Below are positions 1 to 64,000 of a stretch of 64,000 bases of DNA, piece by piece; within the stretch, counting starts at the first letter, position 1; the number at the start of each line of letters is the position of its first letter. Under the pieces are notes generated by a model, which saw only the letters and a program-made list of their open reading frames with translations, had not been told where the DNA came from and made no database searches. Origin of the DNA: Tachypleus tridentatus (taxonomy: Eukaryota > Arthropoda > Merostomata > Xiphosura > Limulidae). A program made the translations under genes and the position numbers. Location of the stretch: contig NC_134830.1 of assembly GCF_004210375.1 (NCBI RefSeq), forward strand, positions 44,707,094 through 44,771,093, written 5' to 3'.

Positions 1-1265
1 GCACATAAAAGTTGCACAATCTTAGTGCAATAAACTCAAGCCATGGTCATACTTGTTGTACAACAATCCTAACGAGGAGATTCAAGCAAACAGTTGATAG
101 GTTTTTCAATAATATTTCTAAACAGAAGTTTATTTTTACTATATTCCTCACAATAGTCCAACTCATGAGAGTTTGGTCTACCACTGTAGTACTTGTTAAT
201 GCTGTTCCATTCAGTCAGTCGACTTAGAAAGACTCGTTAATTTAGTACCGTAGGACTTACAATGAGAACATTGCTTAACATAAGCGTGAGAGATGTTCTG
301 AGTTTTGGAAAGACGTTTGAAATACTTGCTGAAATTCTTCAGCTTCTTCTATAATAGATATGAAGTTGAAAAATTGCATGATGATGTGTACAGAATTGAC
401 CCAATAATGGAATGAGATGTCAGCTAAACAGAAGCTGCTAATTCAGCATCTGTTAAGGAATGGAATCACATCACATCCAGTAAACAGAAGAAAAGCTTTA
501 AGAGTTTTCGAATGTTATTAGGTGCACTTCGTGTTACGATTCATTCATGAAAGTTATTCTATTGTTTTCTATATCAAGTAAAATACACACACACACTTCC
601 AGGGAAATAGCGACTGTGAGCATAATTTTCTATTTTTGAAGCGTGTTTTAGTTAAAGCACCAGTACTGATTGACTCAGAAAGCCTTTGCGTTCTTATTGA
701 AGTATAGCAGTAGTGGTTTTATCCCGAGTGCAGAATGGTGTGATGTGATGCATGAGCCACATATTGCTCCAGGGACTGATCATTATTACTGAATAATAAA
801 GACATAACTTCTGATAACCGTTCACTTCAACAAATGTGTTCAACGTTCTTATCCCAAGAGCACACCATGCTTCCCACATAGGACTTACCACACTGAATCA
901 CAGTTTTGCAAATACACAGTTATTAGATGTATCACTGTCCTGATAAACTGTGTAGGAGTGCACATAGTCTTTCACTGCAACCTATAAGAAAGTGTTTATT
1001 TAATTTGCGTCTACATTATGGACATGGTGTACTCAGAGAAGATATAGCGACAGCAGGATACAGTAGAAGTGTGGATGTATAGCCAGTGAACATGGTGGAA
1101 TTCTAAGTAAAACTATCCTAGTATCCACATCTCACTTAAATGCTCGAAGTTAATTATTGATGACTGATACACAATGTCGAAACAATACAAGATTTCTAAA
1201 ACTCCATCGTCAGTACTGAAAACTTAATTAATTATAGCTAATACCTTAAACTAAATCTCAGACAT
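1..1265. other. Unassigned AT-rich sequence with decayed coding-like patches
   Basis: No intact gene is visible. Two stretches read like old coding sequence. About 355-540 on the plus strand reads as a charged peptide interrupted by stops. About 700-890 on the minus strand reads openly in more than one frame for roughly 30-60 codons. Neither resembles a family I recognise. An (AC)n microsatellite lies near 582-595. The region could be the upstream part of the decayed unit at 1.27-1.98 kb. Confidence 0.3.
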
Positions 1266-1269
1266 TAGG

Positions 1270-1980
1270 ACGCATAGCTTTATGCTTGAAGAAACTCCAT
1301 TGGATAAAGACCAGCAGATACATCTTCCAAGTTGTTATTCAATAAACTCTCAGATGCCAATATTTCAATTTAACCAGCAGAAGTTACGAAGGACTAGCAA
1401 ATCTCAACAGACAACGTAAAATAATTTGATGACCTTCAACATGTCTTGAATGCGAGTGATAGAGTGTCAAATACAGAGATACGACGTAAATTGGCAACAC
1501 AAAATAAAAATATAGTTCATGTGCAATCAGGCCATAAAATCTCAAACCAATTTTTTTCACTCATTGACTAGGCGAGAGAGTTACGGTATGTCGAAGGTTA
1601 TTTTTTACAACTTTTGTAATGCTAAGGATAAGATGGCTAGGGCTATACTATCCATTCTGGCTAAAGTGGCTACCTCTTCTTTATTAACTCATACTTCTAA
1701 AACATGGTCATCCATTACCAATTACGAAATAAAGGAATTCCCTCTTAAGAAGATTATGGCGAAAACAGATCTTAGAAAGATAGATTTATCACTGCCAAGT
1801 CCAGACAAACAGGTGAATTGAGGTCTGAACAATGATTCTGTGAGATATGCGCTACAGAAGAAACTAGGATTAAGGAACTAACCAAACTTATGAACAATTC
1901 TCAAATAGTCCAGAAAGAGTTGAATCGGATCTGTCAAGATCTTCGACAAGCTAAAGGTGTCCTTTTGTGGACTTTATGAA
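1270..1980 (+). pseudogene. Decayed protein-coding remnant of unknown family
   Basis: Four successive plus-strand stretches read openly with protein-like composition, but in different frames. They are about 1285-1420 (Q-rich, ending before a TAA), 1428-1568 (acidic then K/R/N/Q-rich, ending at TAG), 1579-1821 (K- and S-rich) and 1822-1979 (E/K/L/Q-rich, probably coiled coil, with one internal TGA). I see no catalytic motif and do not recognise the family. The chain of frames with isolated stops is what a decayed gene or transposon ORF looks like. It could also be chance openness, though four consecutive patches make that less likely. Confidence 0.35.
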
Positions 1981-2034
1981 ACACTGTCGACAGCTCTTGA
2001 AACAAAGTGTGTATACTGGGCGTGCGTGTGTGTG

Positions 2035-2152
2035 TCTGTTTTTCTTATAGTAAAGCCACATCTGGCTATCAGCTGTGTCTACTGAGGGGAATCTAGTCCT
2101 GATTTTAGCGTTATAAATCCGAAGATTGGATACTGTCCCAGAAGGGGGCGTG
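2035..2152 (-). mobile_element. SINE family C copy (tRNA-derived, short)
   Basis: Reading the minus strand, the copy has a tRNA-like head (ACTGTCCCA, then the ATTTATAACGC anticodon-arm region and a diverged B box near 2090) and a tail with GATAGCC then GTGGCTTTACTAT. It is diverged at the B box. The clearest member of this family lies at 38415-38526. Confidence 0.6.
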
Positions 2153-2461
2153 TACACTAGCAGAATATTCTATGTATCTTTATTTTACATTTTACTTTCG
2201 GAATTAAACTTTCAACTAACTCACATGTAACATAATCTTTGTTTTACTGTAGCTTCAACAGTACTTTATATGTAACCTGTAGTTTCATTTATGATTTCTG
2301 ACTATACGTAAATTATTGTTATTTAACTATGAAACTGTGTTGTTGTTATATTTAAGTTGTACTACCAATGAATTTGACTTATAACTAATGAAATGTTGGA
2401 CTATCTGAAAGCTTTGCTGAGAGTGTAAATATTCATTTCTAAGATTAGAAATATATTTACT

Positions 2462-2604
2462 AATTCGAAAAGGTGTGTGTGTTTTCTTATAGAAAGGCTA
2501 CATCGGGCGATCTGCTGAGTCCACCGAGAGGAATCGAAATCCTGATTTTAACGTTGTAAATTCGTAGACTTACCACTGTACCAGCAGAGGACAATTCGAA
2601 AAGG
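2462..2604 (-). mobile_element. SINE family C copy with perfect 12-bp target-site duplication
   Basis: The SINE body occupies 2474-2592, head to the right. AATTCGAAAAGG occurs immediately on both sides (2462-2473 and 2593-2604). This is a perfect 12-bp target-site duplication, so the ends of the family are defined precisely here. The B box reads GATTCC-like and is diverged. Confidence 0.8.
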
Positions 2605-2857
2605 AAATAATTAAGTACAATATGTAATTTGTTTAACTTTGCAACATCAAATTCGCTGCTCTATGGCGAATAATTAATAGTCACGTATTCAACAATACAA
2701 TATTTATAGAAGAAATATTATTATAATGAGCTTTCTAGCTGGAACAATTAAGATTTTAACAAGTAAATTAATGTCAAGCCATACAAGTTCTCATTTTTGT
2801 TACTGGGCTGGAGTAAAATCAACTGAAATCTTTCACTTTTATCCATTCCAGTGAAAT

Positions 2858-2984
2858 AGCCCTCCAGTGGTATGTCTGTGGACTTATAATGCTAGAAACC
2901 GAGTTTCAACATCCGTGGTGGGTAAAGCATAAATATCCCATTGTGTGGCTTCATGTTTAATTTCAAACACACACACAAGCCCGA
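2858..2984 (+). mobile_element. SINE family B copy
   Basis: The head reads CCAGTGGTATGTCTGTGGAC, followed by the ATAATGCTAGAAACC region, a degenerate GAGTTTCAACATCC B box, and the tail CCCATTGTGTGGCTTC. The copy is full length but diverged, and it runs into the minisatellite that starts at about 2990. Confidence 0.7.
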
Positions 2985-2987
2985 TGC

Positions 2988-3190
2988 GATAACACTTCTA
3001 TTAAATTATTCAAGATAACATCTGATGCAATGACACTTCTGTTAAGTTATCCAAGATAACATCTTGTGAAAACACTTCTGTTAAATTATCCAAGATAACG
3101 TCTTGTGCAGACATTTCTGTTAAATTATCCAGGATAACGTCTAATGCGATACCACTTCTGTCACATTGTCTCAGATAACTTCAGGTCACA
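2988..3190. repeat. Minisatellite, about 40 bp x 5
   Basis: The block CACTTCTGTTAAATTATCC, followed by AAGATAACATCT, recurs at about 2993, 3034, 3073, 3112 and 3153. Spacing is 39-41 bp and copies differ by a few bases. No ORF runs through the array. Confidence 0.85.
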
Positions 3191-3219
3191 CAATAGCTCA
3201 CCTTCCTGGTTTTAATAGT

Positions 3220-3352
3220 TTGTTGTGTTTAATGGTTGTTAAGCGCAAAGTTGCAGAATTGGGTATCTGTGCCGTGTCCACCACTGGTATCTAAACCCGG
3301 TTTTGAACGTTATAAGCCCTCATTCTTACCATTGAGCTACTGGAGGCGGACG
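3220..3352 (-). mobile_element. SINE family B copy
   Basis: On plus it begins GTTTGTTGTGTTTAATGG and continues with GTTAAGCGCAAAGTTGC, GGTATCTAAACCCGG (B box, reverse) and TTACCATTGAGCTACTGGAGG. It is full length in minus orientation. Confidence 0.7.
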
Positions 3353-4495
3353 GGTCTATAAACAGCCAAGCTGTTGACCATAATACTACAAAGAAAGTGG
3401 CTGGGTCTGATAAACATATGTCATATAAACAACTAATTAACTATTAATCATAACTTGAAGCTGAGGTTAAAACATTAATTTAACCAAGTTAAATAATTTG
3501 AACTATAAATTTGTATCGCGTAAACTATCGTAAAGAAGTGTTATTCTATTAACAGTTAACATAACAACGTGTCCTTTTAGTGACGTCATTTCTAGCTATT
3601 CTTGGATTTAATTTGGAGTTCCCAGCACACGTGCAGAGGAGATGACGAGGATTTTTTTTTTCTTTTCTGAGTTCTCTGGTTTCATTAAATCTCTTGAGAT
3701 GTTTAAGAACAACTAAAAAAACGCACGTAAACAAAATAAAATATTTTTTAAATATTAGATTAATTTTTTTATAAATGACAGTGCAATACATGCGTGCTTA
3801 CTGCATCAAGAGTAATAAACCTTTTATTAGGACTATCAGGCATCCGTGCGAGAAGTTAGAATACGATTTATTATCAATCAGATAACACCCTTATAAAAAC
3901 ATTAAACGTTTTACCGTAGTTCAGGTGGCCATATATTCTGATTAAAACTACTGTTTTTCATACTTTATGTAAGATAATACTTTATATTATGATGGTAAAC
4001 ATAATTATGAGTATAACAAAAAATAAATAGGAATTGCCATACATAGGATGTAAACAGAACCTTGTGAAGCATTCCTTTAATATATGTTATACAAAGGTGT
4101 AATCCAAATAGAAGATAAAACGATTTTATCGGAAGACCTAGAATGTTAAAAATATCCTAATTAAAAAGAGGCAGACGGACAGAGAGACAGACTTCCTGTC
4201 TAGGATATCGTGATCGTGATCAAATTTTCGGTAACTTGACATAAATATTCTATATTGAGATAAGACCATTTCTGTAAATTTATAATAGTAGTGGTAAGTC
4301 AACGTTATAAAACACCGACTGATTGTATGTTGTTTGTTTCTGGACGTCTCTTTCAAATTAAGAACATAATACTTTCTAAGAGTTCGTTTCATTTTTACCG
4401 TTACATTTACGGAGGAGTGGAGAAGAGATAACTCATCATCCCTCTATTGAAATTCTGATTAACAACTGCTATTTGTACATGGTTTGACTAAATAG
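3353..4495. other. Unassigned AT-rich stretch
   Basis: No gene, family-specific repeat or RNA is recognisable. Short open frames at 3549-3791 and 4138-4392 on minus have low-complexity composition and no splice or homology support. A T-rich homopolymer run lies near 3650. Confidence 0.5.
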
Positions 4496-4577
4496 GTTCC
4501 CCAGTGGTTCAGCGGTACGTTTATCGAATTACAATTCCAAAATACGAAGTTGGATTTCTCACGGTGGGCACATACAC
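4496..4577 (+). mobile_element. SINE family B fragment
   Basis: CCCCAGTGGTTCAGCGGTAC matches the family B head. The middle is AT-mutated, and the copy ends soon after the GGTGGGCA block, so the 3' tail is lost. Confidence 0.45.
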
Positions 4578-5310
4578 AAATTGACTTGAAGGACAACACC
4601 ACGAATCCAAAAGCAAATCAACGAACTCCAATAAAAGACCTGAAGTATATTAATCATGATGTTCATGAAAAACGGATGCATTTTCAAAAATTCCGCATAT
4701 TTTTGTTATTTTTTTTATCCCTTTTGCTTTTATACAATATCAAAGGTGTTTTAACAGTTTTGATTTTGTGTACCCACATTTGACAGTGATAACCAATGTA
4801 GTCATGTAATATCTAATACGAAAAAAGTACTGATTAATATAAAAAGTTAGACTTCAAGAGTTATCTCAAAAGACAGCAAAAACTTATCGTGACAACTTTA
4901 ATTAAACCAAATGTATTATTTCATTGTTGTAAAACCTTCAATTGACAAGAAGCTGTTTTCACAGTACACTGATATATCAAACCTTTTGGAAAATCGATGG
5001 AAAGTGTTTAAAATTGGGTATTCACGAAGATAACTGATTACACTGGTCAACAAAGTTTTTGTTGCATTTATATCAAACACTTGGTATTACATAATTTCTT
5101 GCCCTGATTTCAGATCTGAAGTTAGTTTTTTTCTCAGTGCTCTACTTTTTTTGCAATCAAGGTATTTGAAAATCTCAAAATTTCGTCATCATCACATTGA
5201 CGTCGTAGTCTATCATGAAAAATATGTGATAAAATATAAAACTCTTTAATATAGCTAGGTAATAAAAAAGAAAATGCAAGATAGTATAAATGTATTCAAG
5301 TTATTTATAT
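4578..5310. other. Unassigned AT-rich stretch
   Basis: I see no gene or recognisable element. The 4550-4783 plus open frame has a hydrophobic Leu/Phe-rich end, typical of T-rich DNA read by chance. Confidence 0.45.
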
Positions 5311-5311
5311 A

Positions 5312-5378
5312 AATTCAATTTTATATTAAGTTATAATTCAATTTTATATTAAGTTATAATTCAATTTATTTATATAAA
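5312..5378. repeat. Short AT tandem repeat, about 24 bp x 2.5
   Basis: TTCAATTTTATATTAAGTTA is repeated with ATAA between copies, ending in TTCAATTTATTTATATAAA. On the minus strand the right part supplies AATAAA just beyond the stop of the 5.4-7.15 kb gene remnant, so it may contain that gene's polyadenylation signal. Confidence 0.7.
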
Positions 5379-5405
5379 ACTGATTAGTAGATAAGACATT
5401 TGCTA

Positions 5406-7146
5406 CTATGAGGAGGCAAAGCTCAATTGCAGTCTACTCAGGTATGAATTTCCGCTTGTAGCTCTTGCGTTTGTGGACTGTCTCAGGGCATTCTCGTTTA
5501 ATGCCCAGGAGTAATCTGCCATCATATGTTTGTCCCATCTCCCTTGGTAACGCTCTTCCATGGTCTTGAGGTCCTGATGGAACCGCTTGCCTTGCTCGTC
5601 ACTTACAGCTCCTGGGTTCTCAGGGAATCTATCAAGATGACTGTACAGGTAATGGAGTTTGACACTCATGTTACATCCAAGATCGCGAAAAGCTGACAAC
5701 ATATTCGCTACAAGGGTTTCATAGTTGTCAGCTTTTCTATTGCCGAGAAAGTTTGCCATCACCGCCACAAATGAAAGCCATGCAGTCCTTTCCTTGTCGT
5801 TCATCTTTCTGGCAAATTCTTGATCACGCACAAGTGCACGAATCTGTGGTCCATCAAAAAACACCTGCCTTGATCTTCTCGAAGAACAAACCAGGGAGCC
5901 AAGAAAATATGTGTTGGAAGCATTCACCGTCAGTATTCAACGCCTTCATAAACTGTTTCATCAAGCCCAGCTTGATATGGAGAGGAGAAAATATGATCTT
6001 TTCTCGACTGACAATTGGATCGTTGACAATATTTGGCATACCTGCCTTCAGAGTCTCACGTATGGGCCGCTCCTTCTGGTTCCAGTGCTTTTCTCGAGCT
6101 CGGCTGTCCCACATGCAAAGATAGCAGGGGTACTTTGTAAATCCTCTTTGTTGACCTAGGAGGAAATTAACCATTTTGAGGTCCACACAAATTGTCCAGT
6201 TGTGCTCGAGGTATTTTAGTAGGTCAATCACAGTCTTAATGTCATTATATTCCTCTCGTAAATACACAGAGTGTCCAATTGGAACAGCTGCATAGACATT
6301 GCCATTATGAAGTAGAACGCACTTCAAACTTTGCTTAAAACAATCTAGAAATAATCGCCAGTCATTTGGATGGAAAACTGGCATCCCTAATTCCTGGAGA
6401 AGACCTGAGATATTATGACAATAAACAAACATATTCTCCTCTGTAAGAAATGGCACAAAAGTCTGCTCCCGATTTTAGAAGTATGACACTTTAGTTGTAT
6501 GGCTCAGCTGATTCTTTTCTTGCATACTGGAAGCTAACACTTCAGCTGCATTTTTTTGGAGAAACCCAAATCACGCACAAGGTCATTCAACTCTGGCTGG
6601 CTAAACGGTTGAGGAGTTAATGACTGTGGGGTCTCATAAGAAGGATCGCCACATTCTGAAAGTATTTCTTGAGTTTCATCAGCAGTCTCTTGCTCTTGGT
6701 CACTACCCACATCTTCAGATGGAAGAAATCCTTTAAAAACTGGGATTGGGAGCTCATCAGAGTGCAGAGCAGGTCGGATTGCTGAGGGGATACTAGGATA
6801 TGAGATTTTGTGTCTGTTTTTCTTGCCAATGCCCTTTGTATTGACCAGACAAAAAATAGCAGTCAGTTGTGTGGTCCATCGGTTCCTGCCAGGTCATGGG
6901 AATTCCGAAAGGTAAACCCTTACGTTTCCCTTTTGTCCAGTCACGCAGCATTTCCTCGCAGTTATGACACACAATATGTGGGGCCCATTTCTTGTCTTGG
7001 TTACCAAGAGCAAGTCCAAAGTATGCTTTATAAGCACGCCTCACAAACGATGTTATATTACGCCTTTGACGAATAAGCGTGAAGCATCCGCAAATATAAC
7101 AGAAAGCGTCCGGCTTGTTCTCACATTGACGTCTCCTTGTAGCCAT
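5406..7146 (-). pseudogene. Frameshifted copy of a multi-copy zinc-binding, transposon-like protein gene
   Basis: Reading minus from ATG at 7146, the product resembles a large uncharacterised family that I recall as repeated in many invertebrate and some vertebrate genomes. Its biochemical role is not known to me. Visible parts, N to C: a Cys cluster (FCYICG, then HIVCHNC, then DCYF) over the first about 100 residues; an acidic linker; KYPCYLCMWDSR; HIKLGLMKQF; and SDEQGKRFHQDL followed by YQGRWD near the C-terminus. The reading frame is broken at three homopolymer runs: a T6 run around 6853, an A7 run around 6552 (both on minus) and a T6 run around 5865. There is also an in-frame TAA around 6473. 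The first two shifts cancel. A good acceptor (TTTTGATTTTGTTTCAG) ends 8-10 bases before the ATG, implying a 5' intron, and AATAAA follows the stop near 5370. Length is close to a full product of about 560 residues. The copy is young enough to align end to end, but I judge it non-functional unless the indels are assembly errors. Confidence 0.75.
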
Positions 7147-7156
7147 GATCAGATCT

Positions 7157-7490
7157 GAAACAAAATCAAAACAATTTTAATATCTCTGTTAATAACATAA
7201 ACATGTAAGTAATTAATTTGACCACAAAATCTAAACAATTTTAATATCTCTGTTGATAACATAAACGTGTAAGTAATTAACACGTTTCCTGCGATGGGAC
7301 CCACCGGTGTCCCACTATTGTCTTACCTTTAACTAAGTTGCAGGCTAGAGACAAATGTAACGACAACCTCACGTTATCATAGCTCATGCAGCACTGAAGC
7401 TGCCAGATGTACAAGAGCATCGCAGCAGTTGCCGGTTTGCCAATATAGGCATCGCAGGAAACGTGTTAATTTGACCACAAACGACTAGAA
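7157..7490. repeat. Tandem direct repeat (about 60 bp x 2), second copy split by a MITE
   Basis: ACAATTTTAATATCTCTGTT is followed by AATAACATAAACATGTAAGTAATTAATTTGACCACA, and the whole block is repeated. Copy 1 is about 7163-7222. Copy 2 starts near 7223 and reads through GTAAGTAATTAA at 7280, then resumes as TTAATTTGACCACAAA at 7466. The interruption is exactly the element at 7281-7465. Confidence 0.85.
7281..7465. mobile_element. piggyBac-like MITE, 185 bp, TTAA target duplication
   Basis: Perfect 16-bp terminal inverted repeats CACGTTTCCTGCGATG bound the element, with TTAA on both sides (7277-7280 and 7466-7469). A sub-terminal near-palindrome, GGGACCCACCGGTGTCCC, lies at 7296-7313. TTAA target choice is the hallmark of the piggyBac superfamily, and no transposase is encoded. 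The neighbouring repeat copy shows the pre-insertion sequence. Confidence 0.85.
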
Positions 7491-9704
7491 TGAAAAACTT
7501 AAAATTGCATTAAAACTAGAGCATGTAGAGCTGAACCGTTTTCATATTTGAATTTAGCAGGTCACAAAGGGTAAGAATGAGTAAAAAAATCTTATGCAAC
7601 TGAGATTTCGAAAAAAATTGTTGACCTGTGAATTATCTATCACCGTGTCTTCGTTGAATATTTTATGTTAGTTTATTGGTGTTTAGGTTTTCTGAAATTG
7701 ATCATGATGTTAGTATATTCCAAGTTTGTTTCTCTGAAATAATTCAATATATTAATATGTTAAAAACTTATCAGTGGTCTTCATACCAGTAAATACGGAA
7801 CTGAATTTACGTATAAATTAGAGTTTCACCATAATAACGAAATATTGTTCATTTCTTTCTTTATTCCAGAGTACATTTCTTATAAAAATGTTCAATGAGT
7901 GGCTTATATAAACTATTTCTCGAAGTTGTAAACAGTATTTTTATTAATTCTCGAACCAAAACACCGATGAGCCGTTTTGAAGAACTGTGATTTATTATGG
8001 CTTTATATCTAATATCAGTTAATGAACAGTTTAGCCCAGTTCGTTAACTTCATTTTAAATTGCAGAAAAACCACAACTGTCTAAATATTAACAAGTAATT
8101 TGATGTGTACTTTTTCATGAACCACTACATCATCAAATAATAATTGAGTTATTTGATAAACAACTTAATATTGTATTATATAATGTATCCAGTTAACGCA
8201 CGAGGAAGACATTGGAGCTTCCGCGAGGTAGCTCATGTAAAACAAATCCGAACATCGTCTTCCATGTTACTTCTTGGGGTGCCCTAAAAGTTTCTTCGTT
8301 TGAAGTCTGGCAGAGATCAACATGGTATTACGAGGTACACAACGGGCTTTGAAGATGCTATACAGAAGTTAGATCCAAACTCTGACCCACTTACAGGGCA
8401 TATAGCACTGAAAAAGCGGGGAGACAAACATTTGATGGGGCTGGATGGGGCTACTCCAAATGAATGTTTATAACATAAAGGCCTAATTTTAGCAGGAAAA
8501 AATATTTATAGCAGAACATTACATGACTATAAAATTTTATATTGAGAATAAGTGAATTGGACAAATCCATTATTTATAATTTGAAATTAAGGCATAAATT
8601 GGGTTTCTTTTAACCCTGTTAATTGGGGCCCCCAGCAAAGAGTTCAGGAGGCTGTCTCTATGATACTAGGACTACGTGAAAGCCAATTCTTAAAATGATT
8701 GGGCTCTTTTTGTTGACTAACTGGAGTTGGTTTCCTATTGATGACGTTTCGTTTGTTTTTTTTCCAATGTTACAGTGTTTTTTTTTAAGGAGCTCCCAGT
8801 TTTGTGGGATAAGCGAGGAGGCAATTGCCTCCTCTGGCTCAACCTGGCTACGGTTATTTCCAGGGTGTTTTTAAGGATACATGACAATATTAGTTGAAAT
8901 TATTCAAAAACCGAAGGCTTAAAAATCAGATACACAAAGAGAGTTACGATGGCGAACCTCACGGTGCTAGTCAACGGAGCATCGTAAGGGGGAGGCTTTT
9001 AAGTTTGGTCTCAGGGGTGGCTTAGGAGTGGAAAACGATGACCTCCAACGACACTTCACTGAGGCCCAAATGCTGGATGCAATATTTGGTTGTGATCAAT
9101 AAAAACAAAGTGTAACGCGAGATGCGTGCACACAGAAGCTTCTACTTTATATGTGTATATAGCTGTTATTCCTAAAGGAAACAAACGTTTAGGGAAAATG
9201 TTAGCTGGAAGACAAGGAATCAATAAAATCCCTGGTGTCCTGAACTGCTGTTTTAAAGGTTCTTATTCAGGCAGATCGTGTTTTCCACACCCTCTGTGTA
9301 ACGAACAGCGAACGTCTGAATTGTCTCTTTAGAGCTTTATATCATTATAACGAAGGCACGAAAACACCCATTACAGAACACCCAAACACGTATTATAATA
9401 TTCAAAATACAGAAACATACTCTTACTTTATCCAAATATTAACTTATATAATACGTATATATACAGTATTGAAAATAATAAATTTGTAAAAGAATAGAAA
9501 AACGAAGAAGGACTTTTATGAAACGTTTTAAGCAAAGCACACTGGTGTATGGAATTTAAGTGTTTTTTTTCAGAGGATAATATTCCATATGTTTCAGTAA
9601 AACAATTACATAAAACATATTCAAACAAAATTAACGATTATGAATAACAAATTCTTCTAGGTAAAGAGGTCAGCTAAAGTAAGATATAAGAGCGTGCTTA
9701 ATAG
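7470..9704. other. Unassigned sequence; possible transposon debris at 8.2-9.1 kb
   Basis: No intact gene is visible. From about 8190 to 9120 the base composition is less AT-rich and contains a perfect 20-bp palindrome (8815-8834), a GGGGCCCCC palindrome (about 8627) and GGAGCTCC (about 8790). This is reminiscent of old DNA transposon ends, but I could not pair termini. The open frame at 9126-9332 shows no recognisable domain. Confidence 0.4.
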
Positions 9705-9945
9705 CTTGTTTGTTTCTTTTTGAATTTCGCGCAAAGCTACTCGAGGACTATCTGTGCTAGTCGTCGTTAATTTAGTAGTGTAAGACTAAAGGAAAGGCAG
9801 ATTAGTTATTACTACCCACTGCCAACTCTTTGACTACTCTTTTACCAACGTCCCCACGGTTGAAAGGGCGATCATGCTTGGTGCGACGGGGATTCGAACC
9901 CGCAATTACGAGTCGAATGCCTTAACCACCTGACTATGCCGGGCC
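9705..9945 (-). mobile_element. SINE family A copy with internal deletion
   Basis: On plus it starts CTTGTTTGTTTC, then GAATTTCGCGCAAAGC, and ends with GGGATTCGAACCC (reverse B box) and CTTAACCACCTGACTATGCC. The segment that should read AATAGTGGGATTGACCG is missing near 9852. The copy is directly abutted by two family B copies. Confidence 0.85.
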
Positions 9946-10052
9946 TGTTTATTATGAACCACAAAGGGTTATCTGTGTTTTGCCTACCGCGGGTATCGAA
10001 GGCAGATTTTTAACGTTATTAGCCCTATAATTTATCGTTTAGCTCCCGAGAT
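9946..10052 (-). mobile_element. SINE family B copy, diverged
   Basis: ACCACAAAGGGTTATCTGTG, then GCCTACCGCGGGTATCGA and ACGTTATTAGCCC, match family B in reverse. The A-rich end meets the head of the family A copy to its left. Confidence 0.6.
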
Positions 10053-10070
10053 GAGTACCTAATAGCATAA

Positions 10071-10180
10071 TTCGTTTGCTGTTAAGCACAAGGTATAGAA
10101 TAAGCTATCATTGTCGTTCTCACCACGGGTATCGAATCTGTTTTTCGTGTTATAAGTCCTCAGACTTACAGATGATAAGG
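10071..10180 (-). mobile_element. SINE family B copy
   Basis: GTTAAGCACAAGG, ACCACGGGTATCGAATC and GTTATAAGTCCTCAGACTTA are the diagnostic blocks in reverse orientation. Three SINEs therefore lie head-to-tail on minus between 9705 and 10180. Confidence 0.65.
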
Positions 10181-10555
10181 AACATAAAAAGTTTAAAGTA
10201 AAAATTAAACTAGTTTTTTTCACTTGGAATGTACATGTTTTTAGACACTTCACAAAATCTCCCAATCACTATATTTCTGAACTTTCTAACTATTATAGGA
10301 TCTAACATCATGAAATAAATGTTTACTTCACAATAGTTTGTTCTGCAAAAAGGCCAATGACACTAATGTCCTATGCTGGTAACGTAGATTATATCTAGAA
10401 TATAGCCTCCCTACATTAAATAAGAAAGTACAATCACATAAGTATGTACATTCTTCCATTTAGAACGTACATCAACTTACCTAATTAATACTGGTGTCAC
10501 AATATTTAGAATAAAGCTGAACCTAATCATCAGTGATGTCGAGAAAACCAACTTG
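10181..10555. other. Unassigned stretch
   Basis: No gene or repeat family is recognisable between the SINE cluster and the Penelope-like segment. Confidence 0.4.
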
Positions 10556-10556
10556 T

Positions 10557-10942
10557 AGAGAAATATATATGTAAAAACGGCTCGTTTGGGTTGAGAAAAT
10601 ATTTTACGTAGAGAAGCAAACAACGTTTCGACCTTCTTCGATCATCGTCAGGTTCACAAAGAAAGAAAGAGGTAACTGACTGGAAGCTGACCACATTTTT
10701 GAAAGGGATTGTGTAACTAAGTGTCGGAATGTAGAGGGTGGTGTTAGATATTTGAATATATAATTTTATATTATTTATTTTATTATTTTTAATATGGGTA
10801 TAAAGGTGTTCCTTTGTATTGGTTTATTTTGGGTTTAAGTTGTTGTATAAGTAAGGCTTGTTTAATTTTGCGTTTGTTCATGTTTGTTTCTTTATTTACT
10901 ATTTGAGTGTTTTCTATGGTTATGTCGTGTTTATTTGAATTT
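10557..10942 (-). mobile_element. Penelope-like element 3' end (minus copy) with hammerhead-like motif
   Basis: On minus, an open frame enters at about 10942 (it contains NKHDITIENTQ and, further on, KRKIKQALLIQQL) and stops at TAA 10789-10791. This matches what I know of the segment that follows the GIY-YIG domain in Penelope-like retroelements. About 135 bases further on lies CTGACGA, a short GATC/GGTC stem, then GAAAC (10625-10651). This resembles the hammerhead ribozyme core reported in the terminal repeats of this class, with one extra T at the core. The terminal block ACGTAAAATATTTTCTCAAC lies at about 10593-10612. Confidence 0.65.
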
Positions 10943-11146
10943 TATTCGTGATAACTGCCATGAATTCTATATTAGAGAAACAAGTAGAAAAATAGAAACC
11001 AGATTCAAAGAACATAAAAAGTCACCTTCACACGTTTTCGAACACTGCAAGTCAAATAAACACAACATAACCATAGAAAACGCTCCTCTACGTAAAATAT
11101 TTTCTCAACCCAAACGAGCCGTTTTTACAGATATATTTCTGAACCT
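10884..11146 (+). mobile_element. Penelope-like element fragment: GIY-YIG endonuclease end (plus copy)
   Basis: The plus frame reads CHEFYIRETSRKIETRFKEH, then SHVFEHCKSNKHNITIEN. This is the C-terminal half of the GIY-YIG nuclease module that Penelope-like reverse transcriptases carry; the Arg, Glu and His/Cys spacing fits, and the GIY-YIG tyrosines lie at or before the break. The frame then runs straight into the same terminal block (11088-11146) that ends the minus copy. The roughly 300 bases separating ORF and terminal block there are deleted here, apparently at a shared CTC. The two copies face each other as an inverted pair. It is a dead remnant. Confidence 0.7.
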
Positions 11147-12017
11147 AATCAATTTCATCCTGAGATTAATGTAATTTAGATTACATGTGTTCACACTGGC
11201 ATCCAAGTATTTTGCAAAGCCTAACTAAATTATGAAAAATCAATTATTAAGGTATTACTGGGGTTAAAAATAATACTTGTGTGACAGTATTATGTATGTG
11301 TGTATATATATATATATATCTTGTTTTCTTAATGCAAATAAATATGCCTTTTTGTATTGCCAAACTTTCATTGTCTCTATCTCGAGTGACGTACGTTTCA
11401 GGGATTTATTTTTAAGATTAATCTTTATGGAGTTTTAATGGCGAACTCTCAAGTATCGAATAATGGCTTTGTTAGAACATCAGTATGTGAAGCTATACGC
11501 CTATTTGGACGTATTTATTCAGCTGGAAACTACGAACTTAAAAAACAACTTATTTGGAACAGACAAAACACGTCTTATTTTTTTACTTTCGTACAATTGG
11601 GCTGTGGTGCTTACACTTATTACTGATAATAGTTTCAAATGTCTAAATATAGAATAAACCTGGATGTTAACAACCTATGTCGTCGTCATTCTACAGTTTT
11701 AGAGCAAATCAACATGGGGACTACCTGCTTAGTCTATCATGGGGAATCGAATCCAGATTTTAACATTATAAGTCCACAAACGTATTGCTGTTCTACTGGG
11801 GAACAACAAGTAAAAAGAAGTACAGCTGAAATAAAAATTGAGTTAACAAAACGAGCGTACAGATTTCGCAATACTTTTAAATTGCAATTTGTTTGTTAGC
11901 TATTAAGCACAAAAACTGCACAATGTGCTGTGCCCTTCACGTTGATCAACCCTAGAATTTACTGTTACTCTTCTGGATCTATGTCAACGACTCCATTTAT
12001 TCTTCTTCAAGATGTTT
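11147..12017. other. Unassigned stretch with (TA)n and faint SINE traces
   Basis: A (TA)n microsatellite lies at 11297-11319. About 11700-11810 has weak similarity to families B/C in reverse (GGGGAATCGAATCC, then ATTATAAGTCCACAAACG), and 11888-11920 resembles the B tail. I see no gene in 11438-11899 despite small open frames. Confidence 0.4.
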
Positions 12018-12130
12018 CCCGATAGTACAGCAGTAAACTTACGAATTTACAACGCCAAAATCCGAGGTTCGATTCCCTCAAGTGGACACAGTAGATCGAC
12101 CAATGTAGCTTTACTCTAAAACAAACAAAC
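12018..12130 (+). mobile_element. SINE family C copy (plus)
   Basis: AGTACAGCAGTAAACTTACG, then ATTTACAACGCCAAAATCC, a perfect B box GGTTCGATTCCC, and the tail AGTAGATCGACCAATGTAGC, ending in ACAAACAAAC. It is one of the few plus-strand family C copies here. Confidence 0.7.
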
Positions 12131-12510
12131 TTCTTTAAGGTTCCCTGTACAAAGAATCCTCAATCAACATCCACGAGCTGTATTATCAAATATGATAGTA
12201 TCATGAGTAACATAGCCAATAAGTTCTCTATCAGTGAAACAGATACGTCAAATACAAGTTTGTTTCTAAGGAGGAATACTATGTGACATGACGTAACTTG
12301 TTTTACAGCTAAACGGCGACTGTTGAAATAAAAGAGTCAACCTAAACGTAAAACAAATAGCCACTAACATTAATTACTGCTACAGTACTAAACGAGATAA
12401 AGTTGAAGTTCATTATGATAGACATCAGTTCATTGAGGGTTATGCAAGTGTTCTAATTCCACAGTGAAGAAGATCGAAAACTTTTAGCAAAACAAAACGA
12501 CAACAAAAAT

Positions 12511-12637
12511 ATTGGCACGAATCGAGCGTCTTAAATTATCACGTGCTAATAAAGAACATTAATCGAGCGTCTTAAATTATCACGTGCTAATAAAGAACAC
12601 TAATCGAGCGTCTTAAATTATCATGTACTAATAAAGA
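12511..12637. repeat. Minisatellite, about 41 bp x 3
   Basis: ATCGAGCGTCTTAAATTATC, then ACGTGCTAATAAAGAACA, occurs three times in a row with almost no divergence. Each unit carries CACGTG-like and AATAAA words. Confidence 0.85.
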
Positions 12638-12664
12638 AAAAAATGGTTTTTAATTTCATTTAAT

Positions 12665-12941
12665 TGCTTATTTATTTGTTTCTTGAATTTCGCGCAAAGC
12701 TACACGAGGGTTAACTAACGTGTGCTAGCTGTCCCTAGATTTAGCAGTGTAAGACTAGAAGGAAGACAACTCGTCATCATCACCCACCGCCAACTCTTGG
12801 GCTACTCTTTTACCAACGAATAGTGGGATTGACCGTGACTTTTTAATACCTTTACGGCTGAAGGGGCGAGCATGTTTGGTTGACGGGGATTCGAACCTGC
12901 GATCCTCAAATTACGAGTCTAATACTCTAACCTCCTGACCG
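12665..12941 (-). mobile_element. SINE family A copy
   Basis: A full-length copy in reverse, from GAATTTCGCGCAAAGCTACA through CCAACTCTTGGGCTACTC to GGGGATTCGAACC and CTAACCTCCTGACC. The head is diverged. Confidence 0.85.
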
Positions 12942-13059
12942 TTTAATTTAATCTCAGTTGAAATTATCAATTGTCATGAACTAGGAAAAGGTATGTCAAC
13001 TACTTTAGCACAGATTGATCATTAAATAGAGTTTCTTCATCTTTAAAATGTACTTTAAT

Positions 13060-13170
13060 GTCGACTTCGTCCCTAGAAGAATTGAACGCTAAAAATCTGG
13101 TTTCAATGCCCATGGAGAGCAAAGCACAGATAGCTCATTATGTAGCTTTATGCATAACTTCATACGAAAT
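13060..13170 (+). mobile_element. SINE family B copy, head diverged
   Basis: CGCTAAAAATCTGGTTTCAA, then GCAAAGCACAGATAGCTC and ATGTAGCTTTATGC. The tail hairpin GCACA/TATGC keeps four of five pairs. Confidence 0.65.
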
Positions 13171-13309
13171 TTTAGTTCAACTTTCAATTTTTAAAACGTT
13201 TCTTCACCACTTCTGGATAATTTATTTATACATACATACATATTCGCTATAGTATTTATTGTATGAGTTTAATGTCAGTAAGACTGAAATGTGTATCATT
13301 TCACTGTAA

Positions 13310-13472
13310 ACGTAATACATTGGTTCTCAACCTAAAAAATTTTAATATGTTCTCGCACCACTCACAGTAATAATTTATTTAAGAATAAAAGTGAAAGTGG
13401 CCAAAACAAATGTTATCTCGCACCCCCTGGAACGCTATCTCGCACCCCTGGTTGGGAACCATTGACGTAATA
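13310..13472. mobile_element. hAT-like MITE, 147 bp, perfect 8-bp target duplication
   Basis: ACGTAATA occurs at 13310-13317 and again at 13465-13472. Between them the element begins CATTGGTTCTCAACC and ends GGTTGGGAACCATTG, a 15-bp inverted repeat with two mismatches. CA...TG ends, GGTTCTCAACC-type termini and 8-bp duplications are characteristic of the hAT superfamily. The interior has a GCACCCCTGG motif repeated three times near the right end. No coding capacity. Confidence 0.88.
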
Positions 13473-13617
13473 GAAATGATTAGTTTGTTTAATGAATTTC
13501 ACCAATAGGAATATCTGAGTTAGCTTTCCCTTAAGTTTTGAAGTAATAGAGTAGATGGAAAATCAATTTCTTAACAGTATCCACTACTAGCTACAGGTTA
13601 TCAATGAGCAGTAGAAT

Positions 13618-13717
13618 TAGTCATGACATTATAGCGCCCAAACGGCTAAAAGGGTGCTAATGTAAAGCGACGACCCCCGGCTCGCAGATTGTGATTCGAG
13701 CAACCTAACCACCAGAC
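13618..13717 (-). mobile_element. SINE family A head fragment
   Basis: CATTATAGCGCCC, then ACGGCTAAAAGGG, and CCTAACCACCAGACG correspond to the tRNA half of family A in reverse. The tail half is absent. Confidence 0.55.
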
Positions 13718-13904
13718 GTTAAGTTGTTTTCATTAAGGAAATCACATCCTCGTGAATGAACTTCAACGTGTCTTAAACGATATAGTACCAGCTAGAACAA
13801 AATGAGGGTGAGTTCTATTTTAAATAACGTTAGATCAGTTTAAATACAGTAAGAACGAGCTACGTTGGAACACGAAAGTCGTTTTCTTGTCAGTGTTTCG
13901 TTAT

Positions 13905-14016
13905 TATAGCTCTGTCAAAATTATTTGTCTGGGCTATTTGCTGTGTGCAACGTTGGCAGTCGAGCTCCGAACTTTATTGTTGTAAGTTCGTACATTTAAC
14001 GCTCTTCCTCCGGAGG
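13905..14016 (-). mobile_element. Diverged B/C-type SINE remnant, interrupted by a family B insertion
   Basis: GGGCTATTTGCTGTG, then TTATTGTTGTAAGTTCGTAC and ACGCTCTTCC, resemble the tail and head blocks of families B and C in reverse. The last bases, CCTCCGGAGG, form the target of the following plus-strand insertion. Confidence 0.45.
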
Positions 14017-14133
14017 CCTTCTCCCAAGTGGCACAGCACCATGTCTGCGGATTTACGCTGCTAAAAACTGGGCAGAGCATAGTTAGCTAGTTTATGCTTA
14101 AATACAAACAAATAAGCAAAAACCCTCCGGAGG
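14007..14133 (+). mobile_element. SINE family B copy flanked by palindromic 10-bp duplication
   Basis: CCTCCGGAGG occurs at 14007-14016 and 14124-14133, flanking a family B body (CAAGTGGCACAGCACCATGT, GTCTGCGGATTTAC). The body has lost its B box (ACTGGGCAGAGC joined directly) and ends in an A-rich tail. The duplication is itself a perfect palindrome. Confidence 0.75.
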
Positions 14134-14379
14134 ACTATTTGAACGAAAATTCTACACAGTTTTTCTGAATAACCGATATAATTAGGCTTAACTAACCCTA
14201 TTTTGATGCAAAAAGTAGCATGTAGTGTTATATGGATGATCGTTTGGTGTTATTATGTTGGGATTTCTTCAGCTTTGGTCTGTTTTCCTTTCATAACTTC
14301 AAAGGGAAAGCCCCACTTTAGGAGTAGCCTTAACTTCATTTCTTTATTATTATTCTGCCGATCAGTGTGTTGTCTCAAA

Positions 14380-14461
14380 TACAAGGTGTTCGGAAAGTCA
14401 CTGTGCAGTTTTGTATGTTAATAAATATATAAGTGCACAGTGAATTTCCGAACATCCTGTA
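14380..14461. mobile_element. mariner-like foldback MITE, 78 bp, TA duplication
   Basis: The left end TACAAGGTGTTCGGAAAGTC and the inverted right end (reverse complement TACAGGATGTTCGGAAATTC) match at 17 of 20 positions, and the match continues into ACTGTGCA. TA flanks both ends, as in Tc1/mariner. Only about 20 bases of loop remain, so it is essentially two joined terminal repeats. Confidence 0.8.
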
Positions 14462-14587
14462 TTTCTCATGTTATATTCGTGTTTCTTTAACGTTCACTTT
14501 AATTTATTTAGTTCATTTAATATTTTGTAAAGTAAATTTATTCGCCTTAATTTTTTGTAGTAGAGTCGTGAATTTTCTTAACAATTT

Positions 14588-14884
14588 ATATTAATAGTTT
14601 GTTTGTTTGTTTTGGAATTTCGCACAAAGCTACTCGAGGACTATCTGTGCTAGCCGTCCCTAATTTAGCAGTGTAAGACTCGAGGGAAGGCAGCTAGTCA
14701 TCACCACCCACCGTCAACTCTTGGGCTACTCTTTTACCAACGAATAGTGGGATTGACCGTCACATTATACGCCCCCACGGCTGGGAGGGCGAGCATGTTT
14801 AGCGCGACGCGGGCGCGAACCCGCAACCCTCGGATTACGAGTCGCACGCCCTACGCGCTTGGCCATGCCGGGCCATATTAATAG
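14588..14884 (-). mobile_element. SINE family A, full length, perfect 10-bp target duplication
   Basis: ATATTAATAG lies at 14588-14597 and 14875-14884, bounding the body 14598-14874. On minus the body starts GGCCCGGCATGGCCAAGCGC (A box region) and carries GGGTTCGCGCCC in the B box position. It ends GCTTTGTGCGAAATTCC and (AAAC)n. A and B box spacing is that of a tRNA, implying RNA polymerase III transcription. The anticodon loop reads CTCGTAA-like in most copies, as in tRNA-Thr(CGT). This copy defines the termini of the family. Confidence 0.92.
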
Positions 14885-15197
14885 AAACCATTGTAAAATT
14901 ACGGCTCATTACAATCTTGTGCAATATACAAAGATCAGATATTGTTATTATTATTATCCACAATATACTGGAATACAGTAACAATAAGACGTTGGTTACA
15001 ACTTATGCTTGTAGATAATTAACATCTGTTTTGAGTTCGTAATAGAATACGATGCTAATTACCTAAGTGAAACAGAAGGAAATAAAGAAAATAATAGGCT
15101 TTGTTACACTGTACGTATTGAAACCTGAGCTAAATATTCTGCACACAAGCAGATATGTTTTAAAATTTGGGGGGTAAATATCTGTTTTAGTATACTG

Positions 15198-15458
15198 TTC
15201 CTGGTGGTTAGGGCGAACGTTTAACAATATTCAAGTTGTGGATTCCAGTCCTGTCACGGAACATGCTCACCCTTTCAGCCGTGAAACCGTGATAATGCTA
15301 CAATCAATCACAGTCTTCGTTGGTAAAGAACAGTCCGTGAGTTGGTTGTGTGTGATGTTGACTATCTGTCTTCCTTTTAGTCTATAACTTCAAAATTAGG
15401 GATGACTAGCGTAGTTAGCCCTCTAGTGTAGCTTTGCGCGAAATTTAACAAAAAGTAA
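15198..15458 (+). mobile_element. SINE family A copy, diverged head
   Basis: GGTGGTTAGGGCGAACG, then CATGCTCACCCTTTCAGCC, CTTCGTTGGTAAAGAACAG and GTGTAGCTTTGCGCGAAATT. It is plus-oriented and about full length, and its B box is damaged. Confidence 0.8.
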
Positions 15459-15714
15459 CCTGTTTTGTACTATAGTACAGTATACTCTCCAGCATTAATT
15501 TCGAACTTTTGCTTGAGAAAAGGTTAGAGTATATTGCTCAAAGAGATATAAAATAAAAATAAAAACGTTAACCAACAGAAATATGAATTGTATAATCGAG
15601 TGAATTAAATTGCCTGCGAATTCTAGAATCGATAAGGTTAAATTATTAGTCGATGTGCAATGCGTTAATACGATCAAACATAAGAGATTTTGTTTTTGTT
15701 TTTTTTAATTTAGG

Positions 15715-15915
15715 TGCAGACTTAGCGATTAGCATGCTCCGACTGTTAATTGGAGGATTCATGGTTCGCGATTCGTTGCTACAAAACCATGCTCTGTGCT
15801 TTGGGTTTTTTATAAATGTTGATGAAACTGCGATTAGCCCAAGAAAGGAAAGTGGGTAATGTTGTATAACTGCTTATCTTCTATCTAATCTGTCAGATAA
15901 AAATTAGGGACGTAT
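15715..15915 (+). mobile_element. Fourth tRNA-like SINE type (family D), tentative
   Basis: GACTTAGCGATTAGCATGCT (A-box-like), then ATTCATGGTTCGCGATTCG (B-box-like) at tRNA spacing, followed by a body containing GATTAGCCCAAGAAAGGAAA. Its head differs from families A-C. It could also be a decayed tRNA-derived pseudogene. Confidence 0.45.
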
Positions 15916-16219
15916 GGAAACTGGTGAAACAAACAAGATTTAGGTTTCTTTTATTTTAGAACTGTTTGACACTTTCGAGAAAGAGACTAGAAACAAAATA
16001 ATAGTTACTAAAAGTTACACTCTAAGAATTAAATGAGGACTCATACTACCCACTTTTATAATACTTCAAGTATTTAGTCATTAATACGTGTCACATGTAC
16101 AGATTCCCAAGAAACATGAAAATGTCTTATTCCTCATAAAGGCTGTGCAAATGTTTAAGACTAAATGCACTAAACAGCTAAACAATTTTTCTTGTTTTGT
16201 TGGAGTTCCTGTGAACAGA

Positions 16220-16512
16220 CTTGAATCTTTCCTTCCCACCTTCCAACTTGAGGTATGACCCTCAATGTCCGTTCACGTACGAACATCGCTGAAATCTGGG
16301 CTTCTGTTCACCGCGGTGGACACAGTGGATGATAACCCAGAAATGTATCTCAAAACGGTTGGTATGGGTATTAACACTTTCATTGATAAACGAGTAGCCT
16401 AAGAGTTGATTGTGATGAGTTGCTGTCTTCTCTCTAATGTTACATTAGAGACGAATAACAAACGTAGCCCTCGTGTAGCTTTACAGAAAATTCGAAAACA
16501 AGCAAACAAGTT
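16220..16512 (+). mobile_element. SINE relic with A-like 3' half
   Basis: TTCACCGCGGTGGACACAGT, then GGTATGGGTATTAACACTTT, GATAAACGAGTAGCC and CCTCGTGTAGCTTTACAG, with an A-rich end. The right half aligns to family A, but the left half looks like family C or D, so this may be a composite family. Confidence 0.5.
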
Positions 16513-16614
16513 TCTCTCTGAAAGACAAACAATCTCTGCGGTTAAGTGAATCATGATAAAATATATATTAAATTACAAAAACCACACGCACTCAAAACAG
16601 AATATATGTAAATT

Positions 16615-17435
16615 TAGGGGTGGGCAAAAAGTGGCCCCTTGAAATTGTTGTTAATTCGTTATATCTTCTATTAAACAACAGAAAAATACGTGAAACTATG
16701 TGTTTTTAAAACGTACTCGACGAAATTTGTTCAAATATCATTTTAAACCCTGATTTCAACAATGATTTTCGTAAATACCTGAACTTTTCATGATTTTAGT
16801 TACATTTTTTTCTTTAAAACTGTTCTGCACCTGATGTTGGTTTTTGTAATAAGTGTTCTGCACCTGATGTAGGTTTTCAAATCTTCTTATTCCAATTAGT
16901 CAACAAAAGGATCAAACAGATTTCTCTGAAATTGTAGAGTCATTAAAAGATCTCTTAGAAATAAGAGAATTGATGTTATAGAATGGCCAGATCAGTCACC
17001 TAATATCAATCCAATTGAAAATTCTCCGTCTCACCAAACATGTTCGCCCTTTCAGCCGTGTGGGCGTTATAATGTGACGGTCAATCCCACTATTCGTTGG
17101 TAAAAGAGTAGCCCAAGAGTTGGCGGTGGGTGATGATGACTAGCTGCCTTTCCTCTAGTCTTACACTGCTAAATTAGGGACGACTAGCGCAGATAATCCT
17201 CGTGTAGCTTTGCGCAAAATTCAAAACAAACTAAACCGATTGAAAATCTATGGTCTGAGTTAACACCGATTAACAAAAGAGTACAAACCAGACACAGAAG
17301 ATAAACGTTTGCAGTACTTAAAGAAGGATAACAGTCAATCACTGTAAAAACGAAACATATCTCTGTTGTCTAATAACAGATATACAAATGAACAATATTT
17401 TCAAAGGTGGCCACTTTTTGTTGTCCACCCTTGTA
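16615..17435 (+). mobile_element. Tc1-like transposon remnant interrupted by a SINE
   Basis: The left end GGGGTGGGCAAAAAGTGGCC and the inverted right end (reverse complement GGGTGGACAACAAAAAGTGG) are clear terminal repeats, with TA at 16615-16616 and 17434-17435. About 16975-17022 plus 17237-17310 reads EWPDQSPNINPIENLWSEL across the SINE insertion. This is the conserved block around the last acidic residue of the Tc1 DDE triad. The first two catalytic positions are not recognisable. A 37-bp internal duplication (TTCTGCACCTGATGT) lies at about 16822-16878. Confidence 0.75.
17011..17249 (+). mobile_element. 5'-truncated SINE family A inside the Tc1-like element
   Basis: The body 17026-17235 starts at CCGTCTCACCAAACATG, so nearly all the tRNA head is missing. 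It ends GCTTTGCGCAAAATTC and AAACAAACT. CCAATTGAAAATTCT on the left and CCGATTGAAAATCTA on the right are an imperfect target duplication drawn from the transposase coding sequence. The SINE therefore arrived after the transposon. Confidence 0.85.
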
Positions 17436-19400
17436 TATATACACTTACCGTCAGTATTAAGATGTACCAAAGCTCAATTACGATTTATAATTTGTTATCT
17501 GATTTTGTTTTTGCTTTTTTTTAAATATAAGTTCGCGAATTTTTATTATTACTTCGAAATTAAAGGTAAAACTATTGGAAAAATTCAGATTTATCCAGAA
17601 TAACGACTCATCTTCACCCGTCAGAATAACGACTCTTCTTCCCGTGACCCCCAACCTCACACATCCTTTTGAACATTAGGAAGTAATTTGTCTTTTAGCC
17701 AAGGTAACACGACTGAATATTTTTTATCCGTATTCAAAGCAGTGACATCATTGGCCTATATTCATAAATTCATTATAAAATCACATTATGTTATGAGATA
17801 GTCCTGTTTATCTTTATCACTATAAGATTTTAGAACTTTATTGTTTGTTTTATTATCTTAACAAAGTGTCGTAAAGTGGTTGCCCGGTTTTTCTTACCAA
17901 AACCTGTAAAAGTTTGGGTAATGATCACAAGAATAAAACTAAAGTTACTACAAAACAGGATGAGCCAGATCTTTGCTTACTCACTACTATATATTCTCAC
18001 TAAATATATTAAATTTACGTTAAATAAGATGAATCATTTCCTGCTCTTGGTGCTCTTATCACGTGACGATGTTGTCTCACATTACATATGCCTTTTCGGT
18101 AAACCTACACAAACTAACACTTAACCTCACGAAACAAAAACAAACCCTTTTAGTTTGTTAGTTCAACAAGTCAGTATAATTTATATAAATTAAATAACTA
18201 TGTTTTTCTGAGATATTTTGAAACTTAGTAGAATTTTCAGCTCACTTTACAAATGGGCGCTTTATTATTTAAGTATAAAATTAATGTAATTTTAAGAAAA
18301 GGCAACATTAACTTACCATCTTTCTCATAAGTTCAGGGAAGTAATTACTACTCAGTCAACATTTTAATCTTCCGCTGAGATGAGCCTTATTTAAAGTTGT
18401 AAATTCGTAAATATACTGCTAACCAACTGAGGACTCTTGTTTTAATATTAACGAACTAAGTACGAGTCAAGTCAAAATTCTAATTTGCTTTTGAGAATCG
18501 ATGTCAACATTCCCCAAACAGGCTTCACTCTGACTGTAACTTGTATAACTTCTAAATTTTTACTTGTTGACGAAGCGGACCAGTAAATGATAAATCTCAA
18601 AACTTCTTGTCTTTACAGACGAACTCATATACCTGGTTTAAGTAGTCTTGTAAGTGAATTAATACGTTGAATAACAGCTTTTAAATACGTTTGAATGATG
18701 GGATTTGTTATTTTACTAAATTAAATTGTACTATAAAGATTGAATACAATTTGTAAATGGTACTATTCAATTAATTTTTTTGATAAATATAAATCATTTT
18801 TAATTGAATTTTAATTATCATTAATTATTATTATTTATTATACATTATTTCTGTCATTATTTCTACTTCTTGAACTTTACCGTTCTTACAACTCTTACTG
18901 GGTACAGATTGGCCATGTCATATGAAACTGTATTTTGAAGCTAATAATCCGGCTTGAAATCCTTGTGATACCACTAAATGTTCCTCTCACTTTTAAACTT
19001 TTATGAGCGTCATAAGACTGACAACCCACTAGCGTGAATAGTGAGTGGTAAGCTACTTTTATCTGGTTGGCTTCTGGTCAGTAGCTCAAAATTAAAGATA
19101 AAAGATAAAAACAAATGTTGAGGAAGGATAAAAATATTACTAGATTAAAATATAGTTTTTGGAACTAAATGATTTTTTTATAAAATTCTTAAGAGATTAT
19201 CCAAAATATAAACCTATATATTGTTTGGTTAGCTAATTAATTTTAATTATTTAAAACTAATTATTGATGAATACACAAAACATACAGAGAAATATAGCAT
19301 TAATTATTTTATGTGTTAATTATTGTAAGATTAATTTAAAGATACAGTTTGAGAAAACTTTGAATGAAAGCTTCGTGTACGTTAAATTGGTTCCATCATG
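17436..19400. other. Unassigned AT-rich stretch
   Basis: No gene is recognisable. A short family C-like trace in reverse (AAAGTTGTAAATTCGTAAAT, then CTGAGGAC) lies near 18385-18435. The rest is AT-rich sequence with no repeats that I could pair. Confidence 0.4.
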
Positions 19401-20075
19401 AAAATGTAAGTCTTGTGTCTGCTACATTGACGACATATTCCAGTTGTTATGGAAATGATGATCACACGTCTGTTAACTTAATTCATATTCTAATTACCAT
19501 TAAACGAAAGTTACGTGCTTGTTAAATTAACTCCATGTTCTAATTATCATGAAAATGAAAGTCACTTGTCAGTTAAATTAATTCCATATTCTAATACCAC
19601 GAAGACGAAAGTCACGTGTTTGTTAAATTAACTCCATATTCCAATTATCATGAAAATAAAAAGTTAGGTGTCTATTGAATTGACTCCATATTTGAATTAC
19701 CATGAAAATGAAAGTCACGTGTCTGTTAAGTTAGCTCCATATTCTCAGCACCATAAAAACAAATATCGCTTGTTTGTTAAAATTGATTTTATATTTCAAA
19801 TACTGTGAAAATGAAAGTCGCGCGTGTGTTAAATTCGTTCCAAATTCCAATTACCATAAAAATAAATGTCACATTTCTGTTCATTTAACCTCATATTCCA
19901 GTTGCCATGAAAATGGAAGTTAGGTGTTTGTCAAATTAAACCAATATTTCAATTACAACGAAAACAAAATCATGTATTTGTTAAATTAACTTCATATTTC
20001 TTTTACCAAGAAAATGAAAATCACATGTGTGTTAAATGAACCTGATATTCCAAGTACTTTGGAAGATAACTTTGT
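19400..20075. repeat. Minisatellite, about 51 bp x 13, diverged
   Basis: The consensus contains GAAAGTCACGTGTCTGTTAA, then ATTAACTCCATATTCCAATT and ACCATGAAAAT. Measured spacings of the GTCAC block are 50, 52 and 51 bp (19561, 19611, 19663, 19714). Copies differ by 15-30 per cent, so the array is old. Many units contain CACGTG. Confidence 0.85.
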
Positions 20076-20783
20076 TAAATTAATTCTCTGTGTTTCTTGT
20101 AGAAAGAAACGAGATCACTTACTGCTGGTTATTCGTCTGTAATAGTGCTTTATAAAATGCCGACAGCTATAGTTGCAATCCATGCAAAACGTTCACGTTA
20201 ACTTGATCCCAACAAAGCAGGTGATTTACAGTCGGTGTACATTCTCTGTCAAGAGAGAAATATCTCTATTGTATTTTGAGAAATTTTATGTTTTACCTTT
20301 CAGTTTATATATATCTGTTCAAAAAGAGAAATTGCACTAGAAACAAAGACGGTGCATATTAGGTTTCAAATTGCTAGGTTCGAAATTTAAGACGTCGTAG
20401 AGGTAATTTTAGTATATTTAGTAATTTTTAAGACAGCAAGCCTTACAACACTGAAAACAGAGTAAATTTTTGTGTTTTACTTAAATATTTCAAATGCTAA
20501 AAAATAACAAGTAGTGAGTTGAAAACATTGTGCCTTACATTTCACTAGACAACAGATTTACAATGTTGTTTTCACACTATTACTGGTAATGTGTTCCAGT
20601 AAATAAACAAATATTGATTTTATCATACATACAGTAATGTTTATGATTAGATTTATTCTATAAATATAGTTTAAGCGCTTCTCTCACTCCCTTTTCTGTA
20701 AGAGCGTAATCTTACATTGTCACCCCTGGCATTACTCATGAGAAAACTAACGTTTGAACTGTATGCTGGTTTCCATTTTAGGG
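20076..20783. other. Unassigned stretch
   Basis: Nothing recognisable between the 51-bp array and the next SINE. Confidence 0.4.
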
Positions 20784-20787
20784 TTAA

Positions 20788-21040
20788 TTGGTTGTAATGC
20801 ATTTCACGCAAAGTTACATGAGGGTTATGTGCGTTAGCTGTTCCTATGTTAACAGTGAAAGACTAGAGGGAAAGTAACTAGTCATCATCAACCACCGCCA
20901 ACATTTGAGCTATTATTTTACCAACGAATAGTGGGACTGATCGTGATATTATAAAGTCCTCACGGCTGACAGGGTGAGTATGTTTGGTGGGAAGAATATT
21001 CGAACCCGCGACCAGCAGATTATAATCTAGTTAGGAACCT
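20788..21040 (-). mobile_element. SINE family A copy, diverged
   Basis: ATTTCACGCAAAGTTACATG, then ACCAACGAATAGTGGGACTG, GGTGAGTATGTTTGGTGGG and TTCGAACCCGCGACC. The head end is eroded at about 21030-21040. Confidence 0.8.
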
Positions 21041-21055
21041 CGACTCATATGTAAG

Positions 21056-21145
21056 TCCTGATTTGGACCCTCTGAGAGGATTAGTTGTAAACCTCTTCCT
21101 GCCCTCAAGACTGTTATCTCTAAATACCACAGAGATCAGGGTTCA
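21056..21145. repeat. 90-bp cloverleaf-like dispersed repeat, copy 1
   Basis: It runs from TCCTGATTTGGACCCTCTGA to AGAGATCAGGGTTCA. It matches the second copy at 22132-22221 at about nine bases in ten, although the flanks are unrelated. On minus it can fold as a terminal stem plus three arms, including TCTTG/CAGGA and AGAGG/CCTCT. Confidence 0.7.
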
Positions 21146-21169
21146 CCTACTGAATTTACGGAACACAGT

Positions 21170-21425
21170 GGCTGTGTGTTAGTTACATCAACCTGGTTCG
21201 TTCTTATAATTTTACCGAACATCGTGACTTTGTTTATACCAACGTGATTAGTTCTGATAGCTTTACCGAACATCGTGACTGTGTTTATATCAACGTGATT
21301 AATTTTAATAGCTTTACCGAACACCGTGACTATGTTCATTTCAACGTGATTAGTTTGATAGCTTTACCAAACATCGTGACTGTGTTTATATAAACGTGGT
21401 TAGTTCTGATAACTTTATCGTATCA
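21170..21425. repeat. Minisatellite, 51 bp x 5
   Basis: ACATCGTGACTGTGTTTATA, then TCAACGTGATTAGTTCTGAT and AGCTTTACCGA. GTGAC recurs at 21224, 21275, 21326 and 21376 (51, 51 and 50 bp). Because 51 is a multiple of three, a minus-strand frame stays open across it. I regard that frame as a by-product. Confidence 0.9.
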
Positions 21426-21959
21426 TCAGGTGATCAAGCAACGTGGTTTCAGAAATAATTAATGATTTATTGAACGTTTCGGGCACTGTTAAAATTATAT
21501 CTAAAATAATGTTTTGAAAACAAGGGCACCAGTCATTTTAAAATCTACATATTCAGCTGAACAAATGTGACACGAGTGTCAAAGTACAACCGCTGTAGCA
21601 CAATCTTTTAACAGGGGCAGATAGTGTTACTCTCAGTAATTACGTGTTTATTACTTGGATCACATGATGACCAGCTGTGTAGTTTTAGTTAGTTAAGGAA
21701 TAACTATTTCCTAAGTAAGTTGTTTCTTAAAATAGGAAACACGAATAATTCATCTGGAAGAATTTAATTTGTAAACAAGTTAAGAAGAGACAGACCCAGG
21801 TGGCTTTATTTTAAATAAAACGTGATATGTTATTGACTCTAAACACCAAACACCCCCCCCCACCAAAAAAAAAATACAAAATGAAAAGAGACACGAGTTC
21901 AGGTAAACGACAACTGGATAAAACTGTAACTAGAAATAAGTAAAGGTTAAACTGAGAAA

Positions 21960-22100
21960 AAGCAAAGTCCCCTTAACCTTGCTGAGAAGGCATACGTGTA
22001 TAATCACTATCAGGTTAACTTTGCTGCGAAATTATGAATACATATACAACCACTGTTACGTTAACCTTGCTGAAAAAGCATACGTTTAGAACTACTGTCA
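21960..22100. repeat. Short tandem repeat, about 55 bp x 2.5
   Basis: CCTTAACCTTGCTGAGAAGG, GGTTAACTTTGCTGCGAAAT and CGTTAACCTTGCTGAAAAAG mark three successive starts, each followed by a CATACGT-like block and an ACTGT/ACTATCA block. Confidence 0.65.
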
Positions 22101-22131
22101 AGACAGTTACTACTTGAAGTAAATTATAGAA

Positions 22132-22221
22132 TCCTGATCTGGACCCTCTGAGATGATTAGTTGTAAACCTCTTCCTGCCCACAGGACTGTTATCTCTAAA
22201 TACCACAGAGATCAGGGTTCA
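22132..22221. repeat. 90-bp cloverleaf-like dispersed repeat, copy 2
   Basis: The ends are inverted repeats: GAATCCTGATCT at the left and, in reverse complement, GAACCCTGATCT at the right (11 of 12). On minus the interior contains three self-complementary arms: CTGT/ACAG closing TAT/ATA, TCCTG/CAGGA with a 4-base loop, and AGAGGTT/AATCATCT. The copy is oriented as copy 1 and lies 1076 bp from it. Confidence 0.7.
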
Positions 22222-22953
22222 GTATTTATCCAAAGTCGCTATCGTAATTACATTACCTCTATCAGACCAATGTCCATTTATGTTCAACGTTGAACACTTG
22301 TACTAGCACACACCTTGCTTTACTTGAAGTGTAGACAGTCTTACATTGCGTAAATAGCCCTACATATTTTAATACTTATTCACGCGGTAATACATTTAAT
22401 ACCCTACTAGCATTGACGAAAACAGTCCAATCTGATCTGAAAACGCTGCCATCCCCAGCTAGTCAATTATACACAGGCAAGTATAGTTTACAACTGCTCT
22501 ATCTTCCTATAAGTCAGTAGCCTACCGAGACCAAAATAAAGATAAAAAGAATAAGACAGAGACTGTCTAGACTGGCAACAGCTATGGAAGTGACAACACT
22601 CAGGGCTATGTTTTCGAAACGCAGTTACTGTTTTGGTTCAAACGGAGACATAGGAAAGTTACTAGATTTTTGTAAACAACTCTAATCTACATAATTCAGT
22701 ATAATATGACGACAACTCCTACTTTCTCGAAATTAAATTACAAAATTCGGCTTTGATTCTCAAATAACGTTGTTTTTCACACAGTAATAGTTGATAACTG
22801 CAATTCAAAATGAAATAGACATCATTTAACAGTTTTCCCAAAATAAACTTTAAGAAATACATAATAAAAACATTTGACTATTTCTTTCAAAATCGAACAA
22901 AGAATATTACAAAAACTGCTGTTTTTGACTAAACTTTCTTGTGCAAAAAGAAA
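22222..22953. other. Unassigned stretch
   Basis: No gene or known repeat is visible. Confidence 0.4.
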
Positions 22954-23139
22954 TGGCCCAGCATGGACAGGTCGTTAGGGAGCTCGACTCGCAATTTGAG
23001 GGTCGCGGGTTTCAATCCCAGTCACATCAAACATGCTCACACTTTCAGCAGTAAGGGCTTTATAAAGTGACGGTCGATCCCATTATTCGTTGGCAGAAGA
23101 GCAGCCAAAGAGTTAACAGGGAGTGGTGACGACTAACAA
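22954..23139 (+). mobile_element. SINE family A, 3'-truncated
   Basis: GGCCCAGCATGGACAGGTCG, GGTCGCGGGTTTCAATCCC and CATTATTCGTTGGCAGAAGA are present. The copy stops at GTGACGACTAAC where the 51-bp array begins, so the tail was lost or overwritten by array growth. Confidence 0.8.
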
Positions 23140-23144
23140 AGAGC

Positions 23145-24175
23145 TACACATCTACTGAGTGCTGTCTATGTTATACTGACATGGGTAACAGCAGTTACAA
23201 ATCTACTGAGTGTTGTCAAGTTTACACTGACACAGGTAACAAACAGCTACACATCTACTGAGTACTGTCTATGTTATACTGACATGGGTAACAGTAGTTA
23301 CAAATGTACTGAGTATTGTCAAGTTTACACTGACACAGGTAACAAACAGCTACACATTTACTCAGTACTGTCCATGTTATACTGACACAGGTAACAGTAG
23401 TTACAAATATACTGAGCACTGTCCACGTTATACTGACACAAGAAAGAGTGGTTGAAAACCTAATGATTATTGTCCTTGTTATACTCACATACGTAACATA
23501 GTTACAAATCTACTGAGTATTGACCATGTTATACTGATACAAGTAACAGTTGTTAAAACTCTACTGAGTACTGTCCAGGTAACATAGACGGGGGTAACAT
23601 TAATTACAAATCTACTGAATATTGACCAAAATATTCTGAAACAGGTAACAGGAGTTACAAATATATTTAGTTTTGTGCAAGTTATTCTGACACAGGTAAC
23701 AGTAGCTACAAACCTACTGATTATTGTCCTTTTTAAACTGACACAGGTAACAGTAGTTCAAAATCTACTAACTACTGTCCATATTATACTGACACAGATA
23801 ACAATAGTTAGAATTCTACTGAGTATTGTCCATGTTATACAAACTTATTTAGACATAGGCAACAGTTGTTACAAATCTATTGAATACTGTCCATGTCATA
23901 CTGACACAAGTAACAAACAGAAACACATCTACTGAGTACTTACTGTCCATGTTATCCCGGCATAAGTAACAGTAGTTTCAAATCTACTGAGTATTGTCCA
24001 CGTTATACCGACGCAGGTAACAAACAACTACACATCTGCTGAGTACTGTCCGTGTTATACTGATACAGGTAATAGTAGTTTCAAATCTACTGATTATTGT
24101 CTATGTTATACTGACATAGGTAAGAAACAACTGCACATCTTTTGAGTATTTTTCAAGTTTTATTAACACAAGTTG
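23145..24175. repeat. Minisatellite, 51-52 bp x about 20, partly dimeric
   Basis: Each unit has TCTACTGAGTACTGTCCATG, then TTATACTGACACAGGTAACA. The end of the unit alternates between GTAGTTACAAA (51 bp) and AACAGCTACACA (52 bp), giving a partial 103-bp higher-order period. Starts were measured at 23145, 23196 and 23248. The array shows moderate divergence and is open in several frames by chance. Confidence 0.9.
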
Positions 24176-24427
24176 CTACTTAAGACTTGTGTTAAATTTA
24201 TTCGGCTTCATTATCAATAACAACAACGTCAGTTGTAACCAAATCATGTAGCTCATTACTTTCAGATAGTGAGTTTTTTAACTTCCTTCTTTTTTTAACG
24301 TTATATCCGAGTTATTAGTGTCGTTTCCCCGTACTTCTACAATATTATAAGTTTTCATTTTACTATTACTTGTAAAAGCACAAAACCAGTCCTTGTTGCA
24401 TTTATTAATTAATTAGTGATCGATTGT
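24176..24427. other. Unassigned stretch
   Basis: AT-rich, with nothing recognisable. Confidence 0.35.
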
Positions 24428-24531
24428 TTGGAAGTAAGCACAAAACTATACAATGGGCTTCTTGTGCTGCCCACCACGGGTTGCTATCAGCGTGAGTCCG
24501 CAGACATACCTTTATGCCACTAGAGGGGGTT
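24428..24531 (-). mobile_element. SINE family B copy
   Basis: GAAGTAAGCACAAAACTATA, then GCCCACCACGGGTTGCTATC and GTCCGCAGACATACCTTTAT, in reverse orientation. Confidence 0.75.
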
Positions 24532-24879
24532 TCTTACTGCAACTGGACACACAAAACACATCTTCATTTTTTACCTTTAGCAACTCTTTGTAACTGAACT
24601 TCATAATTTCTCAATATCTGTATTAAACTACAAAAACCTTTAGTATAGATATATGAATAATATTATACTAGTTTATTGTTGTCGTTGTTTTTCAAATTGT
24701 AACAGTTAATGCTATATTTACTGTACAAATATCTTTATTCATGTTTTAAACATACATATCAACATATTTGTGTAAACAAAATCTCACAGTTACCCAAACG
24801 TATGAAGCAATGAAAAAGGGAATAAAAGGCGTGACATTAAATAATTGTTTTTACAAACACATACGTAGTCATGTTTTAA

Positions 24880-25350
24880 AACATAGACAAATAGAGCTGT
24901 GAGTTGTGTATTTATTAAACACAGACAAATAAAGCTGTGAGTTGTGTATTTATTAAACATAAACAAATAAAACTGTGAGTTGTGTATTTATTAAACATAG
25001 ACAATATTTATTAAACATAGACAAATAAAGCTGTGAGCTGTGTATTTATTAAACATAGACAAATAAAACTGTGAGTTGTGTATTTATTAAACATAGACAA
25101 ATAAAGCTGTGAGCTGTGTATTTATTAAACATAGACAAATAAAGCTGTGAGTTGAGTATTTATTAAACATAGACAAAACTGTGAGTTGTGTATTTATTAA
25201 ACATAGGCAAATAAAGCTGTAAGTTGTGTATTTATTAAACATAGACAAATAAAGCTGTGAGTTGTGTATTTATTAAACATAGACAAATAAAGCTGTGAGT
25301 TGTGTATTTATTAAAAATAGACAAATAAAATTGTGAGTTGTGTATTTATT
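24880..25350. repeat. Minisatellite, 38 bp x 12, each unit with AATAAA and a GT-rich block
   Basis: The unit reads AATAAAGCTGTGAGTTGTGT, then ATTTATTAAACATAGACA. Twelve copies differ at one to three positions, and one 19-bp partial unit duplication lies near 25003-25021. AATAAA occurs on plus and, through TTTATT, also on minus. Low divergence suggests recent expansion. Confidence 0.92.
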
Positions 25351-25878
25351 CGTGATTTCGCTTTAGCCATTTTTATTTTTTTTATAATTTACCAATTCGT
25401 AAATAACAACTATAGTGCCACAATTGACATCTAACCATTTGTTCATGACTTTTATGCAGTATACATGTTAATGAAAAGTGCACACACACATGCACACGAC
25501 GTTCCTGGAAGACAACTTCAGTACAACAGTTTCATCTGTAACATCAATACTCAAAGCTACCGGAAATGACGCAATGAAGAAATTAATGTCGTCATGATCG
25601 TAAATATTCTCTTTCCTTACTTTTTCCATTTCGTAGATTGGATGAAGTAAAAAAGTATTTTCAAATCCTACTACCATTTGTCCTTGACTATTCATGACGT
25701 TGGTATTTTTGTAAGTTCTTGGAATTAAACTTGAAATCAATACCACAATCTCATTTACACACTTTACCTATTTTTATTTTCTACCTCTGTTGATTGCCAA
25801 ATTTCTAGGTGTGGAATACACAATTCTTTATAATAATATTAACGTTTATAAAAAAATAAATCCCACCTTTCTCTCATC
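25351..25878. other. Unassigned stretch
   Basis: A minus-strand open frame at 25468-25746 (92 codons) has mixed composition. I find no domain, good Kozak context or clear splice sites, so I do not call it a gene. Confidence 0.4.
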
Positions 25879-25986
25879 CCCCTGATATAGCGACAAGCTC
25901 ACTGACTCATGATACTAAAAATCTGGGTTCGATAACTACATTGGGCAGAACACAAATAGTGCAGTTTTGTACTTAAACACAATCAC
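25879..25986 (+). mobile_element. SINE family B copy, diverged
   Basis: CTGATATAGCGACAAGCTCA, then ACTAAAAATCTGGGTTCGAT and GGGCAGAACACAAATAGTGC, with an A-rich end. Confidence 0.6.
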
Positions 25987-26034
25987 ATCTTACTCTCTGT
26001 TTTTTATAACAGAACTGAAATTAATTTGGAAATA

Positions 26035-26051
26035 ATATATATATATATATA
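26035..26051. repeat. (TA)n microsatellite
   Basis: A short run of alternating A and T next to GTGTGTGGTTGTGTG. Confidence 0.7.
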
Positions 26052-26112
26052 CATATGTGAGTGTGTGGTTGTGTGTATTTATAGTAAATATTCAAGTGTT
26101 CTTCGATTATTA

Positions 26113-26385
26113 GTTTGTTTATTTGTTTAGCTTTGAATTTCGCGCAAAGCTACACGAGGGCTATCTCTGATAGCCTTCCCTAATTTAGCAGTGTAAGAGG
26201 AGAGGTAAGGCAGCTAATCATAACCACCAACCGTCAACTCTTGGGCTACTCTTTTATCAATGAATAGCAGCATTGACCGTCAAATTATAACGCCCCCACG
26301 ACTGAAAGGGCGATAATGTTTGGTATGATAGGGATTAGAACCCGCGACCCTCGGATTACGAGCCCAGTGCTTTAACCATCTGACT
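26113..26385 (-). mobile_element. SINE family A copy
   Basis: GAATTTCGCGCAAAGCTACA, then TCAACTCTTGGGCTACTCTT, AACGCCCCCACGACTGAAAG and GGATTAGAACCCGCGACCC. It is nearly full length; the last head bases are missing. Confidence 0.88.
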
Positions 26386-26705
26386 TTCAAAAAAGTTGTC
26401 CAGTCAGGTGTTTTGTACTTCTCAATTAACCTTTCACTCTAAATACTATGATATTTTACTATTGTTTGTAATTCGTACTATATGCAAATATATATGGATA
26501 GTGCTAGAAAATATTCTTAACTCATATCTGTTGCTTTCTTTATATTCACTTTGAAAAGTGAACATATTAAATATATCTCTCTGTGTCGAACATACGTATT
26601 TCTAGTTAAATATGCATTGTTCTGACGTAAATAACGTGGCACTGTGGACTTGTTACCCATATATAAACCGATCTGTCTCGCAGTTTCGGTTGTAAAAGAA
26701 AAAAG

Positions 26706-26760
26706 GTTTGTTTATTTATGGAATTTCGCGCAAACAACGCGGCTAGTAAACATCACCCAT
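26706..26760 (-). mobile_element. SINE family A tail fragment
   Basis: GTTTGTTTATTTATGGAATT then TCGCGCAAAC matches the family tail. It breaks off at CATCACCCAT, with an internal deletion. Confidence 0.55.
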
Positions 26761-26949
26761 AGCCAGAAACTTCGGCTGCTCGTGCTTGTTAGACCGAATT
26801 GTGTGCGTTTTCTGCAATAAGGTAACGGGACGCGAACAGTGTTCACGTAGACACAAAGTTTAGAATGCTTACAAGAGTGTCACACACAGTCTCGTTCACG
26901 ATTGTTCAACACTTCCTCTTTCCCCTCCTTCTAACGTACAAATACGAGC

Positions 26950-26961
26950 GCCATCTTCTGG
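26950..26961 (-). promoter_or_regulatory. CTCF-like site
   Basis: Minus reads CCAGAAGATGGC followed by GC. This matches 11 of 12 positions of the vertebrate/insect-type CTCF core CCASYAGRKGGC. Matches this good occur by chance at some rate in 64 kb, so it is tentative. It lies in a locally GC-richer segment with other promoter-like words. Confidence 0.3.
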
Positions 26962-27039
26962 TAGTTATCTGGTCAGCTAAACATTCTACGACAGGGGTAC
27001 TGCGCGTTTTGAAGAAAACAAAACGCACGACACAAACTC

Positions 27040-27180
27040 TGTAAAAGGGTAAGTTATAAGAATAAATCATTCAAACTCACACGTTTGTATAAGGGTTAGT
27101 TATAACAATAAATCATTCAAACTCACACGTTTGTATAAGGGTTAGTTATAACAATAAATCATTCAAACTCACACGTTTGA
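27040..27180. repeat. Minisatellite, 46 bp x 3
   Basis: AAGGGTTAGTTATAACAATA, then AATCATTCAAACTCACACGT and TTGTAT, repeated with the first unit variant (GGGTAAGTTATAAG). The variant of the first unit is a good splice-donor word (GG/GTAAGT). Confidence 0.85.
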
Positions 27181-27370
27181 GGAGCTGAACGTTCTTAAAC
27201 TATTAAGTTTGCATTCGTTCATTAGGTCTTCTCCGACTTAAAATACTGTTCGCTCCACCTTTATAACAATAACTCTGTCAGAAACGAACTGCTCAGCAAC
27301 ATTGTCTCACATGTTTCAGCGCCAACATTAGGTCTGAAGCAACTTCACTGCAGTGAGCACGCATTTTATA

Positions 27371-27450
27371 ATTGAGAACATGGCGGTTTGGAATCAAGCC
27401 ATAGAAACATTTATGCCCTACGTTCAACGATTTCATTACGGGTGTCACTA
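27371..27450 (+). promoter_or_regulatory. YY1-like AACATGGCGG at a possible translation start
   Basis: GAGAACATGGCGGTTTGG contains the AANATGGCGG core found at many metazoan transcription or translation starts. The ATG at 27380 opens a 23-codon frame beginning MAVWNQAIETFM and closing at TAA. A first coding exon with a weak donor (CGG/GTGTCA) is possible. I do not recognise the peptide, and no downstream exon was identified. Confidence 0.22.
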
Positions 27451-27589
27451 AGACGACTGAAAAAACAAACACTCTATACATTACGATGAAAATATTATTT
27501 CACAAATAATAAATAATTCTACGCAAGGAGGTTCCAAAGCTTCAGTCGGTGAAACCTCACTTATTTATTAAAAGTTTGTTTCAAGTGTT

Positions 27590-27712
27590 TTTTTGTTGTT
27601 AAACGCAAAGCTACATACGGGGATATATGTGTTGTGTTCACCACGGCTATCAAAACGAGGTTCCTAGCGATTATAATAATTCAGAATTACCGCTGATCAC
27701 TAGGGGGATTAT
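27590..27712 (-). mobile_element. SINE family B copy
   Basis: GTTGTTAAACGCAAAGCTAC, then GTTCACCACGGCTATCAAAA and AGAATTACCGCTGATCACTA, in reverse orientation. Confidence 0.7.
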
Positions 27713-28638
27713 GTTCAGATTGGGATATTAATCGCCGTAGTTTAAGTCTCTGAGTTTATCATCCTGTGAATTTTGTAATTCTTAGGTTTGAGGTTACTAA
27801 AACACCAGTTTTAATAAAGGTTGATTTATTTATTAAATATCTTAAACTAGTCACTGCTGATGAAATTGACAACAACATAAAACAGCGGCTTCTATAATAA
27901 GTGTTTTGAATCAAAATAAATGTTTCTCACAAACGTAAACATGAATAACTACCTAGTGTAAGTAATCTTTGAAACTCTTAAATTTATCAGATTGTAAGCA
28001 AATACGTTACGAAATTGAAATGTTGACAATCGTACACAAAAGTTGTATTTTATATTTTTATTATTTATTTATTTCACCTGAGTAAAAGTAAATTGAAGAC
28101 ACATTTTCCAGTAAACATACAACAAACTACAAAGTATATTGTACAAACAAACAGCTAAATCTTTTTCGGTAAGTACCATTAAAAAAAAAAGCACCCAATG
28201 TGCCCGACAGATTTCAAACTTCAAGTTACACTACAGAAGAAAAGCTGTGTACATGACATTTATACATATACAAGTAATATAAAACAAGCTCGAAACACAT
28301 CATGAAAAAATAATTTATCTCTAATGAAAGAGAAAACGCATCACAATGAAAGACACACATCGGTACAGTTTCAAACAGAATATGACGATAGAAGGTTAAA
28401 AAACACAAAAGTAATTTTTAAAATATACAATCCTAGTCTTGCTCTTTCGATGTACCCCTTGTTCAGGGTTAATGATGAGGGATAGAACTTCCCTAAACAG
28501 GAATAGCTCAGTGACATGAATGATAGCTCAGGATTCATATCTCATTTAAGATAACAATTTTATTTGGAATTTTAGTTATATCCATTTACTGAAGTGTATC
28601 TCAAATTGATTTATTTTGTATATTTTAAGGTCTACCCA
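27713..28638. other. Unassigned stretch
   Basis: No gene is recognisable. The 28226-28408 minus frame is hydrophobic and AT-driven. Confidence 0.4.
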
Positions 28639-28763
28639 TTGTTTGTTTGTAGTTAAGCACAAAGATACATAAGAGGTTATCCATGCTCTGCCCATCATGG
28701 GTATCGAAACCCGGTTTCTAGCGTTGTAAGCCCGCAGACATATCACTGTACCATCGGCTGGCG
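28639..28763 (-). mobile_element. SINE family B, well preserved
   Basis: TTGTTTGTTTGTAGTTAAGC, then GGGTATCGAAACCCGGTTTC and GTAAGCCCGCAGACATATCA. The B box GGTTTCGATACCC is intact, and this copy is close to what I take as the family consensus. Confidence 0.85.
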
Positions 28764-31574
28764 CATTACTTTGTAGCATGAATTTGCAAATTACCCAATG
28801 ATACCATTCTTTTGTATTAACAGGTTCTTAAAAAAAATGCATTTATCAACTGCATCTTTCCTGGTGATTTTTTTTCTCATTAAACATAAAAATCTTGTCT
28901 GTTTCATGCATTTCGATTTTAATTATTCGCCAAGAAAGTAAACGTTTGCAGTCTAGTTTATTAAATTACGATCACCTGTACAACTGAGAATATACAGATC
29001 TGAAAAACCATGTTGCAATATAGACAGCTAGGAATAGACATTTAAATTAGGGCAACATACTTCTACACAAACAGTTAAATAATTTCGAACAGTTAAGAAA
29101 TACACTAATACAGTTGTAATATTAGGCCTAAGATATTATTGTGAAGCGTATCAAGTCGTCAACTGAATGTCCCCGACAGCCACAAATGATTCGTTCCTTC
29201 AAACACAATGTGGATTTTTAAGTTACTTAGAACTTAGCTGAACTTGTGTTGTACATCAGTAATTACGGTTCAACTAGCCCTAAAATCAAACACAAGTCCA
29301 CACAAGACTTTTATTGAATTAAAACAGAAAGGTAAGGACTTTACAAACACAACTGCAGAAGTGAGAGAGGTTACGTCACATGTATTTAGTGAACTTTGCG
29401 GTACTGGTCATAACAATTTTAATATAATATAATTAAATGTACAATGGAGAATACATCTTTAGCTATCAGTCCGTGACTGTTCTTTTAGCTAACCTGTGGG
29501 GAATTTTAAAACATTTGAGTAGAAACGTATTTTACAACAGTAATCAAAATACTAACGATTGTACAAAAAACGAAACAATTCAGCACAAGACAAAAACAAC
29601 AGATTTAGATATGTAGTAAATTACATTGTTTACTTTCAATATGAATAGTGTCGAAAGAGATACTGTCACGATTTTTCTTACTACGTTTCGCATTATTACA
29701 GACTAACGAACAATATTCAGTATTTTACCATTCACAAGTCAGTTCATTTGTTTTTCGACACCTTCTCACTGTTTCTAATCATTTCAAATCTAGAACCTGC
29801 ATCTAATATTAGGTCACGAATTTCAGTATTATTATGATTATTTTAAAATAAATTATGCACGCTTATTTTTCCATAAATAAGGTATGAGACTGGAAGTTAG
29901 AAAATCTACTATTTAGGGTTTTTTTTTTTTTTATAACAACCAAATCACCACGAATGATTAATATTTACAAAACAAGACTTTTGAAGTACTTTTCTTTGTA
30001 TACAGACTGTGGAAACATCTTAACCCTCAAATTCCCACCCGGTTTATTCCACTGTACACTATCTGTGTTGTCCACATGTTGTATGTAACACATTGAGTAA
30101 TTTTATGCTTTTATTTGTTGCAACAGACAACGTATAGAAACGAACAAAAAATAAATTGACTCCATTTCTATGTGAAACACTTTCTTTCTAGGATTAGGGT
30201 TAGAGAAGTCGTGGATAATCAGTTTAGCAAAGTATGTTTAAAAACACAGCGACATCTATCTGCAATTTAGGATTAAAAATTATACTGAAGAAAAATTATT
30301 TGGTTTGTCTTATGTGAATAATTAAATTCCAAACCTTTACATCTTTTCAGGTAACTCAGTTTGTTTCGACATGGCTAACAACGCAACCGACCAACCACTT
30401 TTTACACTTTTAAGAAATTGTGTAAGAATAAAAGCGTAGAGAATAATAGAAGACACAATCATGTTCACCTGTTTGTTCACACCTAGAGGTTACGGGTTTG
30501 CAATGCTTCACATTTAACTTTAAAAGTCCGTCACGCGATCACAAACCAAGATATTAAAGACATATAATTCCTATATATATAAAACTACAATTTTTCTGAG
30601 GAGTTGCACACAAAGCAACGGTGTAATTACCTAAAATTTTCTATTTTCGTACCTGAGTTATATTATCAGCTTTTAGACACTTTAAAGAGTTGTTCGTTTT
30701 GTTTTGCTACCTCCCAACACATTTACATAAAATTCGTGTTGATACCAAAAATAAATAACCTGTTAAAAAACAAAGTATTCATTCTATCCATTACACATTT
30801 TAGTGCAAAGTTTGTTTTAATATTTTACCGATTTGATTGCTTGGCAAATCATGATATCATATCTTCCTCATTTTCATCTGTTACTCAATTTAAAATTCCT
30901 CTTAAACGTATTAATCTACGTTACAAAAAAAACAATATCTAACGAAATGAGAAAACCACTTTACTGTCTGACATCTCGTCAGGTACGAGAGATCGATTGC
31001 AGCTCCACCTTCAACATCATCAGGTATGGTTTTCATTTACTGTTACTAAAAGACTAACACAGGATATTTATGGCTGTTTACACGAAACCTTATTGAAACT
31101 TACACTCGGCTTCTTGTATACAGTATTTACATTATTTTAGATACGGCCTAACTACAAACGTGTTTCACGATATACAAACACATGACCACATTTTAATTTC
31201 TGTACAAACTTAAATTACTGCCAAGTATTGATACGATGATGAGGTTAAGTGAAATGTTTCTAGACTTTGGTCCTATTTTACCACAAAAGTAACGAAGAAA
31301 ATTAAACACAGCAACGTTAAGTAAAAACCCTAACATTACCTCCTAAACACTCTCCAAGTGTAGTTCAATTAATACAATTGGTTCCATATATTTTCGCCTA
31401 GATGTCACTGATATAGCGTTAATATCTATAAGTCTGTACTCTAATATTGTTGAGCGTAATCGTCCCACTGTGGAAGGAAGCTTACAGCGCCACTCCTTTA
31501 TGTCTGTGAATGTTTGGCCTCTGTTACGGGAAGCACTGTCGGCGTAATTCTCAAATTTCACGTCATTTCCGTTG
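28764..31574. other. Unassigned stretch downstream of the FERM-protein gene
   Basis: For the minus-strand gene at 31.6 kb this is 3'-UTR or intergenic sequence. The nearest clear minus-strand AATAAA that I noticed is about 30110, preceded by 1.4 kb without recognisable genes. Open frames at 30604-30942 (plus) are hydrophobic and AT-driven. Confidence 0.4.
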
Positions 31575-31847
31575 TCACGTGGTTTCTAATCCAATGCGCT
31601 TCTTCCCATCAGCACGTTGTAGTCGAATGTCAGCTTCTGCGGTCATCTTGACCAAGTCTGGTGAATCAGATGGGGCTAACTCGGATCGTATTGTATTACC
31701 AGTTCCAGTCCTAGTAGCAGTAGCGCGGATTTTAGCTCGAATTTTTTCTAGCCTGCTTAGAGTAGAAGCTTGGGGAGAAGGTGGGACTGTGGGGGCGCGT
31801 CCCATCGCATTCATATAGTCAGCTATTAACAGGGTGATGTCCAGGAT
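31575..31847 (-). CDS. Last coding exon: end of FERM domain and C-terminal tail of a MyTH4-FERM protein
   Basis: The exon begins after a good acceptor (ATAATTTTCCAG, minus) with ILDITLLIADYMN. This is the last helix of the FERM F3 lobe, as in PLEKHH/MAX-1-type and related MyTH4-FERM proteins. It continues with a Pro-rich piece, a basic helix (SRLEKIRAKIRATATRTG) and a Ser/Asp/Lys-rich tail, ending at TGA (31575-31577). It has 90 codons, with higher GC and codon use unlike the surrounding AT-rich DNA. Phase 0 matches the donor of the exon at 35176-35325, giving MPKPK joined to ILDITLL. Family assignment is from memory of the F3 consensus. An unconventional myosin tail is the main alternative. 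A splice donor instead of the stop (CAC/GTGACA) is less likely. Confidence 0.62.
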   Translation of the reverse strand: MLDITLLIADYMNAMGRAPTVPPSPQASTLSRLEKIRAKIRATATRTGTGNTIRSELAPSDSPDLVKMTAEADIRLQRADGKKRIGLETT

Positions 31848-33124
31848 CTGGAAAATTATGTAACTTTCATTCAGGCCAATTCTCGTGAATAACAAACACT
31901 TTTATACTATAGAGCATTATCAACATTTTGAAGTAATACTGGCAAACAATACTAGTAACTTCAAGGCTTGACATCTAAGGTACTTTAAAAAAAGGATACC
32001 TCCAGTTTATTCACGTAGTACAAAATAATAATTGTCGTTGAATTTATTATATCTATTATATATATATATATATTAAGTCGTTATGTATGATGCTAGAAAA
32101 ATGTAAACGTTCACTGAAATAAACGCCACACAATGTCATGAAAACGTTTGCGTTAAATATGGATAAGGAATATATTATGTCAATGTAATTAATGCAACTT
32201 TAATTAATTAATTAGTACGTAGAAGTAGATCTTCCTTCCACATAAGAGCAAGACCGACTAACATTAAAAGGTATACGTACAGTTAGACAAAGAATTGTGT
32301 GTTCAAAATGTGAATCAAAAACACGCGAATCAGGCACTAAACAATAACGTTGAATATTTGACATTTCACCAGCAAATGTTAAAAGTAAAGCACTACATTA
32401 TGTGTCTCCTGCCGTAACCTTTACAGGTGAACAGAAGGAAAAATGTGGTTCACTGTAATTCAATCAAGAAAACTTATACACGTGTTTACATCTGTTATAC
32501 AATTATCGTCGCTGGCGGTTTTGGCTGTGGTTTCGAACTATTCTTCCGTATAAATAATTTTGTATTCACAACATTATCGTTTCTTTAAAATAACTAATAT
32601 ACGTGCAGAATGACTGATATTACCATTTTAATGTATTCATATTACCAGTTAGTACATACCTGAAATATTCAACAAAATTTTAAATGCACATTACCATACT
32701 GTAAAAGGTAAGTACGATACTAGCTGTAGAACAAAGAATGGAACAAACTAGGATCCAGCCACGAAAATAACAACAAACATTCCCGTTTCAACTCTTGTAA
32801 AGAGAGTTTTACGTAGTTTTCTAAACGCTTGTCCAGAAAAACTAGTCACTTGTGGTCGGTTGTCAAACACTACTAGATAAGGAATACCGTAGCAGTATCC
32901 CTGGGAATTAGTTATCGATTCAATGTTTTTCAATATCAACTGGAAATAAATTAAAAACTCAAGTTGTGACATTATTAAATGTCTAAAAAAACTATTTTGG
33001 ATTTGGTTGGATAAGCAGTCTGTTTGTTTACCACACTAAAATATAATAATCTCTAAGCCTTGGCAGAAGCGACTCAGGATGGGGTAGGAAAGTAAATATC
33101 GGTTAGGAGACGTTTCTATTGTTT

Positions 33125-33178
33125 AGTTGTTATACATTACAAATCACAACTAGTTGTTATACGTTACAAATCACAACT
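33125..33178. repeat. 28-bp x 2 tandem repeat
   Basis: TAGTTGTTATACATTACAAA then TCACAAC, repeated once with one change (CGTTAC). Confidence 0.8.
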
Positions 33179-33234
33179 GAATAGTGTTCAGAAAAATAAC
33201 ATTTCCACGTACTTGATGATGGAAATGCAAAGTA

Positions 33235-34066
33235 ACATGACTAAAAGTTACCAAGCATTCAAACTACGAGAAGGTACTGCAGAGGAACACGACTAAAAGT
33301 TACCAAGCATTCAAACTACGAGAAGGTGCTGCAGAGGAACACGACTAAAAGTTACCAAGCATTCAAACTACGAGAAGGTGCTGCAGAGGAACACGACTAA
33401 AAGTTACCAAGCATTCAAACTACGAGAAGGTGCTGCAGAGGAACACGACTAAAAGTTACCAAGCATTCAAACTACGAGAAGGTACTGCAGAGGAACACGA
33501 CTAAAAGTTACCAAGCATTCAAACTACGAGAAGGTACTGCAGAGGAACACGACTAAAAGTTACCAAGCATTCAAACTACGAGAAGGTACTGCAGAGGAAC
33601 ACGACTAAAAGTTACCAAGCATTCAAACTACGAGAAGGTACTGCAGAGGAACACGACTAAAAGTTACCAAGCATTCAAACTACGAGAAGGTACTGCAGAG
33701 GAACACGACTAAAACACGACTAAAGTTACCAAGCATTCAAACTACGAGAAGGTACTGCAGAGGAACACGACTAAAGTTACCAAGCATTCAAACTACGAGA
33801 AGGTACTGCAGAGGAACACGACTAAAAGTTACCAAGCATTCAAACTACGAGAAGGTACTGCAGAGGAACACGACTAAAAGTTACCAAGCATTCAAACTAC
33901 GAGAAGGTACTGCAGAAGAACACGACAAAACGTTACCAAGCATTCAAACTACGAGAAGGTACTGCAGAGGAACACGACTAAAAGTTACCAAGCATTCAAA
34001 CTACGAGAAGGTACTGCAAAGGAACACGACTAAAAGTTACCAAGCATTCAATCTACGAGAAGGTAC
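33235..34066. repeat. Minisatellite, 52 bp x 16, nearly identical copies
   Basis: The unit reads ACACGACTAAAAGTTACCAA, then GCATTCAAACTACGAGAAGG and TACTGCAGAGGA. Sixteen starts were counted from 33248 to 34036, almost all 52 bp apart. Exceptions are an 11-bp internal duplication (ACACGACTAAA at 33709-33724) and 51-bp units that lost one A. Two sub-types (GGTGCTGC and GGTACTGC) cluster in blocks, showing unequal exchange. The array ends inside GGTAC, where the Tc1-like element starts. Confidence 0.95.
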
Positions 34067-34822
34067 TACATGGCCAAAAGTATGTGGACACCCTTTCTAA
34101 TTAGTGTGTTCGGCTAGTTCAGCCACACTTATTGCTAACTGGTGCATAAAATCAAGCAGACAGCCATACAATCTCCATCGACAAACACTGGCAGTAGAAT
34201 GGGTCGTACTGAAGAGCTCAGTGACTTTCAACGCGGCACTGTCATAGGATGCCACCTTTCCAACAAGTCAGTTCGTCAAATTTCTGCTCTGCTAGAGATG
34301 CCTCGATCAACTGTAAGTGCTGTTATTGGGAAGTAAAAACATCTAGGAACAACAACAGCATAGTGCCAACTGCAAAGTATTGTGGAGAATGCATTAAGAT
34401 TTCCCTTCACTGGAACTAAAGAGCCTTGTCCAAACCATGAAAACAGCGCCAGACCAATAATGTTTATTATTAATCAACGTGTGAAGTCGATTAATCTGTT
34501 ATCAATGTACATTCTTCATGAACGTGCGACCACAACCCCATCGAACACCTTTGGGATGAACTGAAACGCCGATTGCGAACCAGGCCTTCTCGCCTGACAT
34601 CAGTGCTCGGCCTCACTAATGATCTTGTGGCTGAATAGGAGCGAATCCCCATAGCTATGTTTTAAAATATAGTGAAAAGCCTTCCCAGAAAAGTGGAAGC
34701 TGTTATAGCAGCAAATGGGGAACCAACTCCGTATTAATGCCCATGGTTTTGGAATGAGATGTTCAACAAGCACATATGAGTGCGATGGTCTGGTATCCAC
34801 ATACTTCCTGCCATGTAGTGTA
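34064..34822 (+). mobile_element. Tc1-like transposon with internal deletions, 755 bp
   Basis: The left end CTACATGGCCAAAAGTATGT and the inverted right end CTACATGGCAGGAAGTATGT continue as GGACACC and GGATACC, with TA at 34064-34065 and 34821-34822. Plus-strand remnants: 34200-34336 carries an N-terminal helix-turn-helix (FQRGTVIGCHLSNKSVRQI, then PRSTVSAVIGK), and 34530-34735 carries NPIEHLWDELKRRLRTRPS and a C-terminal VEAVIAANG. The segment with the first two catalytic Asp residues is missing, and stops occur, for example after IGK. Non-autonomous. Confidence 0.88.
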
Positions 34823-34925
34823 CGTTGATAATAAATTCATTCACTTCACACGTTCATGATGAATGTACATTAATAACAGATTCATCGACTTCGCATGTTC
34901 ATTAACAATACACGTTTAAGGCCAA
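34823..34925. repeat. Two-copy repeat, about 45 bp
   Basis: ACGTTGATAATAAATTCATT with CACTTCACACGTTCATGA is followed by ACATTAATAACAGATTCATC with GACTTCGCATGTTCATTA. It resembles a very short, diverged minisatellite. Confidence 0.6.
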
Positions 34926-35175
34926 ACTTTACATTTAGAATGTACTTTTAATGTCCAACGCAGTAATACTCAGTAACTGAAAAGAAGCCACGCGTAAGGA
35001 AAACTCATAGCTTGGTGTTCCTGATTTATTTGTTACCTTTACCTTCACACTGTAACACCAAACCTCCTCTATAAGCATTTATGTTAGGTTATAAAAGAAA
35101 GGGCATATTGTACTATATGATACCTTAAAAGTTACCCCCTGTAAAATTTCATAAATAGAAAAGCGGTATGCATAC

Positions 35176-35325
35176 CTTTGGTTTTGGCATTGAGAAAAGT
35201 AGACGTTCCGTTGCACCACCTTCTTTGTTGTTCTCAATTTCTGACTGGCTAACAACAAGCATGAAGTCATCTCTACATCCACCGAATGTCAAAACAGCAG
35301 AATAAGGATATCGAGCGATTGGTTG
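35176..35325 (-). CDS. FERM F3-lobe exon of a MyTH4-FERM protein
   Basis: A 150-bp, phase 0/0 exon. The acceptor is TTTATTTTTTTACACCAG and the donor AAG/GTATGC (minus). It encodes 50 residues starting QPIARYPYSAVLTFGGCRDD, then FMLVV, a polar loop and ERLLFSMPKPK. The YPYS...FGGCRDDFMLVV and SMPKPK blocks are the F3 (PH-like) strands I know from PLEKHH/MAX-1-type MyTH4-FERM proteins. These are cytoskeleton/membrane adaptors acting in neuronal guidance or cell cortex. The loop between strands (SEIENNKEGGAT) is of ordinary length. The next exon downstream supplies the closing helix in frame. I could not locate the PH, MyTH4 or F1/F2 exons. Confidence 0.7.
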
Positions 35326-35417
35326 CTGGTGTAAAAAAATAAATAAAAAATCCGACATTTTTTTTCCATCTATTGTCCACAGAAAGAAATGTCAATTGTG
35401 TAATGTTAATTACTTAC

Positions 35418-35430
35418 GTCATTGAATAAT
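35418..35430 (-). CDS. Candidate 13-bp microexon
   Basis: Minus reads GTTGTGTTTCATTTTAG, then ATTATTCAATGAC, then GTAAGTA: a good acceptor and a perfect donor 13 bases apart, 93 bases upstream of the F3 exon. With the 54-bp candidate upstream, its 13 bases restore phase 0, giving LLFND joined to QPIARYPYS. This is speculative. Splice-like words 13 bases apart can arise by chance. Confidence 0.25.
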
Positions 35431-35851
35431 CTAAAATGAAACACAACATCTTTAGTAAATATAAATAAATATTACAGTAACCTTATAAAGACGAAAACAA
35501 AGACAACTGTTGCAGTAACACTTCTTAATGCTGGTATTAAACCATCATGTATTTATAACTGTAATTTAAAACAAACAATAGTAGTTTCTGACTTTGACCA
35601 ATTCGGGAGTACTGCGAAACTCCGTCGTTAGTAATCAACGAAATAAACACTAAAATAAGTTTGTAGCATTCAACACCTTAGTAGACTGAAACATCCATAC
35701 TGTAATACAACTAAGTTGTAGCACGTTTGATACCCTCTTCCCGCTTTCAATTTTTACTTCTTTAAAAATATTTTACCCTTAATGAATTGTATTCTATGAC
35801 TGAATATGGTGTGCTCGAGGGGTTGTAGTTTCTGTAAGTGAGGGGAGATTC
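35431..35851. other. Unassigned, presumed intronic
   Basis: AT-rich, with no element recognised. Confidence 0.35.
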
Positions 35852-35976
35852 GTTCGTTCAAGCGAAGTTAAGCACAAAGCTACACAATGGGCTATTTGTG
35901 TTCTGCCCATCACGGGTATCGAAACATGGTTTTAGCATTGTAAGTTAGCAAAGATACCGATGTGCCACTGGGAGGT
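35852..35976 (-). mobile_element. SINE family B copy
   Basis: GAAGTTAAGCACAAAGCTAC, then GGGTATCGAAACATGG and CCGATGTGCCACTGGGAGG. It is followed by a (GT)n and G-run at 35976-35998. Confidence 0.82.
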
Positions 35977-35998
35977 TGTGTGTGTGTGTGTGGGGGGG

Positions 35999-36595
35999 TA
36001 ACCGACATTATAAACCATAAGCTTCACAAAAAGTCCCGTGGGGGAAATTCCATTTCTAATTAAGAGTATGCATCGCTATTAGTACTTAACTTTTGATAGT
36101 GATATAAAGTCATATGAAGCAAATGATAGTTATGTATAAAGTTGTTTATAACGAACAACAATATCAGGCATTATCTTCATAATGGGTATTATTGGGTAAC
36201 ACATATCTACATATATATCTCTGCTAAGATTTATTGTTGTTTTAAACAAAAATGCTGAGAATATAGGACTCAATTAACGTACCAATAAACAAATCGTTGT
36301 AATTTAGAGCTGTTGTAACTCAACATCCACGTACTAAATCGATATTTTTACAAGTTTTACGAAGAACAATTACAAATAGTCTTAATTCAATATCTAGGAT
36401 GAAATCCTCAGGAGTTGGTCTGTAAATTAGGAGGAAGAGGTCTTTTGAGAACCCGACCCTCCCAAGTCTCTGAACAATTGAATATCGATCCAGAATAGAC
36501 TACTTGTAAACAAAGTTAGTTAAAAGAAAAGAAGCAAAATACATCGTAGTAACGTCAACAATACGCTCCCTAGTGATCACAACAAAGTGTTGTTC
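35999..36595. other. Unassigned stretch with an orphan open frame
   Basis: On minus, about 36300-36480 is open for some 58 codons after a possible acceptor (ATTCAATTGTTCAG). It encodes a mixed hydrophobic/basic peptide. No donor or family match is convincing, so I leave it unannotated. Confidence 0.35.
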
Positions 36596-36598
36596 AAA

Positions 36599-36733
36599 CA
36601 GTTAATTTATCTCTATCGAATATAAGCCGTACTTAATTAAGGCTTAATTAGTGCTAGGCCTAAAACAGGTGGATTTAGAAAAAAATTCGGTGTCTGCGAT
36701 TATAATTCTATTATTCTGGAAATCCTGTATTTA
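36599..36733. repeat. 135-bp direct repeat, copy 1
   Basis: It contains CAGTTAATTTATCTCTATCG, then CTAGGCCTAAAACAGGTGGA and TCGGTGTCTGCGATTATAAT. It pairs with 37044-37176. Confidence 0.7.
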
Positions 36734-36833
36734 AACAAATGGCCGAGATCTATGTGACTGAGATTTTTAAAAATCTTTATCGTGTTACTCAATTTTTCTG
36801 TCCTGCAAATGTGCGCGCATCTTACCATGTGAA

Positions 36834-36845
36834 TGCGCATGCGCG
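36834..36845. promoter_or_regulatory. NRF1-type palindrome TGCGCATGCGCG
   Basis: This is a perfect match to the NRF-1/EWG consensus YGCGCAYGCGCR in an AT-rich setting, with more CpG words around it (GTGCGCGCATC, GCGCGTAAC). On minus a donor-like ATG/GTAAGATG lies 10 bases downstream. It may mark a CpG promoter, for either strand. Confidence 0.35.
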
Positions 36846-37043
36846 CGTAACTAACATAACAACAAGGCGGATATCAAAATGCACAAATAAACATTTTGTA
36901 CAGCAACACATTAAATGTTTATTAAAGTTTTTAAATAGGTCTACCGTTAGATCGTTGAAGAACAATATAAGTTTATTTAATGGTTGTATTAAGCGCGTTA
37001 AAGTTCAGACCTAACTAAACTAAAAACAAACTTGCACAAGTTA

Positions 37044-37176
37044 CAGTTAATTTACCTCTTTATCAAATATAAACTGTACTTAATAAAGCCTTTATTATTG
37101 TTAGGCCTAAAACAGGTTGAGTTAAATAATTCGGTGTCTGTGATTATAATTCTTTTATTTAGAGTTCCCGTATTTA
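37044..37176. repeat. 135-bp direct repeat, copy 2
   Basis: CAGTTAATTTACCTCTTTAT, then TAGGCCTAAAACAGGTTGAG and TCGGTGTCTGTGATTATAAT. It lies 445 bp from copy 1 and is about 75-80 per cent identical by eye. Confidence 0.7.
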
Positions 37177-37195
37177 TAGAAATACTATTGTATTT

Positions 37196-37316
37196 TTTTG
37201 TTTGAAGTTAAGCACAAAGCTACACAGTGGGCTATTTGTGCTCTGCCCACACGGGTATCAATATCCGGTTTTTACGGCGTCACTCCAGAGACATGTCCCT
37301 GTACCACTGAGAGGCA
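37196..37316 (-). mobile_element. SINE family B copy
   Basis: TTGTTTGAAGTTAAGCACAA, then CTGCCCACACGGGTATCAAT and AGACATGTCCCTGTACCACT. The B box is slightly damaged. Confidence 0.82.
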
Positions 37317-38206
37317 GTGCTATTGCAATAAATATAATAATTTGACCGCAATTATTTGGCGGATCTCTAGTAGTTACAAATAATCTTCTATACAGGATTT
37401 AGAAATTCTAGGATTCAAATTTCCTAGGCCATCTTCTCAGATACATTTCTATTTCAAGTGGGTTTCTCGACATCAAGAGTTCGGTATACTGTTAAAAAGT
37501 CTTAAATACATTAATTTTCATATTCATTTATCAATGCATTATGAAAAAATTATATTGACTAGTTTAATTTCTCATACTTATTTAGTGTGTGCGAACAAGA
37601 AGAGGCTACAATGAATACATGATAAAGCACGTTATCTACTTTACATACTTTTAAATGTTTCTGGCACCATGAGTAAAATAATATAAGGAAATATTTTCCT
37701 AACTCTGTATGTGCAGCGGATAAGATCGTGTTTGTTTTAATTTCACTTTATTGATGTTTCATTGGAAAGTAAGCGACCATGCGGAGTAAAAAATATTTTA
37801 AAACCAAAAACCCCTTTGAAACACATTGAAGTCATTACTAATGGCTGTAATGAATAACCCTAACAAAGCAATGCTTAGTTTCGAAATGGTATTGCCATAC
37901 CTTTATTGACTAAGTTAAAAGAAATCAATAAAAAATTCCAAAGATCCAATGAAAAGAGCTCACATATCTGCAAGTGACAATGTATTTATATTATTGTCGC
38001 ATAAATCGTATGGTTTTTGAAACCCGAGAGAGAGAGACAGTGGAGGTCAAGTTTACTGCAGAGTCACCTTCTGAGAAAATGCTAAACTAAATTCCAGGAA
38101 ACAAGTTTGTTTGTTTTCTTTTTTTCGTTTTCAAGGTTCAATGACTTTCCTATTAACTAGGCCACACAAGTGAATCAATTTCTATTCTTCTCGTATCATT
38201 TCTTAC
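37317..38206. other. Unassigned, presumed intronic
   Basis: No gene or repeat recognised. There is a GA-rich run near 38028-38042. Confidence 0.35.
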
Positions 38207-38260
38207 AGCACTTGTAGCATAGACATTTTATTTTTAATGGAATTCCTTGTTCTGTGAAGG
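38207..38260 (-). CDS. Candidate 54-bp upstream exon of the FERM gene
   Basis: Minus: a strong acceptor TGTGTTCTTTTGTCCACAG, 54 bases, and a donor GCT/GTAAGA. Only the frame reading HRTRNSIKNKMSMLQV joins in phase to the 13-bp microexon and then to QPIARYPYS. KNKMSMLQ is compatible with the strand before the F3 core, but the upstream residues fit poorly. Without transcript evidence this is a weak proposal. Confidence 0.25.
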
Positions 38261-38414
38261 CTGTGGACAAAAGAACACATTGTGATTGGAAAATTTACAC
38301 GTTGGACTTCTGGTGAACTATGAAGGAATTTGTTTGGAAAGTTTAAATATTTTACTGTAATACTAATAAGTATATAAATAAGTGCATTAGGTTTTAGCTT
38401 AAGAAAAAAGAGTA

Positions 38415-38526
38415 ATTTTTTATAGCAAAGCCACATTGGGCTATCTGCTGAGTCCACCGAGGGGAATCGAACCCCTGATTTTAGCTTTGTAAATCCGAAG
38501 ATTTACCACTGTATCAGCGACGGACA
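38415..38526 (-). mobile_element. SINE family C, best-preserved copy
   Basis: On minus: GTCCGTCGCTGATACAGTGG, then GGATTTACAAAGC, a perfect B box GGTTCGATTCCCC, and the tail GCAGATAGCCCAATGTGGCT followed by TTGCTATAAAAA. It is about 112 bp long. The tail folds as GCA/TGC over AGCC/GGCT. Confidence 0.85.
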
Positions 38527-38795
38527 TTAACAAAAAAAAAGGCGCATATTTATAAGATACATAAATATAAATACACACACCTATTAAGAAGAATATTTAA
38601 CAGTTTATTTCACGTATTTCCGGAAAAGGTCCATTGTATCATAAACTGTCTACAAAATGGACCCCTCATTTTTTTATTTTCCTGACTAATTAGAAATTTC
38701 AAGTGTGAGTTGTGATCATTTCGTGTTCATCCGTCAAATCTGACGTTACAAAAGTTTGAGTCCTGAGTATTAAACATTGTGTATTCTGTAACAAA
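38527..38795. other. Unassigned short stretch
   Basis: Nothing recognised before the Tc1-like element. Confidence 0.35.
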
Positions 38796-39932
38796 TATAC
38801 TCTTCAAGAAAAGAAACGCAGTTTTTGTTATTTTAAAGAGAAATATATGTAATAACTTTACAAGCTCAGAGTATGTGATGTTACACATGTTAAGGCACTG
38901 ATTGTCAGACCAAAATGACAATAAAAGTTGTGCACATTGAAAACGGAGGAAAACATCGGATTTTTTGCCAAAACGCATTCGTGTCCAATAAATGTGTTTG
39001 AGAGATCTGCATGTTCTGCAAGTGCAACATGTGCAAAATCCCTATAAAAGTGACGGGTTCTCGGTTCCCATAGCTCAGTGTTAAGCCACCGACACGCAAT
39101 ACAGTTACGCCAAGACTGACTGAAGCACAACGCAACAACGCCATTGGTCGTTTGTAAGCAGGCGAATCTCGATAAGATGTTGCCAGAGCTGTGAATGTCC
39201 ACCCAAGCACCATCACAAGGCTATGGAATCGTCACCAACAACATGGATCAACTTGTGACCGTCCACGATCTGGCAGACCTCGTGTGACCACGCCCGCACA
39301 AGATCGCTACATCCGGTTACGTCACCTTCGGGATAGGACCACCACTGCGACGTCTACTGCCTCAACCATACCAGGGCTGCGTAGGATTTCCGATCAGACC
39401 GTACGCAACCGTCGACGAGATTTTTAGGCCCCATGTGCAACCCATCATGGTGAACGTCAACGACGTTTTTCAACATGACAACGCCCGTCCTCACACAGCC
39501 CGACTCACCACTGATCTTCTTGAGACACCACAACATCAACGTTCTTCCCTGGCCCTCCAGATCATCAGATTTAAACCCCATCGAACATCTTTGGGACGAG
39601 TTGGGACAACCTCAACCGCAGACTCTACCTCAGCTTGCAGCAGCTTTGCAGGCTGAGTGGACAGCCATTCCACAGAATGTGATTCGTCATCTCATCGCTT
39701 CCATGGGCAGGAGGTGCCAAGCAGTTATTGATGCTCACGGGGGGCATACTCGTTATTGACGTTGAGTGACGTTAAACGTCAACTAGTGAGCGTGGACTTT
39801 GCCTTTGCAGATTTTGATGTTCAGCAGTGAATGTGCAAAGTTTCACACATGTCATACAGAACTACCCGGAATAAACTTGTTAACAATATGTCTCAAATTT
39901 TGCCTTTTGCGTTTCTTTTTTTGAAGGGTATA
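38796..39932 (+). mobile_element. Tc1-like transposon, about 1.13 kb, internally deleted
   Basis: The terminal inverted repeats read TATACTCTTCAAGAAAAGAA and, in reverse complement, TATACCCTTCAAAAAAAGAA, both continuing ACGCA, with TA at the boundaries. This is a Tc1/mariner element of the DD34E type. Several open frames on minus inside it are shadows. Confidence 0.92.
39107..39759 (+). pseudogene. Tc1-like transposase pseudogene
   Basis: The start codon is mutated (ACG at 39107). The N-terminal helix-turn-helix region contains two in-frame stops (TAA twice before DVARAVNVHPSTITRLW) and continues to GRPRVTTPAQDRYIRLRHL, ending with a TAG at about 39427. The sequence then jumps to VFQHDNARPHTAR, which carries the second catalytic Asp, so the first Asp and roughly 60-70 residues are deleted. 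A frameshift follows near 39500-39530. The last block, LPWPSRSSDLNPIEHLWDEL, carries the third acidic residue and ends with a short C-terminus at 39759. Dead transposase. Confidence 0.88.
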
Positions 39933-40159
39933 CGTAGGTGATTTGTTTATAAAGACGTTAAGCTGAAGTATGTGTTATATCACACACAGGATAACATACA
40001 ATTATCGAAAACCTTAAATAAATTTACAGCAGATAAGCAAGGAAAAAAATTATATGACTTTGTAAAATGTCCGCGAAAAGCTATGTATGAACTCTTTCCG
40101 CATAGCCATCCCTACTTAAGAAATGGTAACCGATAAAGGAAGGCACCTAATCAACAGTG
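39933..40159. other. Unassigned short stretch
   Basis: Nothing recognised. A C-run lies at 40162-40170 at the start of the next SINE. Confidence 0.3.
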
Positions 40160-40279
40160 CCCCCCCCCCTCGTGGCACGCATTATGTCTCGGGTTTACAA
40201 CGCTAAAAACCGATACCAGTGGAGGGCAAAGCACACATAACCCATTGTGTAGTTCTGTGCTTAATGACAAACAATAAAA
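40160..40279 (+). mobile_element. SINE family B copy
   Basis: CTCGTGGCACGCATTATGTC, then GTTTACAACGCTAAAAACCG and GCAAAGCACACATAACCCAT. The B box is reduced to CGATACC. Confidence 0.75.
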
Positions 40280-41190
40280 ATAGCCAGCAGCACTTAACGC
40301 CAATTATTGGGTTACCCTATTCGATTAGCGCATCTACAACCCAAGAGTGTGGAACGTATTTTTATAGCAATAGCACACGAGCAACAAGACCACACCCAGC
40401 TCAACTTATAATAATCTCAACTAAACTCAAAAGCAGTTTTTGGGTTAAATGGAGATATTTCATACACTCCGTCAACTAAACTAAGTAAACAAGCTAACTA
40501 CTTTGTTCTAATACATTTCGAATTTTATAGCGAGTATAAAAGTAGAAAATTATTAGTTAAAAAAAATAACCTAAAAACCTCTATCTTCGATCGACCTGCT
40601 AACCATTAGGCCTAGCTAAATTTTATTCGGCGTATCATTCAAAAGAACACAGTCTTTGATAACTTTTCTTTCATGACCGAAAGCCGTAGCTTGTAACAGG
40701 TTTTATTATATATCTTTAACTTTCTTCGAAGTATTGAGGAGAATAAGGTGTTACCTGAAAAACCGGTTTAATCGTGAGGAAAAGGAACTGTTGTAAGTAT
40801 GTTATCTTTTTAGGCGTACGATACGTGACTTCATTGAAAATAGTGGAAGCTTGGTAACGTGAGCTATTATTAACTGTCGAAATGCATACTGCAACCACTT
40901 ATAAAAACCAATACGTTAAAAGGTATATCGGTTTCAATTATAGTCCTAACTACATTCTGAGAAATACCTTACGGAACGTATGTTATTCGAAAATGACTAA
41001 TTTTAAAAATTATTACATTTCACAGCGGCCTAACGATCCATGACAGTCCTCTGTGATACCAAATGGTAATTATTTATCAATTAAAAAGAAAAGAGGAGAC
41101 AGAGATAGTGGAGAAACTATTTAGTGGAAATACATATGATGAGAGTTTTGTGTCTTAAAATGATTTTAACAGTAAACAGGAAGAAGGTAT
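40280..41190. other. Unassigned stretch
   Basis: On minus, 40756-40885 could be read as an exon between TGGTTGCAG and CAG/GTAACA, but the product is featureless, so I do not call it. Confidence 0.35.
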
Positions 41191-41450
41191 TCGTTTTTAT
41201 ATTTCGCCCAAAGCAACACGAGGGCTATCTGCGCTGGCCGTCCCTGATATAACAGTGTAAGATTAGAAGAAAGGCAGCTAGTCATCATTACCAACCACCA
41301 ACTCTTGGTCTCTTATTTTACCAACGAATAACGGGATTGATTGTCACATTATAACGCCCCCACGGCTGAAAGGGGGAGTATATTTACTGTGACAGGGATT
41401 CTAACCCACGACTCTTAGATTACAAGTCGATCGCCCTAAATACCTGGCCA
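41191..41450 (-). mobile_element. SINE family A copy
   Basis: ATATTTCGCCCAAAGCAACA, then ACCAACGAATAACGGGATTG, AACGCCCCCACGGCTGAAAG and CCTAAATACCTGGCC. Full length in minus orientation. Confidence 0.88.
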
Positions 41451-41930
41451 GAAGGAATTACTGAAAATAAGGGTATAAAAGTGCTGGTTTTCGTAAGCTG
41501 TTACCCATACTCCCACGTTTGATATATATGGTCATGAAAGAATAATTTCGGGCTTCATGTGAATCGACCGCTTGGCGTTTTGTTGTTTTACATACACGTC
41601 TATTCGTGTGTCAAATTCCTTGAAATATCAAAGTGAATTTCTATAACAGCTGCGAAAGTCTGTAAGATCAGCTCTCATCAACTGAGAAAGGCAGAAGAAT
41701 AATGGAAAATACGTATTATTTAGTTAAATATTATCAGACCAATAATGTCCACATATGAATCGTTTAATTACAGACCTGACGTATGTTAACATTCCAATCC
41801 TCGAGTCGTTACGGTTTCTCTATGTTCTTCCAAAACCCACTTATATGTTTCTTGTTTTAGTTAGCTTAAAGTTTTGTTTTTTTGTTTTCAGAACAAAGCC
41901 CCTGTTTCCACTTTGTTTGATTCCGTTTTA
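41451..41930. other. Unassigned stretch
   Basis: No gene or repeat recognised. Confidence 0.35.
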
Positions 41931-41934
41931 CTTC

Positions 41935-42238
41935 TTCAGGTTACACATGCTTATCTTTACTGCTATCATATGAACCTGTCTTTACCGTTATTATACATGC
42001 CTATCTTTATCTCTATTACAAATGCCTGTATTTACTACTATTACACATTCCTATCTTTACCCCTATTATATGTATCTATTTTTACCTCTATTACACGTGT
42101 GTCCTTACCGCTATTGCACATGCCACTCTTTAGCCCTATTACAAATGCCTGTCTTTGCTATTATTACAGATTCCTATCTTTACCCCATTCTATATGCCTA
42201 TGTTTTTTTACTCCTATTGCACATGCCTATATTCTGAG
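41935..42238. repeat. Pyrimidine-rich minisatellite, 27 bp x 11
   Basis: The unit approximates TATCTTTACCCCTATTACAC then ATGCCTA, with many substitutions. Because 27 is a multiple of three and the units lack stops, overlapping open frames of 60-120 codons appear on plus in all three phases. They have repetitive Leu/Ile/Tyr/Thr composition and are not genes in my view. Confidence 0.85.
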
Positions 42239-43334
42239 CTAACACTATACAAGGACAACATCAATTTTAACCTGCTTGCTTCAGTAATCACTTTCAAACA
42301 GGTTAAAGCGACTTTCATAATATTAATAAAAGTTCTTGACCAATCTATTTCAAGTATCCACGTTCGTGGAGAACACACTGGACAGATCTAACAATAGCCA
42401 CATTCGATGCAATAAGTCAATGTTTGTCTCAAAGTTGATTTCTGACACCGTTCGTAATCACAGGAAATACACATTCGTTACCCTTCAGAAGGGTATTCAC
42501 ACAATTTTATCCCATATTGAGTTAGAAATAAGTTAACCAACGATGTTATCGTCTTCAGTAATTCACAAGTATATGAAATTTAGTATAGGTAACGCCCTAA
42601 CCACCCGGCCACGCTAGGCCAAACAACATGGCAATCTGAAATTAAAGACACTGAAGCAGAACTCGGTCCAAAAACAAGTTCGACGTCAAATAAAATGGAA
42701 TCTTATTGGTGACAAGTTATCCTTACAAAAAGAAAAGTTCAGTGTCGGGAGAATCCTTACCTAATGTCTTCAGTGAAGTTTAAAAAATATTTAACTTTGC
42801 GAGTCGAGTGCCTTAACCACGAGGCCAGGCAACAGAAAGTGTATAGGTCATGAAAGGCTTAATATAAAATGAAGATATTGTAGAAATCCAACTGGATAAA
42901 AAACATAGTACTGTCATACAAACCAAGTAAGATTACTTGGATAAAGCTAGTGTTTTGAATGACACAATTTAATCTGATTCAAATTATGAACCTACTAAAT
43001 ATAACAAAAAAACAGAAACACTCTAATTCGATTGTAAAGAACTTTTTTAAATTTAAAGGAGAAGAAAAACATGACCTAAAACATAATATTTAGATAGAAG
43101 ACCATCAGGAAATGATCCTGAAGTTCTTTGTGGATTTCCCAATGTCCATTATTTCAAGTATCAGCTTTATTCATTACGCTCCAACACTGTTGTTAGTTCA
43201 TTTTTAGGGTAAAATTCACTGATCACAAACGCGATTTGAAATAACAGCTTTGGTTTGAAATTAGAACACAAACTTAAAGAGCCTGCTAGGTTTGAAAAAG
43301 AAACTTTGTTCACCAACATGGTCTATAGATGATT
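42239..43334. other. Unassigned stretch with two SINE A head fragments
   Basis: AACGCCCTAACCACCCGGCC (42588-42620) and GAGTCGAGTGCCTTAACCAC (about 42798-42832) are isolated pieces of the family A head in reverse. They are 210 bp apart with no SINE body between them. Confidence 0.5.
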
Positions 43335-43468
43335 GTTTGGTTAGTTCATTGGTTGTTATTAAGAGCAATACTACACAATGGACTATCTGTGCTCTGCCAT
43401 CACAGGTACTAAAACCCAATATTTAGCGTCGTAAGCATCCAAACTTACCATTCAACCACTGTGGTACC
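43335..43468 (-). mobile_element. SINE family B copy
   Basis: TTGTTATTAAGAGCAATACT, then CTGTGCTCTGCCATCACAGG and CGTCGTAAGCATCCAAACTT. Confidence 0.7.
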
Positions 43469-43609
43469 CTACAGAGGAAACTATAAATCATGGAGTTGTC
43501 TTCGTTTATAATGACAGTGAAATATATGAGGAACGTGTTTTTTAAAAAAACACGAAATGTAAAACAAAAGGAATATCTTCTTGTCAACAAACTCTTTATG
43601 CTCAAACAG

Positions 43610-43812
43610 ATGGCCCTCACTTAGCAGTGAAAGACTAGAAGAAAGGCAGCTAGTCAATAACACCCACCGCCAAATCTTCGAATACTCTTTTAACAACAAA
43701 AAACGAAATTGACTCTCCAACAGCTGAAAAGGCGAGCATGTCTGATGCGATTCGAACCCAAAACACGATTATTGCGAGTCGGGTGTCCTAACCACCTGAT
43801 CATGCCAGGTCC
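43610..43812 (-). mobile_element. SINE family A, tail-truncated
   Basis: CACTTAGCAGTGAAAGACTA, then ACCCACCGCCAAATCTTCG, GCGATTCGAACCC and CCTAACCACCTGATCATGCC. The tail hairpin is missing, and a short insertion lies between the B box and the anticodon arm. Confidence 0.82.
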
Positions 43813-44796
43813 GTAAATGCGAGTCCAAAATTATTTTTTTCAAAATACCTTAACAGTATTCTTTACAATAGCGGGTCCACCAAGTTTCATTTCTGTCACA
43901 AAAATCAGTAGCAATTTATCAAACTAAAAACATTCCAATTTTTTGCTTTAATACTGGAACTTTCGTACTAGTGTTATTAAAACTTAAAAACAATAATCAT
44001 AAAATCAGAAATATCTCCACTGGCGTAATATATAATATGACCAGTGACTTCTTAAACAAGCAGAACTACTCCGAAAATAATTTGAATACAATGTTTGTAA
44101 ATTATCGATACCTGTAACATTGTTCTGTAGTACGGTATGTATTAAAAAAAAAAACAACTGAGTAAATTTGTTCATACACTTATTACATATCAACACATAT
44201 AGTTAAGATGCATTTAAACTCTCCTTGTGGGTTACAGTAGTTTTAAGATGTATTATTTCAACCCACTTGTCACAACTGCACATAATGCTACATCGGTCAC
44301 ACCACGAGATGGTAAAAGTTCGTGTAAACAAGTATTAAAACACCAAAGCATTATCAGGTCCACCGAATTTGACCACGCCTTTAAGTGAGAGCGACAATTT
44401 TTTCCTGTCAAATTATTTCAAGATCTTATCTGAGTCAAGTTATTACGTAGTGTACATATAAAGCAGGGTCTATCTAATTCCTAGTAGAATCAAGTGAAGT
44501 CAGTAGTTAACAACCAACTTATAGAATGATGTCATCTGGATGTAATAATTAAAGAAACTGTTTACCCGCCTCAGTATGGACTGAGATCTAGTCTGAAAAT
44601 TTGTGACCTGAAACACACTGTTGGTCCGTCTGTCATTTATGATGATTCCTTTTGTGTGTGTGGTTAATTTGATAAATATTTTGTTGCCACTATGGTAAAC
44701 ACTTCTGTTCTTAACCTGGTAAATTTTGTGGTAAATATGGTAAACATTTTGCAGTTTATACGAACTATTAAATACGGTTGTATTACTCGTTTGTAC
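43813..44796. other. Unassigned stretch
   Basis: No convincing gene. A 42-bp stretch (minus, about 44567-44608) between GTGTTTCAG and CGG/GTAAAC is open, but it has a weak acceptor and no recognisable product. The long minus frame 44500-45051 is partly SINE-derived. Confidence 0.35.
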
Positions 44797-44908
44797 CTCA
44801 TTAATGGCACACCAATACGTCCACGAACCTATGCTACTAGAAACCAGGTTTCGATACCCGTGGCGGGCAGCGCACGGATATCTTTGCGTTAATAACAAAT
44901 AATAACTA
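44797..44908 (+). mobile_element. SINE family B copy, first of a head-to-tail pair
   Basis: AATGGCACACCAATACGTCC, then GGTTTCGATACCCGTGGCGG (intact B box) and GCGCACGGATATCTTTGCG. Confidence 0.82.
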
Positions 44909-44923
44909 CTACAACCTTGTTTA

Positions 44924-45053
44924 GCCCCCCAGAGGCACTGCGGATTGTCTACAAGCTCACATCGCGAGAAATCGGGTTTCGATACCCGAGGCGGGCAAAG
45001 CACAGATAGCCCATTGTGTAGCTTTGTGCTTAATTCCAAATAAACAAACAAAT
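44924..45053 (+). mobile_element. SINE family B copy, second of the pair, well preserved
   Basis: CCAGAGGCACTGCGGATTGT, then GGGTTTCGATACCCGAGGCG and the tail GCACAGATAGCCCATTGTGT, then AGCTTTGTGC and (AAAC)n. The tail hairpin GCACA/TGTGC is perfect. Confidence 0.9.
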
Positions 45054-45288
45054 TGTTTATCTTTACATTGCTAACAAAACAAATCTTTGTTAATATGACA
45101 CAAATTTACAGTAGGTGTCACTGTTAGTGATATGTTTTAGATATTCATCAACATTACCGTAGAATATGTTGCATTGCCCCCAGTTATTAGTTGGGTGTTG
45201 GACGAATCCCAAACTATACATGCAAAACATTTACATAAGATGGCGCAAAGACAAAATGTTATGCAACTTATATTCGAGGATATACAAT

Positions 45289-45362
45289 TCGTTTGTTTTT
45301 GTTGAATTCCGCCTAAAGTTACACTTGGTCTACCCGGGCTTGTTGTTCCTAATTTAGAAGAG
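45289..45362 (-). mobile_element. SINE family A tail fragment
   Basis: GTTTGTTTTTGTTGAATTCC, then GCCTAAAGTTACACTTGGTC and GTTCCTAATTTAGAAGAG. It stops where a second copy begins. Confidence 0.7.
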
Positions 45363-45369
45363 ACACAGA

Positions 45370-45626
45370 CTGTTTGTTCGTTTTTGAATTTCGCGCAAAG
45401 GCAGCCGTCCCTAAATTAGCAATGTAAGATTAGAAGGAAGGTAGGTGGTCATCACCGCCCACGGCCAATTCTTGGGCTACTCTTTCACCAAAGAACAGTA
45501 GGGCTGACTGTCACATTATAACGCCCCCACGACTGAAAGGGCGAATATGTTTGGTATAATGGGGATTCGAACCTGCGACCCTCAGATTACGAGTCGAGTG
45601 CCTTAACCACCTGGTCATGCCAGGCT
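45370..45626 (-). mobile_element. SINE family A copy with deletion in the tail hairpin
   Basis: GAATTTCGCGCAAAGGCAGC shows that the segment between CGCAAAG and CAGCCGTCC was lost, while the rest runs intact to GGGGATTCGAACCTGCGACC and CTGGTCATGCCAGGC. Confidence 0.88.
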
Positions 45627-46407
45627 TATGATATAGATAGTCTACACTTTCGCTAGAAAAGTAGGATTTACCTTCGTATTATTACATTTTATATCAACAT
45701 GTGTTTCATAAAACAATATTAATTATAAAGTAATTAATATGACAACTTTATAAGTCACAACAATTACTTGCAAAAATTGTTCCTCCTAAAATAACGCTTC
45801 GCTTGGGATCTAAATTTCTTCTCTTAGTAAACTTCTATTTTTATCACATGCTAAGTGTTTTATTTTGTAAGTATATTTAAAAATTTCATTTGACATCCAA
45901 TAATACTCAAAAGATTTAGTTTTCCTTTAAAACTCACAATGAGCACAAAACTAAAATAATACCTAAAGCTTATTAAAATTATTTAATATACAATTAGTTA
46001 CCCACAAATAGTAACATAAAACAGAATAATTTATCCTCCAAGTACAACTACTCACTCCCTCTGCAGGGCCGTACCGACGTTTGACGGCGCCCTGTTCAAC
46101 ATATATTCGGTGGCTTCCAACATCCTACCCACCAAAAAATATTATTATTAATATTTATGCATTATATAAACTGTTATAATCATTACAAAATATAATTTTA
46201 ATAAAAAGATATTGTGCACACATTCAATTTATCCTTAAGCGCAATGTAAATTTTGAATATAACCAACAAAGAAGCTAAACATCCGGGCAGTTGACTGTTT
46301 CTAAACACACATTCAACAAGCAATATGGAACTGTTCGCCCCATCCACAAGAACTGCCTTGATTTAAGTAAGCAAACAGTAACTCATCTTGTTAGTTAATC
46401 AGGTAAC
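45627..46407. other. Unassigned stretch
   Basis: AGGGCCGTACCGACGTTTGA then CGGCGCCC near 46065-46100 is GC-rich and resembles transposon ends I have seen elsewhere, but I found no partner end. Confidence 0.35.
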
Positions 46408-46673
46408 CGGGCTTGACTGGCCAGGTGGTTAAGATACTCGACTCGTAATCCGAGTTTCGCAGGTTCGAATCCCCGTCACACCAAACATGCTCGCCCTTTC
46501 AGCCGTGGGGACATTATAATGTTACGGTCAATCCCACTATTCGTTGGTAAAAGAGTAGCCCAAGAGTTGGCGGTGGGTGGTGATGACTAGCGCCTTCCCT
46601 CTAGTCTTACACTGCTAAATTAGGGACGGCTAGCACAGATAGCTCTCGAGTAGCTTTGTGCGAAATTGAAAAC
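46408..46673 (+). mobile_element. SINE family A, well preserved plus copy
   Basis: CTTGACTGGCCAGGTGGTTA (A box), then CTCGTAATCC and a perfect B box GGTTCGAATCCC. The body ends in a tail with GCACAGATAGC...GTAGCTTTGTGC, a perfect GCACA/TGTGC hairpin. Confidence 0.92.
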
Positions 46674-48003
46674 TAATAAGTTTAACCTTTTTATAGCATT
46701 TATAATAATACATGGAATATGTTGTAATGTGTCCAGTCACCGATGTCTATAAATTAAAAAAAAACTTCAAGCTATGTTTTAGCATCTGTAAATTAACAAG
46801 AGCTACTGTTATCAGTTTAACTAAACTGCCCAACTTATATTAGTAATGACCCAATGCAACAAAATATGAACAGAACTTCCAGTTTCACAACCTATTACCG
46901 GTTTCAAATGTACTTAAATTATTAGTTCCATAAATATATATACATATATACCTGTCACAAATTCTTCGTCTCGAGTTTTTGCAACCTACATGTTTTTAAT
47001 TGTTCCTTTCACTCTTAGTTTAAAACTCTAAACACACATTCATTTGTTCTCACCATAAAATACTTCTGATAGCTGGCTCAATCGATTAAAACACCAGCGG
47101 GAAACAAAGATAGCTCAATTTGATTGAGTCTTTCAGGTGATAGAAACGAGGCGATTATCGCCAAAAAGAGAAGACGGGCGAGTCTTGTCGACCAATCAAC
47201 CTCTCAGATTAACAACCTCCACAAGAGGGCGTATCGATCTGTGTTTCGTCTGACCTACTTTTTCCATACTTTTAACCGTAAGGAAAATTACTTATTGATT
47301 GGAATATGTCCTTTCTAAATAAAATAACGAGATTGAGAACGGTGTGGTTAGCGTGAGGTGAAAGTTAAACGCGAACGCGATTGCGTTACAAAACACTACA
47401 GATGTTCTCGGAATTTTTGTTGTGCTACTTAATTATAATTATAACGTAAGAAACAGAAAGCACTATAAAGAAAGGTTCACTTGTGGGATTTAAATACGTT
47501 TGTTCTTATGTAAACTTCTCTTTCTGTCAAATGTACAAATTTTCATTTGAATACTGGCTAATACAGATAACAGTTACAATTTTACGGTACTATCTGACTT
47601 ATGAGCTTAGGTAAATTATACTGTGATTACGAATGGTTTAAAAAGATTTCAAACGTGTCACGTGATAAAACAAACAAACAATGGAAATAAATTCTAAATA
47701 CCATTAATTGCTTTGTTGGAAAGGCACGCTAAGAAAAACAGCGACGTTTACAGGAATGTATTTGAAATACATTTGTTGTAATGGACCGAACTGAACGGAC
47801 AAGTATCAATATTTCAGTAATGATAGCCGGCACTTACATTACACTTGTGGTTTTTGTTCAAGAGAATGTCACTGGACTACCATCAACAAATATTCTAGCA
47901 CATTATGGAGAACGTGTTTCATTAAAAACTCTTACAACCAAGAAGACCAAGAGAGCATGACCCCAGTAATACTTGAAGTTCTGTTTTTTTAGAGAGATGG
48001 TAA
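46674..48003. other. Unassigned stretch
   Basis: 47130-47270 is GC-richer and open on plus after CTTTCAG (product R/K/S-rich), but I find no family match or donor. It may be an exon of an unknown gene or chance. Confidence 0.35.
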
Positions 48004-48472
48004 AGAAGAAGGCTGATTCCGTGGTGCCCTGTGGAGTTATACATATATATATTTAAAGAAGGCTGATTCCGTGGTGCCCTGTGGGGTTATATACATATAT
48101 ATATTTAAAGAAGGCTGATTCCGTGGTGCCCTGTGGGGTTATACATATATATATTTAAAGAAGGCTGATTCCGTGGTGCCCTGTGGAGTTATATACATAT
48201 ATATATTTAAAGAAGGCTGATTCCGTGGTGCCCTGTGGGGTTATATACATATATATATTTAAAGAAGGCTGATTCCATGGTGCCCTGTGGGGTTATATAC
48301 ATATATATATTTAAAGAAGGCTGATTCCGTGGTGCCCTGTGGGGTTATATACATATATATATTTAAAGAAGGCTGATTCCGTGGTGCCCTGTGGGGTTAT
48401 ATACATATATATATTTAAAGAAGGCTGATTCCGTGGTGCCCTGTGGGGTTATACATATATATATTTAAAAAA
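48004..48472. repeat. Minisatellite, 52 bp (50-bp variants) x 9
   Basis: AAAGAAGGCTGATTCCGTGG, then TGCCCTGTGGGGTTATATAC and ATATATATATTT. The 50-bp units lack one TA. One copy has CCATGG. Copies are nearly identical. Half of each unit is a GC-richer core and half a self-complementary AT tract. Confidence 0.95.
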
Positions 48473-48915
48473 TATAACTTCTGTAATAAAGGGGAGAGGT
48501 CATACTATTCCCGGACTGTCACAATGCAAAGTAAGTCATGGTAGCAGGTCTGGACCCTACAGGAAGGGTTGCCACCCCTACTGTTGCTCCCCTACAATAA
48601 CGAACATCATCCTACTCCACTGAGAACTCTCTCTCCCACAAATGGGTCTGTTATTAGGATTGGTTTGATCATTTCTGGATAAATTCTTTACAAGGAAACT
48701 TCTAAGTTCAATATATTTTTATGAAGAGTGTAAAAAGTTATGTTTCTCATGATATTCAATCAAAAATTTTCAAATCAAATAAACCCTCAGGGTAGTTTAC
48801 CCTGTGACAGCCACAAAACTCAATAACCGTTTTACATCGTTTGTAATCGGTAACATAATAGCGTTACTGATGAACATTTTAGAGTTATCCACACAATAAC
48901 TTATAAAACCTACAA
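48473..48915. other. Unassigned stretch
   Basis: Nothing recognised. Confidence 0.35.
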
Positions 48916-49016
48916 AATGTCTATATTCTTTAGTGAATATACACCAATACACACCATTATCATAACTATCTATATTCTTTAGTGAATATACACCACTACA
49001 CACCATTGTCACTGTT
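48916..49016. repeat. 49-bp x 2 tandem repeat
   Basis: CTATATTCTTTAGTGAATAT with ACACCAATACACACCATTAT, repeated once from 48970. Confidence 0.85.
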
Positions 49017-49547
49017 TCAGAATCCAGTTTTTGTCAAAGACAAAGTTGATGTTCCATACTCGTACCTGTTTTCAGAGGTCACAGTTTCCATTCTGCTGGT
49101 AGTCCATGAAATGATAGACTTCACAGTTTTTGTAGAAGTACTATTGGATCTATACGTTTTTCAAGCGAATATATTTCCAGCCTTTAATTTTTCACTTGAA
49201 AATATTTAAAATACCTTTTTTTTTCATTTAAGTTTTTATCAATGGTTTTGGCTTATCATATCTCTTCAGTTATTTAACGTATCACAACAGAAGCAAGCCA
49301 TGATACTACGGACGTTTTAATCACATACACACATAAATATATATATTTGGCTCACACTGGATTCCTCACCTTCTTACGTGTAATAACACCACGGATAGAT
49401 TTATTACCGGAAGGATATTAATATATCGAAATTGTTAAGCGATGAAGGCCCAAATAACACAACAAAATATTTGGTCAAGAGAGTCTTTAAATCTTTTCAA
49501 TATTCCTCAGCTGAGCATTTCGAACCTGAGAAGACTTCAAAACATAT
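49017..49547. other. Unassigned stretch
   Basis: On minus, 49069-49130 has a good donor (AACAG/GTACGAG) and a plausible open frame upstream, but in-frame stops within a short distance argue against an exon. Confidence 0.35.
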
Positions 49548-49955
49548 CCCAAAATGAAGACTACAGTTATAGAAAAGAATCCTTTGACCCACTATGGTTA
49601 TCGAAGAGAATCTTCTGACCCACTAAATGCAGACTATGCTTGTAGAAAAGAATCCTTTGACTCACAAAGTGAAGACCATGTTTAGGGAAGAGAATTCTAT
49701 GACCCACAAAATGAAGACTATGAGTATGAAAGAGAACCCCCTGACCCACGAAATGATGACTATGGTTATGGAAGAGAATCCCCTGACCCACAAAATAAAA
49801 AGTATGGTTGTAAAAGAGAATTGTTTGACCCACAAATGAAGACTATGGTCATAGAAGATAATCCTCTGACCCTCAAGATGAAGAATATGGTTATGGAATA
49901 TAATCACCTGACCCACAAAATGAAAACAATGGTCACAGAAGAGAATCCTCTAACA
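49548..49955. repeat. Minisatellite, 42 bp x 10, diverged
   Basis: GAAGACTATGGTTATAGAAG, then AGAATCCTCTGACCCACAAA and AT. The period is divisible by three, so 14-residue repeat peptides are open on both strands (for example MKTMSMKENPLTHE on plus). There is no start context, signal peptide or flanking exon to support translation. Confidence 0.88.
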
Positions 49956-51282
49956 ACACTATTGCGATGAACTTGGACACATCTATCAATAAACGAGTAT
50001 CTGAAGTTGACGTGAGCCCCTAAGCCAAGTTCCTTCCAACCATACTTAAAATATTATTGTCTATTTTCACGAGTAGCATGAATGAAGAATGGGATATCTT
50101 TCGATGACATACCTGTTAATTCCCCCAGTGCAGCTTCAAGGTGCTTTTATACCTTTGATATACTTAAACATGGCCCATATTCAGGTGGAAGACCTGTTGA
50201 AAACTTGTCAAGATGTGCAACCCAAGATGCATTTTGCAGAATCTCGTTAAATTATAAATGGTTGTGTCGAACAATACTAAAATGCAATCTTTTTATCAGA
50301 GTGATATGTTGAACTATAACAGTCGAAGTACTTTAAAAGTAGTTGTTATGAAAGTGAGGTTAATCTTAGCATAAAGAAAGAAAAAAATGGTGTTTGTTTG
50401 CCCATATTATCGAATACAGAATCTGGTTAAAAAAACAACAACAAATTCTTTACGATGACCAAGTTTTAAGGTATTATATCAGGCTCTGTAATTTGAGGTT
50501 TCATTATTGTATTTTTTTTTTTACACATGAAGTACATTAAGTTATATTAATTGCGTGGTTTAGTGACATACGATTCTACATTATTTTACCTGTGAACATC
50601 GAATACTCTGACAATCATTAAGAATTATTTAACAAATATCAGGTCAGAAATCTCCAGTGTTTCTGTAAATTAATCTACTGCTATCCGTTTCAAGAAGACA
50701 AACCCTATACTTAATTACATTAAAAACAAGTTGTTGTTATAGCAACATTTACTTATCACAAACATCACGACCACTTTGTGCAGAAACTTTGGAACGAGTA
50801 AACCTACCATAGATACGAAGTCCAAAAGGACAAGACTGTCTTCGGTAACAGCTATCCATACTGTTGACTGGTCACCAGTTTTCAGCTATAATAAAAATGA
50901 AAAACACGTGTTTCTGACGTAGGCACTTTTTTTTTTTTTGAACTGCTTATACATTTCAAGAAAATATCACAGAAAATTAAATTATTTTATTGTTCATTTA
51001 AAAAATATATTTGTACTGATGTGTTTATATAAATTCTTATTCTGGTTTTCGTACACGTGTAATGTAAATATTGATATAAAATACACACTTATAAAAGACA
51101 CATATAAAAGACATTTTTTTCTCACTTGTTTAGTAATTGTAAATGTATACCACGTTTTATTTAGGTATGATATACAAATCTCTGAATAAACTATAGCCAC
51201 GTCATATCATTCTTTTTATTGCATTACGTTGTTAGTGGTAGATAGAGTACTCTTTTTAATCGCATAATTTCCAAGAGCACTG
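49956..51282. other. Unassigned stretch
   Basis: No gene recognised. The 50938-51189 plus frame is hydrophobic and AT-driven. Confidence 0.35.
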
Positions 51283-51365
51283 TTTTGGCACAGCGGTATA
51301 TCTGCGGGCTGAGAACGCTAGAAACTGATAGTGAATAGTGTAGCTTTGTGATTAATAAATAAATT
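51283..51365 (+). mobile_element. SINE family B with internal deletion
   Basis: TTTTGGCACAGCGGTATATC, then GAACGCTAGAAACTGATAG, jumping directly to AATAGTGTAGCTTTGTG. The B box and half of the tail hairpin are deleted. Confidence 0.7.
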
Positions 51366-51694
51366 GAAACATTAACAGTAATTTCACAAACTAATAAAAT
51401 TTAGTGAATACTGCAAACTCTTCTACGTCCACTTGTGTCAACTTTAATAATTGCTGTAAAACAACTGACTGCAATAATTTTTTTGACATTTCTACATGAA
51501 CACTAGATTTCGCAACTTCAAAGAAACTTTAAGACACAATATAATGGACAGATGCAAGATTATGGGAAAACTCAGTAGAAAATTACATGTTTTAGATCCT
51601 TTAGAATAATAAAACATGACTTTTCACAATTTAGTAAACAAAAGGTTTAAAGAACGACACAATTGAAGATATTTTTCCAATAAATGCTCACTAC
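51366..51694. other. Unassigned stretch
   Basis: Nothing recognised. Confidence 0.3.
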
Positions 51695-51739
51695 CTGTTG
51701 TTTGTGCGCGGTCTTTTGTGCCTTAAAACATTCGTGTGG
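51695..51739 (-). CDS. Weak candidate 45-bp exon
   Basis: Minus: acceptor GTTACAATTCATCCTAG, a phase 0/0 open stretch of 15 codons (PHECFKAQKTAHKQQ) and donor CAG/GTAGTG. It is GC-richer than its surroundings. It does not fit in phase with the 54-bp candidate at 38.2 kb and has no recognised domain. It is listed only because both splice sites are acceptable. Confidence 0.15.
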
Positions 51740-51780
51740 CTAGGATGAATTGTAACATTGTCAAAAACAGACATCATAAC

Positions 51781-51792
51781 GCCACCTAGTGA
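51781..51792 (-). promoter_or_regulatory. CTCF-like site
   Basis: Minus reads TCACTAGGTGGC then GT, matching 11 of 12 positions of CCASYAGRKGGC. Plus shows it as GCCACCTAGTGA. Confidence 0.3.
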
Positions 51793-51856
51793 GACCGACG
51801 TAATAGGAAACCAACAGGGTCTAACATTTTGTTTTCAGTTTGTATTACAACGAAAT

Positions 51857-51975
51857 ATGACATCATCCAGTGGCTCAATTATAACTTGGAGGGTTTATTA
51901 CGTTCAAAATCTGGGTTCGATTGTTGTGGAAAGCATAACACAATACCCCACTAAGCGGCTTTGTGTCAAAAAAAG
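51857..51975 (+). mobile_element. SINE family B copy, diverged
   Basis: CATCCAGTGGCTCAATTATA, then ACGTTCAAAATCTGGGTTCG and GGAAAGCATAACACAATACC, with an A-rich end. Confidence 0.6.
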
Positions 51976-53046
51976 TAAACAAAATCAATTACTAGAATCA
52001 GAAAACAAAGCGTACATAAAAAGTTTTTCTTCAACAGCAGATCTTACAACCAGCATGAGAAACAGCATCGTGTTCAGAACTAGCAATCTGAGACTTTTCA
52101 CATTAACAGACATTTAAATGATCGTATCATATTTTAAAAAAACCAAAACAAACAAAATAAATGACTTTGCTTGCAGCAAATCCAGAAACAGACTTTAGAT
52201 AAAAAGAAGATTATTGAAAATGAAAGACAAATTATTGTTAAACGAGACCTACCACACATACATGTATAAATATTATACATGTAGCTATGCATTCTAACAT
52301 ACACGTGGAACGCATAGCAAATACAATATAATATCCTGTTTTATATTCTTTGTTAACATTACAAAACTGAAACAAATACTAAGGTAACCACTCGTATTGC
52401 ATCCGTCCCGTCTCTAGCCTCGACTGACTTCCAAAACATTATTAAAAGGAATTACTATTTTTTATTTCTTCTTCGACTATATTGTTTTCATATGTATTTC
52501 AAGTTATCCCTCATTACGACCTGATAATATTAACAAGCTCATGACATAAGATTTCTATTTCGTTTAATAAATAAAACACCAGATTTATTCCTGTTCGACT
52601 TTCGCTTTGATTATTGCGACTATTCACTGTTGTACATCTTTATTTTATTTTGATTTCTGTCTTCTCCAAAACACTAAGAATTCAAAACCTTATTAAAGTG
52701 AAGTTGGAATCTTTTTGTTTCGCGATTTTTTGTTTGTTTTATATGACTTTCGCCATAATGGATGGTTTGAAAACCACAACGTTGGTTGCACGTAATTGGA
52801 TAGATTAAATATAAATTAAAGGGCTTTTTACGTGAATAGGAAAACAGGAAACTAAAGAGACGTACTCATACAAGTGATAAAAAAAAAACGATTCTGAGGA
52901 AACGAGTCGTTAACATTCATTATTCCAACCTAGCTCTACGTAAACACTACCACTACTTTCAAACTTTTAGGCGTTATTATTTAAAAGATAAGGATAATTT
53001 CAGTATGCATGCGCGTCAACTAGTAAGTACATATTCAATACGTTTT
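51976..53046. other. Unassigned stretch
   Basis: No gene or element recognised. Confidence 0.35.
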
Positions 53047-53163
53047 GCTTGTTTTATCACAAAGCCACACATTAGCTAATTTGCGCGATGTCCACCATAG
53101 GGAATCAAGCCATGGATTGTTAACCTTGTAAGTCCGTAAACTTACCGCTATTACACAGGGGGA
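53047..53163 (-). mobile_element. SINE family C copy
   Basis: TTGTTTTATCACAAAGCCAC, then CACCATAGGGAATCAAGCC and GTAAGTCCGTAAACTTACCG. Confidence 0.65.
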
Positions 53164-53280
53164 TCATTTAAAACGTCGTGATTTTAAAATTCAGAATGTA
53201 TAATAAGTGCGGAGATTTAAAGAAAACATCGTCCTTTTGTAATAGACTATAAAACATATACAGTACAATACGTTTGTTAC

Positions 53281-53620
53281 AGACGTTTCGCGCAAAGTTA
53301 CATACAGCCGTCCCCAATACTGAGTGGATGGACTAGAAGAAAGATAACTGGTCAACAGCACCCATCGCCAACCGTTGGACGACCTTTTTGTTTGTTTGTA
53401 GTTAAGCACAAAGTTACAAAGTGGGCTACCTGTGTTCTGCCTACCACAGGCATCGAAACCCGGTTTCTATCGTTGTAAGCCCGCAAACATTTCGCTGTGC
53501 CAATGGGGAAGTAGGGTTACTCTTAACTATTTAAATATTGTGGTTTTGACAGTCAAAGTTATAGAGCACCCACGGTCCCAAGTGGGATGACAATCACCAA
53601 TGGGGCCACGCCAGACCCCG
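53281..53620 (-). mobile_element. SINE family A copy split by a family B insertion
   Basis: The left part (53281-53384) runs from TTTCGCGCAAAGTTACAT to GCCAACCGTTGGACGACC. The right part (about 53514-53620) resumes GGGTTACTCTT and ends CAATGGGGCCACGCCAGACC. Family A reads ...CTTGGGCTACTCTT... at this point, so the flanks overlap by about 9 bases. This is the expected target duplication. Confidence 0.8.
53385..53513 (-). mobile_element. SINE family B inserted within SINE A
   Basis: TTTGTTTGTTTGTAGTTAAG, then ACCACAGGCATCGAAACCCG and CGCAAACATTTCGCTGTGCC. It has the same orientation as its host. This dates this B copy after the A copy. Confidence 0.85.
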
Positions 53621-53767
53621 TACAGTATCGAGTAGCAGTTGCTTTTTTAATGAATGAACTAAAATATTTCGAGTAATATTCGATGCGAGTATACATTTTC
53701 AGAAACAGTCATTCCTATTTCCTCTCCAGTTCTTTTGAAGGAGAAGTTATTGCATTTGTCTATCAAC

Positions 53768-53847
53768 TCACACACCCAACAGTTTCTCCACAGTTATGTT
53801 TCTTCACACACCCAACAGTTTCTCCACAGCAATGTTTCTTTACACGA
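53768..53847. repeat. 39-40-bp x 2 tandem repeat
   Basis: CACACCCAACAGTTTCTCCA with CAGTTATGTTTCTT, repeated once. Confidence 0.8.
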
Positions 53848-54142
53848 ACAACAGATCAGCACATTCTTTTACAAACCAACAACAATTATGTTTTAATATA
53901 CCAGCAATACGATTCCATTGTTGTTGTTTTTTACGAGCTCAAATAGCTTCTTATTATACACGAAAAACAACAATGCAGAAATATACACAAAGGAAAGCTT
54001 AAAGACATGTCAATAGGTTGCTATGGTTGTGCTGTGGTGTTGCTTTTTCTTAGGAAATTTCTAGAAAAATCACCTGCCAACTACACAACCTGAATGTCAG
54101 TAGCATGCACAACGGATAACGGATAGCTGGCCAGTAGGAAGG

Positions 54143-54156
54143 GTTACCATGGCAAC
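54143..54156. promoter_or_regulatory. RFX X-box-like site GTTACCATGGCAAC
   Basis: A perfect GTNRCC...RGYAAC palindromic X-box with AT spacer, the site bound by RFX factors in front of many ciliary genes. No gene start is evident beside it, so its relevance is unknown. Confidence 0.4.
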
Positions 54157-54159
54157 TGA

Positions 54160-54754
54160 TTCACGACCGACTGGTTACACTTGTTAATATTTGTAGGCTG
54201 TTACATTACGATGCTCCTAACCCAGTATGAGATTTACAGCGTACGCAGACAAGCTAGCGTCACCTAGTATCAGAATTATTAACTATTCTCTGTTTGTTAG
54301 ATTGCTGGTGTTCTGTATTTAAGAAAACGTAGCCAAAGACCAATAAATCCAAGAACTACGGTTCGATAAAGATTAACAGTTTATTCCGTCAGCGAGAGTT
54401 ATCACGGAAGAGAAAGGCCAAGTAGCAGACTGAATATCCGTAGTGTCCGAAATAAAACAAAAATCTTTCAGTTTAATCTAAATAAAATTGAATGTATTTT
54501 GTTATATATATGCATCCTACTATGCCTCAGAAAGTTCATTTCACAAAAGTAATTTCCCTTGTGTTTACACGAAGCAGTCTTTATATGAGTTCCTTTCAAA
54601 CATTTATTCGTTTCTATGTAGTCTGCCTATTCCATCTAGCACATGCGCATTATCCATGGGTCTTCAAGGAAATTGGAAGACGTGAAAGATACGCTGACTG
54701 CATTTGTTACAAATAAAATGTAATCCATGCTGTATAGTTCTTTTTTACGTATCA
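54160..54754. other. Unassigned stretch
   Basis: Overlapping plus frames at 54488-54716 have no domain or splice support. Confidence 0.3.
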
Positions 54755-54945
54755 TTTTATATGAGTATAATATTTAAACTTCCTTTTATATAAGGGGGTA
54801 TAATATTTAAACTTCCTTTTATACGAGGGATATAAATAACTTCCTTTTATATAAGGAGTATAATATTTAAACTTCCTTTTAAACGAGGGATATAATATTT
54901 AAACTTCCTTTCATATGAGGGATATGACATTTAAACTTTTTTTTT
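54755..54945. repeat. AT-rich minisatellite, 30-36 bp x 6
   Basis: TATAATATTTAAACTTCCTT with TTATATAAGGGG or TTATACGAGGGA, repeated with length variation. One unit lacks TATTTAAA. Confidence 0.85.
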
Positions 54946-55636
54946 TTTTATTTGAAAAAAGTGTAAAATGGAACATTCTGTTCTTTTTTATTTTGTACTT
55001 CGGTAGTCAACAGTGAATTATTAGAGTGGAGAAAAATACATATTCACTAAGCTTTAATGAACTATATGTTTAATAAAAAGTGTTTCATCTCAGAGTCTAG
55101 TGTTTTATGAACAGTTAGATACAAGTTTAATAAATTTACAATATTTGATGTAAAGTCAACAGACGATGTAAAAGGATTAGTTTGATATAAGAAACGTAAC
55201 AGTTACAATAACGCATATTACAATGTGGAATACATTATCACATACGACAAGACATGCCCCGTGCATGCGAATAAGTTTAATATGGTTTTAACAAACAAAC
55301 AAAAACCAGGATGAAAGGTGTAGTACAATACTAATAGAGCAGATACGGTTGTAGTATGTTTCTTACAGAATGAACATATAAATGTATTTTTGATGTTACT
55401 TTGTTTTTAAGCTCAACAAACAGATATAGAACATTCAAAACATTTACAGCTCTAATACGTTTTTTTTTTTTTACAAGAAGGATAAATGTGGTATGTTCAG
55501 AACAGAAAAAAAACTTCCGTTGTGGTATCCATTTTACAGAAAATACAATAGTAATATGCTGGTAACGTATTATCATATTATTAACGAATTATTATACGTA
55601 GAAAACAGCACGATAAGCACGCGTAACACGGTTTGT
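54946..55636. other. Unassigned stretch
   Basis: AT-rich with several T-runs, and no gene recognised. Confidence 0.35.
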
Positions 55637-55915
55637 ACGAGTTGGTAGGCCCGGCATGGCCAGGTGGTTAGGGTGTTCGACTCGCAATCTGAAGGTCGCG
55701 GGTTCGAATCTCCGTCACATCAAACATGCTCGCCCTTTCAGTCGTGGAATCGTTATAACGTGACCGCCAATCGCATTATTCGTTGGTTAAACAGTAGCCC
55801 GAAAGTTGGCGGTGGGTGGTGATAACTAGCTGCCTTCCCACTAGTCTTACACTGCTAAGTTTGGAACGGCTAGCTTTGCGCGAAATTTAAAACAACAACA
55901 ACAAACGAGTTGGTA
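55637..55915 (+). mobile_element. SINE family A, full length, perfect 11-bp target duplication
   Basis: ACGAGTTGGTA lies at 55637-55647 and 55905-55915. The body starts GGCCCGGCATGGCCAGGTGG and carries a perfect B box GGTTCGAATC. The tail has lost the GCGCAGATAGCC strand (GGCTAGCTTTGCGCG) and ends (AAC)n. This is one of the cleanest insertions in the window. Confidence 0.94.
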
Positions 55916-57095
55916 AGTGAAAACGACATGTGAAATAATGCTCAGCACAGAAAACGGGTAGTGTAACAAGACAAGTGTAACGCGAACAATACAACACAGA
56001 ATATTTATTATAATAGTTGTAATAGATATAATACTATCGTGTAAAATGATCCGCTAAACAAACAGACGAAGTACTGTCCGTACAAAAACAGCAAGATCAA
56101 CGGATATTCAAATAAACAACTCGATGAAGAATTAAAGACACCAACATTCGTGGACAGATGTGACATGACTCCGCGATGTAGTCCCAACATAGTTTTGACA
56201 CCTGAAACATCGTGAAAACACAGAAAACTCGAAAACTGTCCATATCACTGTTTAAGACCTACAAAAAGATATCTTATATTAATCCCATATAAATTAACTG
56301 AAGTAAAACAAAGTAAAAGAAACAACAACCCTAAAATTATGTTTTCATGTGACATTTTGACCTCCCCCCCCAAGTTTATAAAAACTTACGAGTCCACTAT
56401 TTTTGGTTTTCAGTGTGTGGGACCTGAAGTAAAGTATCTTTGTATCAAATCCCGTGTAAAGTGGTTGAGATATGGCGAATAAATGACAAAAAGTCCCAAA
56501 ATTATGCCTTTTTGTGAACTCTGATCCTCCAGAAATATTCAAAAACGGAAATGTCACATTTTTTGTGTGTCAAATGTCAGGCGCATGAAAATTTATATTG
56601 GTCCCAATTTTCATCTTGATTGCTGTAAATATTACCACACAGAAGCTCAAATTTACATTATGGGGTTGTTTTACTTTCGAACCCATAAAATCTTTTACAA
56701 AATAGACCTAGGACAATTAAAGAAAAAGGTGTCTAGACATATTATACCAAATTATAACACTGACAAGTTTCCAATCAATCCACCGAGAAAAAAATAGTAT
56801 GTCTCTCTGCGGAGACATTACTATCACACAAAATAGGTAAATGGACAGATTTGGGGCAATCCGTATAAAACAAACACACGCATGGTTCTAAAAGACAATA
56901 AAACAAACCGATATTCAAATATAGTGCGCCCATTAAGACAAATAAATTATCCAGATACGATAATCAGATAAACAGGAGGATAGCAACAGTATATGATAGT
57001 ACGATACACCTAACTGTATCAAAGATAATAAAATATATTATTATCCATGCTAGCTAGAAGTAGCAGCACTTCCCTGAACGATTAAAACCTAGTAC
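55916..57095. other. Unassigned stretch with an 11-bp inverted repeat
   Basis: ATGTGACATTT (about 56347) and AAATGTCACAT (about 56551) are perfect inverted copies 200 bp apart, possibly the ends of a small element. No matching target duplication was seen. Confidence 0.35.
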
Positions 57096-57365
57096 GACCT
57101 GGCATGGCCAGGTGGTTAGGGCGCTGAGCTCGCAATCTGAAGGTAAAGGGTTCAAATCCCCGTCACACCAAACATGCTTGTCCTTTCAGCCGTGTGGATA
57201 TTATAGTAATACGGTCAATCCCACTATCCATTGGTAAAATAGTGGAAGAGTTGGTGGTGGGTGATGATGACTAGTTGCCTTCCCTCTAACCTTACACTGT
57301 TAAATTAAGAACGGATAGCGCAGAAAGCTCTCGGGTAACTTTGTGCGAAATTCAAAAACAAACTA
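57096..57365 (+). mobile_element. SINE family A copy
   Basis: GACCTGGCATGGCCAGGTGG, then GGGTTCAAATCCC and TTGGTGGTGGGTGATGATGA, and the tail GCGCAGAAAGC...TAACTTTGTGC. The hairpin closes with a G-U in place of G-C. Confidence 0.9.
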
Positions 57366-58565
57366 ATAAAACCAAATATTTTGTGAGTTTTTAAATAAAA
57401 CAAATGTACACATCATCAACATAGCACAAAACAGTATTTATTATTACCCGTATTAACATGTTTAAAGTTGAATTTCTGTTTATTTTAATAAGCATACAAG
57501 AGGACGAAGGTTCATTTCACCGTCCGTCACTACTATGTGATGGTAGGTAGTTGCATAGAGTTATTCCACGCAGGACTAACCCACTAATTACCACGTGTGG
57601 CGTGTTAATCACGTCATTATTACGTGCTGATAGTGATATGGCGCTCAACTCCTTACCACATGTGTAAATCACGCTTGGCAACATAAGAAAGAATAACTCA
57701 TGACAAAGAAACTGAAAGACATCTCCGAAACTCTTTCGTCACTGTTTTACACACACAATTAATATAGCCTAACCGTTTCTTGTTGCAACCTGGTTTATTA
57801 GCACACGAAACTTTTCTTTTTTAACGTTTAACTACGCGATGATCGCATAATACCGCCAAATGATAGCACACCAACCTTCCTAAAATAACTTACAATTCTT
57901 AGTACTCAGTATGATAAAGCAATGAGCAAACACGCTCATGTATCACAAGATTCATTCTAACCACAAGCTCACAGTTCGTGTAATATTTATAAATGCAAGA
58001 AATGTATGTATAACATACAATGTGCTTCAAATCCGAAAAAGGCTGGCATTTACTAATAGCGAACATTTGAAATGTTTATAATATTACTTTCCACCTTGTT
58101 ACTGGCCCTCATTCTTAGCATTTCATACACTATGTACATATTTACAAGCGAGCATTGTAATAAATTCATATAGTAAAACGAAGGCGTAATGAGCTGCATT
58201 GATCTGTATATATTATTTTGTGATATATAAGTCTTACGGAGCTGTGACACCTATAAGTTTGAAAACGCATAACGTAAAGGAGCGGTTATATTTATATTTA
58301 ACATTCCATGTCAAAGATGTTAAGGATATCTAACACCTTCCCAACATCTAAACTACTGGGCAGAGAGAAGAAATCCGGTCAATAGCACCTTATCATGCAC
58401 TGTACACGCTTAGGAAGTGACTGTCATTTTTATAACACTCTAGTAGCTCAAAGTGCGATGAATATATTGCGGTAGAATCTAGCCCAGCTCATCATGTTCG
58501 AAATCCAGGGCGCTAACACAGGGCCAACGCGCGCCTGAAATCTGTTACAGAACAAACCATTTTGC
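57366..58565. other. Unassigned stretch, with a faint SINE relic at 58.35-58.54 kb
   Basis: 57520-57680 is CpG-richer (ACCACGTGTGGCGTG, CACGTCATTATTACGTG) but has no identifiable gene. 58355-58535 resembles a very old family A or D copy in reverse. Confidence 0.35.
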
Positions 58566-58640
58566 GTTGTTATTTGTTTGTAATTAAGCGCAAAGCGGCA
58601 CTAAGGGCTATCTCAGTTGTGGCCGCAACGGTATCCGTCG
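58566..58640 (-). mobile_element. SINE family B fragment
   Basis: TTATTTGTTTGTAATTAAGC with GCAAAGCGGCACTAAGGGCT then GTGGCCGCAACGGTATCCG. The head half is missing. Confidence 0.6.
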
Positions 58641-59609
58641 TGCTCGCCATGACTCAGCGCAACGCAACATTCAATGTCTCTAAAACTACGTATGCACATC
58701 TAAATTCCCAGATTTTCAGTCATATCGATTTCACTGTTTACCTAAATGTCTAGACTGCAGGAAGAACTCGTTCAGATAGAAAAGAAGGAAAGAAAGCAGA
58801 TGGTCTAGTCATAACACGAAAAGTTAAAGATGCAAATTTATTTACAAAAAACAAAATCACTTGAATTTTGCCAAACTAAGACGATGCATACCACCATGCT
58901 CTATCTGTACATATCTCTCACTTCAAAGTAGTTTCAATCAGCCAGTAGTCAAAACGTAAACTAAAATGTTTCTCTTATCACCAACAGCAAGTATAACCAC
59001 AGCACTAGTCTTGTATAACCACAATGCTAGTGTCACTTTTTTTTCGTCACATAATGATCACTTGTACATTTTTTTTTCACAGACAAGTTCGATAAAATAA
59101 TCAGCGTGCACTCGTCAAGATGTTTCACTGGTGTCATAAACACGTCTTATAATGATAATTTATGTTATTTGTTATTCATGTATAGACTCGATAAAATGAC
59201 AAGTTAATTTTATTCAATAAAAGGATGACTGCATATAAAATTAAATTTATCTGACAATCCAATAATGTTTTTCTATTTTTGAACAGTTTAGTATCTTAAG
59301 TGAGTATCGAACAGCTTATTTCAAATTGTATTTAAGATTTTAATTCTATATCTTTAGCACAAATAATCAGCCAATTATTTTTATAAACAAGGAACAAACA
59401 GTACGTACATCCACTCTGGGGATTACTTTTCAGTTAATACATACATTCACTTCAATGCAGTAATTAGGATCCGTCCCGAAAATAAAGGACTATAATTATA
59501 TATGTTTTTCATTTAACTAAGGTTTGATAATATTTAATTCTAGCCTTACTACATAATACGGTTCCCTATGTTTCTTGGAATTTCGTCATTATGTTGGTTA
59601 TTATTTACT

Positions 59610-59613
<4 letters not shown>
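58641..59613. other. Unassigned stretch
   Basis: Nothing recognised. Confidence 0.35.
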
Positions 59614-59668
<55 letters not shown>

Positions 59669-59669
59669 G
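59614..59669. repeat. Compound microsatellite (TA)n(GA)n
   Basis: About 16 TA units pass directly into about 12 GA units, followed by further GA-rich sequence. Confidence 0.95.
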
Positions 59670-61232
59670 AAAATAGAAAGAGAGAAAGACTACAAAGAAT
59701 TTCACTTTTAAGAAACATGTTAACCTTTGACAGCAGTCGAAGGTGATTTTTCCTTTTGTTTTTTACATATCTTTACAATTCACATTGTTAGTGATTTTCA
59801 TGTCAACTAGTACTTTAGTAACATTTCCTCTCAGTGCTGTGTAACACCAACTTGTTTATCCATCTGCCCATACATCATCCTATGTTTAAAGTTATAAACA
59901 GTGAGCAAGATGACTAGACATTAACAATGTGGACTCATCTAGTACTCCCATGGGTCCAGCTATACAAAAACGATTCCAAAGGATGCAGGCAGATGGCTCT
60001 ATGTAACGTGCCACTAATGTAGAGTCAATCACCTCTTATTCCCTCCTCCCCTATATATATATATATATATAGAATGACTTGCGTGTGTAGGTTTATTTAC
60101 CAACTTATACGCCAAAGTAGGAAAAAAAAAGTCCAATCATACTTAGGGCTTACAGACTTCTTTAATTTAATGTACTTTGAAAAGCAGTCACATGTTCAAA
60201 TGTGGCTGGTAGATAAGTAGGCACAGCGAAACAAATCACAATTTGATGACATCAATCCAGTTTTCTTTAACTCTATCCACTCTTGGTATTTTTTACTGCG
60301 CATAAAACAAAGTTTCAGTCTCTTATATTCATAATTCTATTAAACTACTTTTTGTTCACGCTATTCCAGTTAGGATAACATGAAATCTTAGCTAATTATC
60401 CACATTTTAACAGTATGCAAGTTCTAAGTTTTTCAAGGCAATATTTTTTTTAAATCCTGAAATTTCCCAAGTATGACACACGTGACACATTTTCTCTTAG
60501 CATGTCATCATCCCTATTTTCTTTACCATCCATTGTAAACGTACGAAATTAAAAATAAATTACTCTCAACAAAATTGCCATTGCTCAGCTAAACCACAAT
60601 TATTATAGTCTTCAACTTTGATTGCAGAGCTATCAAACAGAAAATCAGACCCCTTCTATCACACCAACCAGTCACATCCTCCCCTCCTATCACACCAACC
60701 AGTCACATCCTCTCTTTCATGATTCGTTAACAGTTCACTATTACGTTTAATTATATATAACTTAAAACCAATAGAAAATGAAGGTTTTCATCTGTCAAAC
60801 GAACAATTAAATATCAGTTTCACTCAGAGTACAAACAGCTTTCCCATGGGAAAGTTAAAAGCTAACATGGGTAAATATGGAATGACTATTGTCGCAGAGT
60901 TAGAAAGCTAGAAAATCTTTGATAGGTAAGGGAATTTGTTTACATTTTGCATGTTATTAGCCAATACTGTTTAGAGCATTATTTAATTAAATACTTTTTT
61001 AACTGTAGTACCACAAGAAGAATAAGAAATTAGGGTTTACTGTCTTCGAAAACCAAGAGCAAGGGAACAAAAAGGATTTGATAAGTATTTTATTTCTTAT
61101 TTCTCATGTTTATTCTTTGTGTATAATTATAAAAACGACTAAAATACAAAAATAATGATATTTTTAAGTTAGTTAAGATTAGATTAGGTAAAATAAATAC
61201 TAATAATAGATAAAAATATTTCACAAGGCAAG
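59670..61232. other. Unassigned stretch with small repeats
   Basis: It contains (TA)n at 60052-60071 and a perfect two-copy repeat of CTATCACACCAACCAGTCAC with ATCCTC at 60655-60714. No gene recognised. Confidence 0.4.
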
Positions 61233-61512
61233 CTTGTTTGTTTTGTTTTGATATTTCGCACAAAGCAACTCGAGGGCTATCTGTGCTAGCCGTCCCTAAT
61301 TTAGCAGTGTAAGACTAGAGGGAAGGCAGCTAGTCATCACCACCCATCGTCAACTCTTGGGCTACCATTTTACCAACGAATAGTGGGATTGACCGTCATA
61401 TTATAATGCCCCCACGGCTGAATGGGCGAGCAGGTTTGGTGTGACGGGGATTCAAACCCGCGGCCCTCAGATTACAAGTCAAATGCCTTAACCCACCTGG
61501 CCATGCCGAGCC
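61233..61512 (-). mobile_element. SINE family A, near full length
   Basis: CTTGTTTGTTTTGTTTTGAT, then CGCACAAAGCAACTCGAGGG, GATTCAAACCCGCGGCCC and CACCTGGCCATGCCGAGCC. The hairpin pair is the GCACA/TGTGC form. Confidence 0.92.
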
Positions 61513-61789
61513 TTGCTCTATTTGAATAGAGAGATTTGACCGTCACTCTTATAATGAACCCAAAGTCATAAAGAGTGATGCGAAATTTTTTAGGGGCTAA
61601 GGGAGTCTAAGAATAAATCCACAGGTTAGCACAAGAGCCACTGGGGATCATTCAGTCCAGTCAATTTATACAATTCATGACGCTATAAGCGACATAAATT
61701 GCAAGTACAATCAAAAGTTAATAAAAAAAACATTACTATGGATTAGTTTAACAAAACAATATTACAAAATGTACCAAAGCCGTATTGTT

Positions 61790-61893
61790 TTAAGAGTTAA
61801 AACCACACAAACGTCAGTTTAAGCTGTGGGAATCGAACTCCAAGCTGTAACGTTATGAGCCCTCATTTGTAAACTTGCCGCTGAATCACCTGG
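61790..61893 (-). mobile_element. B/C-type SINE fragment
   Basis: GTGGGAATCGAACTCCAAGC, then ACGTTATGAGCCCTCATTTG and TTGCCGCTGAATCACCTGG match the head half in reverse. The tail is lost. Confidence 0.5.
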
Positions 61894-62207
61894 AAATAAC
61901 ATCAGTTATGACAAAACTTGTGCTCACCTTTTCAAAGTGCTCAAAATTACAGACATTTAATAGCAGCTAGAATTCTCAAGGGAAACTAAGTTAACACTCA
62001 TACAGGTATAGAAATCGGAGTAAAGTGTTAAAAGACACCCACCTCTTGACAACAGTTTCGAAATAAATGTTACTGTAGAATGCGCTTTATTTCGAGGTAA
62101 ACTCCAAGAGGAAATGTGTTCATGTCTTAGGGAAACATTCATGGAAGTAAGATTAGAATTTCTTATATTGCTACTGGAAACTTAAAAGAACATATATGAA
62201 AAGACTG

Positions 62208-62470
62208 GCTTGTTTGGAATTTAGCGCAAAACTACGTGAGAGCTGTTGTCACTAGCTGTTCCTAATTCAGCAGCGTTATACAAAAGGGAAGAGATTTAGT
62301 GAACACCAGCTACTGCCAAGTGTTGGGCTACTCTTTTAGCTACAAACAGTGGGATTAACTGTTACATTCTAAGCCATTACGGCTGAAAGGGCGAGCATCT
62401 TCAATAACAGGGATTCACACCCGAGGCTCTCAGGTTACAAGTCCAACGCCCTAACCAGCAGGTAATGCTA
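62208..62470 (-). mobile_element. SINE family A, old copy
   Basis: GAATTTAGCGCAAAACTACG, then AAGTGTTGGGCTACTCTTTT, GGCTGAAAGGGCGAGCATC and GGGATTCACACCC. Substitutions are frequent throughout. Confidence 0.82.
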
Positions 62471-62849
62471 AATTTATATTTGAAAAATTGATGCTATCAA
62501 AAATTCATTAAAATTCCAAACTCCCAAGGAAACTACACAAGAATGTCCGAATCCTTTTCAACGCATCTGCAATCAAAGAATATCAACTTTTTCGTAGTTT
62601 CTCTAATTTTTATGAAAACATTAAAATAATAAATATATGGTATCGTTAAACTAAAAAAAAAGAACATTGTTATTGTCAAACCATTCTTTCTGTGGTAAGC
62701 TTTCCTAGTTTAACTTCGTTACTGAGAACATCACAAAGTTTACCTTCTAGGTAAAACATAAAACCCTTTAAAAATCGTTTTCACTCTATAAATGTAAACA
62801 GCCTCATCCAAATACACTGAAACAAAAGTGCAGTACTTTATTGTGTCTT

Positions 62850-62945
62850 TGTTGTTGAGCACAAAGCTACACAATTAATAATTTGTGCTCTGCCCAAATG
62901 TTTAACATTATAAATCCTCAAAATTACCGTTGTCACCGAGGGATT
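62850..62945 (-). mobile_element. SINE family B with B-box deletion
   Basis: GTTGTTGAGCACAAAGCTAC, then TTTGTGCTCTGCCCAAATG. It jumps to TTAACATTATAAATCCTC, omitting the GGTATCGAAACCCGG block. Confidence 0.7.
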
Positions 62946-62983
62946 GAAATAATTGTCTGCTAATACAGGATATTGATGTCTGG

Positions 62984-63273
62984 ATACTGTTATTTTGCTC
63001 GGCATGGCCAGGTGGGTTAAGGCGTGCGACTCGTACTCTGAGGGTCGCGATTTCGCATCCCCGTCGCACCAAACGTGCTTGCCTTTTCAGCTGTGGATGG
63101 CGTTATAATGTGACGGTCAATCCCACTATTCGTTGGTAAAAGAAGTTGGCCGTCAGTGATGATGACTAGCTGCCTTCCCTCTAGTCTTACACTACTAAAT
63201 TAGGGACGGCTCGCGCAGATAGCCCTCGAGTAGCTTTGTGCGAAAAACAAACCAAAAACAATACTGTTATTTT
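62984..63273 (+). mobile_element. SINE family A with perfect 13-bp target duplication
   Basis: ATACTGTTATTTT lies at 62984-62996 and 63261-63273. The body is 62997-63260: CTCGGCATGGCCAGGTGGGT, then GGTCGCGATTTCGCATCCC (B box damaged) and the tail GCGCAGATAGCC with GTAGCTTTGTGC. The segment between TGGTAAAAGA and AGTTGGC has an 11-bp deletion. Confidence 0.93.
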
Positions 63274-63527
63274 CGTACATTTGTTTAATTGGGACAAAAT
63301 TACAGCCAGAATATATTTTTTGTAATTAGTTGCAAGAAGTTGGCCGTCAGTGATGATGACTAGCTGCCTTCCCTCTAGTCTTACACTACTAAATTAGGGA
63401 CGGCTCGCGCAGATAGCCCTCGAGTAGCTTTGTGCGAAAAACAAACCAAAAACAATACTGTTATTTTCATGCATTTGTTTAATTGGGACAAAATTACAGC
63501 CAGAATATATTTTTTGTAATTAGTTGC
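63140..63527. repeat. 194-bp tandem duplication spanning the SINE A 3' half and its flank
   Basis: AAGAAGTTGGCCGTCAGTGA begins at 63140 and again at 63334. Each 194-bp copy ends TGTAATTAGTTGCAA. The copies differ at about two positions (CGTACATTT/CATGCATTT), so the duplication is recent and younger than the SINE. Confidence 0.95.
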
Positions 63528-63769
63528 AAAAAACACATTCATACATCTAGTCTACCAGTTTCCAATTTATTTTATTTTCTTATCAAATGGTTGATTTCAA
63601 GAAACGAAAAATTTAAAATAAGCAGAAGATGATCTGTAGTTTCAAACCGTGCAAGAAAATAGCCTTATCTTTCGACAACGAAACAAAAAATCTAAAACAA
63701 AATGATATAACGGCATAGGCCAAATTTTGTCAAAATCGGTCGAAAAAATGGTTTTTGTTTAATTTGCGC

Positions 63770-64000
63770 GCAAAGCTATGAAATAACTACTTACACATTG
63801 TGACTATCAATCTAAAGACGGTGTTAAATTAGAACATCGTGACTATCAAACTAAAGATGATATCAAATTGGAGCATTGTGATTACCAATCTAAAGATGGT
63901 GTCAAATTAAAGCACTGTGATTACCAATCTAAAGATGGTGTTAAGTTAAATCACTGTGATTACCAATCTAAAGATGATGTCAAATTAAAGCACTGTGATT
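63770..64000. repeat. Minisatellite, 39 bp, at least 5 copies, running off the window
   Basis: GATTACCAATCTAAAGATGG, then TGTCAAATTAAAGCACTGT. The first units are more diverged (ACTATCAATCTAAAGACGG). The array continues past the window end. Confidence 0.9.

Follow-up and report, generated by a model that had tools for sequence, protein, structure and literature searches.

Two SINE lineages of Tachypleus tridentatus carry a common 3' tail with a predicted hairpin

The window analyzed here, a 64,000-nt stretch of Tachypleus tridentatus contig NC_134830.1, holds copies of SINEs that we assign to families A, B, and C. Family A elements have a tRNA-like head, roughly 130 nt of core sequence, and a 3' tail, and in B and C another tRNA-like head leads straight onto the tail. 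Six copies cited in an earlier, sequence-only reading of this DNA were all present at about the positions it gave, and their hairpin arms read as it had claimed. The copies in the window are as follows.

46408..46680, plus strand: family A copy with tRNA-like head, core, and tail; hairpin 46633-46661, arms GCACA/TGTGC, loop with CTCGAG
61233..61512, minus strand: family A copy; hairpin 61258-61286, arms GCACA/TGTGC
14598..14874, minus strand: family A copy; hairpin 14622-14650, arms GCACA/TGTGC
17022..17239, plus strand: family A copy with a 5'-truncated head; hairpin 17187-17215, arms GCGCA/TGCGC
63006..63255, plus strand: family A copy; hairpin arms GCGCA/TGTGC; its 3' part recurs at 63324-63449, a 194-bp tandem duplication
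44924..45060, plus strand: family B copy with the tail directly after the tRNA-like head; hairpin 45000-45029, arms GCACA/TGTGC
53389..53502, minus strand: family B copy adjoining a degraded A fragment at 53281-53389
38408..38526, minus strand: family C copy with a B-type head; hairpin 38425-38448, shortened outer stem GCA/TGC, inner stem AGCC/GGCT
2479..2592, minus strand: family C copy with CCTTTTCGAATT as a candidate target-site duplication, judged by eye
12019..12129, plus strand: family C copy with both arms changed (GTA/TAC), which is a single dead copy
2041..2143, minus strand: family C copy
11696..11795, minus strand: family C copy, diverged

The three families have in common a 3' module of about 29 nt with the form GCRCAGATAGCC-loop-GTAGCTTTGYGC. 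After it come a short stretch and a simple repeat, which is (CA)n in C and (AAAC)n otherwise. In the predicted fold of the module, a 2-nt AU bulge lies between an outer and an inner stem, and the loop measures 6 to 10 nt. The outer stem has six pairs including one G-U, but four pairs in C, and the inner stem has three pairs, but four in C. Within the window, the spaced core GATAGCCN{0,12}GTAGCTTTG gave 4 matches versus 0 in 100 shuffles, and an HMM of the tail, itself made from the cited window copies, gave 35 matches at E < 1e-3. Across the whole 2.17 Gb genome, the exact tail core occurs 159,836 times versus 3 for a reversed control pattern, and the short-stem hairpin pattern of C occurs 12,303 times versus 0 for its control. 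The common tail is real, and its abundance is far above chance. The elements are short (models of about 115 nt for B and C and 260 nt for A), dispersed, and present in very high copy number, as SINEs are. In public collections, the tail pattern matched 1 viral and 67 prokaryote sequences, with about 60 prokaryote matches expected by chance on an arithmetic estimate, and the A and B models found nothing convincing at those loci (best E 0.0057). Literature searches on horseshoe crab, Limulus, or chelicerate SINEs yielded no description of this tail among the matches listed, and in those with strings of SINE sequence the matches listed were confined to the first string and came from primers, of mouse or otherwise.

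The heads had previously been described as three unrelated types, but comparison of consensus sequences revealed only two. Over the head, those of B and C align with a score of 45 (z 24.5, equaled by 0 of 300 letter shuffles), whereas the A head stands apart from that of B (z 1.5, equaled by 37 of 300 shuffles) and that of C (z 2.6, 12 of 300). Since the B and C heads are homologous and the A head is different, there are, by consensus sequence, two SINE lineages: A, and B plus C. On the same reading, C is a B-type element whose tail stem is shorter. The heads are tRNA-like by prediction, in that the A and B head consensus sequences form cloverleaf-like tRNA models only under relaxed ARAGORN thresholds. 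Default tRNA detection returned 0 tRNAs in the window, and the one Rfam tRNA match there, at 61444-61503, scored 25.1 bits, under the 29-bit gathering score. At full-length elements, target-site duplications were seen as by-eye candidates in some C copies only.

The SINE families described here are probably new instances of known LINE/SINE tail sharing, which is thought to be a route by which SINEs capture a LINE enzyme. We consider it likely that two tRNA-derived lineages carry one 3' module that a stringent-type LINE reverse transcriptase (RT) binds and copies. RNA polymerase III would transcribe the SINE from its tRNA-like head, the putative RT would bind the folded tail hairpin, and the bound RT would copy the SINE RNA into a nicked target site. 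The hairpin tail thereby probably lets both SINE types borrow one copying enzyme, a known kind of parasitism in new families.

Several described systems offer parallels. Salmonid SINEs likewise place several different heads on one LINE's tail, among them SmaI and FokI on SalL2, which we liken to the present case by description (PMC3747384). SlmI, HpaI, and OS-SINE1 share the tail of RSg-1 (PMC3747384). In the salmonids the LINE is known, whereas none was found here among 18 stretches downstream of LINEs. In the springhare, 5S-headed and tRNA-headed SINEs (Ped-1 and Ped-2) use the tail of BovB, although the LINE clade and the tail differ from ours (PMC3747384). HaSE1 and HaSE3 of Helicoverpa armigera, associated with HaRTE1, also pair two heads (tRNA and 5S rRNA) with a common body and 3' tail; there an RTE-type LINE is involved and the body is shared too (PMC3272025), whereas the tail alone is common to the present SINEs. 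Maize and sorghum SINEs offer another parallel: they and LINE1-1_ZM have about 45-50 nt of 3' end in common, with a putative hairpin whose stem differs from family to family by compensatory changes (PMC3747384). Five compensatory changes are marked in that system and its LINE is known (PMC3747384), as opposed to one swap, one two-sided shortening, and no LINE from the 18 stretches here. In UnaL2 and ZfL2 of the L2 clade, ORF2 protein binds a 3' stem-loop that precedes short repeats (PMC4176376), and the present tail is likened to these by layout only. Binding of the cognate 3' stem-loop was shown experimentally for ZfL2 ORF2 proteins, and stems are described as exchangeable more freely than loops (PMC4176376). 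The present genome has three versions of the stem on two lineages of heads, in very many copies, and with the LINE in hand this natural variation could be used to tell what the stem and the loop each contribute. In the table of a review, protostome SINE/LINE pairs are few, with one listed, the mosquito Gecko (PMC3747384).

Paired changes on both sides of the stem had been taken by the sequence-only reading as a sign of a conserved RNA fold. Such changes are directly visible between family consensus sequences. Family A has the stem GCGCA/TGCGC, mainly with the loop CTCGTG, and an A subfamily has GCACA/TGTGC (47,809 exact genome copies), with the loop CTCGAG in 87 and CTCGTG in 1 by hand count among 100 matches listed. 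Family B has GCACA/TGTGC, and in C the outer stem is two pairs shorter on both sides. As predicted from the consensus sequences, the outer stem is kept through one G-C/A-U swap and a two-sided 2-bp loss in C. The A-U subfamily forms a large family of its own that is linked to its loop, so a copying lineage must have fixed the swap, which does not reflect only the decay of dead copies.

The same differences could arise, though we think it unlikely, if the tail were common by descent through template switching between SINE lineages and were recognized as sequence, with founder effects and CpG decay producing the paired differences. A single pair is swapped between family consensus sequences, and each side's change equals a CpG transition, making CpG decay possible on both sides. 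Most of the hairpin, including all of the A inner pairs (9-23, 10-22, and 11-21), is unchanged across the four consensus hairpins, as descent would predict, and the inner pairs are therefore uninformative on structure. However, CpG decay cannot account for C, which lost two pairs on both sides and still keeps the stem, and the size and loop linkage of the A-U subfamily also speak against this account.

Variation inside families bears on the same choice. Of 28 uncorrected tests for two-sided change in individual copies, only that at B pair 4 fell below p = 0.05 (p = 0.039); A pair 3 came next (p = 0.073), the other 26 gave higher values, and covariation without a clear excess is what descent would lead us to expect. 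Pair 3 in CTCGAG copies was AU in 81, GC in 10, GU in 7, AC in 1, and other in 1 (hand count among 100 matches listed); its two sides were associated (Fisher p = 1.3e-8 among the matches listed), which subfamilies can produce as well as pairing. Hand counts among 100 matches listed also gave 12 one-sided versus 0 two-sided changes at C pair 2, and no compensated change at pairs 2 and 4 of CTCGAG copies. Mispaired A-C copies are common, again in keeping with descent: 4,635 versus 6,120 G-U genome-wide, and 8 versus 7 in 53 sampled A copies.

A separate candidate signal, selection seen as an excess of G-U over A-C (7 versus 1 in the CTCGAG matches listed, p = 0.07), was dropped in view of the genome-wide and sampled counts.

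The consensus hairpins alone folded only modestly better than shuffles (z -0.85, -1.07, -1.15, and -1.99), and with flanks one B variant had z +0.87 and the A consensus favored a different fold. Given weak covariation within families, a swap that fits CpG decay, and modest folding, the structural evidence comes down to the two family-level events. As an argument from covariation, the earlier reading is weak; what the family consensus sequences, and not only dead copies, bear out is an outer stem kept through the swap and through the shortening of C.

The tail had also been proposed as the site of one LINE RT reused by several SINEs. Different tRNA-like heads do share it, but no partner LINE emerged from the 18 stretches. 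A PF00078 RT search of the genome gave 23,989 first-look candidates, of which 150 were scored, and downstream stretches of 2.1-2.2 kb each were fetched for 18. None of these stretches, some of which may end before the LINE's 3' end, carried the tail as the LINE's own terminus. The LINEs in them are presumably Jockey-like and RTE-like, judging by appearance. The sole tail match on the LINE strand was partial and lay just past the 3' end of one LINE (L104), which terminates in TTTAG repeats; such a match was absent there in seven close relatives (L099, L100, L102, L103, L107, L108, and L110). Unusual sequence upstream of the hairpin showed no LINE-like end in the 40 of 126 pattern matches that were read, and a pairwise comparison of the first 20 found upstream sequence in common beyond SINE parts only in L115 and L116, which are copies of the same locus. 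In the window, ORFs of at least 50 aa gave one unconvincing match to a loose RT motif, and Pfam on three ORFs gave one match, under the cut-off.

Inserts consisting of the tail only offer a different view of copying. At 23 of 39 loci examined, the 5' end of the insert coincides or nearly coincides with the first hairpin base. Duplication-like flanks with an alignment score of at least 8 were observed at 19 of these 23 tail-only inserts (12 of 14 in a first batch and 7 of 9 in a second), as compared with 12.6% of 182 mismatched flank pairs in a control covering the first batch. Similar patterns starting 0, 4, and 8 bases upstream of the hairpin had 126, 51, and 27 genome matches. Tail-only inserts with such flanks suggest that the tail alone is sufficient for copying, and they provide natural evidence on this point as well as material for asking at which position the RT halts.

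Tail-only inserts beginning at the hairpin base would fit an RT that stops there, and so also a quite different and very improbable arrangement, in which a relaxed-type LINE works via the terminal (AAAC)n or (CA)n, while the hairpin either rides along as a passenger or brakes reverse transcription. Simple repeats do terminate the elements after the hairpin, and the LINEs examined here are without the tail as their own end. Nevertheless, two lineages with different heads and 3' repeats have kept 20-odd conserved bases that a passenger would not need.

Recognition of the hairpin by a stringent-type RT, which we favor, leaves room for a more tentative and rather doubtful extension, in which the hairpin itself is the copied unit. 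The RT would recognize it, copy it, and often halt at its 5' base. Tail-only inserts about 45-60 nt long, flanked by target-site duplications, would result, and solo hairpins could seed the joining of new tRNA heads. If so, the system would have no known product smaller than the solo hairpin, and seeding by solo hairpins would explain one tail under two unrelated heads.

All six SINE copies named in the sequence-only reading are present in the window, with hairpin arms as it described. The spaced core of the shared tail gave four matches in the window vs. none in 100 shuffles. Across the assembly holding the window (2,167,478,450 bases, 205 contigs; the window is C6:44707094-44771093), the core GATAGCCN{0,12}GTAGCTTTG has 80,521 and 79,315 matches on the two strands; a reversed-pattern control gave 2 and 1.

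Iterated nhmmer searches of the window yielded a family A model of ~259 nt and a B/C family model of ~115 nt. Alignment of the B and C copies showed one shared head along its whole length, and their consensus heads matched with z = 24.5, a similarity equalled by 0 of 300 shuffles. The A head scored z = 1.5 against B and 2.6 against C. Hence, there are two head types rather than the three unrelated heads originally proposed, because B and C match each other and A matches neither clearly. Cloverleaf-like models fit the A and B consensus heads only under relaxed ARAGORN thresholds; default ARAGORN found no tRNA in the window, and Rfam returned a single tRNA match there, under the gathering score. 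Family A carries a core between head and tail, and in B and C the tail follows the head directly. The hairpin is followed by (AAAC)n in A and B and by (CA)n in C.

Tails were collected from 200 kb in 20 stretches of contigs C1 to C4, a non-random sample lying within the first 21 Mb of each, to which we added the window and eight 3-kb loci from the genome-wide core search. The sample contained 72 A, 43 B, and 20 C tails. The covariation tests used 54 of 67 A, 32 of 43 B, and 18 of 20 C tails, once duplicates (L072, L074, and a tandem copy) and tails scoring poorly against the template had been removed.

The hairpin covaries between families, in two events. The proposed paired stem changes are seen between family consensus sequences and not clearly inside families, where 28 tests gave no clear excess. 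The first event concerns pair 3, which is G-C in most of family A; B and an A subfamily have A-U instead. The A-U form makes up a large family, with 47,809 exact copies at the A loop length genome-wide, and the loop was CTCGAG in 87 and CTCGTG in 1 of the first 100 matches listed (hand count). In the second event, C is without two pairs, one stretch being absent per side, and its inner stem has a fourth pair; its short-stem hairpin has 12,303 exact copies vs. 0 for the reversed pattern. RNAalifold applied to the four consensus hairpins found one pair changed on both sides (folding term -4.95 and covariation term +0.31 kcal/mol). Most pairs are invariant between consensus sequences and therefore uninformative on structure. 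The pair 3 swap alone is weak evidence because both its changes are CpG transitions; stronger evidence comes from C, whose stem is shortened on both sides.

In the common predicted form, six outer pairs (one of them G-U) are followed by an AU bulge and then by three inner pairs and the loop. Folding energies of the four consensus hairpins were -8.2, -6.7, -8.2, and -8.1 kcal/mol (z = -0.85, -1.07, -1.15, and -1.99), and an A-C version weakened folding to -2.8 kcal/mol. With flanking bases added, the A consensus favored two other helices and one B variant folded worse than shuffles.

Covariation was not clearly observed inside families. Among the 28 tests for excess two-sided change, only B pair 4 fell below 0.05 (p = 0.039), with A pair 3 at p = 0.073, both uncorrected. 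Pair 2 of C showed 12 one-sided and 0 two-sided changes (hand count of 100 matches listed). The first 100 listed CTCGAG copies, all from the first 7.4 Mb of a single contig, had AU (81), GC (10), GU (7), AC (1), or another combination (1) at pair 3 by hand count; the two sides were associated (Fisher p = 1.3e-8), and no compensated change occurred among these copies at pairs 2 and 4. Genome-wide, pair 3 was A-C in 4,635 copies and G-U in 6,120. The within-family pattern is as expected from dead-copy decay off two or more founders.

A search originally aimed at the LINE sought tails with all five upstream bases unlike the A consensus, a pattern that itself selects starts at the hairpin. It matched 126 times genome-wide and 0 times in the control. 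We read 40 of these matches (20 picked for variety and 20 in list order with some skipped), representing 39 distinct loci, L115 and L116 being duplicates of each other, and sorted them by eye, aided by the A model's matches. Sequence upstream of the hairpin was neither SINE head nor core in 23 of the 39 (14 in the first batch and 9 in the second). The remaining 16 were as follows:

L124-L127, L134-L139, L141, L143, L144, L150-L152: internally deleted A copies, or joins that are inverted or rearranged

Flank local alignment scores reached at least 8 in 12 of 14 and 7 of 9 loci in the two batches; the same score was reached by 12.6% of 182 mismatched flank pairs, built from the first 14 loci only. 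In 16 of 23 loci, this score was accompanied by an upstream repeat ending at most 3 bases from the hairpin start. These flank scores and repeat positions therefore indicate that some insertions consist of little besides the tail.

Comparable patterns keeping 4 or 8 more A bases upstream gave 51 and 27 matches vs. 126, with tail parts unequally strict and the control matches judged from the listing alone. In 264 kb, the 0-, 4-, and 8-base patterns had unconstrained counts of 5, 3, and 6, and a random flank's chance of passing was 0.254, 0.315, and 0.205. By hand count, 9 of the 51 resemble full copies with a small deletion, and 6 represent a single repeated sequence, TATGT; many of the 27 also resemble full copies with such deletions, 11 of them beginning AATTA. 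The 5' ends of A copies in the sample were otherwise scattered. Starts at the hairpin form a suggestive peak, short of proof. Another 11 of the 51 begin AACAA (hand count), just 5' of GCTAGC and at several genomic places, and look as if the element followed another copy's (AAAC)n end. At loci L143, L127, and L152, the tail abuts either an inverted piece of SINE or, with no intervening sequence, an A head; such junctions may mark template switching.

A partner LINE with the same hairpin at its 3' end had been anticipated. The reverse transcriptase family search scored 150 of 23,989 candidates, and 18 downstream stretches were read, from 18 of the 150; the best matches represent few LINE types, and the search is far from complete. 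No such LINE was found in the 18 stretches. On the LINE strand, the only tail match was a partial one in L104, just beyond the LINE's end, with none at the corresponding place in seven close relatives of that LINE. Five further tail matches on the opposite strand, in four stretches (E 0.87 to 2.6e-11), lie as ordinary SINE insertions would. The LINE 3' parts in L104, L099, L100, L102, L103, L107, L108, and L110 are ~92-99% identical in the pairs compared, and the L104 LINE, the only one of the group read there, has TTTAG repeats at its end. Several of the best reverse transcriptase matches cluster in contigs C14 (8.3-9.4 Mb) and C19.

SINEs borrowing a LINE tail are well documented, with 58 in one survey, which also describes several SINEs sharing one LINE's tail and compensatory stem changes in plant SINEs (PMC3747384). 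HaSE1 and HaSE3 have body and tail in common (PMC3272025), and ORF2 protein binding of the stem-loop was demonstrated for ZfL2 (PMC4176376). The horseshoe crab SINEs are a new set of families of this LINE-tail-sharing kind; the literature searched held no published description of them, and they may be catalogued in Repbase, outside that search.

A run of open frames at 5406-7176 on the reverse strand of the window is transposon-like in appearance, and two of its tested pieces had no Pfam match. The window also contains minisatellite-like arrays:

19502-20084: unit near 51 bp
23059-24176: unit near 51 or 103 bp
24795-25426: unit near 38 bp
33088-34174: unit near 52 bp
47986-48503: unit near 52 bp
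49583-49988: unit near 42 bp

Elsewhere in the genome, part of the SINE tail (ACAGATAGCCCTCATGCAGCTTTG...) is repeated in tandem every ~43 bp at L076:1312-1781, forming a tail-derived minisatellite.
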